Assembly: GCA_003971905.1 (NCBI GenBank)
Contig: RSEE01000010.1
Location: forward strand, 310,001 to 374,000
Reading direction: 5' to 3'
Origin: Moniliella sp. 'wahieum'
Lineage: Eukaryota > Basidiomycota > Moniliellomycetes > Moniliellales > Moniliellaceae
Length of the DNA: 64,000 bases
Made by a program: the position numbers and the translations under genes
Notes under the pieces: model-generated
The model's database searches: none
Seen by the model: the letters and a program-made list of their open reading frames with translations, nothing else
What the model was told of the DNA's origin: nothing
Part shown: positions 1-64,000 of the stretch, in pieces
Position numbering within the stretch: the first letter of the stretch is position 1
How the letters are laid out: each line of letters starts with the position of its first letter

Positions 1-214
1 TTGGCCAACGTCCCTTCAGTTCCTCCTCAGGCCTAGGAGCTCCGTTGTCTTCTCTCTCCTGTTTTTCCTTGTCCCGTAGCTTAGCCTCTGGTGGCGACTC
101 GCTGTTTGATGTTCCTCTGTAGCCAGGTGTTGCTCGTTGGCTTAGTCCCCCCCCACCACCAGTGCAATTGCATCACCCTCGAGGACCATCCGGACTGCCA
201 GGTCTCATCACACT
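1..214 (-). repeat. Dispersed repeat family, copy A (cut by window edge)
   Basis: Read on the minus strand, this stretch matches the repeats at 1788-2021, 30690-30928 and 57850-58029. Shared blocks in order are GAGACCTGG, AGGGTGATGCA, TAAGCCAACCAGCAACG-like, AGAGGAACATCAAGCAGCGA, GTCGCCACC, GGAACAAGGAAAAACAGGA and the final ACTGAAGGGAC with TTGGCCAA. The copy runs off the left edge. I see no coding potential. It could be a non-autonomous transposon, a SINE or an LTR remnant; the class is unknown. Confidence 0.75.
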
Positions 215-449
215 CGCCACGTGCCAAGGACGACACGGAGTTGGTTTATAACATTTCGGGGATGCTTATACCGGCCACATGTACAACTTCCCAGTAGGGT
301 TACTACCGCAGCACCAGTAACAGTGGCGCTGTGACAAATTAATTGCGCTGAGCGGCTGAACATTGAAGCAACCCTATTTTGTCTGGGCGCGCACCGAGTC
401 GAGTTGCGTGGCTGCTGCGCTCGTCGTTTCCCCCCCAGCACTTAACAAG

Positions 450-1009
450 ATGGCGCCCAAGGCTGACCCCTCGATCCCTGTGACGGTGATCCTGCGTGCG
501 ACTGGTGGTGAGGTTGGTGCCTCCTCTGCGCTCGCCCCCAAGATCGGTCCTCTTGGTCTGGTATGTTTCCCCTAGCCCAGTGTGCGAGTGGGCAGATGAC
601 TGATACCTATGCCGCTGTCACAGTCCCCCAAGAAGATTGGTGAGGACATTGCCAAGGCCACGGGGGAGTGGAAGGGTCTCCGTGTGACTGTCAAGCTGGT
701 TGTGCAGAACCGTCAGGCTGCGGTCTCGGTTGTTCCCTCGGCCTCCTCGCTGGTCATTCGTGCGCTCAAGGAACCTCCCCGTGACCGCAAAAAGGAGAAG
801 AACATCAAGCACGGTGGTAACATTCCCTTTGACGAGATTGTTGAGATTGCGCGCACTATGCGCCTCGCTCCTTCGCAAAGGACCTCTCAGGTGTGGTGAA
901 GGAGATCCTCGGCACTGCCCAGTCGGTCGGCTGCCGCGTCGACCGCCGCCCCCCGCACGACATTATTGACGCCATCAACGAGGGCGAGATTGAGGTGCCT
1001 CAAGAATAA
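450..1009 (+). CDS. RPL12: 60S ribosomal protein L12 (uL11), with apparent frameshift
   Basis: Cytosolic large-subunit protein of the uL11 family, which binds 25S rRNA at the GTPase-associated centre beside the P-stalk. Exon 1 is 450-560 (37 codons, starting [20 protein letters not shown]). A 63-nt intron (561-623) follows, and exon 2 runs from 624 to the TAA at 1007-1009. Conserved stretches are [30 protein letters not shown] and, at the end, [18 protein letters not shown] with [17 protein letters not shown]. The frame breaks near 864, just after the codons for RTMR: one base is missing in a C/T cluster. Restoring register gives about 165 residues, the normal family length. Because the rest is intact and essential, I treat the break as a likely sequence error. 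Identity is very secure. Confidence 0.93.
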
Positions 1010-1787
1010 ATTCCACTGTGAGAGGTCACTCCCTTGGCAAGGGAACATTCTGCACGTATTGATCAGAGTGGTGCCCTTTGTTACCTCTGCCTGTGCTGAT
1101 GTTGTGCGGCACGCCGAAAATATATGGTGCATGACCATGCTTTCCCTGCTTCTCACCATTTGTAGCACAGGGTTTACACCAGGCCAGGGAGATGGAACCC
1201 CAAGCGTATCGCAGGAATCTGTCCAAGCTCCCATCTATCTCGTCACTCTGTATGGAGGCGTATTTAAAGCAATGCTGCTAACTTGGTTGAGAGCTAGGAA
1301 GGGTTTTGCTGCTTAGAATTTGCGAAGCATTACCTTTTTTATCATGGCGAGTGCGCAATGTAGTCATGGTTGTAACCAAGATCGCTAAAAAGAGGTGATC
1401 ATTATCCCGTTTATGGGCGCTAAGGAATGCCTGTTGTGGAGAAGGGGCGGGTGGGCGCGGGGGGCAACTGTCCCGTTGGTCGGCGCAACATTGAGTGCGG
1501 ATGTGGCGCACCGACACGTCTTCGCCTTGCGCTACTATCATATCATGTCCAGGTGGGAGGCCAGCCCTGGTTCATCTGTCCTTATTCCAGTGCCTAACCA
1601 AACTCCCCGCTACCACATCTGTTACAGGCTTGGCACTGTGCGGGAAGCCTTGCGATTAGATGCTACTTAGTGAGAACAAACGAGGTGGACGCTTGCGTCT
1701 TGGCTCTCTTCCCTCACGTCGTTTTATTGCCGAAGGCGTCTACCAAAACCCGCCCCTTCCTTGCTAGCTACGACTGCTTGTGGCTCT
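1010..1787. other. Spacer downstream of RPL12
   Basis: About 780 bp. It should hold the RPL12 3' UTR and terminator. The open frames here are short, lack recognisable domains and overlap on both strands. I see no RNA gene. Confidence 0.5.
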
Positions 1788-2021
1788 TGATGAGACCTGG
1801 AGTCAAGAAGGTTCGTCGAGGGTGATGCATTCGCACTGGTGGGGTGGTCTAAGCCAACCAGCAACGCATACAGAGGAACATCAAGCAGCGAGTCGCCACC
1901 AAGGCATAAGTTGCGGAACAAGGAAAAACAGGAGAGAGAGATAAGGGAACTCCCAGGCCAGGGCCTGAGGAGGAACTGAAGGGACATTGGCCAAAGCACG
2001 AGTCACCCAATGGCTCAACAG
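1788..2021 (+). repeat. Dispersed repeat family, copy B
   Basis: Direct-orientation copy of the family at 30690-30928. It starts at the TGAGACCTGGAG block and runs through AGAGGAACATCAAGCAGCGA at about 1870 and GGAACAAGGAAAAACAGGA at about 1915. It ends at the TTGGCCAAAGCACGAG and TGGCTCAACAG blocks. It is about 85-90 percent alike by eye. It differs from copy C mainly by small indels in the purine-rich centre. Confidence 0.8.
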
Positions 2022-2447
2022 CTCTACTTCCGTAAGATATTATGACCCAACTCTTAACTGGTATCATCCTGGGGCGTACAGAAACACATTGCCAACAGGA
2101 TGAACCATTCATTGCCAGAGAATTGTGCTCACCTGTGGTCATGCGAATCATGTTTCCACCCTGCTTCGAGCTGTGGCAACATGGTCATGGATGGGTCAGC
2201 ACAAGCCCTGGCTATGAGCATCGACTCTCGATAGTGTGTACTACACGATATATTGGAAGAATGAGAGTGTAGTAGCGCGTACCAAAAAAGGTCGTCGATC
2301 GTAGTATTGCGATCACTGTCAAAGCCCTGCAGTGAATATAATTGACAAAATCAGGTGAGAGTAACTCGACAAGCGGAGGGGTGAGACAGGCTAAACCACA
2401 ACAAGAGAATCAGAGAAGAAGCGAGAGTAGCTCAAAAAGGTATCTCC
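2022..2447. other. Spacer between repeat copy B and the OPT gene end
   Basis: About 430 bp, A/T-richer than the coding DNA. It is probably the 3' region of the OPT transporter gene. I see no gene or structured element. Confidence 0.45.
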
Positions 2448-5055
2448 TTAAGAAGAGGGTGGTGGGATGGGGTTAGGCAGCCACTGGCCATTGGGCGCAG
2501 GGGCAAAGCCATTTGGAGGTGGGACCTTGTTGAGCAAGGTGCCCGCGCCTTGCAGGTTCTGCGTTTCGATACGGTTGCCCCACCACAAATTATCCCCATT
2601 GAACACATTGTCAACAGCGAGCAAGCGCGTATTGGGCACCTCGAGACAGAGCGAGATAAGGAAAGACATGATCGCCGCACCAGCGTCAAAGCCGGCCGAG
2701 ATAAGGTAGTTGTAGTCGGACCAAAACTCGAAGTAGTGGCGACGGAGGAAGTACTGGAAGAACCAGCCAACGAGGAACCAGGAGGTAAAGTTGATGCCAG
2801 TTGCAGGGGGCATCATACCCGTGCAAGAGAGGAAAACGGGCCAGTTGATCAGGCGGATCCACGAATTGGGGTACTTTTTGGCCAACAACCAGGTCGGCAC
2901 GGGAAGCAGAGCACCAATGATGAACATAATGTTCAGTGCACCGTACGGCTGACCCACAGCAAACGTCCGGCCAGGCCCGATCAGACCCCAGATGACACTC
3001 GCAGAATAGAAGGTATGTTGAGAAGCGCAGACGAAATGGGCTGGACTAACCTTCTCGTTGGGATTGATGCGGCACAGGTTGTGCGTCGAGCCAAAGAGGA
3101 AGGCGGTGACGCCAACTTGGACAAGACACGCCCAGATGGTCGAAATGACCTGAGCACAGAACATGTCACGCGGGGGGACCTTCATGTAGTGGCCCAGCTT
3201 GAGATCTTGCACGAACGTGACGGCCTGAGCCATTGAGATGTAACCAAACGTTTTGAAGATCATCATGGCAACCGGGCGGCCAGGAAGGCGGTAACCAACA
3301 ATCATCTCGGCGATGACATTGAGACCTGGAGTGTTAGAAGTAACGGCTGTGATGATACCAATGGGAATGGTGTAGAGCGCGCTCATCAGGATGGCCACGA
3401 TGAGCAGCCAGATGGGCAGGTCCGTCTTGTAGCAGTAGACGGCGGGAACAGCCATGGCGAAAGAAGCCAAGAAGGTGCACAAATACCAGTAGTATGGAAC
3501 TTCTTTGTAGCGGGACATGAGGCGAGCGTGAATGTCGGGCTCCTCCGTGAGAGAGCGCTTGAATTGGCGCATAATGTCCTTGCCGTAGTACAGACCAACC
3601 TGGGACAGCGCACTGGAATAATGAAACAGTCAGTAAAACGGTTCTGGGGGTAGATAGTGGATGAGATGAACGTACCTAGTGATCACTCCAAAGCCAACGG
3701 CGTAACCAATCATGAATGTCGCCGAGAGGTACTCCTTAGAATAGGTGTTGTACTTCTCCACGTCCAGTTCGAAGCGGTCGTTGACGACATGATTGACCGC
3801 GTACTTGTTACCAAAGCGATCATAGATGCCATTACTGCTAAACGTAAAGTAACCAGTGTACCGGGCGTTGGTAGCCCACAAAATGGGCGAGACGAAGCCA
3901 ATAATGATAATGTAGCCGACGAAAGTGTTGACAATCGCAAACCAGGGTTGGTAAATGGGCGACAAAAGCGCGCTCGTAACCTGGAGCCAGTCGAGCGAGA
4001 TGAAGTTGAAGCCAATACCGCCCGAACCGCCAAAGACGATATTGACACCCTTGTTGTTGGGAGCCGCCCAGCAAGGCCAGGAGAAAACACTCAGGCCGGT
4101 GAACAGGTAAGAAGGCACAACCTCCCACAAAAACATCATACACGCTGCAACGGAAAACATCCTGAAGCGAGACCAGCCACGGAAAGAGCCGACCTTAGCT
4201 TTCTCGTGCATCGAGGTCAGGAAGGCAGTTTGGGTCAAGTTCGAGGGCCAGATCATGGAAGCGGGCCAGACCAAAACTTGACGGCTAAATCCAGCGAACG
4301 AGAACCCAATCATTTGAGTCGAGAGCGTCAGAAGGATCATGTAGCCACCGGTAAGATGCTGACGGTAGTACGCGTGCTGCGTGATGAAAATGTCAGTCGA
4401 GTAGGCCGTGCCGACACCAACAGTGGACATGATGGAGATCATGGTGTGCTCCTTGATGTTAAACGGGCCTGGGTTGACCCAGTCAGCCAACGGCCAGTTG
4501 CGAGGGTATGGGATCTTTGACATGAATACGCCGATGGGGTATGCAACAGCTGGACAGCAATGGGAGGGAAGGTAACGGTGGGCCACTGGAAAGGGGAAGA
4601 CACTAATGTTAGTATTACTGAAAGCTTCGCATGAATCCCACGCAGACGTACCTGGGGCGAGAAGTACATGTTGATGCCACTAAGCACTGTGCAAGCGATC
4701 ATACCCATGAACCAGGCGCGGAAGGTGTTGGCCCTCATGGGTGGTCGTCAACGTTGCTCACGGCAGCGCGGACTTCAGGATAGATGGAGTCGTCTTCGAT
4801 CACGTCCTCAAGGCGCAGCTCAGCCTTCTGGTCGCCCTTGTTAAGCGCGCGTTCAGCCTCGCGTAGCAGCGCTGGGTCGAGGTTGGGGTCGTTGAGGCGA
4901 CCATCGAGGATCTCGTGGCGGATGTCAGCCTCAATGCCACCGAAAGCGGCTTCGTGATCGGCAATGTACTGCGAGTTGAGGTTGTCGAGCCCCGGGACAG
5001 GCGGGGCCTCCGAGATTTCCTTGACCTCGTCCTTCTCTGGTGAGAGACTGGCCAT
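2448..5055 (-). CDS. OPT-family oligopeptide transporter
   Basis: Proton-coupled peptide (or peptide-like) importer of the fungal OPT family, expected in the plasma membrane. The ATG is at 5053-5055. Exons are 5055-4652, 4585-3676 and 3612-2448. The introns of 66 and 63 nt have GTACGT donors and CAG acceptors, the first with a CTAAC-type branch site. The protein would be about 826 residues, usual for OPT. Residues 1-110 form an acidic cytosolic head. Multiple hydrophobic segments then carry family signatures: NTFRAWFMG, WPLADWVNPGPFNIKEH, FGYISMAQA, ASVIWGLIGPGRTF and a late YFEFWSDYNYLISAGFDAG. Two one-base deletions break the frame, in CCC near 4737 and where GG became G near 4544. Restoring them rejoins conserved sequence. 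The transported substrate cannot be told from sequence. Confidence 0.9.
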
Positions 5056-5278
5056 GGCGGAGGAAAAAAGTGGGAGCTGGAGGTGGTGGTCAAGCGGGGA
5101 AATGCAGAATGACTGGCTGTAACTGCAGGTTATACATGGGGCCGCAGATGCCCTGTTGGGCAGGGGAGAGCAGATCGAGCCGGACGGATGTGGGATAGGC
5201 TGGTATGGCGGGATACGCTCTGGCAGGCACACCCCGTCAGGAAGGAGGGTCTGGGATGGCTGGTACGTACTCAGCCAT

Positions 5279-5306
5279 GATGCATGATGCATCGTACTTG
5301 ATGCAT
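5279..5306 (+). repeat. Heptad palindrome run GATGCAT
   Basis: Two abutting GATGCAT units (5279-5292) and a third at 5300-5306. The unit is G plus the palindrome ATGCAT. The run lies about 225 bp upstream of the OPT start. Confidence 0.8.
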
Positions 5307-6198
5307 GATACTGAGCAACTGAGGTACGGAGTCGGAGTGCTAACTAGTGAGTACGAGGTACTGAGTTGGGCCCTGTTGCGCCCGCTTACCCCGCGCTGCC
5401 ATCAGTAGTCCCGGTATTCAGCCGATTGGCTCGGTACGCCCAGCTCGCGTGGGTCGCATCACCCGCACGGCGTCTGTGTATGTGCACCATATGGCCGAAG
5501 GCTTCTGATTCTGGAATATCCTGTGTTGCGGCGTGGTGCATTGCTGGGCATGGCGCCGGTGTCACCAAGCGATGGTGTATCTCAACAACCACCCATCCTC
5601 ACACTGCTCTGCTGGTGCCCTCACCGCTTCCCCTGGCTGGCTGGTCTAGCCCGACGAAAATCACAGGGTCCACGTCACCGTGTCACCGTGGTCACCGTAG
5701 CGAGTCACAGGGGGTCGTCACGCTGCTGTCACGAGTGAGCGGCACGAAGGCAGTATGTGGCACTCAGAAGGGGCGCCACATGGTCTTCCACTTCGCCCCA
5801 TTTGTCCGTTTCCACCCCGTGCTCCCGCGCGCGGGGCACACCAGAGCACACCAGGGCATGGCACACCGCTGGCACATCGGGGCGAGCAGGTGCCCCAGAC
5901 CATTTTGCCGAGGCCAGCAACGGACGCTCGGCCAGGACAGTCCAGCGTAGATCCATCGTCTGCGGTGGCGCAGGTGCCGCCCTCGGCATCGCGGCTCACG
6001 CGCTCAGGCACCTCTCGTGGTTGCAGATGTTAACTTGTATGATGCAGACGGCGATTTTCATGTCGCCTATACGCTAGGCATGCAAGATCATATTCACATT
6101 GCATCCTATGGTTCCATCGCAAAAGTAAACTCAAACCCTCCACTGGAAGGTTGCTCTGGCGTGCTGTGGCGTGCTCTGGGGCCATCCTTCCCGTCTAC

Positions 6199-6240
6199 TG
6201 AGGCCCCTGAGGCCTGAGGCCGAGGCCTGAGGTCCTGAGG
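6199..6240 (+). repeat. Heptad palindrome run GAGGCCT
   Basis: Imperfect chain of units based on G plus the palindrome AGGCCT, including one perfect unit at 6209-6215 followed in register by GAGGCCG. The same motif recurs near 31015, 39000, 57780 and 57945. Confidence 0.7.
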
Positions 6241-6360
6241 GCTAGTTCTGACTTCTGACTAGTGACTAGGACTCTTGCGTTTCACGGTGCTCTCAGTGTT
6301 CGGTTGCCAAATTTCAAACTTTTTGCGGGGAGCTTCACAAGCTTCACACTCCTTAGATGT

Positions 6361-6388
6361 GACATGTGACATGCGAAGCTTGAAGCGT
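6361..6388 (+). repeat. Mixed heptad run with four units in one register
   Basis: Four abutting 7-bp units in unbroken register: GACATGT (6361-6367), GACATGC (6368-6374), GAAGCTT (6375-6381) and GAAGCGT (6382-6388). Two different palindromic hexamers share one 7-bp frame, so simple expansion of one unit does not explain the run. Confidence 0.85.
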
Positions 6389-6498
6389 GAATTATAAATG
6401 GGGTTTTAAACCAATAGCGGTGCTTGAAAAGCCCCACTCGAATTGGGCTAGTCCTGGCCTGTCTTGGCCTGTCCTGGCTGTAGTCGTGGAGTGGCAGT

Positions 6499-6519
6499 GA
6501 CATGTGACATGTGACATGT
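6499..6519 (+). repeat. Heptad palindrome run GACATGT x3
   Basis: Three perfect abutting units of G plus the palindrome ACATGT, in the OPT/MAPR divergent spacer. Confidence 0.9.
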
Positions 6520-8733
6520 TTTGTCATGTATTCCCACAGTGCTGCTAGATGTGTCCGGGAGCACTTTTGTTGTAGTAGACACATGTCTGGTGTACACACA
6601 TGCCAACACACATCTCATCTACCCAAAATGGTCCTATACCTGCCCCACCATTTTGCATGATGCATGAAGAAACTTGAAGCCTTGAAGCTGAAGCCTGGCA
6701 GCTCTCCGTCTTGGTGGATTGCATCCATTCTCTCTCTCTCCCCATAGTGTGTACCTGAGCAATGGGCAATGGGCCCGCGTGGAACCGCGTATATATATAA
6801 GCAGCGTGTTTTTGCCCCACTTTTTCAGCCATGTGTCTGGCTACTGTGGTGTGCGTATCTCTGTCTCCATACTGCAACCATATTTATTGACAGAGAGCTT
6901 AAGGCTGGGACAAAGAAACGCTTCGCCTAAACCGAGCCGTTCATCCGGCGTGTGTTGCTTAGTTGTTAGCTGTTAGCGCCAACCCCGTTTAAGGAACCAG
7001 GGAAATCGCCCACAGGAGATCGGGACCCTCCCATGCCCGTCATCCGTTCCCATACCGAGAGGTAGCGCATGTGGGTACGGATGAACGTGTTAGACACATC
7101 CAAGCGGTAAATTATCTTCATTGAGACCCTCTTAATTCCTTCCAGTACCAAGCATCTTCCCTGCTGGCTTGGTGGCATAGTATCCTCGCGTCGTCAAAAC
7201 CAAAGGGGAAAAGAGTGTTCTTCAGTGCGTCCTTTGGACTTGGCGTTCTTGTCCGCTCTCCTTGTTCCATCAGCCCAAGCAGCTCCTTCTCCTGGTGTTC
7301 CAAAGGCGTCGCAGTGATCTCTTGTCACTAGTCACTACCACCTTCCGGGTGGCAACCAGCGCCTCCTGTTTTCCCGCGGCGCGCAGCGTGTGTATAAAAG
7401 AGAGCATGATATGCATGACCTACTTGTTTAGGCTTACCACCAAGCGCAGTCCAGCGAACCAGTCTACCGTATTGGCGATACCAGCAGGACCGATGGCCGA
7501 TGCAAACCGTAACTGTGGTGGCGCACCAAGACCGGTGGAACAGTGGTTACGGTGGTTCCAAAGTGTGCAGCGACAGGAGCACCCACTCTGCGCACCCAAC
7601 CGAGGCACCCAGACGGGGCGCCACCAAGAGGAAGGGGCCAGTCCTCAATCGACACTCCGTCTCCCTCTCTCCTTCTGATCCTCTGTGCGACACACCACAG
7701 CCATGTGTTTCCCTGTTACTGACTCCCGAAAACTGTGTACCATGCCACGGTGAATATCATGGAACGTTACCCTATGTTTTGCATGCTGGAGTGAAGGTTT
7801 TTGTGGACGATGGGACGGTAGACAGCGTTGAGGATGGGAAAAGAGCGCCTGCTATGGAAAGGTGGACCAGCGGAGAAGGAAGGCCGTGGACCGTCACCAT
7901 CAGCTAGAGATGACACAGGCTGGGACGGAGCCCGAGCAGACCGGGCCGTCCCCTCGTTATTGGTGATAAAATTAGGCCTCTCCCGCTTGGATCGATGGAC
8001 CGGTGGAACGGTGGAACGGTGGCGAAGGTGCCGAAGGTGGCGACGGTGGCCCAGCACCCAAACCGGGCCGTATTAGGCTCTCGGTGGCCTCCTAATAGTA
8101 ATGCGATGACATAGCTGGATGTATTACATCTGCTGCTTTGATATGACGCCTGGGGGGGCTCGATCAGGAGTAACACCCCATAAACTGCATCCGCCAGTGG
8201 CTGTTGGCTTTTGATGGCGAAAAAGGTGTCCTCTGGCGTGGAGCCACCAGTACTCTCTGTGGGCATATATATGTCTTTTTTCGTTAGTCGGGGATTTTAT
8301 CGATTAAGATCCGCCACAGGCACACGGACCAATGTTTCAAGAGACTATCAACGTGAGTGCCCCAGGTGGAGCCTGGTGGCGCACACCTTACTACCTTGGG
8401 AAAATGCAACATGTGTGCTCCCCCTGGCTTGGCATCAGACATGTGATGTTCCTCCCAGAGCCCTTCGTACGGAGTACGAATACTCGGTGCGCAGCAGCAA
8501 CGCAAATACGCATGGCGGAAGACAGTGCGGAATTGAAGCGCCGCTTTCCGCCCAGGGCTGTGATCGCGTTATCAAACCACGTGGCTCCTGCCTAGTCGGG
8601 GCCTCGTCTCGCCACATTGCCTGACCCATTCACCACTGACGGTCCTGCCCCGAATGGGTGACAGCCATGCTTTGACGCCTGGATCGGTCGGCCGGGGTGT
8701 CTGCAGAGCGACCACCACCCTGTTTTCTCCCTC

Positions 8734-9704
8734 ATGAGTGCGTCGGATGCCACGTCGGGCGAGGCCAAGCCCGCGCCCCTGATCAGCTCCAATGCCTTTG
8801 GGCAGTTCGTCAACCCTGGGAAACCTATGACAGCCGCTGAGCTGCAGTCGATGAAGGATGAGTATGGGGTTGCGGTCGACCCGACCGATGCGTCACGAGA
8901 AGTGGCGGCCAAGAGGCCCAACCGGGTCTTCCTCAACCACCAAAGGTGGAAGCAGGAGCAGATTGAAAAAGGCTTGATTGATCCCGTCACGGGAAAATTC
9001 ATTGTCCGCCCCCCAACATGTTTGAACGGCTCATCGTCTCCACACTAAAAATGGCATTCCTGGGACTCGTGCTATCTCTGGCCGCAGGCCAGTTTATCGC
9101 GGGCGACCCGATCTGGGGATATCGCGCTCCATGGATGAGCAAAAAATATTGGTTCCCGGTACGTTGCTTGTTCACTTTTTGTCGATAGGAGGATGAACTG
9201 ACACCATGAGACGCCCGCCAACCAGGTCCACCAGCGTCCGTTCTCTGTATCGGAACTGGCGCTGTACAACGGACGGAGCGAGGAGCGCCCGATCTATTTG
9301 GCCATCAAGGGAGATGTTTTCGACGTCTCCGCCAAACGCTACATATATGGCCCTGGAGGAAGCTATTCATTCTTTGCCGGGCGGGACGCAAGTCGGGCGT
9401 ACGTGACCGGGTGCTTCAAGGAACACTTGACCCATGACGTTCGGGGCCTTACAGACGAGCAGCTGAAGGTATGTCACTACTCTGTTGAAAGGAGTTTCTA
9501 CTGCGCGTTATGCCATTTGTGATACTCTTGGAAGAGAAACAGGACACCCGCTAACAACTACTGTTGGACCAGACGTTGGATCAATGGCACTCCTTCTTTG
9601 AAAAAAACGACAAGTACGAGAAGGTCGGCTGGGTGTTCGACTTGCCCGAGATCGACCCTGATTCGCCCTTGTTGTCCAAGACGTGTATGGCGCAACCCGA
9701 ATAA
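8734..9704 (+). CDS. MAPR / cytochrome b5-like heme-binding membrane protein
   Basis: Member of the membrane-associated progesterone receptor (Dap1/PGRMC) group, whose cytochrome-b5-like fold binds heme and in several fungi supports P450 enzymes. Exons are 8734-9158, 9226-9468 and 9573-9704; the introns of 67 and 104 nt use GTACGT and GTATGT. The protein has about 266 residues. A polar head of about 95 residues is followed by a hydrophobic segment (MAFLGLVLSLAAGQFIAG), then the heme domain: FSVSELALYNG, PIYLAIKGDVFDVS and YGPGGSYSFFAGRDASRA. The tyrosines of the YxYGPGG region that serve as heme ligand in the family are present. A one-base loss in the C6 run at about 9010-9015 breaks the frame between the head and the membrane segment; seven C would restore it. 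The domain call is secure; the exact orthologue is not. Confidence 0.85.
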
Positions 9705-10130
9705 AGCTCTTTCTCTTTCACTCTGGAAGTCGGGATGGGATGATGTCAATTTGGCTCCCCGCGTTGTAACCGCCGGGATATAGACTTTCCCCATCAAGAG
9801 TACCTGGTATGATTCATTGCCTACCAGATGGTCTGATTGATCAGCTTTATCCTTCTCTCCCTTAAAATTGGTGAATGCTTCTGAGTGTATTGGGACATCC
9901 CGCGCTTCCCTGGTGAGTCGGACACGCTTCGAGCCGTTTTCGTCAACAGACGGGCCATATTAGCGCATTGCTATAGCGCCCCTTCACAATATACACCGTC
10001 GTCGTACCATCCGCAATCAATGTTTGACGACCCAGAAAATAGCGCGGATGACAATGATGTTCCAGATGAGAAATGCAGTTGAAGGTGCAAGGTACAAGTC
10101 CAAAACAAGGGCAGAGGGCACTGGGATGAA
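9705..10130. other. Convergent spacer between MAPR and C1-THF synthase
   Basis: About 430 bp between two gene 3' ends. It presumably holds both 3' UTRs. I see no gene or repeat. Confidence 0.5.
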
Positions 10131-13100
10131 TTAGAACAATCCCTGTACTTCGCCGTTAGCATCGAGGTCAATGTCGTAGTACCCCGGGCGAGTAGAGAGA
10201 CCAGGCATGGTCTGCATGGTACCCACGAGAGGGTAGATGAATCCCGCTCCAGCGGCCAACTTGACAGATCGAATGGGGAGGGTGAATCCCTCGGGGCGTC
10301 CCTTGAGAGTAGGGTCGTGGCTGAGCGAGAGATGCGTCTTAGCCATGCAGATAGGAAGGTGAGCGAACCCCTGTTGAGTGTACGTCGCAATCTGTTGTTG
10401 GGCAAGGGGGCTCAACTCAATCCCCTTGGCGCCGTACATCTCCGTGGCGATGGTATTGATCTTGTCCTGGATCGAAGCTTGGTCGTCATAGAGGAATTTG
10501 AACGAAGATGGGCTCTGTTCTAGCTGGTTAATGACGGCCTGAGCCAGCTCGAGAGCACCCTTGCCCCCTTCTTCCCAATGGTTGCTTGGCACTGCTGCGT
10601 CCGCTCCCGCCTTTAACGCCTCCTCCTGCACAGCTTTGATTTCCTCCTCAGAGTCAGTGGCGAAGCGGTTGATGGCGACAATCACTTTGAGGCCAAATTT
10701 CTTGGCATTCTCAATATGTTTGGCCAAGTTGACGCAACCTTGACGGGTCATCTCAACGTTCTCTTTGGTATAGACATCATCCAAAGGCTTGCCCGGCTTG
10801 ACCTCGGGACCTCCCCCGTGGGTCTTGAGTGCCCTTACGGTGGCCACAATGATCACCGCATCTGGTACAAGACCTGACTCGCGGCACTTGATGTTGCAGA
10901 ACTTCTCCATGCCAATGTCGGCACCAAACCCAGCCTCGGTCACCACATACCCCACCTGATCCGGTGAGTCCCCTTTCTCCAATCCGGCGAGTTTAAGCGC
11001 GATCGCATCGGCAAGGATGGAGCTGTTACCATGTGCAATGTTGGCGAAAGGACCGGCATGAACAAAGACCGGGGTGCCTTCGATCGTTTGCATCAGGTTC
11101 GGCTTGATCGCATCTTTCATCAGCACACCGTCAGGGCGCCCCCACAACCAATGTCGTCCGCCGTGATGGGTTCACCAGACTTGGACGTGGCCACAACCAT
11201 CTTGCCTAGACGTTCGCGCATGTCCTTCAAGTCCCGGGACAGTGCGAGGACAGCCATGCACTCCGACGCAACCGCAATATCAAACCCGGTCTCCCGAGTA
11301 AGCCCCTTCTCCGTTGGAGCCTTACCCACCGTGATCTGACGAAGATAACGGTCGTTCGTATCGACGACTCGGTGCCAGGTGATGGTTGAAGGGTCGATAT
11401 CGAGACGGGCAAAGCGAACGCGCTCCTCGGGGGTGAGGTCTTCGGGATCGGTCTTGTCAATGCCCAGTTTCTGAAGACGCTTCAGCATCACGGGGGCGAA
11501 GGAGCGCTTGCCATGCTTCTTAGGCACCAGGCGGTCGTAGAGAGCTCCATCCTTTTGCGTTGCCTCGTGGAACATGCGAGCATCAATAGCGGCAGCCAGA
11601 AGGTTGTTGGCAGCCGTGACAGCGTGGTTGTCACCCGTAAGGTGGAGGTTAAACTATGTAGCCAAGGTCAATATTCCAGCGGGAAAGGAATGGGCAAGCA
11701 ACGTACCTCCTCCATCGGGATAACCTGAGCAAATCCGCCACCGGCAGCGCCGCCTTTAATGCCGAACGTGGGGCCTTGGGAAGGTTGACGGACGCATGCG
11801 AACGCCGGCTTGCCCAAGTGAGCCCCCAGGGCTTGAACCAGACCGATAGTAGTAGTCGACTTGCCCTCTCCCAAGGGGGTGGGGGTGATTCCAGCAACGA
11901 CAATATACTTGCCATTGGAACGATGCTTGAGACGGTCGAGAATGTCAAGGGAAACCTTAGCCTTGATCTCCCCATACGGTTCGAGCTCCTCGGTGAGGAT
12001 CCCAACCTCATTGGCGATTTCAGCGATTGGACGGGGAATCTGGCTACGAGCCACCTCAATATCCGACGGAACCGGGTGGATCAACTTGATGGGGTTGGGC
12101 CTAGCCACGCCACGGCCGTTGTAGTGACCCTGTTCAAGACGACGCTGGGCGCCAATCAGCACATTCTCCATCAGGCAGGCAATCGTCATGGGCCCGACGC
12201 CTCCTGGCACGGGAGTGATCGCTCCAGCGACCTTGGAGGCCGAGGCAAAGTCAACGTCACCAACCAGACGGCGCCCACTCTTCTTGCTGGCGTCGGGAAC
12301 GTAGTTGATACCAACGTCAATCACGATCGCGCCAGGCTTGATCCAGTCGCCCTTGACAAACTCGGGTTTCCCCAAGGCTGCGATGACAATGTCGGCATTC
12401 CGAACGTGGGATGGCAGGTCTTTGGTCCTACTGTGGACTTGTGTGACAGTACAATTCTTGGAGCGCAGTAGACTCGACACAGGATTGCCCACAATGTCCG
12501 ACCGGCCAATCACAGTGGCTGTCAGACCGCTTAGGTCGTCCAAGCCAGCTTGCTTGAGGAGCTTCATGCACCCGGCCGGAGTGCAGGGCTGGAACAGTGG
12601 GTTGGCGGCCTTGGAACTGAGATGGCCAATGTTCAGAGCATGGAACCCGTCGACATCTTTTGTGGGAGAAACTTCCTCCGTCACCCTCCGCTCGGCATCT
12701 GCATCGATGTGGTCCCCAAGCGGAAGCTGAACCAATACGCCATGGACAGACGAATCCTGGTTGAGGAGGCGCACTTGCCGCCGAATCTCCTCCTCGGAAG
12801 CACCCTCAGGGAGCTGAACGTGCGTAGATTTGATTCCACATTCCTCAGCAGCCTTCATCTTGCCGCGAATGTATGTACTGCTGGCACTCTGCGAGCCAAC
12901 TTGGACAATGCAGACGGCAGGACGGAAAGCAGGGACGTCGGCTTGGATGTTCTGGATGGTTTGCTTGACCTGTTCGCGCGTCTTTTTGGCGAGTTCGGTG
13001 CCACTGATAAGGGATGCTCCTCCCTGGGACGTCAACGGTGCAGAAGCAGAAGTAGACGCTGCGTAGGCCCGCGCCGAAACACACACTGCCGTTCCCATAG

Positions 13101-13239
13101 CACCTAGGGCCGAGGGCGCTAGGCGGTGGCGGGCGGCCGAGACCAACAGCGGAGGCGCTCGACGCAAGCCACGCACGGCAAACTGTGCACGCAGTACAGC
13201 GCCAGCTGAACCAGATGCTCTGAAAGAGGGGCGAAGCAT
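10131..13239 (-). CDS. ADE3/MIS1: C1-tetrahydrofolate synthase, mitochondrial type
   Basis: Trifunctional folate enzyme: 5,10-methylene-THF dehydrogenase and methenyl-THF cyclohydrolase in the N-terminal half, ATP-dependent formate-THF ligase in the C-terminal half. The ATG at 13237-13239 begins an Arg/Ser/Ala-rich presequence of about 60 residues, which suggests mitochondrial import. Dehydrogenase/cyclohydrolase signatures are [32 protein letters not shown] and [11 protein letters not shown]. Ligase signatures are [19 protein letters not shown] and [14 protein letters not shown]. One 53-nt intron (11654-11706, GTACGT donor, TAG acceptor) lies inside the ligase half, after PMEE. A frameshift sits at about 11124-11129 in a GTGTG stretch inside the conserved [10 protein letters not shown] / [13 protein letters not shown] region. 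Repaired length is about 1018 residues, normal for the family. Cytosolic versus mitochondrial location rests only on the presequence. Confidence 0.92.
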
Positions 13240-14174
13240 GCCGCACGTGGTGGAAAAGAAAGTGGCGATGGTGGTATTCGCTTGGGATTTGGTGAGTCGA
13301 GCGGACCAACACGGACTTTTGTGGTGTTGGAAAAAAAACCTTGCGGTCGTGACTGACACATTGCATGCGGAGCGCCTGCCCTGTGCTGCCGGATCCATGA
13401 TCATCGCATCGATCAAGTCCGTGCTCGCAATGGTGTAGGGTTATGGCAATCTATATCTAAGTGCATGGCAATGATATCATTTCCGAAGAGCGAGATGGCA
13501 GTGCTACACCAACCACCCTTGCCCTACCCTCTTGCGCCTGCAGTCGTTTGTAGCGGGTTTCGCACCACTTGTAGCTGGTAGTACCTTCAGCAGTTCTGTA
13601 CGCCCGGCGCCTTGTCCTGGTGCCCAAAAATCAGCTTAATCGGAGTGTGTGAACGACGGGGATGAGCAAAGAGGAAACATATGCGCAGTGGACGGCAGTA
13701 AATTTTTGAAAGGTGAGATCTGAGAGGGCAAGCATTTGCGGCCGTGTGTAGTATGCACCCGTTTCAAGAATCGTTTTCTTGAGGACATATGGGTCCATCT
13801 GCTGAATGGAATGCGCCAACTATACAAGCTTGGATCTCGCACAAATTATTGTATGGTGGAAAGCCCACAGACACCAGTGCTCCCATATGGCACGACTAGA
13901 GTGTTGTGTGCCCATCAGGTTTTGTCACAGAATTGAACTCACTACCTGACGAGCGCTGAGGACAACACGGAACAGCACTCTGTAGTAAATCCGGTAAAAG
14001 CTGTAGATGAAACCGTTGCGAGCGCGTGAGAGGTCAGCCTGATGTCGCATAATGACCTCACCCCGCTCGAGAGACACTCCATAACACCGGCAACGGATAT
14101 GAAGTTGGCTTGAATGGACCGGATATGACTCTGACTCAGTCTTCCCCCGCTTGGAGACAAGAAAAACGTGACGA
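13240..14174. other. Upstream region of C1-THF synthase
   Basis: About 930 bp between the C1-THF synthase start and the left end of the transposon. Frames are short and overlap; I see no gene. Confidence 0.45.
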
Positions 14175-14196
14175 CATAGCTAATCGAAATTTCTAG
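14175..14196 (+). repeat. Left terminal inverted repeat of the element
   Basis: 22 bases that are the perfect reverse complement of 19488-19509. Confidence 0.88.
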
Positions 14197-14432
14197 TCAC
14201 AACGTTGCCGCCGATCTCGCCTCAAGGTGAGAAATTGATACCGTGAGTCTATGATTAGAAGTGCCACAACCCTGTACAAGAAAAGCTTGCGCAAGATGGT
14301 CGCCAAGGTCGAGACAATCTATACCCGACAGCTTGGCCCCAGGTTACCCCCACCTATCCCCACCTATCCCCGGACAGTCCGCAGCCTTGCTGGCAGGCTG
14401 GTGGCAAGGCTAGCCACAGATATTTTCACTAG

Positions 14433-14497
14433 GCTGGCGGCTAGGGTGGTGGCTAGGGTGGTGGCTAGGGTGGTGGCTAGGGTGATGGCTAGGGTGC
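14433..14497 (+). repeat. 12-bp minisatellite near the left transposon end
   Basis: About five tandem copies of GGTGGCTAGGGT, slightly varied in the first (GCGGCTAGGGT) and last (GATGGCTAGGGT) units. Subterminal repeat arrays are common in CACTA-like elements and can serve as transposase binding sites. That role is inference here. Confidence 0.75.
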
Positions 14498-15629
14498 CAC
14501 GATGCTATCAGATCAGGCAGTGGATTATCTTTAAAAGCATGCATTGCCATGGTTGTTTAGACACAGAGACGTAGAGGAGCGCCAAGGCAACGGCAGGTTG
14601 TTCGAGGAGCCTCGGGACGGCGGCAACCACAGAAGCTTTGCCTTCGTCGTTTAATCGCGGACCAAAAACATCATGGGGACGCCGAGATGATAGGGATAGA
14701 AGGGCAAAGAACAAGAGCCATACAACTTGCGGCGTGGGGGCGAAGCGTCGTCGCGTTCGAGAGGGAGAATGAGTCCCGCAACCATACGGCGAACGATGAT
14801 CTGTGTGCAAGCCAGCACATGTTCTGTGGTCGTTTCCTCAACACTTGAGCGCCTTCTCCAATCATCCTGCTTAAAGGCGTTGTCAGTATATGGGCGGATA
14901 AGGACAAAGCGCAGGTACTGACCTGGCCGGGGAAACCGTCGCCGTCGACCGTCCGCTCGAAGCGCCCCCGTCGTTGATCTTCAACTCGCCTGCGGGAGGT
15001 ATGACCGGCATCTTGGCGCAAAGGATATCAGGGATCGCCAGGCGTTGCCGACTCGGTTCCGGTGGCTGCGCGTAGGTCAGTCAGTACGACAGGCATCCGC
15101 CCGGAGGGCGTGGACATACCGAGGCCAGGCGCTAGCACAGTAGCGCGTCGGCGGGGGGGCATATAATGGCAGCGCAACGAGCCGGACACATGTCACCAGC
15201 TCCGGTAGCACAGTGTGGCCAGCGAGAGAGGGGCGGTGGCGGTGGTGGTGGTAGTTGAGAGGCAAGAGCATCGGCGCAGCTGCGTGCGGTTATAGGCGCA
15301 ACCCCCGGTGGTCCACCGGCGGTCCACCCGCATGGCGCCAGTGTTGCCCCCGCACGCCACCGCCAGCTCAAGGCGCCCACCTGCAGCCTGGGCGTTTAGT
15401 ATATATATAGAGTTTTTTAAGCTACGCACTTGAGATAGTCGTGACGCGTGACAGCAGCTATATACAGCACTATACTCCAGTCCAACCGTCTCGTTGCGAG
15501 AGAAGACACATTCGCACAAGTCGCGGGCAAGAGCGAAGGGAAATTGCCTCTTTACTCGCTCAACAAAACTAAAAGGCAATCGAGAAGGTGTGCCCGCCTC
15601 GTGTGCATCGAGCAGATTGTATCAGGAGA

Positions 15630-18600
15630 CGATGTACATTGGGTCTCCTTCGGGCGAGACCGCATTTTCCACCTCGTACATGTCCTCGAACTCGTCCATG
15701 CGCTCCAAGATGTCACAGTATCCCAATCCCTGGTCGCTCAGGGCGATGGTCCAACCCCTCAAGGACGGGTTCATTGAACAACCACACAAGGGACGATGGG
15801 ATCTGATCGGCACAAGGACTCAGCCGATGGTCATGGTCAATAAGCATCCACGCGATCTGGCTATTCACATGTACCTTGGCGAATCTGTTCCCCTGGTCGG
15901 CATTTTCGCGCCTATCTTTCCCGTCTTGTGGCAACGCGACGCTGATAGCGACTCCTGGTACGGGATCGGAATCGACCTGGTCCAAGACGAGACGTCCAAC
16001 CTGCTGAAGTTCACCGGCAAGAGAGGACACGCGCCTTCATTCTTACTCAGGTGGACATAACCAAGTTGCGCCTCTATGACGACTATACCATTGGTAAGTT
16101 TTTTCGCTCTTCACGCAGCGGCATTTTCTTGTCGGGTTGACTGATGACTTCCACATCCTGGTACGACACAGGAACAAGGGACGGTGAGGAAATTGGGAAG
16201 GGCGTCAATCCCCTTCGAGCCAAGACCTGTGGCCGAGCTCTGGTCTGTCTCCAGCTGGTGGGCTGGGCTGATGGTTTTGCAGGCAATGTGTCCAATCGGC
16301 CAAGCTCTCTGAACGGCATATGCTGCTGAACAACATGCACGTTTTACGGTTGTCGCAGTCTAGATGGGCAAAGAACCTTTTCCTCTTTGCATCGGAAACG
16401 GCCAAGTCTCTCTTCCCGTTGTGCGAGCAGTTGGTAAAACAGCTAGAGTGAGTATCGCAGTCTAGGCCAAGTTGCCTTTGAAGTCACCGTGATTCCTGGC
16501 AAAAGCAGCATGCTAACGTCTTTTTCGAACTTGCAGGCAGTATCACGAAGAGCTCATCCCTGTCTGGGATTCGACCACCGAGGGATGGATCCTGTTGTAC
16601 AGCCCGTGCTGCAGATGATAAAGGGCGACAACGTGGCCGCGAACGAGATGTGCTTCCATATGGACATGACTGCCCACGTGTGCTGCCGTTTTTGCGATTG
16701 CGGATGGCAACGGGGAACGAATATGTTGCCGGAGAACGCGGCTGACTGTCTGATGCGTATACGACACCACTGGTGTTACTGTTGTGCATCAAAATGGGAC
16801 TGACTATTACCGGCGGACACATCAAGTCGGAAGGCGATCTACATTCAAGTGTCGAAACTAGCCGCGAAGTCGATCACCAACTCGACATGGTCGTCAAGAA
16901 CGACGGCCGTGTCGACGACCGGGCGAGCCAGACCGGGGTTAAGTATATGAAAGACGTATCCTTTATCCTGTTCAAGTCCCGCAAGACTCTGGAGGACTCA
17001 GCAGGGGCGACGAATGGCAAGAAGCGCAAGAGGCTGCTTTCCAATTTGTACTCCGGCGTTCGTGAGCTGCTGGATGGGTTCAAGAATAACGGCTACGTGT
17101 TCAACCCCCTTTTGACTGTCCACGAATGGCAGGGGTGCTCGAGTTTCTCGGTCGGCAACAAGAGCCTGGCGATCGACGTCATGCACACAGTTCTCCTTGG
17201 GCCAGTCAAGGCCTCGATCGAGCTGCTGACGGACTCGAACTTCGACAAGGGGCCCTCGCTAGCGCTGTGGCTGGATTCGCTCTCAACTCGTGGGTATGGA
17301 ATCGGTGGGTCGACGGCTCAATGGCACTAAAGTGGTTCACAGCATGCGCTCAGTCACGGGGGTTGACTACAAGATATTGTGCCAGACTCTCCCTCTGGTG
17401 CTGCCCAACTTGGCGGCCACGCTACGGTTGGACTCCGCCAAGCCTGGCGTCACGGAAACGGCGCGACAGAGACTTCTGAGCAAGATTGAGAGGCTGGAGA
17501 ATGTCCGCAAGAGCATTGTGGCCGCCACACGCATTAAGTGGTTTGCTACATCGATGGCTTCGCACTTCAAGACCGGGCTACATATGGCGTACGTCTGAAA
17601 CTGTTAGCTCTCATGGGCCCGTGATCATCTCTCTAGTCCAAGTTCACAGCTTACATTTTGCCCCTACATATGTGCCCACAGGAACTGCTTGACAAGGCGG
17701 TGATTCACATTTTCATGGCCATCGCTGCCATCGACCCGGCCATGCTCGTTCGTCGCCCCAAGTTCCACCTTCAGAGTCACCTCTCCAGCAGGCGCTGTTG
17801 TGGGGTCCTCTCAAGAACGCTGACACACAGCGTGAGGAGGAGTTTGTCCGCGTCATGCGCAAGGCGGTCATATTTACGAACCGCAAAAAGATATTTGCCA
17901 TGACTTGAACTACAAGATAACAGCCCAGAGAACCTGCAAAACCTGCTATGTGGAGGGCGGGCAATCGACATGCCGCTTGCAAAACTCGTGCCCCGCGATA
18001 CAACCCCTGATGATGAAAAGGGGAGGAGGTGACACAGGGTTTGCCCGGTGGGAACACCAAGAAATTGTCCGCAGACGTCTGGATCGGCAGGGGCCCAGCA
18101 GATTTTTGCAATTGAATGTTACACCACCTCAGGCTGGCACGACGATTCAGCTCTTGGGCCAAGGGCTTGGCAGTGTGTGGCAAGTCCCTCCCGCACCCGG
18201 TACGGGCCGCAACAGCCCTTCCAGCGCTGCATCGTGTCCGGCTTCGATCCAGACTGTGGCTAAGGCCAAAGTCATATCGGTGCACGACAAGATGGGGCTT
18301 CCTGAACCAATGACAGCAGAGGGGTGTTCTGCCACTGGGCCGGTCGAAGATATTGTCGACATGCCGTTGGTCCGCGTACAGCATGGCCAGCTTTGTGCTA
18401 GGGGGGACTGGGTGCTTGTTGCCCAACAGGATATTGGTGAAGTCCTCCCACCCCGCCATGCCCAGAATCCTGATACGCCGCCCTTCTCCATTGGCCGGAT
18501 AGAACACATTGCCGCCCAACGGCCTAATATGTGGTTGCTGTGCACCGGCGGGCCAATCCGACTCTCGCGAGGGGGGTCGGGAGCAGCGAGGACTGGTTCC

Positions 18601-19030
18601 AACCTTGTGCTCCCTGTGCTTTGGGTCAAGGTCGCTTTGGCTCGCATCATGCCTATCGACTCGGCATATGACATGCGAGGCCTGGAGCTACCGCGCGTCC
18701 GCCCGACGCATGACTTACATTCCGGCTTCGCAGATCCACACCATCTTTGGCCCGCTTAACGTCCAGCACAATTGCGTGAAGGCCAAAAAGTGCCGGGTTG
18801 TCCCCAACAGCATTACGGATACAACCACTGGCTTGACGTCCGATGGGCTCCAGCACAACTTGTCTGCGACGTCGGCGTACAGCGCTACTTGCTCAACCAC
18901 TTTTCAACTCTGTCTCTCTCCCCACACCGATATTCTGCGACTTGGGGACTTGGCTTTTGCCCAGGACTGGGCGGTCGAGGGTGAGAATGTCCCTTCTGCG
19001 ACGATGTATTGGAGGCAGTACAATCCGTAA
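15630..19030 (+). pseudogene. Plavaka-like transposase, decayed
   Basis: Transposase remnant scattered over several frames with stops and apparent short introns. Motifs in order: MIKGDNVAANEMCFHMDMTA followed by a Cys-rich CCRFCDC (about 16615-16700), matching the family pattern GDN-x-x-x-x-E-x-x-x-H then C-R-x-C; DVMHTVLLGPVK (about 17174-17210), like the D-x-x-H-x-x-L-L-G block; SVTGVDYKILCQTLPLVLPNL (17350-17415); RPKFHLQSHL (17753-17785), the PKFHxLxHL block; LLWGPLKN with VIFTNRKK (17795-17895); and LNVQHNC (18755-18775) near the C terminus. KDZ transposases are an alternative, but their signature blocks are absent. It lies wholly between the inverted repeats. The start is not identifiable. 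Confidence 0.65.
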
Positions 19031-19487
19031 TGAACCTTTAGATCCTTCCCGAATGGCCACTAATGATGGTAGTCACCACTGTTGATGTATACTCTACACC
19101 ATCAGTCTATCAGTTTTTAACGATTTGGCTGAAAGCGGACACAGCACGTGTGGCTGTCCAAAGATTGCCAAATTGCTGCGGGAGTCTTAGGCTCCAATGG
19201 TGCAACGGCCAATTCCTACTGTTGGCTGGAGAAACCTCAGGTTCAATTCGTGGGTGGGCCATCTTTTTAAGATGGCTCGAGGCTGGCCGCCGTTCACAAT
19301 ATTGTGATTAGAATAGCGGGCAAGGTTGTGACGAACTTTATAGGCAGCAATCTAGGGACAACCTCGCTGGGCGGCCTTGCCGCAGTGTGGTCCAAGAGGT
19401 TGGGGCTAGCTGTGTTGGCGAGGCTGTGACAAGGTTGTGCCCCTCAAATCTAAAGACAAGCTGTGGTGTGGCCGGCAAGGTTCTGGG

Positions 19488-19509
19488 CTAGAAATTTCGA
19501 TTAGCTATG
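19488..19509 (-). repeat. Right terminal inverted repeat of the element
   Basis: 22 bases, the perfect reverse complement of 14175-14196. They are preceded by a GGCAAGGTT subterminal motif at about 19474. Confidence 0.88.
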
Positions 19510-19921
19510 GAGATTCATGCTGTGAGAGGTGAAGAGAAGGGCAGATGTATACCGAGAGGACGAGGGACGATGCAGGGCTTTGGGTTAATCTGGGTTCGAG
19601 CCTTGTTTGCAGCATTAGTTGGGCATTGGCACTGGTAGTCATCGGTTTTTGCTTACATTGAGAACCAGACTTCAAGGAGTGGCATTTCCTTTCGTCCGAC
19701 CTGGAGAACCGACATGTGAAACCCTTACTAGTAGTACTTAGTCCACAGTGAGTATCAGATGCTGACCGCTTTCTACTGGAAGGTTACATAAACGCTCACG
19801 CTGAATGGCGTGTAGGAGATGCAGTATAATTACACAAAATGTCATGAAGAGTCCTTGGAGATTGGGAGCGGGAGGGGATGGAGAGTAAGGAAAAAAGGTT
19901 CATAGGAAAGAAGCGTAATAC
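19510..19921. other. Spacer between the transposon and VCX1
   Basis: About 410 bp. It is probably the 3' region of the VCX1 gene. I see nothing else. Confidence 0.45.
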
Positions 19922-21511
19922 TTAATGGGGGCAAATGGAATCGGGTCCCGCGTCGGGAAAGAGACCATACCTTTCCGACGAGTCGGGCACATACCAAAAA
20001 ACCACGGCCGCGATGATCCAGCAACACATGAGAATGTACCCCTCTAGCCAGTTAGCTCTCCCATCCGAAATGGCCGAGTTGACAATCAGAACGGAGATGA
20101 AAAGGAAAATTGAGACAAAGGGATCGAAGAGGAGGCTGAGAGGTTTGTTTCCACACCAGGCGATCACCACACACAGTGGGATCACAAAGATAGATATTTG
20201 GATGGAGGATCCCACTGCCACGCCCATTGAGAGGTCCAGCTTGTTTTTTACAGCGACCGTGACCGCCGTGACGTGTTCGGTCGCATTTGAGACGATGGGC
20301 AGGATGATCAATCCGATCCACGTCCGCGACGCACCTGAGGCGGCTACCGCATCGATCGAATCGACAAGCCATTCGCACGTGACGCCAACCAAAGCCGTCG
20401 AGACACAGAGCGTACCAAACGCCACCCACGACGAAATTTGGGGCGTCACCTCGTCCTCATCCTCGCCCTCTTCCCCATCTGCCTTTGTCTCGGCTTTCCC
20501 ACCCTCGAACATGTACTTGTGAGAGGAGAGGGTGAAGTACAAGTACGCCAGATACACGGTGAGGATGATCACACTGACACCCCTGGAGAATTGGAGGACC
20601 TTCAAGCGCTCCGACGGGTCGGGAATGTTGGGACCCAGGATCGCATGGTATCCCGGTGGAGTGAGAATGGATAGGGTGGCCATGACGAGTAGACTTGAGT
20701 TGAGCTGGGCCGCAGAGGCATGGAATCGCTGTTCCTTGTATTTGATTCCACCAGCAAAGAAACACATACCCAAGACAAGAAGCAAGTTGGAGAGCACACT
20801 GCCTACAAGTGAGTTTTGGACAATGCCCAATTGACATTGAAAGAGGGCAATAATAGCCGTGATGAGTTCTACTGCGTTGCCCAGTGTCGCATTGAGAAGT
20901 CCACCCAACGTATCGCCCACTCTCAGAGCAATCTCCTCGGTACCAAAAGCCAATAGTTGAGCCAGCGGTACGATGGCGAGAAAAGCGACAACAAAAACGG
21001 CCACACCATGAGTTTTGCGGTCGTGGGAATCTTCGGGCTTGCCCGCGTCTTGCGAATCAAAGGCGAAGTGCAAGGCCCAGGAGATGGGGATGCACAACAA
21101 GAGCACGTTTAGCCAGCTCAAAAAAACTACGTACTTGATACTCTCCCAGTGTCCGGGGGACGGTGCCACAGGGCGATCGGGGGTTAGAAGCTCAGTAGCT
21201 GTGCGACCCAAGCGATGGGTGCTAAAAAAGCTGTCGGCCGTCGCGCGGCGCGGGATTCCAGCCCCTGGACCACCCAAGCCGGGGGGACCAATGCTGTCAA
21301 CGCCGGTACCGATACGTTGAGGCGTATAGATGTGGGGTGGGGGGAGGATGGAGGTCAGATGGGCGCGCGAATTGGTTGCTGCTGTGGTTGTGGTTGTGGT
21401 GGCAGTGACAGTGGCATTGGCATTGACGCTGGCATACGCGCCTGCGCCTGCGTTGAGGTCCTCGATACACGGGGGGTAAGGCTTGGTCGACACACGTGGG
21501 GGGAAGTGCAT
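19922..21511 (-). CDS. VCX1: Vacuolar Ca2+/H+ exchanger (CAX family)
   Basis: Low-affinity Ca2+/H+ antiporter of the CAX family, normally in the vacuole membrane, where it removes cytosolic calcium. It is one uninterrupted frame of 529 residues, with no frameshift. Residues 1-125 are a low-complexity cytosolic head, including an Ala/Thr run (TATTTTTTAATN) from a GT-rich tract. The two CAX repeats follow, with signatures GNAVELITAIIAL and SNATEHVTAVTVAVKNKLDL; their Glu and Asn residues form the cation site in the family. An acidic loop (DGEEGEDEDE) separates the two halves, as is usual. About eleven hydrophobic segments are visible. The first ATG at 21509-21511 is used, but a start further in would also keep all membrane segments. 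It is head-to-head with the STE11-type kinase gene. Confidence 0.92.
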   Translation of the reverse strand: MHFPPRVSTKPYPPCIEDLNAGAGAYASVNANATVTATTTTTTAATNSRAHLTSILPPPHIYTPQRIGTGVDSIGPPGLGGPGAGIPRRATADSFFSTHRLGRTATELLTPDRPVAPSPGHWESIKYVVFLSWLNVLLLCIPISWALHFAFDSQDAGKPEDSHDRKTHGVAVFVVAFLAIVPLAQLLAFGTEEIALRVGDTLGGLLNATLGNAVELITAIIALFQCQLGIVQNSLVGSVLSNLLLVLGMCFFAGGIKYKEQRFHASAAQLNSSLLVMATLSILTPPGYHAILGPNIPDPSERLKVLQFSRGVSVIILTVYLAYLYFTLSSHKYMFEGGKAETKADGEEGEDEDEVTPQISSWVAFGTLCVSTALVGVTCEWLVDSIDAVAASGASRTWIGLIILPIVSNATEHVTAVTVAVKNKLDLSMGVAVGSSIQISIFVIPLCVVIAWCGNKPLSLLFDPFVSIFLFISVLIVNSAISDGRANWLEGYILMCCWIIAAVVFWYVPDSSERYGLFPDAGPDSICPH

Positions 21512-22632
21512 CGGTGGTGGGCCACACGGAGGGGAGGGTGGGTGCGTAGATGTATGCGAGAGGCTACGCTAGTCGAGTGGTGGTGGTGGCGTTGGGCGCT
21601 TCGCCTGAGCCTAAGCTCTAAGATCTAAGGCCGGGCCGCGGCCTACCGCGGCGCAGCAGAGTGACGGCATGGAACCTGGCGCGTGCAAAATTGAAACTAT
21701 TCGTCCTGTCATTTAACAATTCACAGTTGCGCGCCGCCTGGGTCGTGTAACACTGCCGCACATCGTCACGCTTTCCAAGCGCAGGCCGTGAGCGTGGCGC
21801 CTCTCACCACGATGCATGATGGTACTTTGGCTTTACAAATACAATGGCTCGCCCCACTGGGAACATTTCCCATATCCATTCACCATATACTAGTGCAAGG
21901 GCAACAATAAAACCAAGAGATAAAACCAAGAGATGCTGTTCGTCCTGTACTAGGACGCACCGACATTGTGTCCGCTTTTGTCATGAAGCAAATCAAAATG
22001 TATACAAGGGCAGACTGTCAAAAAGAGTGGCTACTTGTATTATACCGCGCTTCAATTTCCTACGACTCTCCACATCACGCGACAGCCGCTGTGGCTCTGG
22101 GGGATTCCTCCAGAACAGTGTTCTATGCCATCGAATCTCTGATTCCATGACAGAAGGGCGTATCAGTGGATACGCGCCCCCCCCCCCCCCAACTGCCTCA
22201 GGCCTCAAGCTTCAAGTCACCGTCTCTCTCCTGCGATGTCCTGGTTCTATCTTTCCGCAAGAAGACCAGCAGCAACGTCCTAGTCGCATCATGCATCATG
22301 CACCACCCATCAGTTCAGACAACATGATGCATTGCATTTGCATGACAATATTTGTTTCTTCGTCCCACACACGGTACTATATTCGGCACGCAGCATCACA
22401 TGCCATTTTCGTTTGACGACTTTTGCGCGCGTTCAACTGGTCACCGTGACCGTGGCCTGCCAACATGTCAGCTACCAACCTGACCAACCCGGTCAACTGA
22501 CCTTTCCATGAACACCTTTTCTCTCCTCCGGCCTTGCATCAGTGCATCAGCTCGAGAGAGGGAAGCCGCGCCCTACCGGCTACCAGAGGAGCGTGCTGAG
22601 ACCTAGCCGACGCGTCGACGCGTGAACGCCTC

Positions 22633-22669
22633 AACGTTCAGCACGTTCAACATTCAATATTCAACGTTC
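22633..22669 (-). repeat. Mixed heptad run (AACGTT, AACATT, AATATT)
   Basis: Units of the C-type (palindrome plus C): AACGTTC at 22633-22639, then AACATTC (22649-22655), AATATTC (22656-22662) and AACGTTC (22663-22669) abutting in register. Read on the minus strand these become the G-type units seen elsewhere. Confidence 0.8.
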
Positions 22670-22856
22670 GACACGTCCAACGTTGAACATCCCGTGAACT
22701 GCCATGCTATGATGAAAAGACCATGCTTGAGACGTTTTGGCTTGGTTTTGCTCCATGGGGTGGGTTGGCGTGGCTTTTGTTGACTGGGTGATCCTTCGAC
22801 TAAAGACTCGGCTGCATTAGCATTAGTGACCGGCTCTTGTGCATGTGAAAAGCCGT

Positions 22857-22873
22857 GACGCGTGACGCGTGAC
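22857..22873 (+). repeat. Heptad palindrome run GACGCGT
   Basis: Two perfect abutting GACGCGT units (22857-22870) followed by GAC. G plus the palindrome ACGCGT. Confidence 0.85.
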
Positions 22874-23704
22874 GGTGAGCTGGGCGGGTGCTTTTCATGG
22901 CTGGTTTGCGAGTTGCTTGCCATCAGACGCGTCCCAAAAGGATGGAGGATGCCAACCTCAGCTGGATACTTGTAGCACTGGCACTGAAGCTTGAAGCCTC
23001 ACTGGGGCCTGAGGGATCGATAAAGCTAGTCAGGTCGATCGGAACAAGGACAGGGACAAGAACATGAGACGGGTGTTGGGGCACGTCAAAAGACACCGCG
23101 GCGGCGAATCCAACACGTGTGGTCACCAGTGTCACGTGACGCGTTCGGGGGCAGGTGACAGTGACAGTGACATGTGATGTTGGTGTCACAGTGGGCCAGT
23201 GGCGGGCGCTGCGTTGGCAGGCGCTGCGCGTTGCTCCGCGGTGGATAGTGGGCAGCGGCGATGGCTGGCGCGGAGCGAACGGCGAGCACAGCCGCCAGGC
23301 AGCCCCTTGCAGCTTGCAGCCCTCGCGCCTGGCAGCCCTTTTGCGGCGAGAGAGGCGTGTGGCGGATTAGCTAAGAGCGCGTCCGCGTGGCTGGGCATTC
23401 AATTCCAGTTCCATCTGGCGCTTGCGCGGCGCAGCGCTGGCGTGGCCGCATGCTGAACGTTGAACGTCAACTACTGAACGTTCAAGTGCGTGCCGCACGC
23501 AGCGTTGAAGTTCAACTGGACGCGCAGCCAACAAGCCAGCACAAGCCCCGCCAGCGTCCGCTCGCCACACACGCCGCCGCCGACACCAGCAGACCGACAG
23601 CCACGCGGCAGCCCTTGGTGCCCTCGCCTCGCCCCCGCTCTCCGCCTCCTCTCCACCACCCCGTGCGCGAGTGCAAGCGCGGCCCGCGCACCGCTCGCAC
23701 ACCC

Positions 23705-26700
23705 ATGGACTCGCCCACAGGCGATGTACGCGCCTGGGGCCATGCCGAGGTCCGTGTCTGGCTCCACCGCCTCGGCCTGGCCGGGTATGCGCCCCTGTTC
23801 GCCCGCCATGACCTCACCGGCGCCGTCTTGCCCGACGTCACACGCCCCATGCTCCGTTCCATCGGCGTTGAGCGTGTCGGCGACCAGCTCCGCCTCGCTG
23901 CCGCCATCCAAGCCCTCCGCAACCCACACCCTCCTCCGCCCCCCCCCCCCCCCTCCACGCCCCGATCGGCGCGCCCACACCCCAGCCACTCCCGACGATG
24001 GCGCCTGGGACGACACGATCGAAGTCCTTGACCCCGATCTCGCCTGGGCCCCCGACCCCCACCCCCCATCCTGCCTGCTGCCCCCAGCCCCGACATGTTT
24101 GATCCTCTTGGCACGCGCCGATCCAATACCCCCACTTCTGTCCCTGGCAGCCCCGCCGCCGCTGCCAGCGCTACCCTCGATGGCCCCGCTACCCCCGACA
24201 GTCTTGCAAGTCACAGCTCCTCTCCCCTCCTCACACGCACCCCGGCTGGGATGAGTGCCAGGCGTCTGGGAGGATCTCGCCCTCCGCCCCTTCATCTGGC
24301 CCAAAGCTCCGCTTCTGCACTCCCGCCCGCTGCTAGGTACCCAGCCGTCACCCCTTCTCGCACTCACACCCGCGGCCATTCCGCCACTCCCGGTAGTGGC
24401 GGGGAGGCCACCTTCACTCCGATTCGCTCCCACTCCCCGCGTCTGGCTCGCGGTCCCACCCACACAACATGTTGCGCTTCCCCGCCCCGACCAACGTCCC
24501 TCCCAATTCTGGAGGCTCGACTTCGGGAGACTCCCTTCGGAACACTAGCTCGACTGTGCTCGGGGGGCGTATCGCGGCCTGGTTCAGCACCAGGGGTCAG
24601 CCTTCACCCCGCTGGGCATGCTTCTTCGTCCTCAACGCACTTGCCCCCGCCTCAGATGGCTTACCACCCTTCTCCACCTGCTCATCCCCACTCGTCCCCT
24701 ACCTCGCAGATTCCCATGGGGGGTGCACTGCATCCTCCCATCCCAGTCTCTGGCTCCTCCTATTCGATCTCGACTTCCACGTTCCCCTGGGATCTACCCC
24801 ACACGCCCACCTCAGCGCCCGACACAGGTTTGGGCGCATCGTACGAGTCGCCCGACCGCCCGGGCTCGGCATCGGGCCGCATCACTCCGCGGTTGCACAG
24901 GGCCGGATCGGCATTGGGAAGCAGCTACTTACTCCGCGGTCTAACTCACCCGACCCCAGGACCCAGCCCCCCCCATCACTTCCACCCCTACCCTCGAAGA
25001 TCTGCAGCGACGCACCATGAAGTTTGTCTCGGCCGATGGTGCAAGCCGGATGGTGACCGTGTCGGACTGCCACGATGCCAGCGAGGTGATGGGTCGTGTT
25101 CTCCGCAAGTTTGGAGTGCCGGCCCAAGGAAATGGGTATGCGCTTGGGTCGCCCTTGACTGCCAATCCATCTGGTACGACAGCAGTCGAAGGGGAAACCT
25201 GGCGTGTGGCGGCACGCATGCCCGAAGGTCAGACTCGCTTGTTAGAGGCTGATGAGCTCCTTGCCATTTGTCAAGGCGCGCCGGTGCACGATCGTGCCAT
25301 GGGTCTCCTTCTCGTCTGCCTCCACCCGGGGCCGGGACCATTGAGTAGCTCTGCCTCAATCGCTGTCGCGCCTGCTCCCTCAGCAAGTTTGGATCTCAAC
25401 CGAAGCGACAGTGCGATGGCTACCTCGTCTCTTGATGGGCTGGTGTAACGCCTACTGTCAGTCTGGGGGATGATCTGGCCTGGCGGTCAGGAGCCGATAC
25501 ACCTGCCCTTCCAACCCCCACCCGCGAAGTGTGGGGTCAAGGTACAACCAGTCCATGGATCCAGACGAGAATGATACGTCGGACATCATCAATCCTCTGG
25601 AGCCTGCGCTGCGTGTGGAACCGAACGTGTCCAATGGTACGCCGCGCCGGCCGCGTGGAATGAGCAAGTTGGAGGCCTTCTTTGGCGTACGCCCTGATAC
25701 ATTCGAACTGGCCAGTGTAGGCGCAACCCAGGCCAAACTGGAAGGCGCTACGGAGGACAAGGCGCCTACCAATTACCCAACATTGCACCGGGCGAGACGG
25801 TTCGTGGGGCAGCGTCCCTCTAGCGAGCTCATCTCGTCTCATTTGGCCGATTACTTCCCAGCAACGGAGAAGAGAGTGCTGCAGCGCTCAGCCCGGCGGA
25901 GCATGCACCGCTCCTCCATGTATCAAGATCGTTCCCTAACTCCGCCAGGCGAGAATGAAGAGGATACCGCTCAGCCCCCTACGCTGCCTCCGATTCCTTC
26001 GCCGGGGGACGGATGGGCTCAGCACCTCCTTGCTGTCAGCAATGGCGATACTTCTACTTCGGCCATAGGCTCTTCAAACCAGGCTGGCGACCCGTCCTCA
26101 CCTTTCCGCCATCCATTTGCCTCCTCTCGGACAGCCTCGGGTAGCTCGGCCACCAACGTGAAACGGGGCGGCGAGGACCACGACTCGCCGAGCATGCACG
26201 ACCCCATATCGCCCTCGGTGGATCAGGGGGGGAATATTTCGGTTACAGATGCGCCTGCCTTGCCTGTCCCTCCTCCACCCCCTGGTCTTCGCATGCGCCG
26301 CTCCGGGGAATCAATGCGCTCGCGTCCGCACAGCCGTCGAACCTCCATCCTTTCGTCCCACTCGGACACGGCCTCGCTTATGACGGTTGACGAGATCACG
26401 CTAGAAGTGGAGTCGCGCCGAGAAGCGGGGCTCGATACTGAGTTTGACCTGTCTTCTCGGCGGAGTGAGGACCGCCGTAAAAGTATACGGTCAACTCGCA
26501 GTTCACGCTCGCTCAAGTCCAAGCGGTCCCGGCCTCGCTCGCCACTGCATGGCCCCCGTCTATCCACCTCTATGGTCTTGGTTCGAGAAGAGGAGCCAAG
26601 CACACCTGCTACTTCCCACCCCCCCGACGAGATTGCTACACCAACAACAGCAACCCTGTCGTCGCTTCCCCCTTTGACCTCCGAGCCGCTCGCCCCCCGC

Positions 26701-28005
26701 GCCCCCGCCTTGACTGTACCAGAACTTTCCACCCCCGACCAGCAAGCAGACTCGGACGAAGACGATTTTGACTCTGAATCGAGTGAGGAGTGGGACGAGT
26801 CGAGTGATGAACTTTCGGACGAAACTGGGCGAGAACAAGGTACGCTACGCTCTTCCTGCTAACCAGAAACGCGCAACTGACATGAACCATGCCGTCGCTT
26901 CACAGTGGGTGGTAAGAGCCAGATTCGGTGGATCAAAGGCGCCCTCATTGGGGCTGGCTCGTTTGGCAATGTGTTTTTAGGCATGAACCAGCGCACAGGC
27001 AACATCATGGCTGTGAAGCAAGTTGAGCTTCCGCCTGGATACGGTAACCATGGTGAAGGGGAAGCGCTTGTGGCTGGTGTGGAGCCCGGGAATGGCAATG
27101 GGCCCAACGCCCGTAGAGTGGGCCAGCTGCACGCGCTAGAGCGGGAAATTGAGCTACTCAAGTCGCTCAAGCACCCAAACATTGTTCAGTACCTCGACTC
27201 GTACGCCGACGAGACGCACCTGAACATTTTCCTCGAGTACGTTCCGGGTGGTTCGGTGGCCGCGCTCGTGTCCAACTATGGGCGACTCAACGAGCATCTC
27301 GCCCGCAAGTTCACACGTCAGATCCTCATGGGTCTCAAGTTTCTTCATTCCAAGGCGATCGTCCATCGGGACATCAAGGGGGCCAACATCCTTGTTGATA
27401 CTGCCAGCACAGTCAAGATCTCCGACTTTGGAATTAGCAAGAAAGTCGAGTCGGTCGTTTCCGGCCCCGATGGGGGTCTGGGCGCCAAGAAACATCGTGC
27501 TTCGTTGCAAGGTAGTGTATTCTGGATGGCGCCCGAAGTGGTCAAGCAAACGTCGTACACGTCCAAAGCGGACATTTGGTCGCTTGGCTGCTTGGTGGTC
27601 GAAATGCTTACGGGGACTCACCCTTGGGCCAGTCTCAACCAAATGCAAGCGCTCTTCAAGATTGGCTCGGGAGCTGCCCACCCCGCGATTCCCGAAACCA
27701 TTTCCACCTCGGCCAAGGACTTTTTGGAGCAAACGTTTGCATTTGACCACACTGTTCGGCCCGATGCCGCCACTCTGTTGGACCATCCCTGGCTCAATCC
27801 CAACGCCTCTTCCTCGGTTGCCACAGATCATCAAGGGACAAGCACTACCCCCACCCCTCCCATCACGCCTACCCACCGTCCTACCACCCCTTCTCCTGCC
27901 CCCGATCTGTCCGCCCCCGGCACTCCCGCTGAAACGGGGCCTCGCATCGTCCGTAAAAAGCGCCCCTCGCCTGCCATCAGCACCGGCCACGCTCCCCACA
28001 GCTAA
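23705..28005 (+). CDS. STE11: STE11-type MAP kinase kinase kinase (SAM, RA, kinase)
   Basis: MAPKKK of the Ste11/Byr2 class, which links pheromone, filamentation or osmotic inputs to a MAPKK. The ATG at 23705 starts a SAM domain (residues about 10-75: VRVWLHRLGLAGYAPLF, LRSIGVERVGDQLRL). A long Pro/Ser-rich linker follows, then a Ras-association-like domain (from 25017, MKFVSADGASRMVTVSD, VLRKFGV), a second Ser-rich linker, a 66-nt intron (26840-26905) and the kinase. Kinase motifs: GAGSFGNV, AVKQVELPP, HRDIKGANIL, DFGISKK, GSVFWMAPEVVKQTSYTSKADIWSLG. About five register changes occur before the kinase: in the C15 run at 23939-23953, in C runs near 24060-24085, in C8 near 24970, near GGG at 25437, and in C5 near 25490. 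All lie in low-complexity or homopolymer DNA. Total is about 1410 residues. The SAM-RA-kinase order makes the assignment strong. Confidence 0.9.
26840..26905 (+). other. Intron of the STE11-type gene
   Basis: GTACGC donor, CTAAC branch at about 26860 and CACAG acceptor. Splicing gives a Val codon joining EQ to GGKSQIRWIKG directly before the kinase glycine loop. It marks the boundary between linker and catalytic exon. Confidence 0.85.
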
Positions 28006-28318
28006 CGGATATCAGAGCGGGCGACGGGGCCGCGCCTTCCTTCCTTCCTTCCTTTGATCAACAGTGTAGCATACCTAACATTTCCACCGTTCCCCATGCG
28101 CGCTCTTTCCGCCTTTGCTCCTCTCTAATGCCACATGCCACATGTCACCCCCTCCCTACCCCGCCCCATGCACCTCACGTATCCACCCAGCTTCTAACTT
28201 GTCGCCCAGCACGTGTGGGCTGCCATGGCAGCTTGAGTGCATTGAATGCTAGCAGTTGTACACTGTTCCGGCTTGGGTGCGGTGGCATAGAGAGGCAGAA
28301 AGAAGGCAGAGACCGAAG
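28006..28318. other. Convergent spacer between STE11-like kinase and I9 inhibitor
   Basis: About 310 bp holding two 3' ends. It contains a short CCTT repeat (about 28038-28055) and a pair of C-type heptads based on ACATGC/ACATGT near 28133. I see no gene. Confidence 0.5.
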
Positions 28319-28669
28319 TTACTTAGTGGTAACCTCCTGGTCCGGTTCAATGTACGAGCTGGGTCCAGGTAACCAGAGCAGGGGGACCATCGATCAGTCC
28401 GGGTCAGTCGTCGGTCCAAGCGCAAGAAAGGAAACACAAAGAAACGCGGGATGGCGAGCGACGTACAGGTACGCATGGTCCCCGCCCGCGGTGGCCGCAG
28501 TGAAGGCCGAGACCTTCTCTTCAGGCAAGACGGCAGCAAAGCCCTTGAGAATGTCCGAGTCAAACTGTTGGCGAATGGAGCCGCCCTTGGCCTTGACGTC
28601 GGCAATCTCCTTCTCGATGACCTCGGAGGGGGTCTCGGGCTTAAACACGACCATGTACGGCTTGCTCAT
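28319..28669 (-). CDS. Small proteinase inhibitor I9-like protein
   Basis: An 80-residue protein of the inhibitor I9 / Pbi2-like group, the subtilisin-propeptide fold that inhibits vacuolar proteinase B in yeast. Exon 1 is 28467-28669 and exon 2 is 28319-28358. The 108-nt intron has a GTACGT donor and a CAG acceptor. Splicing joins DHAY to LSYIEPDQEVTTK. The start MSKPYMVVFKPETPSEVI, the central GGSIRQQFDSDILKGFAA and the ending YIEPDQEVTTK match the family closely, including its usual length. No signal peptide is visible, so it is expected in cytosol or vacuole. A TATA box lies about 105 bp upstream. Confidence 0.85.
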
Positions 28670-28773
28670 CGTGCTGGAAGGGTAATGCGGTAACGGGGGA
28701 CGGAAGGGGTAAGAGACAGAGGGGGGCAGGGGAGGGGTGCGGGAAAGGTCCAGAACAGGTGGGCGTACCCTGG

Positions 28774-28782
28774 CTTATATAG
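28774..28782 (-). promoter_or_regulatory. TATA box of the I9 inhibitor gene
   Basis: CTATATAAG on the minus strand, about 105 bp before the ATG. The spacing suits a TATA-driven start with a short 5' UTR. Strong TATA boxes are rare elsewhere in this window, which suggests inducible expression (inference). Confidence 0.6.
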
Positions 28783-29276
28783 ATGTGGAGCGATCGGTTT
28801 CCGCGTAGATCGTGCCCGGCGGCCCCCCGTCCCAGCCGGCAAGATAAGCCGCGTCACGCCTCCGGTGGAGAGCGGCGGGGGCGTGCCGGTCCCGAGCATG
28901 ACGTCACGCTATTACCTAATTAGTGAGGTCTGTGCACGCTGGCAACCCCTGGCAGCCCCCCCGCAGGCGGAATTGCGGGCGAACGCAATGGTTACCAGTT
29001 ACAGCTTCAATATTCAATTCAACATTCAACATTCAATCCGCTACGGCCTTCGGCCCCACAGATGCTCCGATTCAGACGACACTTCCTCCCCCATCCCACC
29101 GTCATCGTCATTGCAATTCATGCTCCCCGCTCCATGATGCACGATGCGCGCAAGTCGTCAGGAAGGGACGTGTAACGTGGATCTTTAAATAGCACCGTGC
29201 AATCGCGACGCGCGTGTGTGTGTATTATCGGGGAGAGGGACGGATCGTAGCCGCGAGGGATCGTCTCAGGCGCCAT

Positions 29277-29297
29277 GATCGATGATCGATGATCGGT
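29277..29297 (+). repeat. Heptad palindrome run GATCGAT
   Basis: GATCGAT at 29277-29283 and 29284-29290, then the variant GATCGGT at 29291-29297. G plus the palindrome ATCGAT. Confidence 0.85.
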
Positions 29298-29633
29298 ACC
29301 CGTCATGGCTCGCTTCCGGGCGCATGTGCCTTGTGGGATATGCTGATAGACAGCCACCCGACGCGCCAACAGCATTGGCAAGGAGGGAAAACTGTAAAAT
29401 GCTAGGCAAAAACGAGATGTTCTCGCGTCCTATTATTACATGTACAGACGAATGAAGACCTTTTACTGATCGAGCTGGTGAACGTGAAGTGCGAAGAACT
29501 ACGAAGGATAGGATCGAATCGCATGTCGTATGCGCCATATTATTACTCTCGTTGGATACGACTGGAACCTCTCCCCCACCCGGGCCCGGACTTCTTCCCG
29601 CCCAACTGTACAGAAGGCAAGAAGGGCACTGTC

Positions 29634-29663
29634 ATGGGGGGGGTCCCGAGGTGGGACCCCCCC
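29634..29663. repeat. Strong GC hairpin
   Basis: A run of about eight G followed by TCCC, the loop GAGGT, then GGGA and seven C. The arms pair over about 11 bp with a 5-nt loop. It is not followed by a T-run, so it is not a typical terminator. Role unknown. Confidence 0.7.
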
Positions 29664-30639
29664 TGTAATAGAAGGTGGAAGGGCGAGAGAGGAACTGGTA
29701 GTCGAGGAGACCAACGGTAAGAGACAGAATGGTTGACAAGGACCACAGCTAGTAAGCCTTAGACATTATGGCTGCTTATATACCGCAGAAGGAACCAGGC
29801 CCTAAGCGCCTCATGATAGGTATAGACAGAATGCGGGGCACTTCCCAGAAAGGTAAAGACTAATGCACAGCCCTTGCTTCCCAAGGTGCTGACGCTGCGC
29901 AGTCGGGCGCAGCAGGAAGGATTCTGACAAGACTGGACGCAATAGGCACAAAGCATCGTACCGCTGAGCCCATGCGACCACGGCGGGCCGCGGATGATAT
30001 CCGCAGCAAGGATAAGGGTGGCTCTTTCTCGCTAGTCTAACCGGACTGACGCATGTTGGGCTGCGATGTCTACGACATGCGGGGCTCAGCGTCCGGAGAT
30101 AACCCGAGCGCTCCGTAACATTCCCAGACAAGTATTGTGGGACCTCACTATAGGGTGGTGGCACCGGTGGCCAAAAGCGTGGTTCCCTTTTCGGGACATT
30201 CCTTCCAATATTACTTCCTGGAGAGGGCAGAAATATTGTCTAGTCTCTGTGGCTCGTGTGCAGTGCAATATACACCATCAAGACGCTCAACGTTCAACTG
30301 AACAGCTTGCTCTCTCCGGCCTTCTACAGGTATATAATGTGTGCGGGTCTTATTCATTTCCTGTACTGTAGGCCATATATGCGCCCTATTCATGCGGTCC
30401 GTTCAAGTCTACAAAAGCTCTGTTTTGGTTACCGCATAGGCGGCAACGTTTTGAAGCTTGAGTCCTTGAAGCTTGAAAAGAGAGTTGAACGTCGAGCCAC
30501 CGAACTTGCGTGTTTGGCCAAAAGGTCCCTTCAGCCCCGTCATCGACCTTGGCATCTCAGATCTCAGACCTCATCAGGCCTATGAGTTCCGGTTTTCTCG
30601 CTTCTGTCTTCCTGAATTGTCCTATAACCTCTATATAGA

Positions 30640-30995
30640 CCCTGGTGGCGATCGACTGCTTCATTCTGTAGGTGTTCCTCGTTGGGTAGATGATGAGACC
30701 TGGAGTCCAGATGGTCCTCGAGGGTGATGCAATCGCACTAGTGGTGGTGGTGGTGGTCTAAGCCAACCAGCAACGCCTACAGAGGAACATCAAGCAGCGA
30801 GTCGCCACCAGGGGCTAAGCTGCGGAACAAGGAAAAACAGGATATAGAAAAACAACGGAACTCCTAGGCCTGTGAGGAGGAACTGAAGGGACATTGGCCA
30901 AAGCACGAGCCACCTGATGGCTCAACAGTAGGCTATCACACAGCTACTATAGTGCGATTGCATCACCCTGGATGACCATCATCAGGACTCCAGGA
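30640..30995 (+). repeat. Dispersed repeat family, copy C, with nested inverted repeats
   Basis: The full-length family copy is 30690-30928. Two imperfect inverted repeats surround and interlock with it. Arm pair 1 is 30640-30686 with 30764-30814 (the GGTGGCGA...TGCTT block against AAGCAGCGAGTCGCCACC). Arm pair 2 is 30698-30742 with 30951-30995 (the TGGAGTCC...GGGTGATGCAATCGCACT block against its reverse complement). This suggests a second, inverted and truncated copy inserted in or recombined with the first. Confidence 0.72.
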
Positions 30996-31554
30996 CTCGT
31001 CAATTAGGTCCTAAAAGCCTGAGGCTGAGGCACTGAGATACTGAGGGGCCTGTGGGCCTCATTGGGGCCTAGACTAATAGTCAAACAAGCTTAAAATGAC
31101 TTCTGGTGAGACTGTGCCTCTCCACGTGGGCTGTTGGAGAGCCATTGAATAATGACGTTTTGCCCCGGCCAATTCGCGGACAAACATCGGATATCATCAG
31201 CCATCGATCGAATCGGTCATCCATCAATTAGCGCATTAGCCATCGTTCATAGCAGTTCAGTCCAGTGCTATGGTGTCGAGTTGTGCTTGCGAGTTAGCAC
31301 GTTAGCACGGCACCAGTTAGCATATTAGGGCGGCGGTGAACGGTGAATGGGTTGCCGTCTGTCTCATGTCTTCAATTGTCACACAACCCCAGATTAGCGT
31401 TACGAGAGGACCTATTTTAAGTCGCCCACCTTTCGATCGCACCACCCTGTATTCCACCACCACCAGGCTTGTTGTCATTGTCACAGCTACCCAAGAACCT
31501 CGTTTCACCCCCGCTTCCAACATCAATTTCTACTCCCTCTCCAACATCAGCGTC
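30996..31554. other. Upstream region of the DUF1772 gene
   Basis: About 560 bp. It contains imperfect CTGAGGC-type heptads near 31015-31070, a stretch of short ATTAGC/GTTAGC-type motifs at about 31225-31330, and a TATTTTAAG element at about 31411, roughly 140 bp before the ATG. I see no gene. Confidence 0.45.
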
Positions 31555-32058
31555 ATGGCCACCATTGCACACGCTATCGGCATTACGGCCTCTGGCCTGG
31601 CCTCCGGTCTAGCAGTGGCTTGGCCCCTGGCCGTCAACCCTCTCTTTCTCTCCAAAAGTGAATCGCTGAATGGAGGGTCGGATGCTCAGCGACTGTCCAT
31701 TTGGCTGTATGGGTACCTCCAAGGTCGGGCCGCAATACCGTCGTTGGCTGCTATTGCCGCAATTGGACTATCACTGAGCGAGTATTGGACTGATGCGGCC
31801 GCCGGCACGGCATCCACGACGGGTTATCGTTACATTGCAGCCGGTCTTCACATCGCCATCGTCCCTTTCACAGTCATCTTTATGATCAAGGGGGTGCACC
31901 GCCTCGAACATTTGGCTGCAACCAAGGGTGTGGACGCCAATGCGGGCGAAGTAGATGCTCTTCTGTCCACATGGGCCGCGCAACACTGGGTTCGCATTGG
32001 TCTTACTTTGACCGCGTTTGCGATCACAGTAACCGACACGTTGGGTCTCCTCGCTTAG
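31555..32058 (+). CDS. DUF1772 (anthrone oxygenase-like) membrane protein
   Basis: A 167-residue integral membrane protein with four hydrophobic segments (about residues 5-30, 60-80, 95-117 and 145-165), which fits the DUF1772 family. Some members are small anthrone oxygenases in polyketide pathways, but most fungal copies have no known role. No polyketide synthase or other secondary-metabolism gene is nearby, so a housekeeping or unknown function is more likely. The ATG at 31555 is chosen because it directly precedes the first membrane segment (ATIAHAIGITASGLASG). It has no introns and no frame breaks. Confidence 0.7.
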   Translation: MATIAHAIGITASGLASGLAVAWPLAVNPLFLSKSESLNGGSDAQRLSIWLYGYLQGRAAIPSLAAIAAIGLSLSEYWTDAAAGTASTTGYRYIAAGLHIAIVPFTVIFMIKGVHRLEHLAATKGVDANAGEVDALLSTWAAQHWVRIGLTLTAFAITVTDTLGLLA

Positions 32059-32797
32059 AGGTGTAGGTGTTGAGGCGATGCCCCAATCACGCCATCCTGC
32101 GTGATAGTCATCGCCCCTCTCTGCCCACTGGAAGCTTCCTCAGCTCTGCGGTACGCTCGTCTATATATAAGGCCCTACCCTTCTCATAGCCTCCTGTACC
32201 TCTCCTGAGAACCACATCCTCCACTCCACTTCCTTCAGCAGTAGGTCCATTCACAGAACACTTCTGATCAGCATGACCCGTTTTTGCGCCTTTGGTCGTG
32301 GGACATTGTTGATCGCATTTCGAGCTAACTGCATGGATTCTCGGTTCACTTTCGGGATGAGAGTGGGATGGTGGATTTAGTCTACAAGATAAGCCCGACA
32401 GGAGCAGAGAAGTGACGGGCCAGAGGAGGTACAAGTCACATGCAACACACATGGGAAGGGTCAAGAGCTCAAGGCCCTCAGAGCCCGGTCGGTGCTCTCC
32501 CTTATTATGGAAAAGATCTCATTCATCTCCATGTCCACACGTGCTGCGGCCGGCGCTTGGTGGCGTTTACTCTGCGGTGGCTCCACCGACCATCCTTCGT
32601 CCGCAACTTGATTAGTTAACTTGTCTCGTGAAATGTTCATAAGACCTAGATGTCATAACCCTATTGGGATTGGGCGCAAAATTAAATTTATGGATAACTC
32701 TTTTAACTGCAACCCTACTATTGTCGGGTTGCCATGACTGTGGCGCCCATGGCCGTTGTCGAATGGAGACGCATACCAGCCAGACCAACTGCCCAAC
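32059..32797. other. Spacer and promoter of RPS15
   Basis: About 740 bp. It holds the 3' region of the DUF1772 gene and the 5' region of RPS15. I see no gene or strong repeat. Confidence 0.45.
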
Positions 32798-33453
32798 ATG
32801 TGAGTACTGATGTCCATGTGCGCCCGGGAGGCAGAAGGAGACGTCAAACGTCCGTATGATACTGAGGGGCAACTTTTCTGGTGCCCCTGTGGCTATCATT
32901 CCTTCACGATTTTGTCGGACGACGAGGGGAAAGCTGGGACAACGGGGACGTGGCGTACGAGAAGCTTGACCCGGAATTTTGGATGCTGACCCACCTGTGC
33001 AGGGACTCCTATGACGCTGCTGAGGCGGCTGCCCTTAAGGCCCGCCGGACCTTCAAGAAGTCGTACTACCGTGGGATTGAGCTTTCGAAGCTCCTTGACC
33101 TGAGCAACGAGGAGTTCATGGGCATTGTTCACGCCCGTGCCCGTCGTCGCTTCCAACGTGGCCTCAAGCGCAAGCCTATGGGCCTCATCAAGAAGCTGCG
33201 CAAGGCCAAGCAGGAGGCTCCTCCCAACGAGAAGCCCGCCCTTGTCAAGACCCACTTGCGTAACATGATTGTCGTGCCCGAGATGATCGGTTCGGTCATT
33301 GGTATTTACACCGGTAAGGTTTTTGCAACGGTCGAGATTAAGCCTGAGATGGTTGCCCACTACCTCGGTGAGTTCGCCATGACCTACCTGCCTTCGGCCC
33401 ACGGTCGCCCCGGTCTCGGCGCTCAGGCGGGCCGGTTCATTCCCCTCAAGTAA
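32798..33453 (+). CDS. RPS15: 40S ribosomal protein S15 (uS19)
   Basis: Small-subunit head protein of the uS19 family, which contacts tRNA and is needed for 40S export. The main exon is 33003-33453. No ATG in it gives a full N terminus. The best model splits the start codon: AT at 32798-32799, a 203-nt intron (32800-33002, GTGAGT donor, CTGAC branch, GTGCAG acceptor), then G. The protein reads [18 protein letters not shown] and so on, 150 residues, which is normal. Signatures: [54 protein letters not shown] and [17 protein letters not shown]. The intron is longer than others here, as is common in ribosomal protein genes. The identity is certain; the split start is inference. Confidence 0.93.
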
Positions 33454-34356
33454 AAGCACTGTCGGCTTGCCGTTGTGCATTGAACCACGCTGGCTTGAGT
33501 CATACTTTATCGGATTAACTTTGGCTTCTAGCGGAAGGCCCTATGCCCCCCTACACCAGACCCCACTCTGCGAGGGTTGGTACCACGCCAATGACATGGC
33601 TCGTCTGCATGGCCATCCTCTGATATTCATTCTGTAGTCGGTGCCAATCTCATGGGCGAGTTATGAACTGGCATCGATCAACACATGTAGCTGTAGGATG
33701 GATGACATGACTAGCTAGGATGGATGCCATGACTAGCTGTATCGAGGCAAGGGCAAAACTTCCATTGTAACTGGTGTCGTTGGTTCGCACATAAAACTTT
33801 CATCGTCCAACAGTGTGAGCCATGCATTCAATAGGTAACCACAACAATAATGAATGGTTACCGAAATCCCAGACGGCAACTTGATCTGCCCCCATTTTTC
33901 AACGCACGCCGTGGAAGCAGACGTGCGCGCCAAATTAGGGGGTGGGCTGTCGACCTTCCAGGCCAAATCGAGCCACGGCATAGGCCCGGTGCAGGAGGAG
34001 GTTAAGCGTGCCACTGGCAATGGAGACTCACACAGTAAGCTGTTAGAACTGTCGGAGGCTCGATTCATCGTCCAAACAATGAGGTCATGCAAAGGAAAAG
34101 GTATGCATGCCATGAAGCAATGGCGGGGTGGTGCAGGTGGTCGATGGTGGAGTCGGAGGATGAAGCGTCAAAATGCAGCAGAAAAAACGAACAAGTAGTC
34201 ACGGGCGGAATCAACTGTCCTTATTTTTTGGCTGCTTGGGCGGAATGATACCGAGCTCCACAATCGGATTTACCCACGAAAAAACCAACTGCTTGCTTCG
34301 ACTCGGAAAATAGATCAAGGGTGGCTGGAAGAATCAACGGTTCGCCTTGACACAAA
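33454..34356. other. Spacer between RPS15 and tRNA-Ala
   Basis: About 900 bp. It holds the RPS15 3' region and a repeated TGGATGACATGACTAGCT-like pair at about 33700-33738. Open frames up to 126 codons lack any recognisable domain and overlap on opposite strands. Confidence 0.45.
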
Positions 34357-34428
34357 GGGCGGATAGCTCAGGGGTAGAGCGCTTGCTTAGCATGCATGAG
34401 GTCCGGGGTTCAATTCCCTGTTCGTCCA
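34357..34428 (+). tRNA. tRNA-Ala (anticodon AGC)
   Basis: 72 nt and intronless. The acceptor arm (GGGCGGA with TTCGTCC, discriminator A) pairs fully, allowing two G-T pairs. The D arm is GCTC/GAGC and the T arm is CGGGG with loop TTCAATT and CCCTG. The anticodon loop TTAGCAT gives AGC, read as IGC for Ala. The anticodon stem CTTGC/GCATG has one T-T mismatch at the second pair. A TTTT RNA polymerase III stop follows at 34432-34435. Confidence 0.93.
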
Positions 34429-34808
34429 AACTTTTGCCATGAGAAGGACATTCATGCCTTTTTGCGTCATGACTGGAATTGACGGTTTTTTGGAGAAAGA
34501 ATCAGTCCGTACAAGATTGCGCATCCCGCAGGACAAGTATTTTTGGTCCAAAAACGAGATCTCTGGTAAGTGCCGTGCACAAAACCCCTCATCGACCTCA
34601 TTTGGCAGGCGTGGCATAAAATGGTTTGGAGACAACACGATGTGTGACACCGTAAAAGGTGCACAGGGGAAGATTAGGATAAGGCGGGAGATAAAATGAG
34701 GGTAGACAGAAGGGGTAAAAACATTCCCCATCGGAAGGCAAGCCTCTTGGGGGAAAGGATGCGCTATTTATTCGACGGTCAAACGAGGAAGAAACTGAGG
34801 AGGCAGCA
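34429..34808. other. Spacer between tRNA-Ala and PEX7
   Basis: About 380 bp. It begins with the polymerase III terminator and is otherwise the 3' region of PEX7. I see nothing else. Confidence 0.45.
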
Positions 34809-36060
34809 TTAAGGGGATGCGTTCCAGATCTGCACGGTACTATCCCATGCCGTGGTGGCTACCTTATTGGGAGTAAACAGCGCCCAAGATGCGCCCAGGA
34901 CAAACTCAGTGTGGCCAGTGTAAACTTTCGCCAAGGGTTTCCACCGTGAGGTATCGCCGGTGAGGCCGGAATACCGGGCGTATGCAGCGTCGACGCAGCT
35001 TGGGAGGTAAATTTCCAGCCTGGTGCCCCTGGGGGAGGGGCAGCTGTAGCGTTCCAAATTCGGGCCGTCATATCGTACCCTCCGGAGACAAGTAGGTCAG
35101 AGGAGTGGGGGACCAAGCGACCGTGCGAACCGCATAGTCATGCCCAGCAAGCACACCGGTAGGGGCACTGGAGGCAACTGAGTTGCGCAAATCGTATACT
35201 TTGACCAGCCGATCGGTAGCGCCCGTGGCAATGGTCATAGACCGATACTTGTTCCAATCAAGCGACAAAACTTCACCCCCGACATGAAGTTGAACTGCTG
35301 GCCGTGCTGGCGGTGCACCAGGCCCACCTCCAGTACGCATGTCGAATAAGCGCACGTGCCCGTCCCCACATGCCGAGGCAAATACGGTAGGTGTATGAGG
35401 GGACCATTTGGCTGCGTAGACACACCCTTCATGGGCAGTAAACGAGGCAATCGAAGTAGCTTGTTCTGGATGCCAGAGGCGCACACTGGCGTCCCAGGAG
35501 GAAGTGAGGAAGAGTTGCTTGTTGATATTGTTCCAATCCAGACCAAAAACCTCTCTGGAATGCTCGTGCCATGCGTGCACCGGGTGGTCCCGCAGGTGAA
35601 TATCCCACAGATGTACCCTCCCGTCTCCTGCAGCCGTAGCGACCTGATTCTCGTGAGCCTCACTCCAAGCAACAGCGTACAGGCCATCTTGTGTGTCGAA
35701 TGCGTTCTCAGTCTTTGCCCCTGTTGCAGCAGGAACAGAGACAGATGGAGTGGGCGGCGAGAGGCCAAAAATATGTAGCCGTCCATTGCCCACCAGTCCA
35801 TAGTTCGCCGCCCCTACAGCCGCAAGGCGACCTTCAAAGAAGGGGCTCCAGGCAATTGCATACCCTGCAAACCCAGGGGTGGGGAGAATCGTGGTGCCAG
35901 GGGGAGCAGGTGTCCTGCGTGAGGCTGCTGGAGAAGGCTTTAAGGAAGCAGCTGCACCCCCAGGGGGCAGTGGACCTGGAGGGACGGCAGAGGCGGCGGA
36001 GCTAGCCCCTGGTGGAGCACCGACGGGGCGCGAGGGCGGAGGCGGAGGCGGGCGGGACAT
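34809..36060 (-). CDS. PEX7: Peroxin-7, PTS2 receptor (WD40)
   Basis: WD40 receptor that carries proteins with the N-terminal PTS2 signal into peroxisomes. The start is at 36060. A Pro/Ala-rich head of about 65 residues precedes the family start FAGYAIAWSPFFEGRLAAVGAANYGLVGNGRLHIF. WD repeats end at HLWDIHLRD, VRLWHPEQA, VRLFDMRTG, VKVYDLRN, ARIWNATA and VQIWNASP. The Pex7 hallmark before the last blade, TGHTEFVLGASW, is present. The frame breaks twice: in a C5 run at about 35107-35111 (six C restores WSPHSSDLLVSGGYD), and once between about 34970 and 35050. With both repaired the protein is about 416 residues. The proline head is longer than in yeast Pex7. Confidence 0.88.
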
Positions 36061-36795
36061 GATGAGTGGTATTTGCGATCGATGGCGGTGGATGCGGCAA
36101 CTGAGTTATGGCAATCCAGGTTCGAGTGGCTGAGGGAAGGTGGGTGTTGATGGTACAGCTGACGGTGCTGAGTGTGAGGTGTTGATGTACTTAAAGAGTC
36201 GGTCGGCAGCCCCTTGCCCCCCCGCCCGCTCCCACCACTAAACGATCGACGGCTCTCAGGCGAGGCTAGGCGGATTTGCTTCCATCTGAGACTGTTCTCG
36301 TGGCGCAACAGGATTAATTACGTTGTGGGCTACATGAGAAAATGGCATTTTTCAAACTACGCCGTCCTTTCTAGGCCCACACTCCCCCCTGTAGTGCCCC
36401 CACCAACACCGCTCAGAAAGCACTCAGCTTGAGCTGTTCAGGCTGAGGAAGTACCGAGCATCATCGCATTCTCACAACCGCATTGTTCATGGCATACGCG
36501 TCAATACGGCGTGTGCACTGCAAAAAACGTCACCACAGAAAATCATTCACAGGCGTTATATGGCTTTCACCCTCTGATAACACATAACCCCGCTGACTCA
36601 CCCAAGGAAGAGGCAATACCAATGAGAGAAAGAGACTTGTTGCATCACCAGGGGAGGGAAAAGCAAACCGTGACGGTAGACTATATGGAGGTGTGGAAGG
36701 AGGTATATGTTCTCCACAAGCAGAGGAAGAAAGAATACAGGGAAATGCAAAAAAGAAATGTGGAGGGCCAGGGATAGGAAAGTAGTATCACGTGC
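36061..36795. other. Spacer between PEX7 and the syntaxin gene end
   Basis: About 735 bp holding the PEX7 promoter and the syntaxin 3' region. An 88-codon plus-strand frame (36511-36777) has no recognisable domain. I see no supported gene. Confidence 0.45.
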
Positions 36796-38074
36796 TCAAA
36801 AGGCCGTGTCACCAAAGGATCGGGCGACTTCAGTACGAGCATGATCTTGCGCTACCTCCATCCAGCGTTTGGCGAATCCAGTCGGATTGTGTGGCTGCTC
36901 AACAGCAAGCCGGACCCCAATAATGTCAAGAGACGAAAGGGATAGTGAACGGCGGTGGTTTTTGTTGTCATTGTCGTTGTCATTGTTATTGTGATTGCTC
37001 TTGCACATTCCACTACTGCAGATGGACACAATGACGACAATGATGATGATGATGACTAGGACCACACCAATGCTAAAAGCAGGTCAGCTTTTTCATACCG
37101 AGAAGAATTTGAGATACTCACATGAAGCACTTCTTGCGCTTTTTGCGGGCGCTGCGAGCCGAGGTGACTGCCCTAGTTGTATGATCATGCCCAGTCTCCA
37201 TGTTCTGATATGTGCTCTGGGCGTTGGAGGTGATCATGTCCACTTGCTCATCCTGTTCCGACAGCAGTACATCCACATCGTTGAACAGCTGTGCCAGCTC
37301 AGCCATGGTCTCTTCAATCTTGCGAATTTCGGCATGGCGATCTTGTACTTGCTGCAATACATTGGTAGCCTCGCCATGACGGTTGCTGCTCATGAGGGCC
37401 TGGGAAAAGAGGGCACCGTTGCCCTCGAGAGCAGCTTCCACTTCTTCTGTGCTAGCATCGGGCTTGATCACACGGAATTGGCGCTCAGCCCGCGCACGAA
37501 GCTTGCCTCGGTACGAAGACTCGAGTTCAGTGTAGCGCTGCACATGGCTCTTGAATTTGGTCCGCAGCGCCGCTACCTGACTCTCTTGAGTTTGGCGATC
37601 GCGCCCATCGGGAAGCCGGTTGGCTTTGGTGGCCAAAACTTGGATCTTGTTTTTGGTCGCATTTGAGAGTTGGCGTGCAGAGGAGGCGGCGGCATCAACA
37701 TCCTCTTGCGCCATGCGTTGCGAGTCATCGTCCAAGTTGGCCAGGCTGTCGTCCTGAGCGCGTTGCACGCGGGCTATCGCATCGTCCATGGCCGACAGAG
37801 CATTCTGCACCTCGGTCACTTCATCCCAGAAGGATCGGGTCTGGCCTTCTGACTTGAAAGAAGTGAGTTCATACGTATTCTCCCCAGGGGCTGAGAGAGA
37901 AATGCGCGACTCGTACTTGGCGTCATCGTCAGTAGGGGCATATCCGTAGCCGCCGTAGCCATAGGAGGATGGGTCCTCGTGGTAGCCGTCGTCACCAATG
38001 GGCGCGTAGTCCGACTGGGTGTATCCGACGCCACTTTGGCCATGGCGGATGCCGGCCAGACGGTCGCGTGCCAT
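36796..38074 (-). CDS. SSO1: Sso-type plasma-membrane syntaxin (Qa-SNARE)
   Basis: Qa-SNARE for fusion of secretory vesicles with the plasma membrane. The start MARDRLAG is at 38074. Exon 1 is 38074-37122 and exon 2 is 37072-36796. The 49-nt intron (GTGAGT, TTTTAG) sits just before the membrane anchor. Residues about 1-90 form a Tyr/Gly/Asp-rich head, then a three-helix Habc region, then the SNARE motif (about 235-300: HAEIRKIEETMAELAQLFND, LLSEQDEQVDMITSNAQSTY) with the central Gln in SEQDEQ. A basic stretch (ARKKRKK) and the anchor IIGVVLVIIIIIVVIVSI follow. About 70 residues then continue past the anchor, including an NNNDNDNDNKN tract. Typical syntaxins end within a few residues of the anchor. 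Total is about 409 residues. The frame is unbroken. Confidence 0.88.
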
Positions 38075-39723
38075 GGTGGATGGTTGGTGGTCTGCGAAAC
38101 GCGCACGCTTGAGATGGGGTGGTGGCAAGCGAGGAGTGCGGCGCCGTCTCTTTTGGGTCTTGTTGCGCATTGCGCCACAGCCGCAGCGCGATGCCCGCAC
38201 CGAAGCGAGCCATAAGCACCGCATTTGCCCTGTGGCAGGCGCAGTGCCCCGGCTGCCCCGCACCGCCGCATCCTCCTCCATCCGTGCGAGAGGCGGGGCG
38301 TCCGCAGCGGAGCAGTGTGGCTGTGGCCTCTCGTTGCCGCGTATCCGGCGACGCTTAGCCCCAGGAGTCCAGCGTCCATCGACCAGGATTGCATCTATGC
38401 GTCATGCGTCATGCATCATGGACCACAACTCAGTCGCCCGCAAAAGGTGTATATAAAGCACGCATCATGCGTGGGATCCAAGATCTAAGTCTCTGAGAGG
38501 CCTGCGTCGGGGATCCGGTGACCCACCATGCATCAGTGCATCACCCATGTCGCTGTGGGCGACGGTACCATCACCGTAACCCGTCACCAGCCTTACTGGA
38601 TAAACTACCAGAAGCCCATCCTAGTCGCGCACACCTCTGCAGGGGGCGAAGAGGAGGAAGGTGTGGCGTTTTGATGGCAGAACTGATGGATTAAGCGAAA
38701 CTTATTGTAGCACTGAGTACTGAATGAAAGTGGGGTAGTCTCAGCACAACTCTTCTTTTCATTCATCTCAATCCCCTCTCAATCTCAAGTGACGTTCAAC
38801 TGAGCGTTCAACAAGTTCAATGTTCAACTTGAACTCGCAACTACATCTCCCTCCGACAAACATACCGCATTGTTTGTCCATTTGTTTACGTCGGAGACCT
38901 TTCGCTTGAAACCTTCCACGTAGAAGAAGGACTACAAGGCATCGTGCTCCAGTAAAAGGTGACGAGGTGCCACAGTGATGACATGCCAGACATGTCAGGC
39001 CTCACAGTCTGAGGACCGAGCCTCAGGGCCTCAGGGCCTCAGACCTCAGTATGCTATGAAGCTTGAAGAGCATAGAAGAAGGGGATCGGAGAGATCCGAG
39101 TGTGGCTGACACGCTGAAGGGTGGAACGCGCCCATGTCACAGTGCCACTCAAAAAGCACTCTACTATCTCCGCTGTGCTGTCTACGCGAGAGACTGTGAC
39201 ATGTGGCATGTGAACTGTGAACTCACAGCGCGGGGGCGGAGCGCCTTTAAGCTCTAAGCTTCACGGCCGGGATGCCGTTGGGTCGGAACCAGGCACCAGC
39301 CGTTTTATGCGGCAGGCTGGGCAAACGGACAGATAATGTGCAACTGTCGATAATCGACTCGATAACGGCTGTGCGAGCATCGGCCATCGGGTGGTTGCAG
39401 TCCTTGGCGCGCCCCAAGCGAGGGTGGCGCGGGGAACGCGGGTAGAGGCCCGGCGACTGATAGATCAACATTGCAATTTTTTTGTCGGTTGCCAGCTGCT
39501 GGTCACGATTAACTTTGCTGCGGGGTGGGACGTTGGATGCTGGTCAAGACGGCCTGGACAGCGAGCCTGATATTGATACCTGTACTTACCCATCGACGGA
39601 TAATCCTATTCCAGATCCCAGCCAGCTGCTTCCCCACTCCAGTGTCTCTGCCACCGCCTCCGTAGCAACCACTCTGCCGCCTCGCGGCCCGTCGTGCCGA
39701 CGTGCTCTGGGTGCAGTCCGCCG
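38075..39723. other. 1.65 kb divergent spacer between syntaxin and the zinc-cluster gene
   Basis: Shared upstream region with heptad runs at 38397-38420, 38790-38835 and 38985-39060, and a TATATAA at about 38450. Frames are short. I support no gene. Confidence 0.5.
38397..38420 (-). repeat. Heptad run ATGCGTC/ATGCATC
   Basis: ATGCGTC at 38397-38403 and 38404-38410, then ATGCATC at 38411-38417 and ATG, all abutting. This is the C-type form of the G plus ATGCAT heptad. Confidence 0.85.
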
Positions 39724-42700
39724 ATGACTGTGTCTTCAAATCGCCCCCTCCCCCCGGCCCGTCCAGATCAGTCCAGCACTGTGGCAGCTGGACGTTCCCG
39801 GCGTGGCCGCGGCCGCAAGCCCGGCTTGGGTGCGAGCACGCACATCCCCCGCCCAACTCTTTCCTCTCAGCCTTTTCAGCTTGACGATGACGATGACAGC
39901 GACGGAATGGCCGATGCCGATGCCGATGTCGAGGCTGGGGCCAAGCGCAAACGCAGCAAGGTTGGCCGCGCTTGTCTGCCTTGCCGCCGCAAAAAGGCCA
40001 AATGCGACAGCGATGGAAAGGCACCATGTCACCGCTGCCTAGTAGCTGCTGCCAGTTCCCCCGGCGGACAAGACCCCGAGGTGGCTCGGCTCAACGCCAT
40101 AGCTGCGTGTCGCTATGCCGAGATGGAAGATAAAGCTGCTTATTCGCGCCGCTATGTCGAGACGCTCGAGGCTCGCCTTGCGCGAATGGAGCAGTTTGTT
40201 GCGGTCCTGGCCCCAACGTTGAGCACATCTGCCTTATCTATGGCGCGTGAGTTGGGGTTGCTAACCGGTTCGCCTCCCACCTCAACTTCCGCCGCTGCAC
40301 TTCCGTCATCAGCCCAGCCGACTACCGTTCCAAAGCGGTTACAAGCCGACACGAGCGAAAGTGGGAGCGGGAGTGCCACACCGGCCCCTCCTGTATTTGG
40401 TGAAACACAAGGCTTAGCCACCCTTTCTGCTGGCCGTATCCATTTTGACTCTAATCACACTTATTCACGCTACTTGGGACCTTCCTCAAGTGTCACGCTC
40501 GTCATGGACGCTGCCTCAGCCTTGACTGGAGCTGGCGCGTTTGACACAGACGTTCCCGGAGAAGCAGAAGGTACTCGAACTGACTCCAATCTCTTGCCAC
40601 GTCGCCTCTCATCCGGCAACGACTTGGGATTGGTACGAAAGTTGAGTGCCTCGGCGGAGGACCCTGACGCCTATGTTGACGCGATCGATGCATATTTGCT
40701 CTACGCGTTGAGCCCGCTGCATGTCCGACCCCCCCCTCATCGTCCTCAACTCAGATCAGCCAGATCGGATGAGCTTCCTCCCCTGGCTCAGGTCGCAGTG
40801 CATTTCAACTCGGCTGCTGATGCCTTTGCTAACGCGGCAGAAGCGCGAGGCACGCCCGCGACTGATCTCAAAAACTTGCCCAAAAGCCTTGCCGATCGAC
40901 TGTGGGACACGTACATCAACTTTGTGCATCCGCTTTTCCCCATTTTGGATCCTCACGCTCTTCGACGACAGGCCGAAGCGATTTTCTTCGTCGATCAATC
41001 GGGCGCTCATCCTACCAATACGTCACCTCCACAAGATGCACTGGCCACCGACCCCATGCTAGTGGCTAACGTGCTGGCCGTCTTTGCTTGTGCGTCACGT
41101 GTGTTGGGTGCTCATGAGCCACGGGTATGCCCTCCTGTGCCTCCTCAACGCACTTACCCATCTCGGCCCCCCTCCAAAAGCCGTCCAGGCACGTCTCCTC
41201 AGCCATTCTCTGGCGCAGGCACATCCGTCGACCATGAATCGGGCAGAGACTTTCTTTCACCTCACGACATTTCGGCTGCTGGCCCTGTTGCCGATGGCGC
41301 GAGAGGCCAAGTTGATGGCACGTTAGCGGGACTCCATTTCTTTGTGCAAAGTGAACTCTTGTCGCTTCATACACTTAGTGCCGGTCGCATCTCACTGGCA
41401 ATGATACATTGCATTGGACTGCGGGCTTACTACCTCGTCTCATCCAATTGCGCCGCTCGCGCTTGGATCATCATGGGACGTGCCATGCGCTTGGCCCAAG
41501 ATCTGGGATTGCATCGCGATCTGGACTTGACCTCGTCCCAGCCCGCTCCCATCCGAGCCAAGGAGATGTATTGGAGCCTGAGCTGCGCAGACGGACGTGG
41601 TGGTGTGTCTATATGATGGACCGTATCTTATCGGTTTCCCTCGGACGTCCATTTGGAGTGGCGGATGAGAGTGTGGACCAGCAATTGCCCCGGGAGCCTT
41701 TGATCCCATTCAATGGACCCAATGCCCCCTTGCCCCAGGGCAAAGGGAAGAGCAACATGCTCGGGTCGGTCGAGGGGTTTAACGAGATGATCAAAATTTC
41801 TCGTTTGATGGGCCGTGTAGCTCGCAACGCCTTTGTTCGTCAACGGCGCGGCCGCCTTCGGGAGCAACATCAGTCTCACCTCTCGTCCCGCAAGACTCAG
41901 CCTGATGCAAGGCAACCGCCACCCAGCGACCCTGAGCTGGAGGATGGTCGACCAATATCGTCAGCTTCGGGAGAAGAAGAAGGATCGCGGTCCAATTCTG
42001 AGTCAGACATGGAATGGGACCAAGAAAATGGAATGGAAGCCATTCCTCCTCTCCATGACGTACGTGCCCTACACCGTTGGTTTGCCGCAGTGCCCGACCA
42101 GTTCAAACATGCTCAAGCCCAAGTGCGCGTGCAAGAGAAGTCGGAGCCCAATGGTCTTTCGACCCGCGTTGCCGCTTCAGTTGAGGATACTGGGGATGCA
42201 ACAAAACATTACCTCGCCCTCCAGTCATGTGCTGCTTCAGTTATGGTGAGTTTCTTATACCCTGTTGCGGCTGTTGGCCCGGGTAGGACTGACGTTCTGG
42301 TTATTTTGGGTACAGTACCGTCAAACAATGCTTCTCACCCAGCGCTCTCTCATCCAGTCCATCTTATCCGGTTCAGTAGATTATGCGCGCGGCATCAAGG
42401 AACACATCAGTGTCTCGGCCACTACGCTTGAGGAGGAGGAAACTGTTTTGACAGAGTGCCGCAAGACCTCCATGACGCTCATCCGTTCCGCCACCACAAT
42501 TGCCGCCACCCTCGCCGCCTCGCCATATTTGCTCGAATATGGGCAGCAGCTCCTAGTCGCAGGAGGATACCTTGCGCTTACAGCTTGGAGGCGCCACCTG
42601 CTCTCTCTTCAAAAGAACAAGTCGACCTTGCATTTGCCATCAGAAAAACCCGATACCCCTTCTTGTTTTCCTAGCAACGAGACCCCCGCTGCTTTGCTCG

Positions 42701-43520
42701 GCGAGGCGGCGTTGGCTTGTGATGCGCTCCGACGTCTCGAGCTCGCGCTGCCTGCGGCGGCGGTGTTAGGGCGGGTGCTCCACTCGCTTGTGGACAAGCT
42801 GCGGAGAAAACTTGGCTCCGCTTCGGATTTGACTGGGCCACCTGACGAATCGAGGCGGAGCCACATGCCAGCTGAACGCTTGTCTCCCTCCCCTCCAGCG
42901 CCAAAGTCGGTTGGGTCGCCCATGCCCCCTCCCGTCCTTAATCAGGATGAGGTGAGTACAGGGTTGGTGGAGCCTTGGATCCTCTCTCCCAAAGTGAAGG
43001 ATGGAAAGGAAGGAACGAGCGAGCTAAGCGATGGTCTGCAGCCCGATCAATTCGGTCCAAGTGGGTCTCACCCGCCTTGGTTCCAGGACATGGGGCTTAC
43101 AGGCCCCCGTTACCTCCCGCGGCCAGTCACTTGCGCGTGTTGGCCGATGATGCAGGCGTGGGACTTCAGTTGGCTCCGTATGGCCTGCAAACGTGGAACC
43201 AAATGGTGCAAGATTCGTTGGGGTCAGTAAGCTTGTTCCCTTCCTCTTCAGCTCAGTTGGACGGAAATGGGGCGTCGCTCGGCTTGGGAGGCATTACCAG
43301 TGCCAGTTTGCTTCCCATGCTCTCGCCGTACGAGTGGGAGATGGGCAATGTGACACCACCGGTACCGCTGCCTTCTCAGGAGCATTCACTTAACCAAAGT
43401 CAAGCCAACGACCGCTTTGCTTCATCCAACACCTCGACTGAACTGAGAAGACAAGCGGAGCTTTCCATCGCGACTGGAATGAGGCCAGTGGATGATCTGG
43501 GCCGCTATCGCTTCTTTTGA
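39724..43520 (+). CDS. Zn2Cys6 fungal transcription factor
   Basis: Nuclear regulator with an N-terminal zinc cluster and a fungal-specific middle domain. The ATG at 39724 is the first in frame. An acidic stretch (DDDDDSDGMADADAD) precedes the cluster CLPCRRKKAKCDSDGKAPC-HRC, whose sixth Cys lies 23 residues further on instead of the usual 6-9. A short coiled linker follows (YVETLEARLARMEQF). The middle domain signature is RRRTWWCVYMMDRILSVSLG followed by GVADESVDQQLPREP. A 70-nt intron is at 42246-42315 (GTGAGT, TACAG); a second, in-frame 90-nt intron is possible at 42952-43041. Frame breaks lie at about 41582 (CTGGAG read as CTGAG) and at about 43100 (C5 run). It is head-to-head with the syntaxin gene. 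No target genes can be inferred. Confidence 0.87.
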
Positions 43521-43984
43521 TTGCGCCGTCGGATTGGCTTGTGGATAGCTGTGTACTATGTACTGTGTACTATGTACTGTGTACTGTGTACTGTGTACTG
43601 TGAATGTACGTTTGCAAGATATTGAGCATGCGACCTAGAGAGGCAAATGGCATAGACCACACAGGAGATGAGAGAGCACCACAAGTTAAACACAGAAGCG
43701 AGAAAGAAGAAATGGGTGAGAAAGGAAAGGGGAGAGTAAAATGGAAAGGGATGAACTTGTGGAAGAGAAGGTAGAAAGAGAAACAGGCAAGAAAGGCGCA
43801 AGAACCGTTGCAATGAACGGTATGAACAACCCAGATTCCAGGGTAAGAGATGATCGCTGAGGCACAGTTGCAATGACGTCCCAAAATGAGCCGGAAGGGA
43901 AGGGGCATGAGGCTAATTGGGCGGGGGGAGGGGGGTCTAGAGGAGATGGGCGAAAAGGCCAAAAACGTGCACGGATGTAAGGGA
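43521..43984. other. Convergent spacer with 7-bp tandem repeat
   Basis: About 460 bp between two gene ends. It contains the GTGTACT array (43551-43599). The rest is A/G-rich on the plus strand. I see no gene. Confidence 0.5.
43551..43599 (+). repeat. 7-bp tandem repeat GTGTACT x7
   Basis: Seven abutting units, five GTGTACT and two ATGTACT (units 2 and 4). It starts about 30 bp after the transcription factor stop codon. The period equals that of the palindromic heptads, but the unit is only a near-palindrome. Confidence 0.9.
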
Positions 43985-46137
43985 TCAAGCCTGCTTCTCG
44001 AGATCCACATTGGCAGCTGCTGGTCCCTTCGTGGTATCTGGCAAGGCAAACTGGACATCTGCATTGGCATTTTCTTTCGCCATCTGAGCCGCTGCAAGAC
44101 GACGTTCACGACGTCGGCGTTGCTCTTCGCGACGGTTGAGTTTGTCGCGCTCTTCGGCAATGAGGCGCGTCAGCTTGGCCTTTTCGGCACGGATGCTCTG
44201 AGCGACCTTGGACCGCTCGCGCAGCGCCGGACCAAAGTGGTATAGCACAAACGGTACCGCCCCCATCAGCGCCGCTACGCCGGCTACGATCGAAGTCGCA
44301 TACTGCGGCTTGAGAGCGTGGTAAAGCCATTGCCCAAAAAGCGGCATCACGCCCCCCGCCACGTTCCGAGCCCAACTCTGTGCCGCCAACGCGGAACTTG
44401 CCCACATTTCATACACATCTGCCATGTATGAAAAGACGCCTAGAGAACAAAGACGAGTGTCAGTGGGGGTGCTCGTGCTGTAGGAAAGAGGTAGGTAAGG
44501 GATACGGGATACGCACCACAGTAGATCAGGTATATACCCATGTTGCAGACAACAAAGCCCACAATTCCACAGGCCGCATGAGTATATGGTTCACTCCATC
44601 CGAACCAGAACAGACCCACAGGGAATAGAATGGCTCCAACACAGGGATAGTACAGTCGTGCCTCGGGGGGAGCGATTCCATTGTTGCGCTTGACGGATCG
44701 GTTGAAGAGGTAATCCTGGTGTAGGCCCAAGATCCATCCAAGCCAAGCGCCCACGCCAAGCGCAAGCAACACCACACAAGACTCGAGCTGGGTAAAGTTG
44801 TGCGCGGCGGCCAATGTGACGGGCACACTGCTCAAACTCATAAACACCGTACCCCACATCAGACCCACATACATCGAAAAGGAGAGACAGACGGGTTCGG
44901 TGGTGAGAAAGAGGAACGGGCGGGTGCTCGATTCCCACATGAGCGTCAGCATCTTGGGCCGCTCATCCTGACCTCGTGCGCGGTAGACCGTGTTGAGACC
45001 CTCTGCTTCGGCCTCCTTGGTCATCCGAGCAGCGCGGCGCATCAGCACCACCGAACCGCGCGTTTCGTCGACAAAGAGGACCATCAAGGTGGTGCATACG
45101 CCGGCCGCCATCATCTGCCACCAAAACATCCAGCGCCATTGACCCAGCGCAAACGCAGCCGAGATGACCGGTGCAATGCCTTGGCCGGTAAATACGCTCA
45201 GCACAAAGCACGACATGGCCGGCCCACGCGAGTTGGCATCAAACAAATCCGATACACTTCCTGCGACCATACTGTTGCCAACCGAACACTGATGTCCCGA
45301 TCTAGGTTAGTCTTCGCAAAACCACAAGAACACAAGGGAACGAAACGCACGGCCAAGCCTTGGAAAAAGCGAGTGATGATGAGAGCCTCAACGTTGTGAG
45401 CCAGCGCTTGAGGCAGAAAAAGAATGCAGTAAAGAAAGCACGAAACACTGTAAATATACTTGCGTCCGAGGTCCTCCGATAATGGCGCAAGCACCATGGG
45501 TCCAAAAGCGACAGCTACAGTCATAACAGGTTAGCAACCGCCTCACTCCCACCCGAAGGAGTATGAAGGAAGGCAAAACACACCAATCATTACCGTAGTC
45601 AAACCCAAAAGGTACACATAAGGAGACACATTGAAATCCTTCTCGATGGCGTGGCCACCAGCTGTGTAGGCTGTTCCATTGGCGCCAGCTAAGAAAGCGT
45701 ACATAAAGCACACCGCTAGCACCACACATTTTTTGTCTGTTGCACGGTAAACGTCAGTATGCAGGTTGCCTCACCACGGGGCGGAGGTTGGACATACACA
45801 AGGGCCAGCACATTGGGTTGTCCTTATCAAACGGCTCGTCGAAATCGATAATGATACGCTTCTTGCCATCGGCACCGACGGTTGTGGTGTTGGTGAGGGT
45901 GGGAGCGAGGGAGGCATTGTCGGCTCCATGGTAATAGGGTGTCTCAAGTGCAGGCGAGGGGACCCGGGTGGCGTCGCCTGATACGGCGAGAGGGTTCTCG
46001 GCCAGCTCCGAGGCAGGCGAGGGCGGGACAAGGGTGTTGAAGTTGGTGGATTGACCCGAGGGAGGCGGGCTGTCGTCCAGTGTATCCTTGGCGGCCGCGG
46101 GGGACGGGGGGCGGCGGAGGCGGGAAAAGAGAGGCAT
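43985..46137 (-). CDS. MFS exporter, DHA1 polyamine/drug type
   Basis: Twelve-segment major facilitator of the DHA1 (Tpo1/Flr1-like) group, a proton-driven exporter of polyamines or drugs, expected in the plasma membrane. Exons are 46137-45798, 45736-45584, 45514-45351, 45288-44517 and 44439-43985, with introns of 61-77 nt; all phases fit, giving 627 residues. The cytosolic head (about 110 residues) is Pro/Ser-rich and ends DFDEPFDKDNPMCWPLYKKC, as in this group. Motifs include PLSEDLGRKYIY (loop 2-3), RFFQGLACSVGNSMVAGSVS with DLF after it, and WRWMFWWQMM. A charged tail (KAKLTRLIAEERDKLNRREE then RRRRERR) of about 75 residues follows the last segment and probably forms a coiled coil. There are no frame breaks. 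The substrate cannot be told. Confidence 0.88.
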
Positions 46138-46558
46138 AGTGGAAGCGACTCGAGGGTAGGGTAGGGTGGGGAGAGGAGGCGGTGAAGGCAGGGGGTGGGG
46201 GGCATGGCACGCGCACCGACGCGCGCAGACGAGGGGAGAGGGGGGGAGGAGGAGGAGGAAGAGGAGGAGAAAAAGGTGGCGGTGGTGGGATGGGAGGAGG
46301 AGGGGGAGGGGGTGGCGGGCCACCAACCAACTAATCCTGCGATACCTTACCGTCCTGGTCGGCTGGAGCGCCGACCCGACGGATGAAAAGAAATCATCGA
46401 TGGCTACATGACTCGTGAAGATGACTATCATCGATCACCGGTGCAGAGTGGGAAAAAACAGGTGTGGGGCCGGTAGTGCAAACTGTAAGCTGCAAATCAC
46501 CCGTGTCACCGGTGAACACCCGAATGGCCCAGAGGCAGAGGATAGCTCGTGTATAGTC

Positions 46559-46575
46559 ACCGGTCACCGGTCACC
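46559..46575 (-). repeat. Heptad run ACCGGTC
   Basis: Two abutting ACCGGTC units (46559-46565, 46566-46572) plus ACC. This is the C-type form of G plus the palindrome ACCGGT. Confidence 0.8.
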
Positions 46576-48266
46576 AGCCACCTGTCGCAAGTCATCGTAA
46601 CGGGGTAAGGCCGGTAACCGACCGGTATAGCCGACAAGCGGCAACCACGTGAGCTGCCCAAGCGCCAACGCTGCCCACAGAAACTGGCTTTTTGTCCGCC
46701 GATATTGGCGGACCTGCAGGTGGGCAGGCGCGGTGTTTGCGTCCTGAGGCCTCGCTTCCTGCCTCGTCCCAAGGCCTTAACCGCTGCCCATCTGAACGTG
46801 AGGTTGAACGTTGGTTGAGGCCCGTGGTGCTGAGGGAGGCCAGCGCGTTATTGCAAGACTAATAAGAGGCAAGACGCCTGTGATTTGATGTGATTAATGA
46901 TTCTGCCGGCGCTGAACGCGTGAACGCACTGAACGTGCGACGTACGAACGTACGTTGAATGTCCCCCGATTGTGATCGATGTGATCTCCCCGTGGGGGTA
47001 CCCGGGCCAACAGGAGGGGCACAGGACCAGCGGGAGGGAGGCACCGTGCCACCACTGCCTCAAACTTTCCCAGCTTCAACGTCTTCAACAGGTTCCAACG
47101 CCTCCAAAGTTCGACCCAACCGCGGCTGCGAGTCACTGTGGAGAAAATGTGGGGGAGCTTTTAGGGCAGAGGGCGAGGGCAGGGGTGAGTGCATGCGAGG
47201 ACATACGGCATACCGGCCATACCAGACACCCGATATGTCAGTGAGATCTGAATCTCAGATCCCATTCCAATGCACCGGCTAATAGGAATCACCTTCTAGT
47301 AAGTTTTGGTACAGTGTGGGTGGCGTGGTGTGGGCTACGCGCTACACGTTATTAGTAAAAACACTTTCGTATCAAAACATGTTATTTTGCCCCGGCTCAC
47401 AGGCTCAGTGCTCGCTCAGTGCTGGATCCATCAGCTGCCGACGGCGTCTGCTCTCGTGCTCCCGGTCGGCTCTGCTTAAGAAATCAACCGTACTGACCGT
47501 TACGCGTTATAGACCCCACGCCCTTCCGGATCCCACTGTAGCCACTTGCCTGCCACTCCTCAGGCGAAAGACCTAAGACCTTGCAGCGCTAATGGGCCTA
47601 ACGCCGGTCGACGTTCCCAAGCGGGCTGTGGCGAGGGAGCACTCGTCGTCACGCGTCAGCGCTCAGCTGGCATATAACTTCTTGCTGGTTACTGTCGCAG
47701 TTTCTGCCGGGGCGCTGCAAGAGGCAAGAGGCAACCGGTAAGTGCCAAGAGCCAAGAGCTAAGATCGAAGAGACGGTCTCCTGCCTTCTCCAGCGCACAA
47801 GCCACTGTGTTGGGCGTGCGTATACGTAGGCTGCTCGGCCGCTGCCTGCTTTGCTGGTTGGTGGATACAGGCGCAGGGCGCAGGGCCCACAACGCTGCAT
47901 GTGGGGGCCGGGGGATCACACAATACATCACACGTTCCACATCACGCGTAACATATAACACCCTACTGGGGCCTTTGCAGCATTGCGTTCAAGCTGAAAC
48001 GTAAAACTGTGCATACCATCAGTGTGATGCGACGCTACACGGCCCTCCCCCTCGTCCTCCGTATCAGTCTACCCGTCTCTCCTCCGATCGCAGAGGGCAG
48101 GCCTTCTGCCTGATCCGCATGGCCCAATCCCCCAGCCACACGAGAAGCACATTACGTGGCACGTCCATCCCTTCCCTGGCGTTAAGCTTAGCTTCATTAG
48201 CTTCATTTCCCTCCCGTTTGCCCATCTGCATCACCGGGGGAAAGGCCGGTTACTATTACTAGCTTT

Positions 48267-48295
48267 ACTAGTCACGGTCACTAGTCACTGGTCAC
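48267..48295 (-). repeat. Heptad run ACTAGTC/ACTGGTC
   Basis: ACTAGTC (48267-48273), a 6-nt variant, ACTAGTC (48280-48286), then ACTGGTC (48287-48293). C-type units on the palindrome ACTAGT. The same heptad occurs near 6255 and 7325. Confidence 0.75.
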
Positions 48296-48949
48296 TGGGT
48301 CGCTGGCACCTTTCCCATGGGTCTCATGATCTCATCTATCTCACGATCTCATCATCGATCGAATGGCTGGGTAGGTCTACGTAGGGATGCTTCGCGCTTC
48401 TCCGCGATCCCCTCGTCGTTCCTCCAGCTCGCATGGATTTCCCGCGATATACGATACTTTATCCGCGTACCATTGTGCATGAGGCTCATGAGTCTCAGGC
48501 ATGACGCAGACGCATGAACAAACAACTTGGAGCCTCGCCCTGCCTCGCGACAGCCACAGCCTGGTTTGTATCGACAGTGTCTCGACAGGTCTCAACTCGG
48601 TCTGAGTTCTGAGCCTACTCAGACTCACTCAGACTCAGTGCCCCGCGTGTACCACCTTTACTCACTCAACGAGACAACCCCCCCGCCGCGGTTGTTTATT
48701 GTGGACACCAGCTCCCCCTCGTCCCAACCTCCATCTTCGCCCCGTCCCGCTCTCGGAGTCAGTCCTCCAGCCCTTACTCTAGCTAACCCTTCTCATCCCA
48801 TCCACCGCGCCCACCCGAGTCGGGTTTTGGTGCGTGTGGCTGGCTGGCTGAACGGCTGGCTAGCAATTTCGTACACCTTGTCGACATGTCCAACCGGGGT
48901 ACGACGATAGAATTTCTGGATACCACTATTCCCCACCCACGCGTGCGCA

Positions 48950-50726
48950 TTACTTCTGGTCCTTGTCCGCCTCCTTGTCCTTGTCCGGCTTGGCGTCCCC
49001 AAACTTGATCCCACCGCCTTTGACCGGACTAAAGTGGAACTGACCTGGCCTTGCCACTCCTTCAAAGCTCGAGGTGGGGGAGTTGCCAAATCCAAATCCA
49101 ACCGCCGCCGCCGGACTGGTCGCCGCCACGCTGGACGGCGCTGCCACACCAAAGCCCACCTTGGCAGGCATGGAGGAAGAGCCAAAGCCACCAAACGCAC
49201 TCGTGTTAAACCCCGACTTGCCCGTTGACGTCGACGAACCAAAACTAAAAGCCGAAGCCGGCTTCTCCGGCTTATCCCCACCCTCGGCTTTTGTCGTGGT
49301 AACCGGCTTGAAGCTGAAGCCCGCGGAGGGGTTCTTGGTCGTGTCAGAAAACAGACTGGTCGAAGGCACAGGGTTCGCGGTGGTGGCCCCAACCCCACCT
49401 TTCGTCGAGGAAGTTTGCTCAGGTGTGGCAAATGCCGATGACGTAGAAGAGGAGGCCGGTTTGTCATCCTTGGCGGATGGATTGAAGCTAAACGCTGTAC
49501 CGCTGGGGGTGGGCGCCGCGGCCGAACCAAAAGAGAACAAGGGTTTGGCCGTCGCAGACTCTGGCTTCTTCTCTCCAGAGGGAGGGATGAAAGCAAACGT
49601 CTTTGGCTCCGCTTTCTCTTTCTTCGTCACTTCCTCCTCTTTTTCTTCCTTTGGAGATGAGCCAGAGGCGGGAGTTTTGGCTGCAACCTTGGCCCCGGCA
49701 AAGCTAAATCCTTCCTTGGGAATGTCAAAAGTGGGCACTCCCGCTGGCGGGGTACCAGTACTGGGCGCGGCAGGAGAGAACCCGACCGATTTCCCGCCAA
49801 ACGTGAACGACGTACCTGGGGCCACCTGGGAGCCGAAGGGCCTTTTTTCGGCTCTGGAAGGGGAGGCGTGGTACTCCTAGTCGCCGCCTTCTCAGCGGGA
49901 TTAGAACTGTCAGCCTTGGATGGGGCCGGGGAGGGGACTGGTGCTGGAGCAGCGGACTCGGCAGACTTAAACTTAAACATGGGTTTGGGTGCTGTGGCAG
50001 CGGGGGCAAATGTCAAAGAAGGCGACCGAGAAGGGGGTTTTGAGGTAGACGCCGTGGTGGAAGGGGTGGAAGGGACATTGAAGGTAAAAGCGGGCTTGGA
50101 TACAGGGGGCGGCGGCGGCGCCGAATCAGTAGATGTAGAAGACACGAGTGCTGGTTTCTCTGCATCCACCTTGGCCCGGTGTCCAGCGTAGGCTTTCAAC
50201 ACAGGACTAAGGTCGACAAATGGATCGGTTTCCATTGCCTTTTCAATGGCGCGGGACAGACTCGCGTTGAGCCCACGAATTTGGATAAAGTACGAGACAA
50301 GAGGTTCCCCCCCTTCCTTCTCCTATAGCAGTCGAAGGGGCAGATGAAGAAATGGGTGTCCCAGAGCTGGACAGAGGCTTTGACGCGGAGGTGGGGGCAG
50401 GTGGAACGGCAGGTGTAGAAAAGTTGAACGAGGGGGCGGTGGTGGCGGGCGCAAGTGTAGTCGTCCCCGCGGTCCCAAACGAAAAGAGGGGCTTGGATGA
50501 AGGTACACTGGATACACTAGGGGCAGCAGGGACAGAAGCACCTCCGCTACCAAATGTAGGCGCGACGGAAGGCGTCGGCCGTGCGCCACCTAAGGCCCGG
50601 CGGGCAGTCCCTTGATCGGCCTTCGTTCGACGGGGAGGGCCGGGGCGGGGGAGCCTCTGGAACGTCATCTTCTTCCTCGCCCTCGGTTTCGCGCGTGAGT
50701 TGGTGGATTGCTTGACGTTTGGCCAT
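48950..50726 (-). CDS. NUP2: FG-repeat nucleoporin, Nup2/Nup50-like
   Basis: Mobile nuclear-basket nucleoporin that helps release cargo from importin-alpha. The start at 50726 gives MAKRQAIHQLTRETE with an acidic stretch, the conserved N-terminal importin-alpha-binding type. Further on is YFIQIRGLNASLSRAIEKAM then ETDPFVDLSPVLKAY, and many FG/FxFG repeats (PLFSFGTA, FTFNVPS, FGGFGSSS, FGFGNSP). The protein ends after an acidic/Lys tail (DAKPDKDKEADKDQK); I see no C-terminal Ran-binding domain. Frame breaks occur near 50620, in a G7 run near 50310 (restoring GGEPLVSYF) and in A6 at 49843-49848 (seven A restores PKKRPFGSQVAPGTSF). The frame-corrected length is about 590 residues. A distinct FG nucleoporin is the main alternative. 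Confidence 0.78.
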
Positions 50727-51251
50727 TCCGGTCCTGTGTCCAGCAGACGTGGTGGTAGTGGTGGTGGTGATGGTGGTGATACCAGCGGCCGAGTCGAGTG
50801 GAGCCTCAGCAGCCAGGCTGGCTACCCCCATCGCCGCTTCGAGTCCGCGGGCTGGCAGCTGCCCGACGGATCGGGCGCTCCAGTCGAGGCCCAGGCAGGG
50901 GGGCAGCGTAGCCCCGGGGCGTGACCGCTAGGGTTGTGCTTACCCAGTGCTGTCGTGCCTGCGTGCGACAGCCAGCCAACCCAGCGGCCCCAACGGCCCA
51001 GCCGAAACCATCCCCCAGCGGTCAGGTGACCTCACCCCTCATCCCCTCACCGGTTTGCTCGGGCAGCTGCATCGTCCATTATTCCATCTTGGCCCCCATC
51101 TCTATGTTGAGCATGTCTATAGCGGGTTACTAGCGCCGGCCAATTTGGGCGAAAGGGTAGCTGTTGATGCCAGGGTCCAGAGAGGGAAATGATTCATTAA
51201 TCATTGCAAGCTCGACGGCATTGCATGGAGCAAACACAATGCAATGCTAGC
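50727..51251. other. Spacer between the nucleoporin start and the VPS54 end
   Basis: About 525 bp. It begins with a GTGGTG-rich stretch (50750-50790) and holds the nucleoporin promoter plus the VPS54 3' region. I see no gene. Confidence 0.45.
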
Positions 51252-54200
51252 TTACTTCTTTTTGCGCTGCCGCTGCGCTTTCTTTTTCCGGCGACGCTTC
51301 TCACGCTCCTTCTCCTCCTTGGTAAGGAGGCTCTGTGAAGCGGTGTCCTGTGAATCTGCGACGGCCTTCTCAACTTGACTCTCCACTGCCGGAAGGAAGG
51401 GGTCGGATCCAGGCTCGGAAGTAGGTAGGGCCGAGGGAGTCGTCTCGGAGCTGGCCAAATCCGTCGTGCTCGACGACAGAGTGTCCTTCTCCAGCCCAGC
51501 CGGGTCTCCGTTCTCCGTTCCTTGGAATGGATCGGGCGGTGTGGCTTCTACGGGCGAGGAGGGGTCGCGATGCGTTGCTTGGTCGTCAAGGTCCACCACC
51601 GCTGCATGCACCTCTTCCTCATGCTGGTCGTCCCTACTCTTCGATTCGGTCGCCTTGGATCCACGACCCATGGGATCTTGTTCAGGTTCCGACTGAGCCG
51701 GCTGGGCCTCCAAAGCTGAAGCAGTCGCTTCGATCTGGTCCTTCGCTGTCGCCTCAATATCCGCTCCCGTAGGCAAAATTTCCACGGTGCGCTCTGGTGT
51801 CGTTGGAGCAACCAAGGTAGACTCTGAAGTCTCCACTGTTTTGTTTGGAGCATCTATCGATGCGCTTTGAGGCACAGTACCTGAGCGGGGTGCAGTGATC
51901 TCGGCTCCCGACGAAGGGACGGTGGAATCGGTTCGAGAGAGGCTAGAACCGCTTTGTGCAGAGGCAGAGGTTGGGAACGTGGCAACGTCGCGCCCAGCTG
52001 CAGACTCCTTCACAGCCTCGGAAGCTGCACCCTGAGCAGCAGGTGTCGGTGAAAGTGTCTCTTTCCCCGCATTCGCAGACACCATCGGTTCTCCCGCAGG
52101 CGTTTCCGTTGCCTTAGCCATCCCTGTTTCATCTTTAGCGAGGGAACTCACGGGGGAGTTGCTTGTCGAGCCATTCGCCATAGGGCGCTCCTCGGAGACC
52201 CGGCTCCCAGCCTCCACGACGGTAGTAGCGGCATCAGGTCGGGTCTCAGACGAGTCCGGCACGGCCTCTGAATCGGGTGGCGCAGCCGCCACAGCTGGGA
52301 TGAGCGGGGACGAAACGGGCGTGGATGCCGCGTGGGAGGAAGCGGTCTGAGCCGCAGCATTGCTGGTATGCACAGGCGAGAGAGGTGTCTTGCCCAAAGA
52401 AGCGCGCTTCCGGGTCGCTTCCGCAAGACGCTCTTTCAGCGACAGACGTTTGCGACGCTTGTCGGGCGTGGCAGGCGATGATGTCGACCCTGACGTTGTA
52501 GATGAAGCTACAGCGGGAATGGGAACGGCAGCTGGAGTGGGATCCGGCGTCGGGGTCCAGTTGGGACGGGGTCTGGCGTGAGGACTGCAGTTGGGGTAGA
52601 ATCCGGCGTGGGAACTGCAGTTGGGGTAGGATCCGTCGGGGGAACTGCGGTTGGGGCAGGATCCGGCGCAGGAGCTTCAGTTGGGGCAGGATCCGGTGTG
52701 GGAGCTTCAGTTGGGGCAGGAACGGGTACAGACTCCACCGTCGCCGTTGAGGTCGCTGTTGGGGTTGCTGATGTGGGTTCTGATGCACAGGGCTCTGGAA
52801 TGGGGGTGGGGTCCAGTGGGGTGGGATTAGGAGGCGGGTTCTCCTTCGAGGCAGGCAGGATAGGCGGAACAGTCGTTACAGTACTCATAGGTACTTGGTC
52901 CTGTCGTGGTGCCGACACAGGAGCAGGTGGCGGCAGATCTTTCCCCCCCATCGCCGGGCTCTCGATAATGCTTGTTTCCATCATAGGCGTGGGGGCGGGG
53001 TGAGGCGAATGTCTCGGTGTAGGCGAAGCAGAAGCACTGCTCGTTCGGCGAGGCAGGCGCTGGGCAAGAGGAACGTCTTCGTCCGAGTCGTCGCTGGTTG
53101 ACCCCCCGGCCGTCCCAGAAGGAGGAGCGGTGACATGTACCGGAGGTCCATTGCGCGCCAGCAGGATCGGCCGAGCCTCGTCCTCGTCGTCCGTCACGGG
53201 CACCGGGCTGGCCCGTCTCGGTTCAGGACGAGTGAGCAAAGGCGCGTGTAGGGCGGGAACAAACGTAGACATTGGTGAACGTGGTGGGCTGGAGCCAGGA
53301 GACGGGGCCGCCGGGGAGGGAGACGCCAAGGGGAATAAGTAGAGCGCACAGGCTCGGACGGGGCACGGAGATGGATATGGTGGGCATTGGCCATGCTCGA
53401 ACTGGACCGACGAGGTACGTAGGAGGTTGTAAGGGGGTACTCCCGCCCCGAGCCTGATGATACGGGCGAGGGCGAAGGGCAGAAACCTGGCGGGGACAAA
53501 CTGTTCTCGCCTAATGATCCTGAAAAGGATCCGTGCCGACGCATCCTGGTCTCAATCGATGGGATCGTCAAGTCGTTGAGAGGGGGACTGGGCGCCGGGG
53601 AAACGGTACTCCTCCTGCGGGGGGGGCGTTGCCGCGGCTGGTACTTAATCGTTGGGGTAGCTGAAGGAGCCTGTGCAGGCGGAGGCGCATCGTTGGCCCC
53701 CGATGGGGCCAGTGGGATTGGGGAGTCCGTCCGCGTAGGTTCAGTCGCCTTCAACACTGTCCGCACGCCCGATCCAACCGGTTCGGGACGTATCGATGGG
53801 GCGGTGACAGAGGGCGGGGTTTTACCGGAAGCAAGAGTCTTGTCGCTAGGGGATGCTTGAGCAGGTGAGTCGCGCACCATCGAAAGGGATGTTCGACTGG
53901 CCGTCATGGAAGTCCGAGGTGTCGTCACTGGAGGGGGCCGAGGGGCAAGAATCGTCTCTTGGAGCTTGAGCAAGTTAGACGCGTCCCAGGAAGCCATCCC
54001 CTTGAGCTTGAGGACATGAGTAACAAAGCGAGCTAGGTCGGCGTGCATTGCTTCACGCGGGGGCACCTCTGGTCGTACAAATTCTCGTGCCGGCAAGGAC
54101 GGAGTAGCAGAACGGACGGAACCCATCCCATTCGACTTGGACGGTCGAGGTTTTTCCAGTGCATCCCAATCAATCGATCGCACTGCCTCAGCAAGGTGCA

Positions 54201-57138
54201 AATCAATCGAAGCACCTGCTCGCTTCATGATCGAATCGAGCGTGCTGGGAGGTAGATATCGGCTTAAGATTGTCGACAACGTCGAGCTGTCCTTCAGCAG
54301 CCCAGCCAGTGGAGCAAGCTGAGGAGGCTGTTCATCGTCCTTCCTTTTTCCGTCCCCGTCCTCCCGAGGGGTTTGTTCAGGATTGACATCCTTCTCTTTG
54401 AGTCCGAGTCGGAACTGACGCTCCGCTTCCGCAGCTTGTTCCCACTTCAGAGTCTGTACAACACGAGCGCCATGACAGTTAGTATTCGGCACATCCAGAC
54501 CAACGCCAAGGAACATACTTACCCTGAGAGAACGAGAATGAACAGCGATACGTTCCTGAAGAATGGAAACAAGTTTCGTTTGGATCTCCATTCGATGATC
54601 AGTGTAATCTTGCCGCAGACGGTCAAACTCGGTGAGCATGAGCTTCATCCGCTTCGGGAGGTGACGCCGCACCATCTCACGGATGTAGGGCAGTAGGCTC
54701 ACCACAGCACTGAGAGACTGCTCAGCCAAAGCCAAATGACGGGCATTGATGTTGGTCAATCCAGCACTGCGCAGAGCTCCTGCGCCTAGAACCATCTGAC
54801 ACACGACTGTTGAACTGCTTGAGAAACTCGACGAGACGAGCAAGAACTTCGACGCAAATCAACGGCAGGTTCAGCACCAACCGGCAGTACCGTCCCAATT
54901 GAGGGAGCATGACCAACGTCGCACATACGACAAAGTAACGGTGACCCTCGATCTCAAGCGTTTTGAGGTCGCGCTCGCCGGCCGACTTGCTAGGTGCGGA
55001 CGGTGACTGAGTAGCCTCGTTGCCTGTCTGACGCAACACCAGCAGTTGCACTGGATCTTCCGTGGCCCCTAGCAACATTGTCTCAACCAGATCCTGGACC
55101 GGCGCGGGAACAGGCTTAGTATTCCACCTCTCCGTGTCCACAGCGCCAGCTGTGACCGACAACCTGCGTGCATGCACAACCCCAACAAATTCGCGTGCCA
55201 GACGTAAAAGCGTGGAGCGTAACACATCGGACCCGCCACTGGACCCGCTGCTGCTGCCCAGGACGTCGGAGGGTAAGCGGCTGCGCAACATGAACCCCCA
55301 TCCAAGTTGAAAGGAGGGCAAGAAGGCGGTCAATTCTGGGTCGGTCCAGACTGTGGTTGGATCTTCGAGCTGCGCCAGGCTCGGTGTGGGCTGTAGCGGG
55401 CCTAGCACGAGCCCACGCGCAGAAAAGATGCGCGCGACCGAGACGTGGACCGCAGCACGGGTGTTGGTACGGGCTTGGGCCATGCCCTCATCGTCAGGGG
55501 CAGCTGGGCCATCTCGGGGGTTTGGGAGAGCAAGTGGAAGGCCTTGTCCGAGGTGTGGAGCACATCGAGCAGTGCCTCCAAATACACATGGGTCCGTTCC
55601 ACAAACTCTTCGGCGGAAAGAGAACGAAGGTGGGCGACGGCCGCATCGGGAGGCTTGCTCACTCCGGGGGGTTGGTTGACGAGCTGCACCAGACAAGGGA
55701 TTACCTCCTCTGGGAATTGAGCGGCAGACCAGGCTACCGGAGCAATTGCCTGGACGGCCTGCAAGGTAGCTTGCTCTAGGGCCTGAGCGACCAAGCCGAG
55801 CGAATTGGCCTGAGCCAGAGCGGTGAGCAAAGGACGAACGCTCTCAAGTTTCCCTTTCTCTTCGAATTTGAGATGATTATCTTCATCGCTGGGGGACTCC
55901 TCAGGCGCCGATTGAAGCATTTCTGTTCCTTGAATGGGAGAAGCAGTAGCGACAGGAGAGGCATCTGTGCCGGGTAAGGGTGTGGCCTCAGCAGTGGCCG
56001 CAGCCAACTGTTCAGCGGCCAAGGAGATGGAAGAGTGTAAGGTGCGGGCACGACGGGCTCGTAGGGAACGTAGTCGCTCAGCCTCGACATGGGAAAGCTT
56101 GCTGGGCGATACATGATCTTTGGCTTCAGACAAGAGGAGGTCAGTGATGGAAGTCGTGAACCATTCTCTTAGTGCTGCTTCCAACTCGCCACACGAGCCT
56201 CGGAGGTGTGTGTCGCACTCCCATCGAGGCGAGTGGACAATGCCTGGAGCGAAGCAATGTCGGACAGTTTGAGTTGTTGGCTCGTTCCGTCCTCTTCAAT
56301 CCCAACCGAGTCTGAGACAACAAGAGGCTCCTGAAGCGATAAACGAACCTGCTTGGCAGCCTGCAATGCGTCAAGCCATCTACGCTGTTGGGCAAGTTGC
56401 TCGGCCGTTTCCGATTGGTTAACGACGACTTGGATACGCTCGAGAGTAGACAAGACGATTTGAAGCCGACGACGGCGCTGCTGGTGCAGAATCAGAGAGG
56501 CGCCGACGTGATTGATGTCCTGGTCCAAAGCGCGCACCCTGCTTTGGAGTGCAACCGTTTCAGATGCGCACAATTGGCCAGACCGAGTGAGGGTTTGAAG
56601 AGAGGAGGCGGTATCGACGATAGCATCCGACCGCTCGGACAAGGCGGAGACGAGATGCTGTTCGATCACATCCGAATAAAACGACAACTTTTCGCCCAGC
56701 AGGGCCGGGATACTGTCAATGCCATCTTGTGCGAACTCTGGCGACGGCGTGGTACTGTCGGAGGAGAAGGGCGCAGCAGCGCTGACCTCAAAGACCTGCT
56801 CGAAGAAGCCTGGATCGGAAAGAGAAAACGCCTGGTCGAAGAACACGGAGGGAACCGAGTCCAAGGGTAGGACATCTTCCTCCTCGCCGCCGGGGCGAGT
56901 GCCGGCGTCCGAGGAGGAACGAAGCGCTGGGGGTCGTCTAAGTTTGCTCCATGCTGGCTGCACAGCACGCACATATCCGCTTGCATCGACGGGTGGCACA
57001 TCCGAGGAGAGGAGGGTGTCCGCGGGCGGAAGGGCAGGGAAGGCGAGGGCGGGGTAGCGAGAGGAGTGGGGATCGATGGGGTGGGCGCGGCGTGTGGGGT
57101 GGTTGAGGACGGTGGAAATGGCGTTGAAGCCGGCACTC
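51252..57138 (-). CDS. VPS54: VPS54, GARP tethering complex subunit, with giant tail
   Basis: Subunit of the GARP complex, which tethers endosome-derived vesicles at the trans-Golgi. The start MSAGFNAISTVLNHPTRRAH is at 57138. Core motifs: VFFDQAFSLSDPGFFEQVFE, LLGEKLSFYSDVIEQHLVSA, an extended coiled region, ARTNTRAAVHVSVARIFSAR and MVLGAGALRSAGLTNINARH then LALAEQSLSAVVSLLPYIRE. One 69-nt intron (54454-54522, GTAAGT, TACTAAC branch) is in the C-terminal core. The core ends at about 53930 (roughly 1050 residues). An open reading continues about 890 residues more: Ser/Pro-rich, a 10-residue repeat, then acidic and finally Lys/Arg-rich (KRRRKKKAQRQRKKK). Frame breaks occur near 56178, 55470, 54810 (GT repeat), 53330 and 52552. 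The core is secure. That the tail belongs to the same protein is inferred from unbroken low-complexity coding across the breaks. Confidence 0.85.
52560..52709 (-). repeat. 30-bp coding minisatellite in the VPS54 tail
   Basis: Five tandem 30-bp units, each starting GTTGGGG on the plus strand and differing at a few sites. They encode a 10-residue unit of the type APTEAPTPDP. The unit length is a multiple of three, so copy number can vary without frame loss. Confidence 0.88.
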
Positions 57139-57849
57139 ATGGTGTGAGTGGGGCAGGGGGCGCAGCGGCGGCGTGCTGGCGTCGAAGCGTATCGGGTATC
57201 CGGGGGAGGTGAGTGCTGATGCGTTGAGCGTGGGCGTGACGGCGTGGGGGTCTCCACCGCAGGGTTAGGAGGATCCGCCCGCGCGCCACATCGGTGCATC
57301 CCGCAGGCAATCATAATCAGCCGGCGCAGCACATCGGAATGCAGCCACGCAGACTCCGCCTCCTCCTGTCCAGGCCAGCCGACCGTACCATCGAGCTGAC
57401 CCTCTGATGTCATCGACCGCAGCAACCCAATTCCGCCCGGTACACTGAGCCAGCTTGATGAATTGATTGTTCGCCGCCGATGCATGATGCACTGACGCGT
57501 GATTAATGATTGACGATTCGAGTAGCCAGCGAGTGATCTGTCGCGCTAGTCACGTGCTTCTGGCCCCTGATCCTGTGCATGCGACGTGTGGCGGCAGGAG
57601 GCGGGACTGCTTCAAGTTTCAGGCTCAGGGAGCTTCAGGTGCAAACGGAATGTGAGTGTGACAAAAGTGACACTGGTTTATCACCTGACATGCTGACGCG
57701 GGACATGTGAAACTAGCAGAGACGTGACGCGCGTGACGCGTGATGGAGTTTGAAAAGTGAAATTTGAGGAGGTCGGAGTCCTGCATAGTCCTGAGGCCCG
57801 GAGGTCTGAGGGAGGCCTGAGGCCGGATGCAAACGTCCTCCTCCTTTAC

Positions 57850-58029
57850 AACAACGCCTACAGAGAGCATCAAGCAGCCAGTCGCCCCCAGGAGCTAGGT
57901 TGTGGAACAAAGAAAACTGAAGCGAAAAAGCAACGGAACTCCTAGGCCTGAGGCCTGAGAGGGACTGAAGCTTGAAGCTTGAAGGAAGGGACGTATCTAG
58001 TTGGCCAAAACATACGGTGGCTCAGCAGG
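57850..58029 (+). repeat. Dispersed repeat family, copy D (diverged)
   Basis: It starts at the ACAACGCCTACAGAG block and continues with CATCAAGCAGC, GTCGCC, GGAACAAAGAAAA, ACGGAACTCCTAGGCCTGAG, GGGAC and TTGGCCAAAACATACGGTGG, ending at GGCTCAGCAG. It has lost the 5' part present in copies B and C. A GAAGCTT heptad pair (57967-57980) interrupts it. Confidence 0.75.
57967..57980 (+). repeat. Heptad palindrome run GAAGCTT
   Basis: Two perfect abutting GAAGCTT units followed by GAAGGAA, located inside repeat copy D. Copies B and C lack them, so the heptads were probably gained after the repeat inserted. Confidence 0.8.
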
Positions 58030-58580
58030 GTTAGCGCGTGACGGGTGGGTGCGTGATATGGTGCTCTGACGGTCACGCCCTTCACATGTGATGCTTGCGC
58101 AGCGACAGACACTGTTTGGCAGTTGGTGACTACTGTGACTAGGCGGCAGGTGACAAGGTGACTAGGTGACCGGCGTCTTCGTGACATGTGACATGTGACA
58201 GGTTTTGGTCCGGTGACGCGGTGACGCGACGTGTGACATGTGACGAGCGAATGGCTAGGGTGTCGAATTAAGAATTGGGCCTTGGGGCCGCTGGCTGGGT
58301 TGGGGCTGGGCCGAGCAGCGCAACTTGCTACGGCGCTGCACAGCACAGACACCGGGCGAGCGTCCACCAGCCGTCGGGGGGGCTGCGACCTCGGGGCCTA
58401 GCTGGCCTCGCAGGGCGTCGCAGCACCCGCACCAGTACCCAGTGTGAATTGCTAGGTGGCTACCGGTATAGCTTCGAGCAGTACATCCCGCTTCCCGTAT
58501 CCACTGTGGCCTACTGCTGCGCACTTGCTCACCCACTGACGCATGATCGATGATCCCGCAGTTCAGTAGACGGGCGCATC

Positions 58581-58597
58581 ATGCATCATGCATCATG
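58581..58597 (-). repeat. Heptad run ATGCATC
   Basis: ATGCATC at 58581-58587 and 58588-58594, followed by ATG and a further ATCATGCGTC. C-type form of G plus ATGCAT. Confidence 0.8.
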
Positions 58598-58933
58598 CCC
58601 ATCATGCGTCCCCACCCCATCCCACATCCCGCATTGCATCATGCATCACATGCGTCACCGCGTCACCATCCCCCGGGCGCGCAGACAGTGTTGAATTTTG
58701 CAATGTTGCACGTGTGAACGTCACTGGCGGAGTACGGCCGTACTGAACGTGCATCCAGCGTGCAGAACACTGAACGTCTGAACAGCGGCCACTGCGTCAC
58801 TCGTCGCTGTGCCCGTCGCTGGCCGGAGTAGGGCGGAGGCCCAGGCCAGGACAGCAGCATGTGCGACAGCTACTCTGCCAAGCCGCTTGGTTGACTGGCC
58901 TGCCTGCCCGTCTGTCTTGGGCCCCAACGTTAA

Positions 58934-61435
<2,502 letters not shown>

Positions 61436-62483
61436 TGCTACGGTTCCCCTTTGCCCATGAGCCCCCCGTCGACTCAGCACGGTAGCCCTCGACAGGTCCC
61501 GCGACGTTCGTGCTGTGATCGCTGGTGTGACCAGTATGATCTGCGCCAGTGGCGCCCCCAATCTTTTTCGCCATGGTCCTCCAAGGACAACCATATGAAG
61601 GGGATCCGGTGTTGCGGTTCCCCTGTACGTCATCGGATTGCGCTAGATGCGTTGCATCGTACGTGTGGGTTGTGAGCGCTCTGCAGGCGTATTCTCATTT
61701 TACCGGTTACCCCCGCCCCTGTTCTTGTGACATGTGACGAGAGACGGGCGCGGATTCGTTTCCTTCTTCCATATCCTTCCCCACCCTTTCCTTTCTTTTC
61801 GTTTCTTTCCTCCGTTTCCCACGCCCCTTTCGTTGTCGGGAGCCTTCGTGCGGACACGCGGCTTCCCCATTTTGTATCATAGTAGCACTGCGTCCCCTCC
61901 CAAGTGGCATCACACACCTTCGATATGCTGGCACGAGAAGAGTGCGCTATAGCGAGCTACCTTGTGTGTTGCACCTCGGAAGCTTTTGCCCATGCAGACC
62001 GGTGCCGTTCGTCCAACGTTGTACAGCCTGTGCTGCTGGCGGCAGGATAGGCAAACGAAATCGGAGAGACGAGACGGGCAGGCGTGTTTTGCCTTGGCCG
62101 TGGCCGACGAGGCCACCTGAGAAGCGTGCTCCGCTAGGGGTGGCTTTCAAATTTCACTGGGGACGTGACGCATGATGGCCACGTGCGGCGCGTGACATGT
62201 GACGTGCGGGTAGGCTGCGGCTTTCATTCCGATCGAAAGGGCGCGCGTGCGGCCACAACACAGGGCACGTGACTAGATGGGCACGGGGGCAGTGGCGTGC
62301 GCGAATTGCGTCTGCGCGCGGGCGACAGGCCGCGACAGGAGGATGGCTGCGCGACGGAGGGTGAAGCTGAAGGCGAGCCGTCGCTTCAACTGGAAGCGCA
62401 CGCGTGACGGCGGCGGCTGCCATCCTGCCACCGCTGCGCTCCGCTCGGCTGCCTCTGCACCCCGTCGGCTCCGTCGGCTAGCT
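61436..62483. other. Spacer between SRPK and the PhoD-like gene
   Basis: About 1.05 kb. It contains a T/C-rich stretch (about 61755-61825) and loose GTGACGC/GTGACATGTGAC heptads near 62163-62205. I support no gene. Confidence 0.45.
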
Positions 62484-64000
62484 ATGGCCCACCGCAGCGC
62501 TGCGCTCATGCCCGACGCGCGCCATGCGCCCTCGGGCGCTGGCTCGTCCCCCCTGCAGCAGCGCCTGCGCGCCCTCCTGCCGCTCCTTGCCGCTGCCCAG
62601 CACTGCGCAGCGGCGGGCATGTACGCCGCCGCCTACGTCTTCCTGCGCTGGATCCCCTCCTCCCTCGCCCTCCACGCCGTCCTGGCCGCCTTTCCCCTCT
62701 GGGCCGCCCTCGCCCTCCTCACCCGCAGCCTCCGCCCCGCGCCCACCGCCACCGCCACCGCTCCTGCCCCCACCCAGGCCACCAGCAGATGCACCGCCCC
62801 GCCTTGCTCGCCCGCCGCGCCCGCCGCTCCCTCTGGCTCCTCCACCTGGCCGTCTTCTTGTTTGTCTTTGACGCCGCCTTCTCCCCCTACCTCTTCCCCT
62901 CCCACTGGGCCCGCCACCTCGACGTCTTCCGCTCCGTGCCCCTCGGCCCGACGCGCACACGTGTCCATGTCCGCTTCCCCTTCCCCTTTGGCGAAGAGCA
63001 GTACCTGGCCGCCCGCGGCGGCGCTGGCCCCGATCCCTTTTCCTCTTCCCCCAACCCCGACAGCTTGGATGCCGCCTTGATCCTCAACCCGTACCCGCTC
63101 CGCATTGTGTACCGCGAGTCGCCTCTGGCTGGGGACAGTCTTATTGATTCCCGCTGGGAGCGCGGGCCATTGCTCCATCTCACCGAAGCCCGCGATTGGA
63201 CTGCAACGGCTACCCTGTCCAACCTGTGGCCTGCGACCACGTACGAATGGACAGTGGCCTTTGCTCACAACCATACCCGTCCTCTGCGCGAACAAGTGCG
63301 TCAATTTACCACCTTCCCCGACCCCCGCATGCCCCGGCCCAAGCTTCCCTCGCCGTCTCAACAGGCACCTCCTGTGACTCCCGTTTCGGTTGCACCAGCA
63401 GCTACGGCTACGCTGACTGAACCTGCCCCCTCCTCTGCCGAAGCTTCTGGTGAAGAAGGAAACGAAGAAGAAGCGGGCACAGTGGAACCCCCCTCGACCG
63501 AGCCTACGGCAGTTCTGGAGACGGTTATTGTGGAACCGGTGGATGAATGGACAGTGGATCGTCCCTATCCGATTGTGCCACGCCCCCTGCCAACTGGGCC
63601 GGCTTCGGTGCCGGACGACGACCCTTACCACTTTACCTTTGGGTCGGCCTCATGCGTCAAGGCTGATGTGCCGTGGAACGTTGCTCAGTTCAAAGGGTGG
63701 GCGTGGGCGCTGCGCATGCTGGGCGTCTCGTCTGCAGGACGCAACCGGATCCGCGGCCTGGAGCTCTTGGCGGATCGAGCTGCTCAGGGTGGCCTCCGCT
63801 TCTTCCTCCAAGTAGGCGATTGGATCTATGCGGATGTGCCTTGGTTTACTTCCTCCCTCACACGAACGTCGTTGCTTTCGCACTACCCGCAATCTTTACC
63901 GCGGTGTGCATGCTTCGCTCGGGTGGCAACGGTTGGAACAAGTCGGTACACCCTTTTATGGCGCAGCCGACGATCACGAAGTCTTGAACAATTGGTCTGG
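62484..64000 (+). CDS. Membrane-anchored PhoD-like metallophosphatase, 3' end outside window
   Basis: N-terminal part of a PhoD-type alkaline phosphatase/phosphodiesterase. From the ATG at 62484 the head carries two or three membrane segments (AAAYVFLRWIPSSLALHAVL, PLWAALALL), and after a frame change near 62770 another (SLWLLHLAVFLFVFDAAF). Then comes a beta-rich region (LRIVYRESPLAGDS, WPATTYEWTVAF), an acidic Pro/Glu/Thr linker, and the start of the catalytic domain: YHFTFGSASCVKADVPWN and FFLQVGDWIYADVPWF, whose SC and GDWIY correspond to metal-site motifs. A break near 63870 precedes RNLYRGVHASLGWQRLEQVG and AADDHEVLNNWSG, the DDHE motif. The gene continues past position 64000. Catalytic residues seen so far are intact. 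The substrate is unknown. Confidence 0.83.

What the first reader, a model, noticed from the sequence alone, without database searches (positions are those of the whole stretch)
5279..58597. A family of 7-bp repeats built from G plus any palindromic hexamer A-x-y-y'-x'-T
Spacers across the window carry short runs of heptads of one general form: G followed by a self-complementary hexamer starting with A and ending with T. I count at least ten: GAACGTT, GAAGCTT, GAGGCCT, GACATGT, GACGCGT, GATGCAT, GACCGGT, GACTAGT, GATCGAT, GAATATT. Runs of two or three units occur at, for example, 5279, 6499, 22857, 29277, 38397, 46559, 57967 and 58581. Since only the form (not the sequence) is constant, expansion of one microsatellite cannot explain them. 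The form suggests a structure-guided process, such as slippage or templated repair at small hairpins, or a protein that reads TGA-N4-TGA spacing. I did not notice any run inside an annotated exon, and most lie in long upstream spacers. I know of no description of this as one class.
Basis: seen in the sequence. Interest (0 to 1): 0.75.

Follow-up and report, generated by a model that had tools for sequence, protein, structure and literature searches.

The report
Self-complementary 7-bp repeats filling fungal promoters
In this fungus the DNA upstream of genes is peppered with short 7-letter repeats that differ in sequence but obey one self-pairing rule (T-N-A followed by two letters and then their mirror complement), which points to an unusual process, still unidentified, that writes small insertions into promoters.

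Summary
In 264 kb of this 69.5-Mb fungal assembly (nearest named proteins: Exobasidiomycetes), 101 of 192 exact period-7 runs of 14 nt or more are self-complementary, all with hexamer A....T (one order-4 Markov copy: 1 of 24). TGA-N4-TGA has a palindromic N4 in 249 of 415 cases (6% expected), and all 16 palindromes occur. Genome-wide, TGAAGCTTGAAG occurs 5,288 times; the same letters with a non-complementary filler, 21 times. The building block is a 5-nt direct repeat T-N-A-x-y around 2 nt complementary to its own end (y'x'): 59 of 72 runs of exactly 12 nt have precisely these borders. By a crude gene model the arrays avoid coding DNA, lie upstream of genes (divergent 2.2/kb, tandem 1.3/kb, convergent 0-0.4/kb) and show no strand bias. 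Between haplotypes they differ as often as their flanks, often by about one 7-bp unit, so nothing suggests that they are conserved sites. Best explanation (about 0.4): snap-back templating. A 3' end at y'x'TNA copies two of its own bases and then resumes on the original template, adding 7 bp. Why only T-N-A is unexplained. Ten literature searches gave no description of this class.

The parts
5276..5292 (+). TNA-palindromic heptad run, unit GATGCAT
   Evidence: exact period-7 run, 17 nt
6206..6221 (+). run, unit GAGGCCT
   Evidence: 16 nt
6256..6269 (+). run, unit GACTAGT
   Evidence: 14 nt
6357..6373 (+). run, unit GACATGT, followed by 12-nt run GAAGCTTGAAGC at 6375-6386
   Evidence: 17 nt and 12 nt
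6497..6519 (+). run, unit GACATGT, three units
   Evidence: 23 nt
6654..6667 (+). run, unit GATGCAT
   Evidence: 14 nt
7324..7337 (-). run, unit GACTAGT on the minus strand
   Evidence: 14 nt
13714..13725 (+). exact 12-mer block TGAGA-TC-TGAGA
   Evidence: 12 nt, block borders as defined in the report
15440..15452 (+). run, unit GACGCGT
   Evidence: 13 nt; the only listed TNA run inside the 5.3-kb multicopy element at 14174-19509
22195..22216 (-). two overlapping runs, units GAGGCCT and GAAGCTT (minus strand)
   Evidence: 13 and 12 nt
22286..22302 (-). run, unit GATGCAT (minus strand)
   Evidence: 17 nt
22854..22874 (+). run, unit GACGCGT, three units
   Evidence: 21 nt
23454..23467 (+). run, unit GAACGTT
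   Evidence: 14 nt
29275..29295 (+). run, unit GATCGAT, three units
   Evidence: 21 nt
30287..30298 (-). 12-mer block, unit GAACGTT (minus strand)
30554..30568 (-). run, unit GAGATCT (minus strand)
   Evidence: 15 nt
38409..38420 (-). 12-mer block, unit GATGCAT (minus strand), next to the non-palindromic run cited at 38397
39057..39068 (+). 12-mer block TGAAG-CT-TGAAG
   Evidence: this exact word occurs 5,288 times in the assembly
46556..46575 (-). run, unit GACCGGT (minus strand)
   Evidence: 20 nt
47647..47667 (-). two overlapping blocks with different palindromes (CGCG, GCGC)
   Evidence: 12 + 12 nt
57479..57511 (+). neighbouring runs with different palindromes: GATGCAT, then TGA-CGCG-TGA-TTAA-TGA
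   Evidence: mixed array
57730..57743 (+). run, unit GACGCGT
   Evidence: 14 nt
57944..57984 (+). two runs, units GAGGCCT and GAAGCTT
   Evidence: 16 and 19 nt
58181..58244 (+). two runs, unit GACATGT
   Evidence: 20 and 13 nt
58543..58648 (.). runs, units GATCGAT (plus) and GATGCAT (minus strand, 58576-58598 and 58635-58648)
   Evidence: 13, 23 and 14 nt
61700..62203 (.). four further 12-13-nt runs (TTACCGG, GACATGT, CAAATTT, GACATGT types)

Best explanation
The arrays are the accumulated product of a structure-templated small-insertion process acting on intergenic, mainly promoter-side, DNA. Proposed steps: (1) a growing or broken 3' end stops after ...y'x'TNA; (2) its last 5 nt leave the template and fold, and the polymerase copies the strand's own y'x', adding x and y, so that a 7-nt mini-hairpin y'x'(TNA)xy forms; it cannot copy further because the next base is still paired; (3) synthesis resumes on the original template five bases back. 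The product is y'x'TNA-xy-y'x'TNA (or its complement TNAxy-y'x'-TNAxy): +7 bp, with a 5-nt direct repeat around 2 complementary nt, for any x and y. Repetition lengthens the array; ordinary slippage between units then changes copy number. Shown: the rule, the block borders, the genome-wide excess, the placement (crude gene model), copy-number differences between haplotypes. Inferred: the snap-back, the direction (gain) and the cause of promoter preference. Not explained: why only T-N-A serves as pivot.
For: Complementarity of two free positions with two others requires base pairing somewhere: 340 of 445 two-base fillers between identical TNAxy copies are y'x' (28 expected); all 16 palindromes occur; 5,288 TGAAGCTTGAAG against 21 TGAAGTCTGAAG. 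Borders of the block: 59 of 72 runs of exactly 12 nt start at T and end at y on one strand, which plain 7-bp tandem duplication (at least 14 nt) does not give. No consensus outside the 12 nt, x and y near uniform (59 sites). Only N4 works: TNA-N4-TNA 562 of 976 palindromic, N2 52 of 226 (56 expected), N6 14 of 506 (8 expected). Haplotype pairs show a single 5-mer against the block, read by eye: CTTCA / CTTCA-AG-CTTCA, GATGA / GATGA-TC-GATGA and GGTGG / GGTGA-CC-GGTGA (net 7 nt; the last with substitutions), AGTGA / AGTGA-CT-AGTGA (net 8), TGAAC / TGAAC-GT-TGAAC and TGAGT / TGAGT-AC-TGAGT (net 6). Mixed arrays with different palindromes side by side: 6 of 19 non-identical neighbours of a palindrome, about 1.2 expected. 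Arrays differ between haplotypes as often as flank windows (45 of 84 and 46 of 83 against 1493 of 2611 and 1445 of 2668), so nothing holds them constant. Upstream placement without strand bias would fit DNA opening at promoters.
Against: Snap-back alone predicts that A-N-T, C-N-G and G-N-C pivots should work too; they do not (AGTAGCTAGTAG 68 genome-wide). A one-base loop closed by T.A is strained (general knowledge). Haplotype differences are unpolarised: the same pairs could be losses, and half of the six single-5-mer examples are not exactly 7 nt. Extra classes with 3-4-nt fillers (133 and 155 cases, many containing y'x') need further steps. As many one-unit differences (six by eye, one of them with a substitution, two with further length changes nearby) have a full y'x'TNAxy heptamer in the shorter haplotype, which plain duplication or deletion explains. 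The arrays are not more variable than their flanks, so no excess mutability is shown today. The polymerase and the initiating lesion are not known.
Confidence: 0.4

Rival explanations
1. Repair scars of a site-specific staggered cut: an enzyme (a transposase, domesticated or not) cuts at TNAxy with a 5-nt stagger; the flank ends close as hairpins and are opened two bases off, so the repaired site reads TNAxy (copy), y'x' (palindromic P nucleotides), TNAxy (copy).
For: The 5+2+5 block is what a 5-bp target duplication plus two P nucleotides would look like; the duplicated N is the same on both sides (GG/CC 249 of 415, AA/TT 32 of 73; mixed N at most 26 of 88); fillers of 3 and 4 nt are raised too, also relative to 5-mers without T-N-A (133 and 155 against 1753 and 2647, while gap 0 is 22 against 1366); T-N-A would be the cut-site specificity, which snap-back does not explain.
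Against: P nucleotides should vary in length, but only two is strongly enriched (one: 37 of 98 against 24.5 expected; three: 5 of 133 against 2.1). The palindromic filler belongs to the xy side (340 of 445) and hardly to the T-N side (37 of 445, 28 expected). No element with inverted ends (exact seeds of 7 or 9 nt) and a TNANN duplication was found in 264 kb. Tens of thousands of scars without resident elements would be unprecedented as far as I know.
Confidence: 0.2
2. Selected cis-regulatory elements: a family of dimeric DNA-binding proteins, or a DNA structure, uses T-N-A flanked by self-complementary bases in promoters.
For: Dyad symmetry, promoter-side placement (divergent 62 in 28.5 kb, tandem 56 in 42.4 kb, convergent 0 in 21.4 kb with one parameter set), no strand bias (29/27).
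Against: A protein cannot easily require complementarity of arbitrary bases; one family would need all 16 xy specificities; no extended consensus; arrays are no better conserved between haplotypes than flanks (45 of 84 and 46 of 83 differ, flanks 57% and 54%); same-xy clustering is mainly within about 60 bp rather than promoter-wide.
Confidence: 0.15
3. Ordinary microsatellite slippage in which hairpin-forming units expand best.
For: Copy-number differences between haplotypes are common, and 7-bp indels are slightly raised (5, 6, 7, 8, 9 bp: 13, 16, 19, 6, 5).
Against: Palindromic hexamers starting with C, G or T, many of them more stable, do not form such repeats (0 pairs at 7 bp); other periods show no comparable palindrome excess; the modal exact run is 12 nt, shorter than two units.
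Confidence: 0.08
4. Excision footprints of many DNA transposon families with 3-bp TNA target duplications (PHIS/NuwaII-like), each leaving two terminal bases from both inverted ends (xy...y'x').
For: NuwaII elements duplicate TNA and occur in fungi (PMC4482050, passages); the same N on both sides fits a duplication.
Against: Would need families with all 16 terminal dinucleotides at near-equal frequency and a target already followed by the same xy; NuwaII sites prefer C|TNA|G, here x is free. The only inverted-end pairs flanked by identical TNA triplets were 4 (8-nt seeds) and 1 (10-nt seeds), all in L012 and L021 at places that themselves hold heptad arrays; none with 12-nt seeds.
Confidence: 0.05

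Closest known systems
Quasipalindrome-associated (intrastrand) template-switch mutation
   Same: A strand uses itself as template for a few bases and returns, creating perfect short inverted complementarity (PMC7202029, passages; PMC8794818, abstract and opening).
   Different: Known events perfect an existing imperfect inverted repeat or create hairpin stems; here the result is a 7-bp direct repeat, always around T-N-A, with a two-base copied tract, at an estimated tens of thousands of places.
P nucleotides in V(D)J joining and hAT/Transib-type excision scars (recalled, from no call)
   Same: Short palindromic addition next to a duplicated or flanking end.
   Different: Here almost only two bases, on the xy side, with no resident elements found in 264 kb.
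PHIS/NuwaII transposon target sites (C|TNA|G)
   Same: TNA duplication, present in fungi (passages of PMC4482050).
   Different: No such elements found in 264 kb; x is any base; the filler is complementary to the flank.
Bacterial and viral-contig heptad repeats holding TGAAGCT
   Same: Period 7, GAAGCTT runs.

Membership tests
Intrastrand template-switch (quasipalindrome) mutation | New bases are complementary to bases a few nt away on the same strand | tested here: met
   340 of 445 fillers y'x'; 5,288 against 21 genome-wide; that they are new is inferred
Intrastrand template-switch (quasipalindrome) mutation | A pre-existing imperfect inverted repeat is made more perfect | tested here: inconclusive
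   Shorter haplotypes carry either a single 5-mer or a full heptamer (by eye); direction unknown
Intrastrand template-switch (quasipalindrome) mutation | No fixed sequence requirement at the pivot | tested here: not met
   T-N-A only
Excision scar with P nucleotides | Target duplication of fixed length on both sides | tested here: met
   59 of 72 exact 12-nt runs are 5+2+5
Excision scar with P nucleotides | Variable P length, on either side | tested here: not met
   nearly only two, nearly only on the xy side
Excision scar with P nucleotides | Resident elements with the same target duplication | tested here: not met
   none in 264 kb with exact 7- or 9-nt seeds; whole genome not scanned
PHIS/NuwaII transposon footprint | TNA duplication and inverted ends | tested here: not met
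   no convincing TNA-flanked inverted-end element in 264 kb
PHIS/NuwaII transposon footprint | A PHIS transposase in the genome | not tested
   no search made
Microsatellite by slippage | Copy-number variation by whole units | tested here: met
   haplotype pairs
Microsatellite by slippage | Unit sequence matters only through length and stability | tested here: not met
   A....T only
Transcription-factor binding site | Fixed base preferences | tested here: not met
   x and y free but complementary
Transcription-factor binding site | Conservation above flanks | tested here: not met
   45 of 84 and 46 of 83 arrays differ, flanks 57% and 54%; only two haplotypes of one strain

The most novel reading that the evidence does not exclude
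This fungal lineage has an enzyme system that recognises T-N-A in open promoter DNA and writes 7-bp insertions by duplicating five bases and adding the reverse complement of the last two. It would be a sequence-triggered, structure-templated mutator that remodels promoters and has produced tens of thousands of self-complementary blocks.
Probability: 0.25. Interest if true: 0.92.

Novelty: new variant of a known kind. Interest (0 to 1): 0.78.

Why it matters
A repeat class defined by a pairing rule and not by a sequence escapes repeat finders that look for one consensus. It is a clean, high-count record of a small-insertion process in a eukaryote. Each block names its own template, so strains of this fungus would make the mechanism of templated micro-insertion directly testable, and would show whether promoters gain length and dyad symmetry by mutation alone.

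Tried and rejected
Transposons with TNA (3 bp) or TNANN (5 bp) duplications and inverted ends: nothing convincing in 264 kb. A TF-type extended consensus: none. Pure tandem duplication of heptamers: the exact runs peak at 12-13 nt, below two units. A cross-domain rule: GAAGCTT arrays exist in bacteria and viral contigs, but other palindromes are not enriched there. GACATGT arrays in viral contigs: no exact match to a 27-nt pattern. A second copy of window 6100-7000 or 10001-22000: none found, only repeats and paralogues. De novo birth inside a young SINE-like family: not done, the copies could not be fetched. RNA-level function: no strand bias, not pursued. Literature: ten searches gave no description of this class; I saw the listings with the start of each abstract, plus the abstract and opening of PMC8794818 and passages of PMC7202029, PMC4482050 and PMC7954356.

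Corrected on rechecking: a first count (78 of 105 arrays differ between haplotypes, 858 of 1477 flank windows) took arrays found in either haplotype, which favours differing ones. Taken from one haplotype at a time the excess vanishes, so I claim only that the arrays are not conserved better than flanks. Fillers of 1, 4 and 7 nt are also common between identical 5-mers without T-N-A, as a three-base coding period would give, so the raised count at 1 nt says little.

Weak points: the coding model is a hexamer score trained on 67 long ORFs, and its window test forbids stops, so TGA-rich arrays are disfavoured on one strand; 83 of the 222 runs lie at stretch ends and fall in no spacer class. L021 was chosen because it held GAACGTT runs; it is left out of the 19-stretch counts but is in the 264-kb counts. 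That the second copies are the other haplotype is inferred from collinearity and 91-96% identity. In pair p3 the part without homology was dropped (13 and 1 arrays). The haplotype examples were picked and read by eye.
Full report
What was checked. The window lies in an unnamed 69.5-Mb assembly of 223 contigs. It is fungal (Fungal_trans and, just below its cut-off, Zn_clus). A cation-exchanger protein is 77% identical to an unnamed metagenome protein, 63% to Tilletiaria anomala and 51-57% to Sympodiomycopsis, Ceraceosorus and Tilletia, so an Exobasidiomycete is likely (listing). I used the window, 19 stretches of 10 kb at round positions, and one stretch (L021) chosen because it held GAACGTT runs: 264 kb in all.

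The observation. In 264 kb there are 192 primitive exact period-7 runs of 14 nt or more; in 101 the unit is one base plus a palindromic hexamer, always A....T (92 with G or C as the single base, 9 with A or T). One fourth-order Markov copy had 24 runs, one palindromic. Other periods show no comparable excess. Among palindromic runs of 12 nt or more, 22 of 244 are not of the T-N-A kind. In the window alone 19 of 36 runs of 14 nt or more and 48 of 150 runs of 12 nt or more are T-N-A palindromic; 60 Markov copies each of order 2, 4 and 5 gave at most 2 and 6. The 19 round-number stretches give 57 of 123 and 134 of 491.

The rule. TGA-N4-TGA occurs 415 times on both strands (3.9 times expectation); 249 have a palindromic N4, against 5.9% over all triplet pairs; TAA-N4-TAA gives 32 of 73. 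The base between T and A is the same on both sides: TGA with TCA gives 26 of 88, TCA with TGA 24 of 130. Palindromic hexamers starting with C, G or T do not recur at 7 bp (0, 0, 0 pairs), while A....T hexamers do so 72 times and also at 14, 21 and 28 bp (22, 11, 8). N2, N6 and N8 between identical TNA triplets are near chance (52 of 226, 14 of 506, 2 of 290); N4 is palindromic in 562 of 976.

The block. Extension of the period beyond TGA-N4-TGA is most often by two bases on one side. Of 72 runs of exactly 12 nt, 59 read TNAxy-y'x'-TNAxy on one strand (which leaves out runs near stretch ends). Between two identical TNAxy copies the filler is two bases in 445 cases, 340 of them y'x' (28 expected); fillers of 0, 1, 3, 4, 5 and 6 bases number 22, 98, 133, 155, 40 and 50. 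For 5-mers without T-N-A the numbers for 0 to 6 are 1366, 3460, 3331, 1753, 2647, 1268, 1206, so gaps of 1 and 4 are partly a general feature, and those of 3 and 4 stay raised in proportion. In four-base fillers, y'x'y'x', y'x'xy and xyy'x' account for 46 of 155. No consensus exists outside the 12 nt; N is G 25, C 22, A 6, T 6; x and y are near uniform.

Genome-wide. TGAAGCTTGAAG has 2756 + 2532 matches, its letter-reversed control 1 + 2; TGAAGTCTGAAG, with the filler bases swapped, 9 + 12, control 1 + 3. AGTAGCTAGTAG, with the bracket A-N-T, has 42 + 26; its letter-reversed control happens to be a member of the class, GATGATCGATGA, and has 1440 + 1545. From the 19 stretches (134 runs in 190 kb) I estimate some 49,000 runs in the assembly, both haplotypes counted.

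Place. With a crude coding model, 19 of 222 runs lie in predicted coding sequence (59% of bases), against 237 of 491 other period-7 runs; two other thresholds give 40 and 8 of 222 at 73% and 46% of bases. Between predicted gene blocks, with one parameter set, divergent spacers hold 62 runs in 28.5 kb, tandem 56 in 42.4 kb, convergent none in 21.4 kb. Over four parameter sets and three data subsets the rates are 1.8-2.4, 1.0-1.3 and 0-0.42 per kb. In tandem spacers the purine centre is on the gene strand in 29 of 56. 83 of 222 runs lie at stretch ends, unclassed.

Two haplotypes. Several stretches have one main collinear second copy; the six alignments made show 91-96% identity. Over 32,442 aligned columns (94.5% identity) indels of 5, 6, 7, 8 and 9 bp number 13, 16, 19, 6 and 5. 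Arrays taken from one haplotype differ from the other in 45 of 84 and 46 of 83 cases; flank windows of the same length in 1493 of 2611 and 1445 of 2668. So the arrays vary like their surroundings. By eye, one-unit differences are of two kinds: a single 5-mer against the 12-nt block (p1 933, p4 1526, p5 2012, p6 573, p6 716, p6 2563; net 6, 7, 7, 6, 7, 8 nt) and one heptamer against two (p2 358, p2 4119, p2 5476, p4 769, p4 1295, p4 1685). p4 769 and p6 716 carry substitutions; p2 358 and p4 1685 have further length changes nearby. At p1 1626 one copy has TCAAC once and the other has it four times. Larger haplotype-specific insertions (36 and 53 bp) consist largely of such words.

Mechanism. 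Complementarity at free positions needs base pairing; lack of conservation argues against selection for each site; the 5+2+5 borders argue against plain duplication. A 3' end at y'x'TNA that copies its own y'x' and then resumes would give exactly this block (inference). T-N-A is left unexplained by that model and would be explained by a cutting enzyme, which in turn leaves the fixed length of two and the one-sidedness unexplained. I therefore give the snap-back 0.4 and the cut-and-hairpin scar 0.2.

Known relatives. Quasipalindrome template switching (PMC7202029, passages; PMC8794818, abstract and opening) is the nearest process. NuwaII transposons share TNA duplications (PMC4482050, passages). 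Bacteria and viral contigs carry a heptad family with GAAGCTT, without the general rule.

Noticed in passing
window 30691-30928, 1788-2021, 1-210 (inverted): SINE-like dispersed element of about 238 bp; 684 candidates, 40 scored; the copies other than the query and three partial hits are 91-97% identical.
   Followed up: partly
window 6869-7000: Dispersed repeat of about 130 bp with at least 39 further copies at 77-86%.
   Followed up: no
window 14174-19509: 5.3-kb multicopy element (copies up to 99% identical) with about 22-bp inverted ends starting CATAGCTAATCG; holds one listed heptad run.
   Followed up: partly
G000 C9/C18, C7/C40, C3/C61, C13/C30, C4/C16: The assembly holds collinear second copies of several regions, presumably both haplotypes; for the window parts tested (6100-7000, 10001-22000) none was found.
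   Followed up: partly
L064 and up (genome contigs), L044-L063 (viral contigs): Heptad repeats with a GCTTG-like core plus variable bases (for example L050, L082) in Pseudomonas, other bacteria and viral contigs; a possible parallel class.
   Followed up: partly
L039 about 5251-5286 against L021 about 5497; L024 about 1703-1755 against L008: Haplotype-specific insertions of 36 and 53 bp made largely of T-N-A words with short spacers.
   Followed up: no
window 43573-43602: Long non-palindromic period-7 run (TGTACTG)n, 30 nt.
   Followed up: no
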